From Thermoplasmatota archaeon (GTDB lineage: Archaea; Thermoplasmatota; E2; DHVEG-1), in NCBI GenBank assembly GCA_016930995.1, contig JAFGFQ010000157.1:1-26815 (forward strand): a DNA stretch of 26,815 nt, in the 5' to 3' direction. The position numbers and the translations under genes were made by a program. Shown here piece by piece: positions 1 through 26,815 of this stretch; position 1 is the first letter of the stretch, and each line of letters opens with the position of its first letter. Below the pieces are notes generated by a model. The model was given only the letters and a program-made list of their open reading frames with translations. It was not told where the DNA came from and ran no database searches.

Positions 1-81
1 GAAAACATGCAATTGAGTATCGATCGGTTCTTGGCAAATCATGATTTCAATCTCAATCCTTCCAATTATTTATGTCGCTAA
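1..81 (+). CDS. Possible 3' end of an upstream gene (partial)
   Basis: Frame 1 is open from the first base to a TAA at 79-81 and reads 26 residues, ending SNYLCR. The other two plus frames hit stops within the first 45 bases. A 26-codon open stretch at a window edge can arise by chance in AT-rich DNA, so this is only a plausible C-terminus. No family can be recognised. The AT-rich stretch that follows would suit a gene end. Confidence 0.25.
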   Translation, partial: ENMQLSIDRFLANHDFNLNPSNYLCR

Positions 82-118
82 CTATATTCTATCGTAATAT
101 TTCTTACATAGTGGTTTT

Positions 119-130
119 TGTATAAAATTT
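119..130 (+). promoter_or_regulatory. TATA box upstream of candidate RNA 1
   Basis: The sequence TGTATAAAATTT resembles an archaeal TATA box. Transcription about 25 bases downstream would start near 148-152, just before the GC-rich folded element at 163-255. It is followed by no convincing reading frame, which fits an RNA gene. The assignment rests on motif and spacing only. Confidence 0.4.
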
Positions 131-162
131 TATTTGTCTCTATATTAAAAAATGTGGTAAAA

Positions 163-255
163 ACCCAGAGGAGAGCCCAGCGGGGTACCAAATACCACGC
201 GGCTCACATCAGGACAGCCCAGTCGGCACCAAATGCCGCCGAACCGCCTCTAGGT
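163..255 (+). ncRNA. Candidate structured RNA: three-way junction with twin CCAAA loops
   Basis: A GC-rich island in AT-rich DNA. Bases 163-171 pair with 247-255 (8 of 9 pairs), closing two arms. Arm 1 has GAGCC 173-177 pairing with GGCTC 201-205, and an apical stem GGTA/TACC with loop CCAAA at 188-192. Arm 2 has an apical stem CGGCA/TGCCG (224-228 with 234-238) and the same CCAAA loop at 229-233. Both arms begin with GCCCAG. No reading frame of note crosses the region, and a TATA box lies at 119-130. I do not recognise a known RNA family: it lacks the marks of tRNA, SRP RNA, RNase P RNA or the common riboswitches. The strand is chosen from the TATA box. The fold was done by eye. Confidence 0.42.
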
Positions 256-277
256 ATGATAATCTTTGTCATTCATA

Positions 278-290
278 CTATATAAATTTA
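278..290 (+). promoter_or_regulatory. TATA box between the two candidate RNAs
   Basis: CTATATAAATTTA is a good archaeal TATA-like sequence. It predicts a start near 310, giving a transcript that would contain the second GC-rich element at 391-476. No start codon followed by a long frame appears before 612. Confidence 0.4.
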
Positions 291-390
291 TCCTGACATA
301 ATCACAAATTGAACAGAAACTCTAGGAGCATCATCAAATTAATTATCATCATCATATTAGAAAATTTTTAATCTATTCTTCATTGTAGAA

Positions 391-476
391 CGACACCTCT
401 ATGAAAAGAAAACCGGTGAACCGTGATCCAATTTGACGACATGGAGGTACAGGAAACCTCTGGAACCCTACCGGGG
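391..476 (+). ncRNA. Candidate structured RNA or leader element 2
   Basis: A second GC-richer patch in AT-rich sequence. CCGGT at 413-417 pairs with ACCGG at 470-474. Inside it, GAGGT at 444-448 pairs with ACCTC at 456-460, extendable with GU pairs. A second copy of ACCTC at 395-399 could compete for the same GAGGT, so two folds are possible. The only start codon here opens an 11-codon frame. It may be a small RNA made from the TATA box at 278-290, or a leader read into the pilin-like operon. It matches no riboswitch class that I can recall. Confidence 0.3.
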
Positions 477-548
477 ATTTCTCAAATACATTTTTACATT
501 TCACACTATCAATTCTCCCTGCAAAAAAATTGTTATAAAAAACAAAAT

Positions 549-603
549 TTTTATATATTGAAAATACTATTTAAAGTTGATAATTAACTAATAAGTCTGG
601 GGG
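549..603 (+). promoter_or_regulatory. Promoter and ribosome site of the pilin-like operon
   Basis: TATA-like TTTTATATAT at 549-558 predicts a start near 580, leaving a leader of about 30 bases. GGGGG at 599-603 lies 8 bases before the ATG at 612 and would act as the Shine-Dalgarno site. The three following genes have no promoter room of their own, so this promoter probably serves all four. Confidence 0.5.
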
Positions 604-611
604 AATTAATA

Positions 612-1097
612 ATGAAAAATTTAAAAATACAACAGTCGTTTTTAAAAAATACTCAAGCTGTTTCGGAAGAATTCACTGTGCTTCCTGCGCTTACAATCGT
701 AATAATCGGTTTTACACTGTTTATCGTATTACTTGCACAGACCTATATCACCTATACAGATCATATCAATCGACTACAGAAATACCAAACAGCAGATAAT
801 ATTCTTCAAAAAATAACAAACACTGATAGTTATTTTATACGAGAATGCGGACTTGTCGATTTACAGGTTCTAAAGAATGATACGGAATCATTACATAGTA
901 TCCGGAAGCAATATGCAAAGACACACATCGACTTTTTTCTTAGGATACAATGGAATAATCAAACCCAGGATTTTCCACCTAACGTCACCCCTCCTCCTCA
1001 TCATACTTGTGCAATATCAAAAGAGATCGGAATCTATTTGAATGAAGCACACACGGTCCCTGGGGTGATTACTCTTATCCTTTGGGGGGATTATTGA
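612..1097 (+). CDS. Type IV pilin-like membrane-anchored protein
   Basis: A 161-residue protein with a short basic N-terminus, then QAVSEEF (residues 15-21) and a hydrophobic helix at about 22-43. That layout, with Gln at +1 and Glu at +5 before a single helix, resembles archaeal class III signal peptides processed by prepilin peptidases, although the residue before the cut would be Thr rather than the usual Gly or Ala. The rest is predicted extracellular and has several N-glycosylation sequons. It opens the operon behind a TATA box and a GGGGG ribosome site. Its stop overlaps the next start. It resembles the small pseudopilin-like proteins found with archaeal GspE/TadC-type secretion clusters; the exact family is not certain. 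Confidence 0.6.
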   Translation: MKNLKIQQSFLKNTQAVSEEFTVLPALTIVIIGFTLFIVLLAQTYITYTDHINRLQKYQTADNILQKITNTDSYFIRECGLVDLQVLKNDTESLHSIRKQYAKTHIDFFLRIQWNNQTQDFPPNVTPPPHHTCAISKEIGIYLNEAHTVPGVITLILWGDY

Positions 1098-2428
1098 TGC
1101 TGTTTCGGTCTTTCCTTGATAATCAATATGGAATGTCCTTGATGCATGATGTTATTCTCTTCATCATCATGGTGTCTCTTTCAGGAGTGATTCTTCTTCC
1201 ACTCTCTCAAAGAACCATTGTCGTCGACACATCACTTGACAAACATCGAGAAGATGTTGTTGATAATGCTTTACATACATTTCTTGTTTCAAGACCTGAC
1301 CTTTTCCGGTATCGATTCTGCGGTGTACTAATTGACGATGTAGCCGAAGCCATTGGCATCGACACCTCATCTGAAGGCTTTTATGAATCCATTACCGCAT
1401 GGGTACTTGCTCATGAGCAGCGTCATAAGACCTATGCAACACTTATAGCGGAGAACCTCGGATGTCAATTTCAACTACCGTTTTCGTTTTTTAATATGAA
1501 TCGATTAAACATGTTTACCACAGATTTCGATAGGCAATTACAAAACGAAACAAAACGGTTTTTTTCTTCCTATTTCGATGAGAAGTACCAGTATAATCTC
1601 ACGGCATGGTGGCACCCAATTAAAGGAATATGCTTTGGAGGGAGTTTCTCTGTTGGTGAAGGTCCACCCACGAAAGATTGTTATGTTGCGCAGCAACATA
1701 TCATGATGCCATATACACCAATTTTTTCTTATACGAATCATACGGTTGTTCTAACAAAACATTGGCTTAGACACCATTTGTTTACGAACTATAGTATGTT
1801 TAGGAGGTCATCAATTCCTTCGATAGCAAATATAACCTGTGTTATTGAGAATTATACGAACAGACAACCTCCTTATAATCAAAGAGAAACAACCTTTAAA
1901 GCCCTCCAAGAGAACATTAGTGTCCTTGTTTATGGTTTCCTCATTAATGGTATAACCAATGAAACAGACGAGCTTATATTTCCAGGAATTCTCCATATAG
2001 CGATCATGTGTGGGTTTGAAAAAATTAAGAACCTTACCAGTCAGTTTTTTAATACTACTTTGGAAGAATTATTCGGAGGAATGTTTCAAACACTGGATCA
2101 TATTTTTGGAAATCTCAATACAAGTGCTAAAAATCCCTTGTCAAATGTATTGCTTGCACAGCTTAATAGTACATTACGTGGTGTAATCAACGATTCGTCT
2201 TGTTCACTTTCAGAAAATTTTAATGCGTATGAAGAACTGATTAAGAAATACGTAACTACCCTTATTGAAAGTACTATGGAAGATTTGATTGAATCATTCA
2301 TAAACGGTATTTTCGACTGCGTTGACACACTTATTGATTTTTCAGAGATGATTGTCGATTGGTTATTTGACCGTATTTCTTTAAACAGTGCAGAAGCAGT
2401 GTTAACTATCTGGGTGGTGAGAGAATAG
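1097..2428 (+). CDS. Pilin-like membrane-anchored extracellular protein, operon gene 2
   Basis: A 443-residue protein. I start it at the ATG at 1097, which overlaps the previous stop (TGATG) and has a run of six G at 1083-1088 as ribosome site; an ATG 15 bases earlier would lie on that site. Residues about 16-37 form one hydrophobic helix (MHDVILFIIMVSLSGVILLP), and the rest is outside, with many NxT/NxS sequons. The conserved-looking segment around RHKTYATLIAENLGCQF follows the helix at about residue 110. This layout recalls proteins in haloarchaeal and methanogen pilus or secretion clusters, known only as domains of unknown function. The likely role is a structural or assembly part of a surface pilus. 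No enzymatic motif is seen. Confidence 0.55.
   Translation: MLFRSFLDNQYGMSLMHDVILFIIMVSLSGVILLPLSQRTIVVDTSLDKHREDVVDNALHTFLVSRPDLFRYRFCGVLIDDVAEAIGIDTSSEGFYESITAWVLAHEQRHKTYATLIAENLGCQFQLPFSFFNMNRLNMFTTDFDRQLQNETKRFFSSYFDEKYQYNLTAWWHPIKGICFGGSFSVGEGPPTKDCYVAQQHIMMPYTPIFSYTNHTVVLTKHWLRHHLFTNYSMFRRSSIPSIANITCVIENYTNRQPPYNQRETTFKALQENISVLVYGFLINGITNETDELIFPGILHIAIMCGFEKIKNLTSQFFNTTLEELFGGMFQTLDHIFGNLNTSAKNPLSNVLLAQLNSTLRGVINDSSCSLSENFNAYEELIKKYVTTLIESTMEDLIESFINGIFDCVDTLIDFSEMIVDWLFDRISLNSAEAVLTIWVVRE
2413..2427 (+). promoter_or_regulatory. Shine-Dalgarno and apparent AUA start of operon gene 3
   Basis: GGTGGTGA at 2413-2420 can pair with 7 of 8 bases of the archaeal anti-Shine-Dalgarno sequence. 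Four bases later ATA at 2425-2427 overlaps the TAG stop of gene 2 (ATAG). The other junctions in this operon use TGATG and ATGA overlaps, so ATA sits exactly where an ATG would be expected. Confidence 0.45.
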
Positions 2429-5190
2429 GTAGATTAAAGATTCTCGATGATGAGCATGCACGTATCCCGTTTTCGATTATCGGGATCTTTCTCATCCTTG
2501 GCAGTAGTATTACTACTGTGTCTCTCTATCGATTGGAATCTGAGAAATCTCAAGAGATAGCCCGATCCCTTCATTTCAATGAACTACAACAGTTACTCTC
2601 TTCTTTTGAAGCGGATGTCTCAACAGCCTTGAACATCGCAGGGATAAAAGGATTGAAAGAGATCGGTAAAAAACCAGTTATCATATCGACACTCGGAGAT
2701 GCAGAAGGAATAAATCAGTGTCGCCTCAAAGAAATCATAAGAAATGAATTAACGGTTTATCTCACCAGTCATTATCTTGATAACATGTTTTCGAATGGGC
2801 GATTCTCAATTAATGTGATATTACAGGAAGAAAATCCAATTCCCTCCATTGAAAATATAACCCTTGAGGTAGTCCCGATGCAATTGAAACGATATACGCT
2901 TCCATTCATAGGACCTGTAGGTTCTCTTAATCATTCAACCTACTTGATAGCTTCTTTACTCTTAAATATTGAAATACGGTCGGTGCATAATACTTCATGG
3001 GACCTTCTTGCAACTCGGGCTATGGTTGTCTCCTCCCTTCTCACTTCTCGCTATCCCCTGCTAGAAGATTTGATGACTGAGTATCATCAAACGATCAATG
3101 GAACCTTTTCGCCACTCTGGTCGTTTACTACTACGGGTGTTAACCTGTATTCTGTCGTACGTGGATTTAAACATTATCGATGTGGAAAACCTCTCAACGT
3201 AGTGGATAATCATCATCTCTCCATCTTGCTCAACAGTGGGCTGCTTCTTGAACAAAGCCTTGTATTTGGAAGTATTGACCCTCTTGGTCTTATTGAGGTA
3301 GTACGCAAGACACAACAAGCATTAAAACAGAACCCCTCACAGGCTCTTTATGTTTTTAATACTCAAATGCGAGAGGAAGGATACAATATCAGTACGGACA
3401 ACCTCACGGAGGGGAGTGCGAATGTTGATGCAGACTCCCCCATGAATGAAACTGTTGAAACGGTCTTGCCATTGAATCTTTCAGAAATTGCAGAGCGAAT
3501 CCTATACAACATCACCAGTGTAACCATGCTATTTAAAAACAGCGCAGGAGATTTTTATGAAGAGATACTCACCTTTGATGAAGCAATACAGAAAAAAATA
3601 AACGAGAGCATTCAGAGAGCGGTAGAACAATCATTTTATCTGACAAAAGTGACCAAACAACTTGTGGTGAATACAACGACCCTTCATCATCTCGAGGGGA
3701 TTGTTTCTGAAGTCTATCAAGATACTCTTGGTGCGATTATATTGAACCGTTCCATTGTATCTGAACAATGGGGCGATCCTGGAGAGGGTTGGACCAATGG
3801 GGATATCGGAGTATGGGTCTCCGTTTCTTGTATTCCTATCATGAAACAGCCCAGAAAACCACCGAAAGGATTCATTGTTCCTGGATGTGCTTTGTATGAT
3901 GAGCAGTATCAGATCTCCTATGAAAGAAACCATTCGTGGTGGCGTATGGAAAATAACATCATCAATGGAACAATCCTGCCGGTGAAAGTATGGAAGAATG
4001 TCTCTGATCAGCTTGTTGAAACAGTAACGCTCCAGAGTTTTTTACAGCATTATGCCTCCTGTCAAGGCTCCTGTGATGATGTCGTTGATGTGTTTTACCT
4101 AAATGAGACGATTGAGGATTTGAATTTAGAAGACACACTTGAGAAGTACCTTTCCTTATATCCAGATTCAGAACCAGAAAAACAGGGATTTATCACAACG
4201 CGGGAAAATACAGGATCCATCGGTCTTGTTGCAGACGTACAAGGATCGTTTTCAGATTGGGTTCTGGATGAGGCATGGGATTCACTTGAAGACATCTTGT
4301 GGTCTGTCCAGGAGATAACCCTCCGTCCAGGTGTTGATGCAATGCATTTTCCCGACCCTGTTGTTTTCATGGAAAAGGCAAAAGAAGACCTCTTGGCGCA
4401 ATACAATACACATATTGACGAGTACCTTAGCTTGTCTCAGTACCATCCCGATCAACTGTTTTTAAGTGTCGGAAAGAAATCTGTGTATCTGTCACGGGAC
4501 TGGTATGTTCATTTTTTGAAGAATATGACGGAGTCTGTTTTTTCCCGTATTTTAGACGAGTTCACAAATGTAACTGATACAGCGATTCAACACTATACCG
4601 ATTTTCATAGAAATAATATTACTGAGACGATCGAGGCGGCATCAGAGGCGATACGAAATCAGTTTACGATATCCTTTGGGTATCCAATGAATTTAACACG
4701 TCTTCATCATCATTCGCTTTTTGTCTGGAATGAGACGGTTCGTCTTGCTGTCGATCAGTATCCAAATTATCTTGATCCATTTGAGAAAACATCGTGGGAT
4801 GCTGAGGAACTCTGGTCTTTGAAGATAAGGAATCGATGTCTTTTTGGTCCTACTGGTCTTCCATTGCTTCCTCCCACGCCAGTTAGTCCTTGGTTAATGA
4901 CGATGAACTGTTGGATCGTTGATGTCGAAGGAGAATACGCTCAGATGAAAATCATTGATACGAGCGATGAAACAATTTTCAATCCGTTACTTGGGCATGA
5001 GCCTCAGACCTATGTCCGTGAATTACGCATCATTACAGTATCAAATACGACAGTTGGAGAGAACATGCGGCTCTCATTTGGGTTTACGACTATGGCATTT
5101 GGTCTTGTTCCACCATGGGGGATGATGCTAGGAGATATCCAAGAAAATTGGTTTGATGATCATACCACCGGGTTTGATACTGGAGAATGA
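2425..5190 (+). CDS. Large sequon-rich membrane-anchored surface protein, operon gene 3
   Basis: 921 residues if read from an ATA at 2425, or 890 from the first standard start, GTG at 2518. The frame is open from 2371 and encodes GRLKILDDEHARIP followed by a hydrophobic helix (FSIIGIFLILGSSITTV). The GTG start would cut that helix off, so I prefer the longer form. The DDxxARIPF-then-helix pattern recalls a haloarchaeal family (ARVPFALVGVLLL type) beside secretion ATPase genes; this is from memory. The remainder is extracellular, with about twenty N-glycosylation sequons, Cys-containing patches, and no recognisable catalytic motif. A structural pilus or adhesin subunit is the best guess. Its stop overlaps gene 4. 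Confidence 0.6.
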   Translation: MGRLKILDDEHARIPFSIIGIFLILGSSITTVSLYRLESEKSQEIARSLHFNELQQLLSSFEADVSTALNIAGIKGLKEIGKKPVIISTLGDAEGINQCRLKEIIRNELTVYLTSHYLDNMFSNGRFSINVILQEENPIPSIENITLEVVPMQLKRYTLPFIGPVGSLNHSTYLIASLLLNIEIRSVHNTSWDLLATRAMVVSSLLTSRYPLLEDLMTEYHQTINGTFSPLWSFTTTGVNLYSVVRGFKHYRCGKPLNVVDNHHLSILLNSGLLLEQSLVFGSIDPLGLIEVVRKTQQALKQNPSQALYVFNTQMREEGYNISTDNLTEGSANVDADSPMNETVETVLPLNLSEIAERILYNITSVTMLFKNSAGDFYEEILTFDEAIQKKINESIQRAVEQSFYLTKVTKQLVVNTTTLHHLEGIVSEVYQDTLGAIILNRSIVSEQWGDPGEGWTNGDIGVWVSVSCIPIMKQPRKPPKGFIVPGCALYDEQYQISYERNHSWWRMENNIINGTILPVKVWKNVSDQLVETVTLQSFLQHYASCQGSCDDVVDVFYLNETIEDLNLEDTLEKYLSLYPDSEPEKQGFITTRENTGSIGLVADVQGSFSDWVLDEAWDSLEDILWSVQEITLRPGVDAMHFPDPVVFMEKAKEDLLAQYNTHIDEYLSLSQYHPDQLFLSVGKKSVYLSRDWYVHFLKNMTESVFSRILDEFTNVTDTAIQHYTDFHRNNITETIEAASEAIRNQFTISFGYPMNLTRLHHHSLFVWNETVRLAVDQYPNYLDPFEKTSWDAEELWSLKIRNRCLFGPTGLPLLPPTPVSPWLMTMNCWIVDVEGEYAQMKIIDTSDETIFNPLLGHEPQTYVRELRIITVSNTTVGENMRLSFGFTTMAFGLVPPWGMMLGDIQENWFDDHTTGFDTGE

Positions 5191-5192
5191 CG

Positions 5193-5822
5193 ATGGGAAG
5201 AATTATTGGTATTTTCACTGTATGTTTTCTTTTATTTTTCATTATAACAAGTCCTGTGTCATGCGCAGGACAATGTGCATATGGAGCTGTGTTTGCATGG
5301 TTTCAGGTATCTGAGACCGCTTGGGAAAACGCTACCGCACATCCAGTGCTCTCTCCTGGTGAACTCTTCAAGATAAAAATTAATCTGACAACGACCACGG
5401 ATGTCGCTGTGTTTTTTCTTAAGCTTCACGAGTTTGGTACCCCTGTCTATAAGGTAATCAGTGGTCCAACTGATTTTGAGCAACTTCTGGAATGCCGCGG
5501 GCCGATTCACGCCGGTCAGACGTATTCGTATCTCTGGGACATACAGGTAAGAAATGATACTCAATGGGTGAACGGATACGCCCCCTTGGAAGTCTTCGTT
5601 CAATTCAATAGAAACGATGCTGATGCCGCGATGGTTAATTTTGATGTAATCATTGGATTTATTCAAAACCCTGAGATCAATGAGTTCGCTGGGGATAAAA
5701 ACAAATCCGATGTTCTTCAAATAACGCAGAATCATCCGCTCTGTGAAGTAGGGATGGTAAAGGTACTTCTCACCATGTCGCTCTTTGTGGTGTTTCTTCG
5801 AAGGCGACGAAAGACCACATGA
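5193..5822 (+). CDS. Exported protein with C-terminal membrane anchor, possibly sarcinarray-like
   Basis: 209 residues from ATG 5193; an ATG at 5187 overlaps the previous stop but directly abuts GGAGA (5182-5186), whereas 5193 is spaced 6 bases from it. A signal peptide (about residues 1-25, ending near VSCA) precedes an extracellular beta-rich domain. A C-terminal helix (about 183-200) followed by RRRRK is a classic stop-transfer anchor. Phrases such as HPVLSPGELFKIKINLT, KVISGPTDF and WVNGYAPLEVFVQF resemble, as I recall them, the methanosarcinal sarcinarray/MAST proteins; that is unverified. It closes the pilin-like operon, so it may be a surface or assembly part of the same structure. Confidence 0.55.
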   Translation: MGRIIGIFTVCFLLFFIITSPVSCAGQCAYGAVFAWFQVSETAWENATAHPVLSPGELFKIKINLTTTTDVAVFFLKLHEFGTPVYKVISGPTDFEQLLECRGPIHAGQTYSYLWDIQVRNDTQWVNGYAPLEVFVQFNRNDADAAMVNFDVIIGFIQNPEINEFAGDKNKSDVLQITQNHPLCEVGMVKVLLTMSLFVVFLRRRRKTT

Positions 5823-5938
5823 AGAACGAAAAAGGAAATGATATCGAAGGATTCATCTCAAATATATTAGAGAGAGAATTGATATACAGTGTAAGGTTCT
5901 TGATTCCATCCGGTTTTTTCATAGGTCAAAATGGCTGA
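5819..5938 (+). CDS. Short ORF overlapping the end of the pilin-like operon
   Basis: An ATG at 5819 overlaps the stop of operon gene 4 (ATGA) and opens 39 codons (MKNEKGNDIEGFISN...). Its second half runs antisense to the end of the acetyltransferase gene. The coupling-type start is typical of a real operon gene, and the first 16 residues are polar and protein-like. It could be the remaining 5' end of a truncated next operon gene, or chance. No family is recognised. Confidence 0.2.
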   Translation: MKNEKGNDIEGFISNILERELIYSVRFLIPSGFFIGQNG

Positions 5939-6310
5939 AGTGTTGTGTTCATGGACATAGAGGCGGAGGAATGCTACGCTTTGTGTACAGGCCATCTGCT
6001 CAACCACCCTGAACAGTTGGGTAAACACTCCTTTCTTGCGCCATTCTTTCTGCACGTAGACGCTTTGAACCCACCAAATTGGTTTATTCCTCCAATCGCT
6101 CCATTCAACCGTAATCATTAATTGACCAATGATTGTCTTATTTTCTTCAGCGACAAGATAAAATCCTTTGTGTGGATCAGATAATAATGCTTTCACGCCA
6201 TCCAGGACGATATCTGGATTCAACACGATATTTTCAGATTCTTTCGCAAGAGCGATATTTTGATCCGTAAGTATCCTAGCATCAGGTAGAGAGGCCATTC
6301 GTATGTTCAT
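5867..6310 (-). CDS. GNAT-family N-acetyltransferase
   Basis: 147 residues, the usual length for a single GNAT domain, which transfers acetyl from acetyl-CoA to an amine. The acetyl-CoA-binding motif A is visible as SVYVQKEWRKKGVFTQLF (about residues 83-100), with RKKGVF in place of the common Q/RxxGxG/A. The preceding strand GQLMITVEW and the C-terminal LRLYVHEHNTSAILTYEKTGW (asparagine, then Y.K.GW) are typical of the family. The substrate cannot be told. The start at 6310 lies about 30 bases from a TATA-like sequence, so the message is probably leaderless. It converges on the pilin-like operon and is likely unrelated to it. Confidence 0.85.
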   Translation of the reverse strand: MNIRMASLPDARILTDQNIALAKESENIVLNPDIVLDGVKALLSDPHKGFYLVAEENKTIIGQLMITVEWSDWRNKPIWWVQSVYVQKEWRKKGVFTQLFRVVEQMACTQSVAFLRLYVHEHNTSAILTYEKTGWNQEPYTVYQFSL

Positions 6311-6337
6311 GGTATGAAATACGAATGGAATGCGCGG

Positions 6338-6347
6338 TTTTAATATT
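6338..6347 (-). promoter_or_regulatory. TATA-like element of the GNAT gene
   Basis: On the minus strand this reads AAATATTAAA, 28-37 bases before the ATG at 6310, the spacing expected for a leaderless archaeal transcript. The motif is weak. Confidence 0.35.
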
Positions 6348-6477
6348 TCGAAAAAAGAACGGTATGCTTTTCAAAAACCCCTGAGGTATATTTTTTTCAT
6401 ACTTCCTTTCGTGGTAGGATATCTCTAGACGAGTCAATCCATTTGCTATTTTTTTTTTAAAGATAAGAAGAGGTCGT

Positions 6478-8475
6478 TCAAGAGCTTAGAATAAGACGAA
6501 GTATGGGGAAAGCACGAGGAAATCGTGATAGTAGTGCATGAAACATGTCAAAGAATGTGAAATGCGACTGATAAGGGGTTGTCATGGTGATTGGCACGGT
6601 ATCGTAATCGCTGCTGTTCTGGGTATTCACGACAGTAATCTGCCCGTTGAAGTCACTGCTTTTCTTTTTTGGGGCGACGAGGGATACGCTGATTATTACT
6701 GGCGCATCTTCTGGTGTTAAACCAGTTCCTTCTGTTGGTGAGAAGGTCCAGGTTCCCCAGTCTGGCCAGTCAGAGATTTCCCAGCTGAGGTTTGAATGCG
6801 CTGCACCGATGTTTTCAACAGTGAACTCTCCTAGAAGGGTCGATCCAGGTTTAACATCAGTCCAGGAAAAAGACCCATTGCACGAGACTTTCTCATGAAT
6901 TTTAATTGATGTTTGAAGAGTAACTGGAATGATATCATAATCAGTACTGTTTTCTCTGTTTACCACTTTTATTTGTCCTGTAAAGAGATGGTTTTCTATG
7001 TTTGGTACGACAACTTCCACGTTTATAGTTTCTAGCCCATCTTCTGGTTTAAGATTGTTCCCATCTGACGGGGTACATGTCCATTCTCCCCAGCTTGGCC
7101 AGTCGATTATCTCCCAGTCAAGATATGAGCCCGCTTCCCCGATGTTACGTACGGTAAAACTACTCGTAACAGTTACGTTTGGTGTAACATTAATCCATTC
7201 AAGTTCCCCATCACAAGTAAGATCGGGAACCGCTGTATTTTTGAGGATGTCAACAATAACTCCTTCAATAACTGTTAAACTATAGGGGAGTTCATCAGGG
7301 ATAAGGTACCAACCGTTGTAGGAGCCGCCCCATCCAAAATTGATATGATAAAAATCATTGGTGTTGTATCCATCGACGACAACATTATGTCCAGCAGTCC
7401 ATTGTTCGTTGACGATAGCGAGGTGAGCAGGTATTGCATCCTTCATATTATTGAGTAATCTATCATAGAGCTCGGGGTCGTTTTCATCCAAGAGTTCAAT
7501 CGTTGTACAACCAAATCGTTGATAGGCATCATAGGCTTGGTTCACACCAAACGTTCCTGAACCTCCCGATGCATATACTTGTGTCGCAGCAACACCACAG
7601 GCGAAGGTGATCGCTGCTTTGTCATCATTTGTAAGGGGAATTTGGTTCATATAATGGGATTGCAGAGTAGACAAATACGTATTTAACATTGGAAACGTTG
7701 GGAAACCATAGGTTGTATAATCATTGTCAATCCAATATTGGTTTCCACCGTAGTTATGGTAGTAGTCATCGGTATTATCAAAAGTAACGTTCATCGTCGT
7801 GTTATGGTAGTTGAATATTTGTGCCATCGCAACCGCGGGGCATCCCGCGACACTTCGTGACCCTCCATGAGAAATGTCAAGAGGACAAAAATTATTGTAA
7901 GGTGCGTTTTGATTCCAGTTCGTTAGAAGCCATCCCCCTGTCGGTGTCGTTCCCTCAGGAGGCCATTGTTCGAATCTGCTTGTATCAATTGGATTTCCTT
8001 TAAGGTAGGAGTCCCATTGAAGGTGTCGCTCTTCAAGGATATTATCTGGAACAAGTTGAATATTTTTTAAACGGAATGTTACATCAGCGTAGAGCAGGTC
8101 AAAGAGAGGGTTTCGGTTAGTATCATCCAGATAGTTATTGGTAAATGAATACGCGATCACTGGCGGAAGATCGAAAGATCCAGTAACAATGAGATATCCT
8201 TGTGGATGTAATTCAAATACGTAGAAGAGTGGTTTTTGTTTTTCATCGTTAATCTGTTGCGAGTGGTGGATTGAGAAATCTTTTTTGTTAAGTTCGCAAA
8301 GTTTTGTTATTGCGACTGTCGTTGCTATGTTAATAGTTATTGATGTTGTTTTATTTTTCTTGTCTGATGCGATTCTTGTTTCGTTCCCGTATATCGTTGG
8401 AATAAATATTGCTAGGAGAAGTATTGTTAATGTAATAAATACTCCTGTTTTTTTTGTATGACTTGCTCGTAACAT
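6478..8475 (-). CDS. Secreted cysteine peptidase, family C10 (streptopain type), with two Ig-like domains
   Basis: 665 residues. A signal peptide (1-30) is followed by a propeptide-like region to about 175, then the protease domain. NWNQNAPYNNFCP leads into GCPAVAMAQIFNYH with the likely nucleophile Cys212. GHNVVVDGY carries the likely catalytic His363, and HINFGWGGSYNGWY supplies the conserved Trp382. All are C10 landmarks. Two similar Ig-like domains follow (about 421-522 and 532-633), then a 25-residue tail with RFPRAFPILR. C10 enzymes are best known as secreted bacterial proteases, so an archaeal copy suggests extracellular protein breakdown. The tail matches that of the C25 peptidase at 20691-22868. 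GGGG at 8485-8488 serves the start. Confidence 0.9.
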   Translation of the reverse strand: MLRASHTKKTGVFITLTILLLAIFIPTIYGNETRIASDKKNKTTSITINIATTVAITKLCELNKKDFSIHHSQQINDEKQKPLFYVFELHPQGYLIVTGSFDLPPVIAYSFTNNYLDDTNRNPLFDLLYADVTFRLKNIQLVPDNILEERHLQWDSYLKGNPIDTSRFEQWPPEGTTPTGGWLLTNWNQNAPYNNFCPLDISHGGSRSVAGCPAVAMAQIFNYHNTTMNVTFDNTDDYYHNYGGNQYWIDNDYTTYGFPTFPMLNTYLSTLQSHYMNQIPLTNDDKAAITFACGVAATQVYASGGSGTFGVNQAYDAYQRFGCTTIELLDENDPELYDRLLNNMKDAIPAHLAIVNEQWTAGHNVVVDGYNTNDFYHINFGWGGSYNGWYLIPDELPYSLTVIEGVIVDILKNTAVPDLTCDGELEWINVTPNVTVTSSFTVRNIGEAGSYLDWEIIDWPSWGEWTCTPSDGNNLKPEDGLETINVEVVVPNIENHLFTGQIKVVNRENSTDYDIIPVTLQTSIKIHEKVSCNGSFSWTDVKPGSTLLGEFTVENIGAAHSNLSWEISDWPDWGTWTFSPTEGTGLTPEDAPVIISVSLVAPKKKSSDFNGQITVVNTQNSSDYDTVPITMTTPYQSHFTFFDMFHALLSRFPRAFPILRLILSS
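6577..7215 (-). repeat. Tandem duplicated Ig-like domain inside the C10 peptidase
   Basis: Two units of about 102 codons, 111 codons apart (coding bases about 7215-6910 and 6882-6577). Shared landmarks in order are FTV.NIG, WEI.DWP.WG.WT, a PEDxxxxI segment, G.I.VVN..NS.DYD and VP.T/IPVT. Similarity is clear in protein and partial in DNA (for example CCCAG-TGGCCAGTC blocks), so the duplication is not recent. Such domains usually act as spacers or binding modules on secreted enzymes. Confidence 0.8.
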
Positions 8476-8484
8476 TGATTTAAT

Positions 8485-8523
8485 CCCCTTAAAGAATATT
8501 GTATCTACCTTGTGGTATATAAA
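8485..8523 (-). promoter_or_regulatory. Promoter and ribosome site of the C10 peptidase
   Basis: The minus strand carries TTTATATA (plus 8516-8523), predicting a start near 8494. GGGG (plus 8485-8488) lies 9 bases before the ATG at 8475. The short leader with a ribosome site matches the C25 peptidase, which also has a GGGG site. Confidence 0.5.
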
Positions 8524-8553
8524 TATTAATAAAAATAGGGGAACCCTGATGTG

Positions 8554-11514
8554 TTAGCACATACGTTTGATTTCTTCCAGGACATCCTGGAGTTTGGTGA
8601 CGATATCGTTTTCAGAGAATCGTCTGAATTTCCATCCGTTCTTATTGAATTGTGTTCTATCAAGATTTTTTTGTTCATTGTGTAGTTGAATCACATAACG
8701 ATTATTATTGACAAAGAGTACAAAATCAGCAAGAACTGTTGGAGTCGCCTGGAGAAGATAATTCGTTAGAACTGGAAGACCATCCTTTTTTAACGCTTCA
8801 TAAAGAATCTGTTTCGCTGGTGAATCCAATGATTCCTTGTGTACCTTTGTCATTTCAACATAGTCTGATAGATTCTTTAGTGGACCAGTTGAGTGACCAC
8901 AGACATCTTGGTCTCCTACAACAATAAAGAGACTCCGTGCCCTGGTGACTGCAACGTTTAACAATTGGTTTGTTGTCTGTATCCAGTGAAGAGTCCCTGG
9001 TTTTACACCTTCAGAGACTGCTGGTGAAAAGAGAATAATATCCTTTTCATCACCTTGGAATCGATGAGCGGTCCCTATTGTTATCTCGCAATCAAAGAGA
9101 TCTTGAAATTTCTGTAATTTTTCTGTGATTATCTCTGTTTGTGCACGAAAAAGAGTAACAATCCCAATGGATGCGTGCACCGATGAGACAAGCTCAAGAA
9201 TTCGTAATGTTTCTTCAACCACTCGTTCTGCTTCGACTTCGTTATACGGGCTTTTTGAATGGATTGTTTTTCCTTTCACATGCTGCCACAGGATTCTTCT
9301 TTGAAGGGTCGGATGGTGAAGGAGTCTTGTTTCATCGGTCGAGATTGTGAGTTTTTTTTCATAATAATATTCATTTGAAAAGGAGACAATATCAGGATGA
9401 CATCGATAATGTTCGTTTAGAAGTAACGGTGTATCGTTGTTTTTCTTTGTAATTTTTTCCGCAAAATCATACAAAGAATTTTTTGTATACGATGATTCTT
9501 TGTAGAGATCTTCATCAATATTATTTTTTTCTGCAAGCTCTTTATCATGTTGTTCTGGAATAAGAGAAATGTGTCTGAGTTGATAGGGGTCTCCGATGAT
9601 CACTACATGATTCGCGCGATAAAAAAGAGGGAGCGCAGAAACAATATCACATTGAGATGCCTCGTCGATAATAAGTATATCAAAGATACAATTTTTCAAC
9701 GGAAAACTTTGCTTTGCTGAAAGATTAGTTACAACCCATACGGGGAGGATTTTCAGGATCTGCTGTAGCATCCGTATTCGCTGTGTTTGTAGTTGTTTAT
9801 ACTGTGATTGACTCCCTTTCCATGATTCAAGTTGTTCGGAGAGAGAGAAATAGGTGACGATGTGTTGCTTCTCCTTGTCTTGCGCCTCAGCAAAAATATT
9901 AATCCAATGATCTTTAAAGACTATTTGTGAGATTGTCCTATAGTCATTATGGTATACGGTAAGCTTGTTTTTTAGGATGGTGTATGGAGGGATGGTCAGC
10001 AGTGTTGTTCTTAGTTTTTGTAATTCCTCTAATGCAAGTTGTTTTTTCCTCCATGAAAGAATCCATTGTAATATGGTTTCTCTGGTTATGTTCTCGTTAC
10101 TTATTTTATTTTGAAGATACTCTTTGAGGTGGTGAGGCAAAACGTCATAGTATTTCCTAAAAAAACGTTCTTGTTTTTTCTTTTGGCGTTCTGGATAGAC
10201 GGTATGCAGAATCGATCGTTTGCTAAAAATTTTTTTTAAATCTTCTTGGAATACGACCGGGTCGATTGTCTGTAGTTTCATCTGATTTGTCTTTAGAGCT
10301 TTGTCGTTTGGATACTCTTCTTGTAGTATATCAATGATGGATTGTAGGGAGTCTATTGATTCATTCAGCAAGGTTAGCTGCATGATTTGTTCCTGGACGT
10401 TTTGTATTTGAGATATGAGGGGAACCAAATCATGGTGTGTTTTTTGTTTTGATGGGGGTTTTTGTATAGGTTGTTTAATGAGCTGTTCTAGTTGCGATTT
10501 TGCATTTCTTCGATGCGCTTGATGGCCCATACGGACCAGTAATGTGTATGGGAGAATCATGTTTAACTTCTGAATAACCACATCGACTGCTTTGTTGTTT
10601 TTACTTGCGAAAAGAATAGTCTTGTTGCGATACACCGCGTTTGCAATGATATTAAGGACAACTTGTGATTTTCCTGTGCCGGGGGGTCCAGTGATGACGG
10701 TGAGTGGTTGTTCAAGGGAACGTTGTACTGCGTTTTCTTGAGCGTTGTTCAATGAAAAAATTTCTAACAGAGGGTGGATAGATGGTTTTGTTTTTTCTGT
10801 TGGATACTGATTGGTGAGAAGCAGAAAAAGAGAGGTAGATGCAAGAGTATCGATTGGTTTGTTTTTCAGCTGCAATAGTTCCGTGATAAGGTTATGAGTG
10901 ATGTCCATGTGTTGTCCAAAATACAGGATGGCTTTGTTCACAAGTTTTTGGGTGATGGTTCGCTTAAATGGTTTTTCATCGAGGGTTGCCGAGCAATCTG
11001 TATAACGAAAGTGAAGTATTTTACAAACAGATGCAAGAGCTGAAGCAAAGTCTTCTTCTTCAATTTCCTGTCGAAATTGTGTGATTTCTTCAGGAGAATA
11101 CTTTTGTTGTGAAAGGATGTAGTGGTTCAACTTCAGATGTGTTGATAGGTTTGTGAAAACACAGGTATCGCCGTTGTCTTCGTAGTGTAGTTCGATGTAA
11201 AACAATGGGCTAATCGCTCCTTCAGGGCCTATGATCACAGGATATCCATAAAATAGTGTGTTGTTGTTCTGCCGAAGCAAAGAGGTCTGAAAAAACTTTT
11301 TTACGTCGTCTGCGTTCTTTATTGACACCTTTTTGTTGTTTGTATGGAACAACATTTCCGTTTGGAAGAGGGTGGACAAGAACGCGGTACCTTCCGAGGA
11401 GACATTGAAGGTGACAGACAGCATATCTTCGTATTTGAGGCAAGCGATGTAGTAGTCAAGAAGATTGCTGAAGGTTTTCCCAGACATTTGCTTCGGCATT
11501 GTCCTCCCAGACAT
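8554..11514 (-). CDS. SF1 (Upf1/Dna2-like) helicase with C-terminal endonuclease-like domain
   Basis: 986 residues. Helicase motifs are complete: Walker A GPPGTGKS (276-283), DEAS (617-620), GDPYQLRH (641-648), EHYRCHP (701-707), GTAHRFQGDE (814-823) and VAVTRAR (854-860). This order and DEAS indicate the AAA_11/AAA_12 type of superfamily 1B. A long helical insert (about 340-590) separates motifs I and II. Residues about 893-986 begin SPAKQILYEAL and include ADFVLF, VIQLH and a GWKFRRFSENDI end, the layout of Vsr/DUF559-type restriction-endonuclease folds. Asp930 could be catalytic, but the expected Glu is Gln943. The roughly 250-residue N-terminal domain is unrecognised. Possible roles are DNA repair or phage defence. 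Starts at 11514, 11499 or 11487 are possible. Confidence 0.85.
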   Translation of the reverse strand: MSGRTMPKQMSGKTFSNLLDYYIACLKYEDMLSVTFNVSSEGTAFLSTLFQTEMLFHTNNKKVSIKNADDVKKFFQTSLLRQNNNTLFYGYPVIIGPEGAISPLFYIELHYEDNGDTCVFTNLSTHLKLNHYILSQQKYSPEEITQFRQEIEEEDFASALASVCKILHFRYTDCSATLDEKPFKRTITQKLVNKAILYFGQHMDITHNLITELLQLKNKPIDTLASTSLFLLLTNQYPTEKTKPSIHPLLEIFSLNNAQENAVQRSLEQPLTVITGPPGTGKSQVVLNIIANAVYRNKTILFASKNNKAVDVVIQKLNMILPYTLLVRMGHQAHRRNAKSQLEQLIKQPIQKPPSKQKTHHDLVPLISQIQNVQEQIMQLTLLNESIDSLQSIIDILQEEYPNDKALKTNQMKLQTIDPVVFQEDLKKIFSKRSILHTVYPERQKKKQERFFRKYYDVLPHHLKEYLQNKISNENITRETILQWILSWRKKQLALEELQKLRTTLLTIPPYTILKNKLTVYHNDYRTISQIVFKDHWINIFAEAQDKEKQHIVTYFSLSEQLESWKGSQSQYKQLQTQRIRMLQQILKILPVWVVTNLSAKQSFPLKNCIFDILIIDEASQCDIVSALPLFYRANHVVIIGDPYQLRHISLIPEQHDKELAEKNNIDEDLYKESSYTKNSLYDFAEKITKKNNDTPLLLNEHYRCHPDIVSFSNEYYYEKKLTISTDETRLLHHPTLQRRILWQHVKGKTIHSKSPYNEVEAERVVEETLRILELVSSVHASIGIVTLFRAQTEIITEKLQKFQDLFDCEITIGTAHRFQGDEKDIILFSPAVSEGVKPGTLHWIQTTNQLLNVAVTRARSLFIVVGDQDVCGHSTGPLKNLSDYVEMTKVHKESLDSPAKQILYEALKKDGLPVLTNYLLQATPTVLADFVLFVNNNRYVIQLHNEQKNLDRTQFNKNGWKFRRFSENDIVTKLQDVLEEIKRMC

Positions 11515-11580
11515 ATGCGTTCATCGGAGGTTGTTGCCTCCCCCGTTGAACGGAGGAGTAATCATATAACAGTATATAAA
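11503..11580 (-). promoter_or_regulatory. Switch-like leader and TATA box of the helicase gene
   Basis: The minus strand has TTTATATA (plus 11573-11580), predicting a start near 11550. The leader carries four blocks in order: A, CTCCTCCG (plus 11551-11558); B, CGGGGGAGG (11537-11545); C, CCTCCG (11525-11530); D, GGGAGG (11503-11508), a ribosome site before the second ATG at 11499. A pairs with B over 8 bp (one GU) with a 5-base loop. B can instead pair with C, and C can pair with D. The A/B inverted repeat at the start site could also be a protein operator. Confidence 0.4.
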
Positions 11581-11630
11581 TCTATTTTTTTTATTAAAAT
11601 ATAAACATATATATAGAAGGATGAAAAATT

Positions 11631-13442
11631 TTAGATTTCTTTGAGCAATCCGCCCTTAATTGCCCATTCATAGAGGTTTCGGTTGTGATCGCCGATGTAG
11701 ATTTCTTCACCGATGCTATGTTTCTTCTTTATTGTCCATATAGTAAATCCTTTCATGACCTTATATTTAATTAATCTGGATGAAGAGAGATACGCAAGAT
11801 TTCTGTCGGTGTAATCAGTTAGCTCTTTTTGTCGTTGTAAACGAAACATCGAATAGTTCCCTGAATATACTTTAATATCCGCCTCGGTCATGTAAAAAAT
11901 TGTATCTGTGACTGTATCAAGAAATCTTCTGTCATGGGAAATAACAATCACCGTGCCAGAATACGAATTCAACGCGATTTCGATAGCATTTTTTGATTCG
12001 ATGTCCATGTGGTTTGTCGGTTCATCTAACAAAAGGAAGTTATAGGGTTCCATAAGAAGTCGGAGAAAAGCAAGACGAGCTCGTTCTCCGCCAGAGAGTT
12101 GACCGACCTTATTTTGGATTGTTTGACCTTTGAAATGAAATTGACCTAAGAGGGCTTTGGCATCTTCCTCGCTGAGGTCAATATGATCTCGGAGGGTTTC
12201 TTCGAGAAGCGTGCTCTCAAGATGTAATGAGAGGTGCCCTTGGTCGAAATATCCTGCTTTTACTCCTTGACTTATAGAGAGTTTTCCGTGTGTTAGCGGT
12301 TCTGTTCTTGTTAGCATTTTCAGGAATGTTGTTTTTCCACAACCATTTGAGCCGATAAGACCGATTTTTTGTCCGGCAAGTATCTCAAAGTTGACATTAG
12401 AAAGGATTTGTTTTTCCTTAAAATTTTTTGTAATGTTGGTTCCATCTGCGATGTTTTTTCCTGATTTTAATACAGTTTTGAAATGGAACCGAAAAAGATA
12501 ATTTTTCAGAACCGGATTTTCCACTCGTTTAATTTTTTCCAGTTGTTTCATGCGGCTGTTGATTTGGTTGGTGTAGCGGTTTTTCCGAGTGAGTCGTTTA
12601 ATGACTGCAAGTTGTCGCTTCATCTCGAGGGATGCTTTTTGATACTCTTGTTTTTTAATATGTTCCCGAATCTTTCTCTGTTCTTCGTATTCCTCATAAG
12701 TTCCATCATATAGCTCAAGGTGTGAGCCCTGGAATTCAAAGATCCGATCTACGAGATCGGTGAGTAGGTACTGGTCATGGGATATAATCATAACCGCGCA
12801 GGAGAGATCAGCGATTTTTTGTTCAAGCCATTCGATCGTTTCGATATCAAGATGGTTGGTTGGTTCATCAAGAAGAAGTAGATCGCAGTTTTGTGGTTGA
12901 GTAAGGATTGCTGCAAGAGCCATTTTTTGACGTTCTCCACCAGAGAACTGTTGTATTGTCATGTCCTCTGTGATTAGAGGGAGTTTGAGCTCTTCAAGGA
13001 GATGCTGAGCGGCTTCGAGTTGGGCAGAACCGCTTCTTTTATTCATCATGATTTGTAATGCTTTGATTTGATCAAGGATTTCTTGATGCTGGGATGATTC
13101 GTAAATCGCTGGGTCTTCTAACTTTGCCTCTAATTTATGTAATTGCATTTGTAGTTGTTCCGTATGTGATGTTCGTGAGAAAAAATCACCAATGGTCCGG
13201 TCAGAACGATGTACCGGGTCCTGTTCCAGAATTCGGAGAATCAATCCTTCTTTTTTTTGTATCTCTCCGTTTGTAGGTCGTTCTCTTTCAAGGATGATGT
13301 TGAAAAGTGTTGTTTTCCCACATCCGTTTGGTCCGAGAAGTCCAATGCAGTCATCTGCGTAGATTTCAAAGGAGGTATTGTCGAAGAGTTCTTTGCTTGC
13401 GATGGTTTTGCTTAGCGCAGAAACATGTAGAATTGGTTCCAT
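11631..13442 (-). CDS. ABC-F family ATPase with atypical C-terminal extension
   Basis: 603 residues with two ABC domains and no membrane segments. Domain 1 has GPNGCGKT (37-44), FSGGE (166-170) and LLLDEPTNHLD. Domain 2 has GSNGCGKT (364-371), LSGGE (449-453) and LLLDEPTNHMD. A charged linker (about 245-310) joins them, as in ABC-F proteins, which act at the ribosome in translation or antibiotic resistance rather than in transport. After a short coiled end, residues about 557-603 form an extra module (KGFTIWTIKKKHSIGEEIYIGDHNRNL...) that I do not know from bacterial Uup, EttA or YkpA. It is probably leaderless: the ATG at 13442 is about 30 bases from a TATA-like site. The subfamily is not assigned. 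Confidence 0.9.
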   Translation of the reverse strand: MEPILHVSALSKTIASKELFDNTSFEIYADDCIGLLGPNGCGKTTLFNIILERERPTNGEIQKKEGLILRILEQDPVHRSDRTIGDFFSRTSHTEQLQMQLHKLEAKLEDPAIYESSQHQEILDQIKALQIMMNKRSGSAQLEAAQHLLEELKLPLITEDMTIQQFSGGERQKMALAAILTQPQNCDLLLLDEPTNHLDIETIEWLEQKIADLSCAVMIISHDQYLLTDLVDRIFEFQGSHLELYDGTYEEYEEQRKIREHIKKQEYQKASLEMKRQLAVIKRLTRKNRYTNQINSRMKQLEKIKRVENPVLKNYLFRFHFKTVLKSGKNIADGTNITKNFKEKQILSNVNFEILAGQKIGLIGSNGCGKTTFLKMLTRTEPLTHGKLSISQGVKAGYFDQGHLSLHLESTLLEETLRDHIDLSEEDAKALLGQFHFKGQTIQNKVGQLSGGERARLAFLRLLMEPYNFLLLDEPTNHMDIESKNAIEIALNSYSGTVIVISHDRRFLDTVTDTIFYMTEADIKVYSGNYSMFRLQRQKELTDYTDRNLAYLSSSRLIKYKVMKGFTIWTIKKKHSIGEEIYIGDHNRNLYEWAIKGGLLKEI

Positions 13443-13468
13443 ATGTCAAGGGTGAATAGGGTTCTGAG

Positions 13469-13476
13469 GTATATGG
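13469..13476 (-). promoter_or_regulatory. TATA-like element of the ABC-F gene
   Basis: CCATATAC on the minus strand lies 27-34 bases upstream of the ATG at 13442, within the 54-base gap after the transporter gene. Spacing suits a leaderless transcript, but read-through from the transporter gene is equally possible. Confidence 0.3.
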
Positions 13477-13496
13477 TTTTAGGTGGCGGTTTTTTA

Positions 13497-14876
13497 TTAC
13501 CAGAATATGAATTCTATGGCAAGCACACCAAGGCAAACAAGGAGGGTGAGTGGGGTAATAAGGAGACCATATTTGATGAATTCTTTGAACGTGAGTTTCA
13601 CTTCTTTATCACGTAAAATACTCATCCACATGATGCCTGCAAGTGCGCCGATTGGGGTGAGTGTTGCTCCTAGATTTGAGCCGATGGCTGTGGCAAAGAC
13701 TGCTGCAGGAAGGTTTGTCTGGGTGGTCGCCGCAACAATTGGGACAAACGCGACAGTCATGGGGATGTTATTAAGGATGTTAGCTGCAGAGGCGGAGGAG
13801 ATGCCATAGACAAAGATTGTTGTAGTTGTGGAGGCATCAAAAATACTGTTGAGGAAAACACCGATTTCTGCGGTGATTCCGTAGATGCGCAGTGCCTCAA
13901 CAGTGATGAACAATGACAAAACAAAGGGAACGATGCTCAAAGGCATCTTTTTGATGGTTTGTTCAATGGTGATATGTTTTTTTTCCAGATGTTCTTTTGT
14001 GAGTGATACAATGATGTCTCGGAGGAGAAGTATAACAAGAAGCGCTAATCCAAATCCCAGTGCGATGATCCACATATCTATGTTGAGGTAGGGGGCGATT
14101 GCAAGACAAATGATACAGCAAACAAGGAGTACGAGTCCTAAAATAGTACTTTTTTTGTCGGTGATGGCGGAACGAGGATTTATCGTTCCATTATATTTGA
14201 ATGGTTGATTGATGCTTTTTCTGAAGAAGAGATAGATGAGTGTCATGTTCATCAATCCTGCAGCAATCGCTGGTAGAAGCATCCATTTTGTATAAAAATC
14301 AAACCGCAGGTCAAATGCTGCAGCAAGGACAATGTTAGTAGGGTTTCCGATGTACAACATCATGCTAAGGGAGTTAGCCGCGAAGAATTCAGCGAGGAGA
14401 TAGGGTTTTGGGTTTATACCAGCGTTTTTTGAAAAATAATAGATAAATGGTGTGAATGTCAGAATAATGATGTCGTTGGAGGTGAAAATTGTAAGGAAGG
14501 ATACCGTAAGGTAAACGGTCAAAAACAATCTTCTCCCATCGCCTCCTGCATATTTAAGAGCAATACGTGCACAATATTCAAAGAATCCTGTGATATCTAG
14601 AAAAATACTCATGAAGACCATGGAGAGAAATAAGATAAGTATCCCGAAGGGATTAAGCCCCCCAACACCTCCAAGTCCACTGAGAATCTGTGAAAGGTTT
14701 AGAATGCCAAATAAAACGATTAACAAAGGTCCTACGAGGGCACCAAGAAAATAGGTGTCTATGCGTATATTCCGTATTCCGAGGCGGAGGTAAAGGAATC
14801 GTCGTCGGAGGATAAGATAAATGGTGACAAGTGAGGAGGCAAGAAAGATCAGCTGAACAGCAAATTTTGTATCCAT
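13497..14876 (-). CDS. ArsB/NhaD-type membrane transporter (ion transporter superfamily)
   Basis: 459 residues and about 11-12 membrane helices. Two half-repeats carry the superfamily signatures: TSNDIIILTFTP (132-143) and GNPTN (177-181) in the first, NNIPM (369-373) and GSNLGATLTPIGALAG (399-414) in the second. These helix-breaking re-entrant motifs are typical of ArsB, NhaD and SLC13-like carriers, so arsenite export or Na+/H+ or anion exchange are all possible. Substrate cannot be read from the sequence, and no arsenic genes lie nearby. It is expressed divergently from the FN3 protein; TTTTAAAA on the minus strand near 14902 predicts a leaderless message starting at the ATG. It could be co-transcribed with the ABC-F gene 54 bases downstream. 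Confidence 0.85.
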   Translation of the reverse strand: MDTKFAVQLIFLASSLVTIYLILRRRFLYLRLGIRNIRIDTYFLGALVGPLLIVLFGILNLSQILSGLGGVGGLNPFGILILFLSMVFMSIFLDITGFFEYCARIALKYAGGDGRRLFLTVYLTVSFLTIFTSNDIIILTFTPFIYYFSKNAGINPKPYLLAEFFAANSLSMMLYIGNPTNIVLAAAFDLRFDFYTKWMLLPAIAAGLMNMTLIYLFFRKSINQPFKYNGTINPRSAITDKKSTILGLVLLVCCIICLAIAPYLNIDMWIIALGFGLALLVILLLRDIIVSLTKEHLEKKHITIEQTIKKMPLSIVPFVLSLFITVEALRIYGITAEIGVFLNSIFDASTTTTIFVYGISSASAANILNNIPMTVAFVPIVAATTQTNLPAAVFATAIGSNLGATLTPIGALAGIMWMSILRDKEVKLTFKEFIKYGLLITPLTLLVCLGVLAIEFIFW

Positions 14877-14899
14877 TTTATGCTGTTATCTCTGGCTCA

Positions 14900-14910
14900 T
14901 TTTAAAAGGT
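14900..14910 (-). promoter_or_regulatory. TATA box of the ArsB/NhaD-type transporter
   Basis: The minus strand reads ACCTTTTAAAA here, 24-34 bases before the ATG at 14876. It is one half of a divergent promoter region shared with the gene at 15049. Confidence 0.45.
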
Positions 14911-14988
14911 TTTAGTGACTTTTATTAACATTTGTTTATGAAATTTTTTTCGCCTCCTGAGATTTCTCCTTATAGTTTTTTATAGAAA

Positions 14989-15041
14989 TTTATATATATA
15001 TAGCAAGTATTATGTACACCATCAAAAACTACAACTGGAGG
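14989..15041 (+). promoter_or_regulatory. Promoter and ribosome site of the FN3 surface protein
   Basis: An AT-alternating TATA stretch at 14989-15001 predicts a start near 15020. GGAGG at 15037-15041 is a full Shine-Dalgarno site 7 bases before the ATG at 15049, which fixes that start. Confidence 0.6.
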
Positions 15042-15048
15042 AATTTAG

Positions 15049-16512
15049 ATGAGTATGAATAGTAGAAAAATGAATAATTATTCATTAATGCGCGTGAGTA
15101 CAACTTTTATTCTCACATTCGCCCTGGTGGTTTCAACAGTTGCCATTCCTTTGGGGGCTCAAACAAGTGCACAACCTCTTGAGAATAATCCACCAAATGT
15201 TCCAAGTAACCCAGACCCTGAAAATAATTCGATGAATGTCAACATTTCAGTCCTGCTGAAATGGTCTTGTGATGATCCTGATGGCGATCCACTGACGTAT
15301 AATGTATATTTTGGGTCGACAAGTCCGCCAGAGCTTGTTTCAGAGAACCAGACAAATGCTTCTTACGAACCGGAAACCTTAGAGTATGCGACCCCCTACT
15401 ACTGGATGATTACTGCTTGGGATAATCAAAGCGCATCAACGCAAGGACCTGAATGGACATTTACCACGGAAGCAGGTGAAAATCAACCACCCTATGTTCC
15501 CAGTACACCAGCGCCAAGTAACAATTCAATAAACATGTCTGTGTATTCAACGCTTAACTGGAATGGTGGTGATCCTGATGAGGGGGATGTGGTGGTCTAT
15601 GATGTATATCTAGGAACTACGACCAACCCTTTAAAGAAGGCTGAAAATCTATCGGATGATAGCTATGATCCTCCTGAACCGCTTTCATATGGAACACTCT
15701 ATTACTGGAGGATTGTTGCGCGAGACAATCACGGAGCAGAGACCACAGGGCCTCTCTGGCATTTCACCACAAAAGAAAATGGGGGGAATACCACAAATAT
15801 CACCGTGACTTTTGTCAAACCACGAACCGGTAAATTGTACTTCAATGATAATGAAATAGGAATCAGTTTACCACGGAACACCATTGTGTATGGGAAGATT
15901 ACGATTACTATCAACGTAACATCAGATTCCGAGATAATTGATGTCAAGTTTTTTGTTGATGATAAACCAATTAGCGATGAAGATAGCGATAGTAATCCGT
16001 ACACCTGTCTATGGCAGCCGATTATCCAGTTTAATTCCGCTCTTTCCTTGAAACGGAATCTCCGGGTTGTGGTAACGGATTCTGAAAACAAGACCGCTAA
16101 CGCTACACTGGACATTACGAAATGGCGGTTCCATATCCTTCCCTTTGTTATCGCTGGCGCTGCATTCGCCTCTCGGCTTGTTCTGCATACCACAGTAACC
16201 GGTGTGTTCCTCAACTTTAGGGAATCACGGTTCAGTGTATCGTTCTATGCGCTTCGAGCCCATTATAAGACCATAGGTCCGTTCAAGACACAACGGGGAG
16301 TCCTCAACTTCAAGAAATGCACCGGAGGCATGTTGATTGGCCCGACCTCAACGACCCGGCTAGGTCTTTTCCATAAGTTCATGATTGGTTCATTCACCTT
16401 TATCGGGAATATCCATACCAATAGGTTGGGGCTTGGTCAAGCGCTTATTTCAGGGATTCTCGAGCGGCGTTTAAGTAGAGGAGACGGTTTGTCACGATTT
16501 CTACCATCGTGA
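15049..16512 (+). CDS. Secreted surface protein with two fibronectin type III-like domains
   Basis: 487 residues. A signal peptide (about 1-37, ending near GAQTSA) is followed by two FN3-like modules (about 47-141 and 145-242). Each opens with PxxPSxPxPxNNS and contains WxxxDPDxxD, Y.VY.G, YYW.I.A.D and W.FTT. A third Ig-like module (about 251-357) has VKFFVDDKP, as in modules that follow PKD or FN3 repeats. The last 130 residues begin FHILPFVIAGAAFAS and are basic, beta-rich and unrecognised; they lack a membrane anchor plus basic tail. Many sequons suggest glycosylation. A likely role is adhesion or cell-envelope structure. A stem-loop terminator follows at 16541. Confidence is good for the repeats and low for function. 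Confidence 0.75.
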   Translation: MSMNSRKMNNYSLMRVSTTFILTFALVVSTVAIPLGAQTSAQPLENNPPNVPSNPDPENNSMNVNISVLLKWSCDDPDGDPLTYNVYFGSTSPPELVSENQTNASYEPETLEYATPYYWMITAWDNQSASTQGPEWTFTTEAGENQPPYVPSTPAPSNNSINMSVYSTLNWNGGDPDEGDVVVYDVYLGTTTNPLKKAENLSDDSYDPPEPLSYGTLYYWRIVARDNHGAETTGPLWHFTTKENGGNTTNITVTFVKPRTGKLYFNDNEIGISLPRNTIVYGKITITINVTSDSEIIDVKFFVDDKPISDEDSDSNPYTCLWQPIIQFNSALSLKRNLRVVVTDSENKTANATLDITKWRFHILPFVIAGAAFASRLVLHTTVTGVFLNFRESRFSVSFYALRAHYKTIGPFKTQRGVLNFKKCTGGMLIGPTSTTRLGLFHKFMIGSFTFIGNIHTNRLGLGQALISGILERRLSRGDGLSRFLPS

Positions 16513-16540
16513 TGTTTCTTTCCAATCAATAAAATACCAT

Positions 16541-16578
16541 AAGAAAGGTGTCATCACCTTTTCTTAATTTTTTTATTT
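16541..16578 (+). terminator. Stem-loop terminator with T-run
   Basis: AAGAAAGGTG (16541-16550), the loop TCAT, then CACCTTTTCTT form a stem of about ten pairs with one bulge. A run of eight T and further T-rich sequence follows. It ends the FN3 protein transcript and separates it from the nitroreductase promoter. Confidence 0.7.
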
Positions 16579-16601
16579 GTTCTTCAGAGACGCATAGCAT
16601 C

Positions 16602-16644
16602 TTTTATAACAGTGCGTTAATATCCCCTTCGATAATAAATGAGG
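16602..16644 (+). promoter_or_regulatory. Promoter and ribosome site of the nitroreductase
   Basis: TTTTATAA at 16602-16609 predicts a start near 16633. GAGGG at about 16640-16644 lies 7 bases ahead of the ATG at 16652, so the leader is very short but carries a ribosome site. Confidence 0.45.
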
Positions 16645-16651
16645 GCGTCTC

Positions 16652-17194
16652 ATGGAGTTTATTGATGTAATCAAGGCTCGCAGTAGCGTTCGTGAATACA
16701 GTGATCGCCCAGTTGATGCTGAAACGATTTCCGCAGTTTTAGAGTGCGCGCGACTTGCTCCTTCATGGGCGAATAAACAGTGTTGGCGTTTTATCGTCAT
16801 TACTAATAAGGAAACAATTGAACACATTGCTAAGAGTAGTATCATTAACCGATGGTTGAAGACCGCACCGGTTCTCATCGTTGCATGTGCAGATCCTGCG
16901 GAGAGTGGTTCTCATAATTCCCTTGAATATTATTCTGTGGATGTTTCTATTGCCGTTGATCATTTAATTCTTGCAGCAACCGATCGTGGACTTGGGACCT
17001 GTTGGATTGCTGGATTTAATGAGGAGAAACTCAAGGAACTTTTGGAAATCCCAAAGCGGATACGGATTGTAGCACTCACACCACTAGGGTATCCAGCAGG
17101 CAAAAAAGGTATCGTTGAACAAATCACCAAGACGTTACTGAAAGCCAAGAAACGAAAAACACTTGATGAAATCGTCCACTATGAACAATGGTAA
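16652..17194 (+). CDS. Nitroreductase-family FMN oxidoreductase
   Basis: 180 residues, a normal single-domain length. The FMN-phosphate-binding start RSSVREY (about 11-17), APSWANKQCWRFIV (about 36-49) and GLGTCWIAGF (about 112-121) are family marks. A C-terminal PLGYPAGKK segment, also typical, closes the fold. Such enzymes are usually dimeric FMN proteins that reduce nitro groups, quinones or enones with NAD(P)H; the substrate here is unknown. The gene has its own promoter and a stem-loop terminator upstream. It is followed at 60 bases by the DMT exporter with a separate TATA-like site, so a joint transcript is not required. Confidence 0.9.
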   Translation: MEFIDVIKARSSVREYSDRPVDAETISAVLECARLAPSWANKQCWRFIVITNKETIEHIAKSSIINRWLKTAPVLIVACADPAESGSHNSLEYYSVDVSIAVDHLILAATDRGLGTCWIAGFNEEKLKELLEIPKRIRIVALTPLGYPAGKKGIVEQITKTLLKAKKRKTLDEIVHYEQW

Positions 17195-17254
17195 CTTTTT
17201 TCCATGATTTTAAATAACTGATGAGTCTTCCCCCTCTTGATGCGTGCTTAAGAG

Positions 17255-18169
17255 ATGACACCACTATCAGTTGAGAAAAAATCTTTCTATGTTATTATAC
17301 TTCTTCCGATTATTTTCTGGGCTTTTGCATTTCCCTTCATTAAAATTGGTTTGCAGGAGCTTAGTCCAGTGAATCTGACAATTCTGCGTCTTTTCCTCGT
17401 CTGTGGTGTCTTTTTATTTCTCATGGTGATTATGCCACGGAAGTTTACACCATTAAAAAAAAAGGATCTATTACCGTTGTTTTTCCTTGGATTCTTTGGA
17501 GTGGTTGTCTATCATCTCGGGTTGAATTATGGAGAGTTGTATATCTCTGCGTCGGCCGCAAGCTTAATCATCGCATCCATCCCAGTGTTCACCGTGATTT
17601 TCGCAGCGCTTCTTCTCAAGGAAAAGTTAACAACAAAGATCGTGAGTGGTGTGGTACTATCACTTGGTGGGGTCATGATTATTTCTTTAACAGGGACCTC
17701 TTCAAACCCATTTGAGATAACCTATTTATCAGCGGCGGTAGCAGTATTCATCTCAGCTCTTGCCGGGGCTGGTTATACTATCGCTGGAAAAAAACTCCTC
17801 ACTCGCTACTCCGCATTGTCTCTGACGGTGTATGCTTTCCTTTTCGGTTCCTTAGGTCTTCTCCCATTTGTATCTTCTTCATTAGTTGAAGAGATCATCG
17901 AGCTATCCTTGAATGGATGGGGTGCCGTTCTCTTTTTAGCATTGTTCCCGACAGTTGTTGGGTACATCCTTTGGTATGTCGCCCTTGAGATAAAAACCGC
18001 CTCTGAGATAAGTGTTTTTTTATATTTTATTCCCGTCCTCTCCACAGTTATCAGTTTTTTCCTTTTTCAGGAACCAATCACCGTGTTGTTTCTTCTTGGC
18101 GGAGTACTTGTAATTGGAGGCCTTATTGTAGTACATATACAAAAAACCTCATCGGTTCAGAAATCATAA
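17255..18169 (+). CDS. EamA/DMT-family transporter
   Basis: 304 residues and ten predicted membrane helices in two homologous EamA halves (about 10-140 and 155-297). Typical features are the opening PIIFWAFAFPFIKIGL, the helix-4 stretch YHLGLNYGELYISASAASLIIA split by small residues, and the second-half LALFPTVVGYILWYVALE. Members export amino acids, nucleosides or related small molecules; specificity cannot be read here. TTTTAAATA near 17208-17216 is a likely TATA box, leaving a leader of about 15-20 bases without a clear ribosome site. Confidence 0.9.
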   Translation: MTPLSVEKKSFYVIILLPIIFWAFAFPFIKIGLQELSPVNLTILRLFLVCGVFLFLMVIMPRKFTPLKKKDLLPLFFLGFFGVVVYHLGLNYGELYISASAASLIIASIPVFTVIFAALLLKEKLTTKIVSGVVLSLGGVMIISLTGTSSNPFEITYLSAAVAVFISALAGAGYTIAGKKLLTRYSALSLTVYAFLFGSLGLLPFVSSSLVEEIIELSLNGWGAVLFLALFPTVVGYILWYVALEIKTASEISVFLYFIPVLSTVISFFLFQEPITVLFLLGGVLVIGGLIVVHIQKTSSVQKS

Positions 18170-18269
18170 TCGATTTCTTTGTATTGTAGAGTATGTATCC
18201 CTTATTTTTTAGAACACACATAAATGGACATACCTTTTTATCCTTGTTTTCTTTCTCACATCTGGTTTT

Positions 18270-18977
18270 ATGATTTCTGTCTGCAATCTTACAAAGCGAT
18301 ATGGGAAAAAAACGGCGCTGAAGAATGTTTCTGTCGATTTCATTGATGGAAATGTTATCACCATCATGGGTGAAAACGGTGCAGGAAAAAGCACCTTGCT
18401 TAAAATTATTGCAGGTATCCTCCCTTTCGATACAGGGGTCATCACTATTGATTCTTTCTCTCTTCAGTCCCAGTCTCTTCAAGCACGAGAACGCCTCGGA
18501 TACCTTCCTGAGATGCCTGAATTATACGATCGGATCACTGGTCGGGAGTTCCTGTTCTATATCGCATCCTTACGAAAAATTGCTGACGCAGAGAAAACCA
18601 TCAATACTCTCTCCCGAACCATAGGGATCGATCAGGCATTAGATTATGAAATTGGTGGTTATTCAAAGGGTATGAAACAAAAAATATCACTTCTCTCTGC
18701 GATTATGCACCAACCACAGAACCTCCTTTTGGATGAACCAGTCTACGGTCTTGACCCGCTTGCATCACGGACTATCCAAGAGTTCATTAAAAAACGACAA
18801 GGAACCACGGTCATAGCGACTCATTCAACACAACTCGTTGAACTTGTCGCAGATTCTGTCTATTTCTTAATGAACGGCACTATTGTTATTCATGACAGCG
18901 TCAATAATTTGATGAAACAGCATGGGACTATTGAAAACGCCTATTTCCATTACAAATCCACCACTGAAGATCATTAA
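18270..18977 (+). CDS. ABC transporter ATP-binding protein, orphan
   Basis: 235 residues, one ABC domain. Walker A is GENGAGKS (34-41), the Q-loop region is GYLPEMPELYD (77-87), the signature is YSKGMKQ (131-137), Walker B is LLLDEP (152-157), and the switch histidine is in ATHS. The GYLPE.P.LY region is common in ATPases of ABC-2-type exporters. No permease is adjacent; the nearest is at 23742-25133, separated by 4.7 kb that includes an AT-rich island. The ATG is about 30 bases after a TTTTTATCC TATA-like site, so the message may be leaderless. Probable role: exporter or membrane-remodelling transporter, with substrate unknown. Confidence 0.9.
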   Translation: MISVCNLTKRYGKKTALKNVSVDFIDGNVITIMGENGAGKSTLLKIIAGILPFDTGVITIDSFSLQSQSLQARERLGYLPEMPELYDRITGREFLFYIASLRKIADAEKTINTLSRTIGIDQALDYEIGGYSKGMKQKISLLSAIMHQPQNLLLDEPVYGLDPLASRTIQEFIKKRQGTTVIATHSTQLVELVADSVYFLMNGTIVIHDSVNNLMKQHGTIENAYFHYKSTTEDH

Positions 18978-19070
18978 TCAATCACCAGCACAATAATGAG
19001 ATGTCCATTGAAATACACAGAAACCATCTTTTTATATTTTTAATTGACAAGTAGTTGGGAAGATAAAAAA

Positions 19071-19238
19071 ATGAGAAAGATTATCTATCCAACAGACGAA
19101 AAAAAGAAAGAAAGGTTATGTTATATTATACCACTGGACAAATATATGGATGGGGGGTTTCTGTTGGAGCTCTATCAATTTGAAATCCTATCAGAATGTA
19201 TGGTAAGAAGGAAATATAACTGTTTTTCCCCCATATAA
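19071..19238 (+). CDS. Short ORF, possibly the truncated 5' end of a gene
   Basis: ATG at 19071 follows a good TATA-like TTTATATT (19031-19038) at leaderless or near-leaderless spacing and opens 55 codons (MRKIIYPTDEKKKERLCYI...). Only the first 18 codons lie clear of the beta-helix gene on the other strand. A promoter plus a plausible basic N-terminus, then a frame running antisense into an AT-rich gene, fits a gene broken by insertion or deletion. No family is recognised, and chance cannot be excluded. Confidence 0.2.
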   Translation: MRKIIYPTDEKKKERLCYIIPLDKYMDGGFLLELYQFEILSECMVRRKYNCFSPI

Positions 19239-20124
19239 GATATATATGTTTCGATGAACCTTTATTCCAATAGTTACCATTCCACTCATTTTTCGATTGT
19301 AAAAATCTGATTTTTCCATAGTTATCATTATCATAAAAATTGTTGTTTTTAATGAAATTAGCTTGCTCAAAATTACCCACCAAATAAATGTTATATCCAC
19401 CTTCAACAGTTCTATCTCCATTATATGAAAGGTTATTTCTAGAAAATGTAATACCGCCAGAATGATATACTTCAATACCACTTAAATTATTATATTGAAT
19501 AAAATTATAATCAATAGTACAATTATTTGATTTTTCAATATACAAAGCTTCATCAATATTCCAACTAATGACATTTCTTTGAATAAGACAATATGCAGAT
19601 TTAATAAGATGGATGCCTCTTCCATTTGACGTAATTTTATTTTCATATAGTTCTACAAATTCTGAATATACAACCAGAATGCCCTCTCCATTACAATTGA
19701 TAATATCAAAATTAGATACATTTGTTCCGCTAGCCTCTTTTCCAATTATAATAATGCCTACTGCAGGATCACTAACTAATGGTCTATCTGTAGTATTCCC
19801 ATTTTGATCTTCATCACTCCCTACTAATGTTATTTTCTTATTAATGATAACATTCTCATTATAGGTTCCCTTGTATACTATCACAGTCCCACTTAAATGT
19901 ACTGCATCCACTCCTGCTTGTATTGTATTAAAATGATCATACCCCCAGCCGGGTGTACTCTCATTGTAATCATCATCTACATATGCGATATCTTGCAGTG
20001 AAAGCGGGATGATAGTTGTATCCCCTGATTCATTTATCCCAAGTGCAAAACTAGATATGTTACAAATCAACAGAAATGTGATTGTCGATTGCACTAACCT
20101 TTTCAGATTATCTGTCTTTTTCAT
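19126..20124 (-). CDS. Secreted right-handed beta-helix (NosD/pectate-lyase-like) surface protein
   Basis: 332 residues with a signal peptide (about 1-29). AYVDDDYNESTPGWGYDHFNTIQAGVDAV (about 48-76) is the standard opening of archaeal parallel beta-helix proteins. It is followed by repeats of the N.I..N..GI.L..S..C.I..N type through about residue 280. The end (WNGNYWN, then a WGKNSYI... FQIDRAPTETPHPY segment) resembles the usual C-terminus of such proteins, so it looks complete. It has no catalytic residues that I can assign; a carbohydrate-binding or surface role is more likely than lyase activity. TATA-like and GGAGG sequences lie upstream on the minus strand. Base composition is clearly more AT-rich than the neighbours, suggesting transfer. 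Confidence 0.75.
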   Translation of the reverse strand: MKKTDNLKRLVQSTITFLLICNISSFALGINESGDTTIIPLSLQDIAYVDDDYNESTPGWGYDHFNTIQAGVDAVHLSGTVIVYKGTYNENVIINKKITLVGSDEDQNGNTTDRPLVSDPAVGIIIIGKEASGTNVSNFDIINCNGEGILVVYSEFVELYENKITSNGRGIHLIKSAYCLIQRNVISWNIDEALYIEKSNNCTIDYNFIQYNNLSGIEVYHSGGITFSRNNLSYNGDRTVEGGYNIYLVGNFEQANFIKNNNFYDNDNYGKIRFLQSKNEWNGNYWNKGSSKHIYLIWGKNSYISFLPYILIGFQIDRAPTETPHPYICPVV

Positions 20125-20690
20125 TTTCCTTTGGCCTCCACTTATAAAATCACATAAGATTAGTTATCCTAATAAATTTATTTAAATGTTTTTAATTAAA
20201 TATTAACCAAACAAATATTGTGATAATTTTTTGTAACCACATGTTCAATATATGTTCGTGATATATTTTTCTCATAAAAATGCTTATAATATGAAGTTGG
20301 GAAGAAAGTTGGGGAATATTTTGTCTGGGTGTATAACGATAAATACAACTAATAAATACACTGTAGAGAAGTTTAAAGAGTATCTCTATCACAAAGAGAA
20401 TCGTTTTGCACAGAAGCAACTCCTGCCGGAAACAAGATGATGATAAATACAATAACATTCGGAAAAGAACTTTAAAATTTTTGGTAAAGATTCTCTTGCC
20501 GGATCCATTGTGTGCTGATAGAGGATATATTTCTTTCTTCGTCTTATGTTGTTTTTCGCTGCCACCTGATAAATTAAGGAGAATGATGTTTTTTTGTCGT
20601 AGATGGTATTTTTTATGAGGTACCTTTATATAGTCGCAAAAACAATATATATATGAACACTATTAGGTAAGAAAATAGGGGAAATAATCT
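20125..20690. other. AT-rich intergenic region with gene debris
   Basis: About 565 bases. Its left end holds the beta-helix gene promoter (TATA-like ATTTAAATAAATTTA and GGAGG on the minus strand). Its right end holds the C25 peptidase promoter. The middle has only short frames on both strands, such as 49 codons from an ATG at 20290 (MKLGRKLGNIL...) with no convincing promoter or ribosome site. I see no terminal inverted repeats, tRNA or structured RNA. It may be decayed coding sequence. Confidence 0.4.
20625..20681 (+). promoter_or_regulatory. Promoter and ribosome site of the C25 peptidase
   Basis: TTTATATA at 20625-20632 predicts a start near 20655, and a second AT-alternating stretch lies at 20644-20654. 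GGGG at 20678-20681 sits 9 bases before the ATG at 20691, the same arrangement as in the C10 peptidase. Confidence 0.5.
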
Positions 20691-22868
20691 ATGAAGAAAT
20701 TACTTCCGTTATGTATTATAGGAATAGTAGTCCTCAGTGGACTAGGGGCTGTCGCACAAACTACTTCAGAGTATCGAATTGAGACGACGATGCTTAATTT
20801 TTCGGAACCAAATGTTCAAACTAAGAACACGTATGCATCTGTTTTTTTACAAGAAGCAAATTCTTTTATCATGCAACAGGGCAAGCCACTGCTCCCTAGT
20901 TATATCGAAACATATACGTTTCCGTTTAAGACAATTATCAAGAGTGTTCTGGTAACGCCACGAGATATAACAATCAAGACCATTGTAAATAATGTCGAGC
21001 CAACTCCACGACAAGTGCTTGTTGGTGAGCCTGTTACAATAGCAAATGAAGAACAGATACAATACGGGGATGAACCATACCCCACAAGTTGGTTTACTTA
21101 CCGTGTTGGTTGTGGGCTTTATGATGGGACGCTTAGCACGATAGTGACTGTAGAGGTTTATCCGATTCAGTATCATCCAGCAGAGAAAATACTCAAAAGT
21201 GCAAAAGAAGCGACTGTCGTTATTGAATATACTACACCATCTCCGGAACCGGCATCAACCCGAGACAATTATCAACTTGTCGTGATAGGTCCTGCTGAGT
21301 TTAGCAGTCAAATCGCACCACTTATTACTCATAAAACAGGAGCGGGAATCACTTCACGGTTTGTCAGTTTAGAAGATATCTATGCAGGCACATACTTCCC
21401 TGCTACGGGGAGAGACAATCAAGAGAAGATAAAATACTTCATTAAAAATGCTATTGAAACCTGGCTTACCGGTAGTATATTATTGGTTGGAGGACAGCTG
21501 AAATTGCCAACAAGAACAACGCATGTATATATTGATGATGAGGAACCAAGCCCTGAGGTTTTTGTCAGTGATCTTTACTATGCAGATATCTACAATTCAA
21601 CCGGCGGGTTCTGCAGTTGGGATTCCAATGCAAATGATATCTTTGGGGAATATCAATGGGAAGGAAAAACCGATCAAGTCGATCTTCATCCGGACGTCTA
21701 TTTAGCACGGTTAGCTGCAACATCCACAAGTCAGGTCACGACATGTGTGAATAAAATTAAACAGTATGAGACTACACCAGGGTATCAACAGAGTTGGTTC
21801 CCGAAGGTGATTGCCATCGGCGGTGATTCCCATGAGGATGATGATGATATTGACGAAGGAGAATACACCAATCAGAAGGTTATCGATGTGATGACTGGTT
21901 TTGCCTCTGTTAAACTCTGGGTGACAAACGGGATGTTAACAGGTCTTGCCCCCACAGGTCTTGCCAACATTAAGGATTCCATTAACGATGGTGCTGGGTT
22001 TGTCGCTTTTAGCGGGCATGGGAATCCTCAAGCTTTTGCCACGCATCCGCATACGCAGTTTGCACTCTGGGTGCCTACGCCATTTGGGAACATTAAAAAC
22101 AGCGATGTTCAATCACTTACCAATGGAAATAAACTCCCCATTGTGACTGTTGAGGCATGCTCTACTTCGAAATTTAATTCTGATTCCAATTGTTTTAACT
22201 GGGCGTTTCTCTCTAATGCAAATGGTGGAGGTATTGGGAGTTTTGGAGCCACTGCATTAGGATGGGGATATGTTGGGACCGGTACAACTCAGGGTTTGAT
22301 TGGAAAAATGGGACTTGATACCTATAAGGCATACAAACTTGATAAAGCAACGACGTTTGGTGAGATGTGGACAAAGGCACTCAACCGATATATCAAACCA
22401 TCAATGCAGCCGACTGATTATAAAGTGGTAGAAGAATGGATAGCGTTTGGTGATCCAAGTCTTGCCATCGCTGAGGAATCACAGGCCCCAGCAAAACCAG
22501 CCACGCCCACGGGGACTACATCGGGAAACATCAAAACGGAATATGAGTATTCCTCTTCAACAACTGACCCTGATGGTGATAAGGTATCATACATGTTCGA
22601 CTGGGGCGATGGGACATTTAGCAGTTGGGTCGGTCCAGTAAATAGTGGCGTTCCTGCGTCAGCCAAAAAGACATGGACTGTGAAAGGGACCTATAGTATT
22701 AAGGTGGTCTCAAAGGATGAGCATGGTGTTTTGAGTGAATGGTCAGATCCGTTACCCGTAACGATGCCGCTGGCCTACGAGCCACCGTTTTTACGTCTCT
22801 TAGAAAAACTATTCGAGTGGTTCCCAAATGCGTTCCCACTGTTACGGCAGCTCTTAGGGTATAACTAG
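20691..22868 (+). CDS. Secreted cysteine peptidase, family C25 (gingipain type), with PKD-like domain
   Basis: 725 residues. A signal peptide (about 1-22) and a propeptide-like beta domain (about 25-185) precede the caspase-like C25 domain (about 190-585). FSGHGNPQAF gives the likely catalytic His443, and VTVEACSTSKF gives Cys490; LLVGGQ, a YYAD segment, LARLAATS and WIAFGDPSL are also characteristic. A PKD-like domain with DPDGDKVSYMFDWGDG lies at about 590-690. The last 28 residues form two amphipathic stretches around FPNAFPLLR, shared with the C10 peptidase. Bacterial gingipains leave through the type IX system using a much larger C-terminal domain, which is absent here. Likely role: extracellular protein degradation. 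A T-rich terminator follows. Confidence 0.9.
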   Translation: MKKLLPLCIIGIVVLSGLGAVAQTTSEYRIETTMLNFSEPNVQTKNTYASVFLQEANSFIMQQGKPLLPSYIETYTFPFKTIIKSVLVTPRDITIKTIVNNVEPTPRQVLVGEPVTIANEEQIQYGDEPYPTSWFTYRVGCGLYDGTLSTIVTVEVYPIQYHPAEKILKSAKEATVVIEYTTPSPEPASTRDNYQLVVIGPAEFSSQIAPLITHKTGAGITSRFVSLEDIYAGTYFPATGRDNQEKIKYFIKNAIETWLTGSILLVGGQLKLPTRTTHVYIDDEEPSPEVFVSDLYYADIYNSTGGFCSWDSNANDIFGEYQWEGKTDQVDLHPDVYLARLAATSTSQVTTCVNKIKQYETTPGYQQSWFPKVIAIGGDSHEDDDDIDEGEYTNQKVIDVMTGFASVKLWVTNGMLTGLAPTGLANIKDSINDGAGFVAFSGHGNPQAFATHPHTQFALWVPTPFGNIKNSDVQSLTNGNKLPIVTVEACSTSKFNSDSNCFNWAFLSNANGGGIGSFGATALGWGYVGTGTTQGLIGKMGLDTYKAYKLDKATTFGEMWTKALNRYIKPSMQPTDYKVVEEWIAFGDPSLAIAEESQAPAKPATPTGTTSGNIKTEYEYSSSTTDPDGDKVSYMFDWGDGTFSSWVGPVNSGVPASAKKTWTVKGTYSIKVVSKDEHGVLSEWSDPLPVTMPLAYEPPFLRLLEKLFEWFPNAFPLLRQLLGYN

Positions 22869-22884
22869 CCACTTTATCCTCATT

Positions 22885-22915
22885 CTTTTTTTTCTTCTTT
22901 TTTTTGTTTTTATCA
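22885..22915 (+). terminator. T-rich intrinsic terminator after the C25 peptidase
   Basis: Consecutive T-runs, including two of eight and nine T broken by single C residues, follow the stop at 22868. Oligo-U runs without a required hairpin are a common archaeal termination signal. Confidence 0.6.
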
Positions 22916-23000
22916 TCTTTTCTTTACAAAGGACTATCGTTGTGAGGATATGTTTTTAAACTATCTATCAATATGAAAACATGAATAAGGGAGAGGAATC

Positions 23001-23528
23001 ATGGCGAAAACAAGTAAAAAACAGCTTGAACTAGATGAAATAAAGGTCATCAACCAACTACAGAAAAACTGTATGGAGAATCTTGATTTATTCGCAAAGA
23101 ATTGTGGTTTCTCACGACAGAAAGTATGGAGAATTATAAAAAACCTTGAGGATAATAAAATCGTCTGGGGGTATACTGGTGTTATCGATACAGAGCCTTT
23201 GAAGAAAAAACGGTATATGTTGCTTATGAAACGGAACGTTCAAAAGATAAACCAAAAAATCGTCGATATTCTTCTTTCAAGAGAATTCGAAGAGGTCGTC
23301 GCAAAACTTGGCATCACCATTGAAACAAGTTCATATACGCATGGGGAGTATGACTGGATAGCGACATTTCTTGCTCCCGATATCATCTATGCGAAGAAAT
23401 TTAGTGAATTAGTGAAAACGACGTATCCTGATACGTTTCAGAAAATCGATCTGCTTGAGACACTTTTTGACATTAAACGACAAAACATATTTAATCCAAA
23501 TGCAAAAAAGATCAAGGAAATCATCTAA
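23001..23528 (+). CDS. Lrp/AsnC-like transcriptional regulator
   Basis: 175 residues. The N-terminal winged helix-turn-helix (about 10-58) includes LDLFAKNCGFSRQKVWRIIKNLEDNKIVWGY, the usual Lrp pattern with the IVWGYTGVID hinge. The C-terminal part (about 65-150) has alternating strands and helices, as in the Lrp ligand-binding fold, but lacks an obvious conserved glycine loop, so it may be a divergent member. GGGAGAGG lies just before the ATG, and TTTTTAAAC at about 22951-22959 is a possible TATA box. It has its own promoter. Targets are unknown; the neighbouring C25 peptidase gene and permease are candidates only by position. Confidence 0.75.
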   Translation: MAKTSKKQLELDEIKVINQLQKNCMENLDLFAKNCGFSRQKVWRIIKNLEDNKIVWGYTGVIDTEPLKKKRYMLLMKRNVQKINQKIVDILLSREFEEVVAKLGITIETSSYTHGEYDWIATFLAPDIIYAKKFSELVKTTYPDTFQKIDLLETLFDIKRQNIFNPNAKKIKEII

Positions 23529-23741
23529 GAGATATTTTTTATAGAAAAAGATACAGGTCATCTCGCCAGATTCTGATTTCCTTTGGTGTTTTTCTAAGTT
23601 TAATTTATGAACATCGTAATCGTTTATGATAACTTCTTTTCAAGGAGAAAGTAATTTCGTTATAAGAGAAATAAATTTTTTCATCGATATTCTTAAATAA
23701 CGTATCTTCCTTTCTATGCCAACCGAGGGTTTTGGGACACC

Positions 23742-25133
23742 ATGTTTCAAACAAGTAGCGTTCTTCTCCGTGAAATAACAAGAAATCTCAAACGAAAGAT
23801 GAAAATGTCCCCTCTCTTGTACACGTTTTTCTCGGCGATGGTTTTTTTCTCACTTGTCATGTTTGCGTTTCTAACGTATTTCCTTCTTTACACAGAGTTT
23901 TCGTTAAACTTCATGGACGTCTTTTATACTGTATTTTTCTTACTGCTGATGAAATCGGCCTCTGACATGCATACCTATTTTATTTCCTCGCCCCAGATTT
24001 CATATGGGCTCTCAACAGCTGTCTCACAGAGTAAAACTGTTGGCAATGTTGTGGTGACCATCCTTGTCATCAATACCTTTCTGTGGTTTTCCTTCTCAGT
24101 AGTGTATCTTCTTGTTCTGTCCGGGCTTGGGATTCCTGCTACCTATCCTTTGGAGTATGTTCTTTTTAGTATCGATATCCTTATTGCTCTCCTTCTGGGT
24201 TGTTCTCTGTCGCTTCATTTCTTCTCTTCAAAATACTATCGTATGATACCGACGCTTCTTTTGCTTGGTTTTTTCTGGTTGTCACAAAGCATGGTGTATA
24301 TTGCTTGTATGCTTCCCCTTGCACTCCTCCATTGTATCTGGAGTCTCTCGCATCCGATGGACTCGTATCGATATGTAAAACGCAAAGAACGATCCAGTAA
24401 ACAGCTTCATCTGCGGCCCCATGGCGTGCTTCATAGCTTGTTCATCCGGGAAGTCACTGGGGTTTGGCGTGAACGTCTGTATTTCAGTTTTGTCTCAATG
24501 TCCATTATGACGGCGGTAGGCACAGGGTATCTTTTCCTTTATGGGGCAGAATTGCTTATCCCGGAGTCACTTCAGCGATACGTCAGTGGGTTTCTCCCTT
24601 CTTTGTTCGTGTTCCTCGGTTGCTATATCGTTGTCATGTATACTGCTGTCTTTCCCGCTCTAAACCTGTTTCTGACCGAAGAAAAAACCATGTGGATCCT
24701 TCGGAATCTCCCTCTTACAAATGAGACAATAATCTATGGGAAGACACTTGCCCTATCGTTGTCTTTCCTTACCACTCTTCCGTTTCTTGCAGTTATCCCT
24801 CTTTTTCTTGGCGTTGATGATCTTTTCTTTTTACTGTGGTTCCTTGGATTTTCGTTTCTTGCCGCTGTGATTATCGCAGTGCCTCTGGGGGTGAAATACG
24901 TCGGGAAAAAATCCGACATCCTTCTCTTATACAGCGTTGCGATGATCTTGTTTGTCCTTCTGAGTGTCGTGGGCGCTGGAATGAACATTCTTAGGAGTAG
25001 ATCATCTCTTTCTATTCTTCCACTGTGTGTCTTGCTCCTTTGTTTGGAGTTCGTCTTGTTGTTTTTATCCTTAAAAATTTCTGCCCGAACACTTGCTTTT
25101 CCATTTAAACATCCAGATGTCTATACGTTGTGA
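23742..25133 (+). CDS. ABC-2-type exporter permease, orphan
   Basis: 463 residues with about 12 hydrophobic helices in two halves separated by a charged loop (about 207-232, KRKERSSKQ). The second half contains TEEKTMWILRNLPLTNETIIYGKTLAL (about 306-332), the coupling segment typical of ABC-2 permeases (E..T...L...P......GK). The partner ATPase is not next to it; the orphan ATPase at 18270-18977 is the obvious candidate. The ATG at 23742 is about 50 bases after a CTTAAATA TATA-like site and has no ribosome site. Substrate is unknown. It could be a two-domain permease working with a dimer of one ATPase. Confidence 0.7.
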   Translation: MFQTSSVLLREITRNLKRKMKMSPLLYTFFSAMVFFSLVMFAFLTYFLLYTEFSLNFMDVFYTVFFLLLMKSASDMHTYFISSPQISYGLSTAVSQSKTVGNVVVTILVINTFLWFSFSVVYLLVLSGLGIPATYPLEYVLFSIDILIALLLGCSLSLHFFSSKYYRMIPTLLLLGFFWLSQSMVYIACMLPLALLHCIWSLSHPMDSYRYVKRKERSSKQLHLRPHGVLHSLFIREVTGVWRERLYFSFVSMSIMTAVGTGYLFLYGAELLIPESLQRYVSGFLPSLFVFLGCYIVVMYTAVFPALNLFLTEEKTMWILRNLPLTNETIIYGKTLALSLSFLTTLPFLAVIPLFLGVDDLFFLLWFLGFSFLAAVIIAVPLGVKYVGKKSDILLLYSVAMILFVLLSVVGAGMNILRSRSSLSILPLCVLLLCLEFVLLFLSLKISARTLAFPFKHPDVYTL

Positions 25134-25237
25134 TAGAAATTTTTCATTGAAAAAGAAAAAAGACGTGTTGTATTATCCTAAACGCAAGGACGTATAGGTT
25201 CCTCATTCGTATTTTCGGTTGAACCAGGATGATAAAG

Positions 25238-25276
25238 TTTATATCTGGTCTGTGGTATCATTACATAGCGTGGAGG
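25238..25276 (+). promoter_or_regulatory. Promoter and ribosome site that fix the start of the small secreted protein
   Basis: TTTATAT at 25238-25244 predicts transcription from about 25265. GGAGG at 25272-25276 lies 6 bases before the ATG at 25283. An in-frame ATG at 25229 would precede the transcript start, so it is rejected. Confidence 0.6.
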
Positions 25277-25282
25277 AAACGT

Positions 25283-25714
25283 ATGAAAAAAAGAATTATT
25301 GGACTTGGTATCTGTACCTTGTTACTCTTCCCTTTGATATCGTTACCCTCAGCAGCAGACCCGGCTCCTGATTTGATGATTAAACTCGTTGGTGGACTCC
25401 CATTCCCGTTGCTCTTCCATTATGTCGGAGGCGTTATTTCAAACAAGGGAGACACAGCTGCGTATAATATCTCCTACACACTCACCCTTCGTGGGGGTAT
25501 TCTTGGGACGACCAATGAAACAGTTAATGGAAACACAGAGGAGATTCTCCCTCAGACCGCCTATGCTGTAGGCATCTTCAATGCATACGGGTTTGGTCGT
25601 GTGACATTAACTCTGATGGTTACAGCATCCAATGCAGCAAACGTAACAGACGCAGTTCAAGGGCTTCAGCTCGGCGGATTCACATGGATCCCGTTTTCAT
25701 GGATGAAACGCTAA
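25283..25714 (+). CDS. Small secreted protein with CARDB-like beta-sandwich
   Basis: 143 residues from ATG 25283. A classic signal peptide (KKR, a hydrophobic stretch, then PSAA, about 1-23) leads to one beta domain. PDLMIKLVGG, then GGVISNKGDTAAYNISYTLTLRGG and a final VTLTLMVTASNAANVTDAVQG, resemble CARDB-type or DUF11-like modules (I.NxGxxxAxN.). No membrane anchor follows; it ends in FTWIPFSWMKR. Four sequons suggest glycosylation. It lies 95 bases after the permease gene with its own promoter. Function is unknown; it may bind a surface partner or act as a lone domain of a larger complex. Confidence 0.65.
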   Translation: MKKRIIGLGICTLLLFPLISLPSAADPAPDLMIKLVGGLPFPLLFHYVGGVISNKGDTAAYNISYTLTLRGGILGTTNETVNGNTEEILPQTAYAVGIFNAYGFGRVTLTLMVTASNAANVTDAVQGLQLGGFTWIPFSWMKR

Positions 25715-25858
25715 CCACCTCATTCATCTCTCTCTATCTTGTATCCCTTTAAAAATCTGTTTTATGTATCGAGGACAAAAAGATGCATCTCATTTGATTG
25801 AATTGATGTAAAGTAAAAATCTGTTCATTTAAGAAATCACGTATTTTTATAAAAAAAT

Positions 25859-26281
25859 CTATTTCAGATTCAGGAGGTTTAATCCACTCTCATTATCGTG
25901 TTCTCTGCTGACGACTCCCTCGATGATGTCAATAATCCCTTCGAAGGTTGCACTGATTACCGCTGAGGTCAGATGACCACCCAGTGCTTTATGTTCCACA
26001 TTACAAATAGTCACATGCAGATGAAGGTAGACGTCGCCATTCATCCTTGAGATATTTCCGACAAGTGGCGCTATTTCATGATCCCCTGTGAACTCTTTTG
26101 ACTGATATTTCTTTGTTTTCGTATTCATCAAACCAATCGTAATTTTATCTGTTGCACCTATTCCAACGATTGATCCTAAGGTAATATCCAGGGTCTTACA
26201 TAAAGTCTTCAGGCAGTCAACAAGCTCTTCTCCTTTATCGATTCGGACGATAACCTTGTTGTGGAATTGTTTGAAATTCAT
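25859..26281 (-). CDS. PPC/DUF296-domain protein
   Basis: 140 residues from ATG 26281. An ATG six codons upstream (26299) is too close to the TATA box at 26306-26313, whereas 26281 is 25-32 bases away, as expected for a leaderless message. The family mark HLHVTICNVEHKALGGHLTSAVISATFEGII (about 87-117 in this numbering) is clear, with its conserved histidines and GGHL loop. The start HNKVIVRIDKGEELVDCL is also typical. PPC domains form trimers. In plants they accompany AT-hooks in DNA-binding proteins; in prokaryotes they stand alone and their function is poorly defined. No AT-hook is present here. Confidence 0.88.
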   Translation of the reverse strand: MNFKQFHNKVIVRIDKGEELVDCLKTLCKTLDITLGSIVGIGATDKITIGLMNTKTKKYQSKEFTGDHEIAPLVGNISRMNGDVYLHLHVTICNVEHKALGGHLTSAVISATFEGIIDIIEGVVSREHDNESGLNLLNLK

Positions 26282-26305
26282 TGGGTATGATTCATCCAAC
26301 TGTCG

Positions 26306-26313
26306 TATTTAAG
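26306..26313 (-). promoter_or_regulatory. TATA box deciding the start of the PPC/DUF296 gene
   Basis: CTTAAATA on the minus strand, 25-32 bases before the ATG at 26281. It supports the shorter start and a leaderless transcript. Confidence 0.5.
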
Positions 26314-26503
26314 ATTTATGAAATTATTCTCTCCTTCATTCTCCATATCTATTCCAATTGTTCAAACAAAAATCCAAATCGTTATATAAACAATATTTTT
26401 TACCGGAAAAATATACAAACGTGGGAACTACGAGTCATTATATCAGAGAGATATGTATTTAAATAAAAAAGCGCTATCGTATTCTAACGAGAGGAGAGTG
26501 GGT

Positions 26504-26560
26504 ATGACGAAAATAAATATCATGTATGAGATTGATTTTGAGGATTTTCTCGATGAATAA
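26504..26560 (+). CDS. 18-codon mini-ORF ahead of a small membrane protein
   Basis: A TATA-like TATTTAAATA near 26455 and GAGGAG at about 26491-26496 precede ATG 26504, which opens an 18-codon acidic frame (MTKINIMYEIDFEDFLDE) ending at TAA 26558-26560. The next ATG follows after 6 bases. Promoter, ribosome site and spacing are all as for a real gene, so this may be a tiny protein or a leader that couples translation to the next gene. No similarity is recognised. Confidence 0.4.
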   Translation: MTKINIMYEIDFEDFLDE

Positions 26561-26566
26561 CGAGGA

Positions 26567-26779
26567 ATGAAGAAAATAGGAATTGAGACGTCTATGACGA
26601 AATATGTCCTGTTTAATAGCATTGTTCTCTTTATTGGTCTTTTACTCATCATCTTTATGCGGGATGATGGGACTGTTCTTGGTGGTTTTATCCAACTTAT
26701 AGGATTATCATTAACCATTATCAGCGGATTTTTATTGATTTTAAGTTTCTTTGGTCTGACACTGAGTCGTTTACCATAA
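26567..26779 (+). CDS. Small membrane protein with two helices
   Basis: 70 residues. Helices lie at about 13-31 and 38-62, joined by a short RDDGTVLGG turn; the C-terminus is short. GAGGA abuts the ATG at 26567, which is tight, so translation may depend on termination of the mini-ORF 6 bases upstream, or start at an inner ATG (26594, MTKYVLF). No family is recognised. Membrane location is clear from hydrophobicity; function is unknown. Confidence 0.55.
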   Translation: MKKIGIETSMTKYVLFNSIVLFIGLLLIIFMRDDGTVLGGFIQLIGLSLTIISGFLLILSFFGLTLSRLP

Positions 26780-26815
26780 AAAATAGGTGTTTAACACATA
26801 TCATTATGTTTTTTA

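Follow-up and report, generated by a model that had tools for sequence, protein, structure and literature searches.

PGF-CTERM proteins and archaeosortase A form an archaeal system with many substrates per genome, each combining a signal peptide with a conserved C-terminal segment that often follows PKD-type domains and consists of a PGF motif, a membrane-spanning helix and a basic end. The CTD of type IX secretion is a folded beta-sandwich C-terminal domain, also found at the end of bacterial C25 enzymes (gingipains). PEP-CTERM, the partner of exosortase, is a short homology domain shared by secreted proteins that have nothing else in common, present in many copies or not at all; it was recognised by many copies per genome, a signal peptide, a conserved C-terminal motif and a sharp lineage limit (PMC1569441). 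Similarly, MYXO-CTERM and GlyGly-CTERM are lineage-limited C-terminal tags on many surface proteins. The former has an invariant cysteine, a membrane helix and an arginine-rich end and belongs with a CPBP enzyme, myxosortase (PMC11980579); the latter, with rhombosortase, has a glycine-rich motif, a membrane helix, a basic end and a dedicated rhomboid.

Two unrelated peptidases with one ending

In this context, we analysed an ending shared by two peptidases of a Thermoplasmatota archaeon, hereafter the FP tail. The window is the whole stretch of DNA analysed, 26,815 nucleotides of contig JAFGFQ010000157.1, and has the following features.

6478..8475, minus strand: C10 (streptopain-type) cysteine peptidase, 665 aa, PF01640 match (Pfam); from N- to C-terminus signal peptide, I69 inhibitor-like pro-region, C10 domain, two beta-domains, tail
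6481..6576, minus strand: C10 tail, residues 634-665 (stop codon 6478-6480); TP hinge, linker, helix 640-651, FPRAF break, helix 657-664, C-terminus
20691..22868, plus strand: C25 (gingipain-type) cysteine peptidase, 725 aa, PF01364 match (Pfam); from N- to C-terminus signal peptide, pro-domain, C25 domain, PKD domain, tail
22467..22739, plus strand: PKD region of C25, residues 593-683, resembling PDB 4XED
22767..22865, plus strand: C25 tail, residues 693-725 (stop 22866-22868); MP hinge, variable linker, helix 699-710, FPNA break, helix 715-721, GYN C-terminus

The catalytic domains are unrelated (Pfam PF01640 versus PF01364), and both proteins close with a common ending of about 25 residues: a helix, FP-x-A-FP, a second helix and the stop. 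A first-pass annotation had reported FPxAFPxLRxxL at these two ends, two to four residues from the stop. The translations confirm both endings: the C10 protein ends in FTFFDMFHALLSRFPRAFPILRLILSS and the C25 protein in PPFLRLLEKLFEWFPNAFPLLRQLLGYN, with two residues between motif and stop in C10 and three in C25. In both enzymes a proline closes the last beta-domain, followed by a linker and then by the amphipathic stretch that holds the motif. The top alignment of a whole-protein BLASTP between the two terminates in the tails, with 34.3 bits and E=2e-5, a value for one single comparison; chance is excluded as the source of the shared tail by the later census.

Each known system differs from this ending. 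The PGF motif, membrane-spanning helix and basic end of PGF-CTERM are all absent, as the first-pass annotation held for archaeosortase substrates (hydropathy 0.69; 0.35 K/R). No PGF motif occurs in tail alignments A2 and A9, and the PGF-CTERM tails that coexist with the FP tail in the same genomes look different. Co-occurrence with the enzyme, by which archaeosortase substrates are judged, is not seen. The motif-helix-basic layout of PEP-CTERM is likewise missing, and an enzyme partner was not found among the four enzyme families compared below. Unlike MYXO-CTERM, the FP tail has no conserved cysteine or membrane helix, and CPBP enzymes are equally frequent with and without it; unlike GlyGly-CTERM, it has no GlyGly motif or membrane helix, and rhomboids are equally frequent in both groups. 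For the LPXTG/sortase pairing, 0 of 27 genomes gave a sortase match. A type IX domain had also been doubted, rightly in that the tail has only some 25 residues, is helical in both (low-confidence) models and contains no folded beta-domain; NCBIfam PorU models score far under their cut-off on the window's C25.

The suggestion that the tail is perhaps undescribed agrees with database and literature searches. Over the tail, no convincing Pfam or NCBIfam match appeared in two proteins, three tails and the window's two enzymes. The sole Pfam match over the tail region, at E=0.24, is unconvincing. The strings FPNAFP, RFPNAF, HPHMFP and HPNLFP are absent from 5.39 million open-licence papers, a scope that leaves subscription literature outside, and a keyword search of titles and abstract openings returned no mention of such a tail in those parts of the papers.

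Distribution among genomes and proteins

Used as a query against 5.8 billion proteins, the last 40 residues of C25 retrieved a subtilase with the same ending (E=7e-7), and an M14 carboxypeptidase at E=4.8, not significant alone, whose tail is plain by eye. A motif built from the alignment of these four tails (C10, C25, subtilase, M14), imposing no position within the protein, was scanned against 84,980 species genomes; it returned 109 pattern matches, and the confirmed loci number 70. Archaeal titles (Thermoplasmatales, Thermoplasmatota, Thermoplasmata, Euryarchaeota or uncultured archaeon) stand on 69 of the 70; the other locus, with its tail at the contig edge, carries a Parcubacteria label that is probably a binning error. 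Besides C10 and C25, the tail is shared by S8, M14, beta-propeller, beta-helix and other unrelated secreted proteins. Scanning 2.9 million viral contigs produced 43 pattern matches and no relative, and among phage records there were nine matches, the best with an E of about 1.

Similar endings in other Thermoplasmata, mentioned by the first-pass annotation, are indeed there, and they are limited in lineage. Searched with a 32-row tail alignment at E<=0.01, ten genomes had between 25 and 70 matches apiece, and 33 of the 292 genomes of the phylum were positive at E<=1e-4. A broader 38-row alignment at E<=1e-4 found 39 of 292, of which 38 belong to a single order of Thermoplasmatota, Marine Benthic Group D / Thermoprofundales, represented by 52 genomes; outside it, one of 240 sampled genomes (G230) was positive, with a single match. 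Within the order, the A9 alignment at E<=0.001 places the tail in 39 of 52 genomes and in none of the remaining 13; 22 of the 39 have at least ten matches, and the highest count is 115. Three named genomes among those with scan loci, SM1-50, SG8-52-3 and 3300003432D, are classed by PMC6461988 as Thermoprofundales, that is, Marine Benthic Group D. A second tail subtype has HPxxFPLLR where the first has RFPNAFPILR; at E<=1e-5 it occurs in 24 of the 292 genomes, largely those already carrying the first. Since it occupies the place of the first subtype in at least one C25 relative (P0103), the two look interchangeable.

The bin50 chromosome (G003; 1,824,075 bases, 22,789 of them N; 1,705 genes called by a simple script) allowed a census within one genome. 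At E<=1 the tail model matched 81 proteins, in all 81 at most 20 residues from the C-terminus, and at E<=10 the match was C-terminal in 95 of 98. An iterated C-terminus model yielded 115 tailed proteins at E<=0.01, about 6.7% of genes, many of whose tails are degenerate. A raw six-frame search also matched a few short frames elsewhere, from E=0.46 up and presumably non-coding. Pfam, run on the 95 of 115 proteins lying inside one sequence piece, free of N and within the size limit, assigned 63 families. PKD (33), NosD beta-helix (9) and PQQ propeller (6) are commonest, and further counts are C25, arylsulfotransferase and FG-GAP (5 each), M14 and rhodanese (4 each) and C10 (2). Two nitroreductase and two SUKH-4 matches also occur among the 95, none of them in the ten scanned carriers without a signal peptide discussed below; the window's own nitroreductase matches no tailed bin50 protein.

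Dockerins bind a scaffold in cellulosomes, and by analogy the tails might be assembly tags that bind each other or a scaffold and so build a surface enzyme complex. This would fit one tag being carried by enzymes and by binding-type domains (PKD, FG-GAP, beta-propeller), as well as the conservation of particular residues. The tail helices are, however, of low confidence in monomer models, which cannot show partners, and we consider such a complex quite improbable.

Secretion and C-terminal position

By a heuristic criterion, 96 of 115 tailed bin50 proteins have a signal peptide versus 366 of 1182 non-tailed ones, the latter set being proteins of at least 140 aa; so do 53 of the 59 scan loci whose 5' end is complete and whose product has 120 residues or more. 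The FPN[AT]F motif lies in a stop-terminated frame in 69 of 70 loci; it starts exactly 14 residues before the C-terminus in 60 of these 69 and within 25 in 68. Occurrence in the middle of proteins had been named as a finding that would speak against a sorting signal, and it is confined to L061, where the motif stands 172 residues from the end, after a signal peptide and before another domain.

Cytoplasmic carriers, named for the same reason, were not clearly found either. Of the 19 tailed bin50 proteins lacking a detected signal peptide, six contain N-runs, and three of these six, apparent cytoplasmic cases, were rejected as frames in which a cytoplasmic-looking start is joined to a tailed end across an N-run. 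Such artefact frames include PurE and a reductase, both named by eye. Ten of the other 13 were scanned and gave M14, NosD, Ig, a C10 fragment, PKD and a LanC-like protein, two being without a match; no clearly cytoplasmic enzyme is among these ten, the LanC-like protein apart, which begins inside its own domain.

Secreted-looking bin50 proteins number 279, of which 89 are tailed and 190 have no tail. A lipobox occurs in 5 of 89 tailed versus 20 of 164 non-tailed proteins and is not significantly rarer with the tail (p=0.12). Mutual exclusion of tail and lipobox was rejected on this count.

Secreted carriers, a C-terminal place and many copies per genome are what is expected of a general C-terminal sorting signal, and all three are seen, with L061 as the one exception. 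Since N-terminal signal peptides already account for export, retention is likelier than export. Quite possibly, the secreted proteins that bear this tail in one archaeal order have in it a C-terminal signal for retention (sorting), the reading we tentatively prefer. Weighing against it are the 190 tail-less secreted-looking proteins, the lipobox count, the degenerate bin50 tails, the internal copy in L061, the presence of PGF-type tails whatever the tail count, the lower conservation relative to the catalytic domains and the DNA-level copying described below.

Physical form and structure models

Averaged over the final 20 residues in the 115 tailed bin50 proteins, the helical hydrophobic moment is 1.20, versus 0.68 (sd 0.034) in 200 shuffles; non-tailed bin50 proteins have a mean moment of 0.73, and the beta-type moment of the tails is lower than in the shuffles. 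Mean hydropathy of the same residues is 0.69, the usual value for a membrane span being 1.6, and the last four residues contain 0.35 K/R on average. This segment is strongly amphipathic, and its polarity is too high for a transmembrane span.

AlphaFold2 models the C25 tail as helix 699-710, a break and helix 715-721 at pLDDT 50-62, on a well modelled body (mean 86.6). The C10 tail is similar, with helix 640-651, a break and helix 657-664 at about 49-65, in a model that is poor over the catalytic domain (mean 63.8). A PDB fold search with the C25 model returned gingipains and 4XED and was uninformative on the tail. The latter structure is a PKD domain from an M14-like peptidase of Thermoplasmatales archaeon SCGC AB-540-F20, of the PKD kind seen in the tailed M14 protein P0003 and in the window's C25; its chain ends at VTMPK, where the tail would begin, and holds no tail information. 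The source cell is classed as Thermoprofundales in PMC6461988.

The strong helical moment, together with a hydrophobicity too low for a membrane span, would also suit a plain lipid anchor, in which the hairpin lies receptor-free in the outer membrane face and the basic residues of PRxR/PKNK touch head groups. Consistent with this, bin50 tails have PR and K/R before the helix (115 rows; P in 95/95, R in 99/102, K/R in 102/110), many of them retain little beyond the amphipathic pattern, and a partner family was not found among archaeosortase, rhomboid, CPBP and sortase. The degenerate bin50 tails would likewise suit a merely physical role. Amphipathicity, however, needs neither the two prolines nor the arginine that are held at 78-93% in two unrelated families; moreover, the window's own tails are without the basic residues, and the distance to the C-terminus is fixed. 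Such an anchor is in our view unlikely.

Conservation and copying

Between loci, the tail has dN 0.17 and dS 1.02 and the body dN 0.41 and dS 1.59, values that are biased because the loci were found via the tail motif. C25 and C10 relatives were used instead, collected as whole proteins by words from the first 500 residues, and the sets comprise the best 120 of 1,174 C25 proteins and the best 120 of 1,830 C10 proteins.

Among the best 120 of 1,174 C25 proteins, 106 have the tail at the C-terminus (E<0.01). P712 is kept in 112, F715 and P716 in 107, L718 in 105 and R719 in 96, and the majority residue averages 54% in the linker, 67% in the last 20 residues and 81% in the catalytic domain. The best 120 of 1,830 C10 proteins behave alike: 101 have the tail (E<0.01), and of the remaining 19, 17 end in degenerate tails by eye and two (P0211, P0231) have none. 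Here F656 is kept in 111, R651 in 103, P657 in 102 and P653 and R660 in 93, with averages of 51%, 65% and 82% for linker, last 20 residues and catalytic domain. In both families H or N is preferred between the two FP pairs, followed mostly by A. The tail is conserved among orthologs, though less than the catalytic domains overall. The same residues at the same places in unrelated proteins speak for recognition by something specific, and the pattern argues for selection acting on particular tail residues in both families.

At the level of DNA, codon identity between tails of different genes is 0.61-0.72 in four genomes, versus 0.36-0.41 expected from codon use. Sharing so far over expectation indicates that the module spread as DNA, and such copying accounts for part of the tail uniformity in these four genomes. 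In bin50 the identity is at expectation (0.527 versus 0.507, for tails selected by FPxxFPxxR, which favours residue persistence), which points to the tail being old there. A recent exchange between only the two window enzymes, another outcome named beforehand as damaging, does not describe these data, with many carriers and with DNA copying in four of five genomes, bin50 being the one without it.

The shared codons in four genomes and the one internal copy would nonetheless be expected of a short cassette that spread by recombination with PKD and similar domains and is tolerated without any function. Yet in bin50 the residues persist while the codons are randomised, a result that the FPxxFPxxR-based choice of tails favours, and the key residues stay in place in C10 and C25 relatives of about 52-80% identity, whose linkers drift. 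Conservation among these orthologous sequences makes the absence of function appear unlikely, and we give it very little weight.

Alternative C-terminal endings

The retention reading can also be viewed from relatives in which the tail is replaced. The motif is absent in 13 of the best 120 (of 1,174) C25 relatives: four have degenerate tails, four other short ends and five a C-terminal beta-domain, of two different kinds. A profile of the commoner kind finds 19 bin50 proteins, none with the tail. G216, tail-less by the A9 alignment, was used for C-termini only, with 731,700 of its about 1.4 million bases examined. This part encodes five domain relatives of tailed bin50 proteins (28-38% identity), of which two have PGF-type tails, one closes with a membrane helix and two have other ends. 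The replacement follows the pattern of a choice among C-terminal fates. A replacement of the PGF system by the tail across genomes was rejected, PGF counts not being inverse to tail counts: PGF-type tails occur in all 52 order genomes, 1-17 each, regardless of tail count.

Search for a partner

That a shared tail means a common machine, as the first-pass annotation supposed, holds in one half. A shared signal on unrelated secreted proteins is supported; as to the machine, four enzyme families do not track the tail. The archaeosortase domain TIGR04178 is found in 20 of 24 tail-bearing versus 32 of 38 other genomes, the latter nearly all from other orders. It was not detected in tail-rich bin50, where it may be hidden (22,789 N bases; eight PGF-like matches). 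Rhomboid, CPBP and sortase were compared over 27 order genomes, 14 of them tail-rich and 13 with none to two A9 matches. Exactly one rhomboid occurs in each genome, tailed or not; CPBP is present in 13 of the 14 tail-rich genomes, bin50 being the exception, and in 12 of the 13 tail-poor ones, where tail-less G142 has none; and sortase (PF04203) at E<=0.001 is found in none of the 27. All four were rejected as partners for want of correlation with the tail.

Gene neighbourhoods point no further. Among the neighbour families listed for the 70 loci and the window, the one convincing multi-span family seen repeatedly, in four genomes and five loci, consists of proteins of about 288 aa that carry a signal peptide and, as the median, three hydrophobic segments. 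It is a poor candidate: bin50 has four or more of its relatives, but tail-less G216 has one too. No partner membrane protein stands out among the tail-gene neighbours, and the membrane protein that had been expected to correlate with the tail was thus found neither there nor among the four enzyme families.

These results bear on whether the tail is a processing signal, removed by an undescribed protease or transpeptidase that links the protein to lipid or a surface polymer in the manner of archaeosortase and myxosortase. Abundance per genome, a signal peptide with a C-terminal motif and a sharp lineage limit are the profile by which PEP-CTERM was discovered, according to PMC1569441. However, a membrane-spanning helix is absent, the motif is not followed by a basic cluster (K/R average 0.35 over the final four positions), sortase is found in 0 of 27 genomes, and rhomboid, CPBP and archaeosortase do not follow the tail. 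Processing of this kind seems doubtful.

A proposed mechanism and its implications

For the retention signal that we prefer, the following path can be envisaged. A tailed protein would be exported through its N-terminal signal peptide, and the flexible linker after the last beta-domain would present an amphipathic helix-(FP[HN][AM]FP)-helix hairpin whose free C-terminus is held at a fixed distance. The hairpin may then dock non-covalently into the cell envelope, with no cleavage and with its hydrophobic side buried; the docking site would most likely be a dedicated receptor or a surface-layer component at the membrane face. Retention at the cell surface, docking rather than cleavage, and a receptor are what we infer from the properties described above. 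The tail would be one among several exchangeable ends, beside archaeosortase-type PGF tails, membrane-helix anchors and at least two beta-domain endings. It is possible, and put forward with reserve, that it represents a new archaeal sorting class, a cleavage-free, non-tripartite C-terminal helical hairpin with its own putative receptor that arose in one order.

Marine Benthic Group D is among the most frequent sediment archaea and encodes extracellular C25, C10, C11, C13 and further peptidases, as stated in PMC6461988. Its members are viewed as likely protein degraders, although one labelling study saw them take up nothing from protein (PMC9123169). Tail carriers make up about 7% of genes in the one genome counted, several protein-degrading exoenzymes included. 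The tail offers a marker outside Pfam and NCBIfam for hundreds of unnamed secreted proteins, and its presence/absence profile (39 of 52 order genomes) suits partner finding. Whether enzymes are cell-bound or diffuse away decides who profits from digestion, and the tail on C25, C10, S8 and M14 enzymes points to cell-bound digestion.

Tail occurrences in unusual contexts

In the bin50 chromosome (loci L071 to L162), there are runs of N about 100 long, and reading frames can cross them from one gene into another. The resulting frames fuse PurE-like or reductase-like starts to a tailed end and would misguide automatic annotation.

Outside the order, genome G230 gave a single tail-like match, found alike with the tail alignments A3 and A9, which may reflect a misplaced genome, contamination or transfer. 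Another locus (L066) lies on a contig titled Parcubacteria, with the tail right at the contig start, and is probably mis-binned archaeal DNA. The sole internal tail that we saw, at L061 in bin14, is placed 172 residues ahead of the C-terminus, in the order signal peptide, tail, another domain.

Close to tailed genes in four genomes lie related proteins (L011 and relatives) that are about 288 residues long and have a signal peptide and two or three hydrophobic segments. Members of this family in bin50 include g0147, g0384, g0918 and g0894, and it is also present in G216, a tail-less genome.

Other C-terminal endings in the window

Other features of the window are listed here.

612-5190, plus: three consecutive ORFs of 161, 448 and 890 aa; hydrophobic segments lie close to the N-terminus in the first and second
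5187-5822, plus: Sarcinarray-family MAST protein (TIGR04209, score over cut-off)
19126-20124, minus: NosD-like beta-helix protein, C-terminus ...FQIDRAPTETPHPYICPVV
25229-25714, plus: secreted protein, 161 aa, without tail, matching the alternative C-terminal beta-domain (E=4.6e-7)

The ORF trio is possibly a pilin-like or secretion cluster. The MAST protein closes with a hydrophobic stretch followed by RRRRK; judged by its sequence, this is an archaeosortase-type end, sharing the window with the tailed enzymes. The alternative beta-domain that replaces the tail in some C25 relatives is carried by 19 bin50 proteins in a domain profile search, none of them tailed. A motif related to the NosD-like ending, for example DWHPAKEPYDI, terminates a number of bin50 proteins, and endings of this type could perhaps represent a further C-terminal signal.
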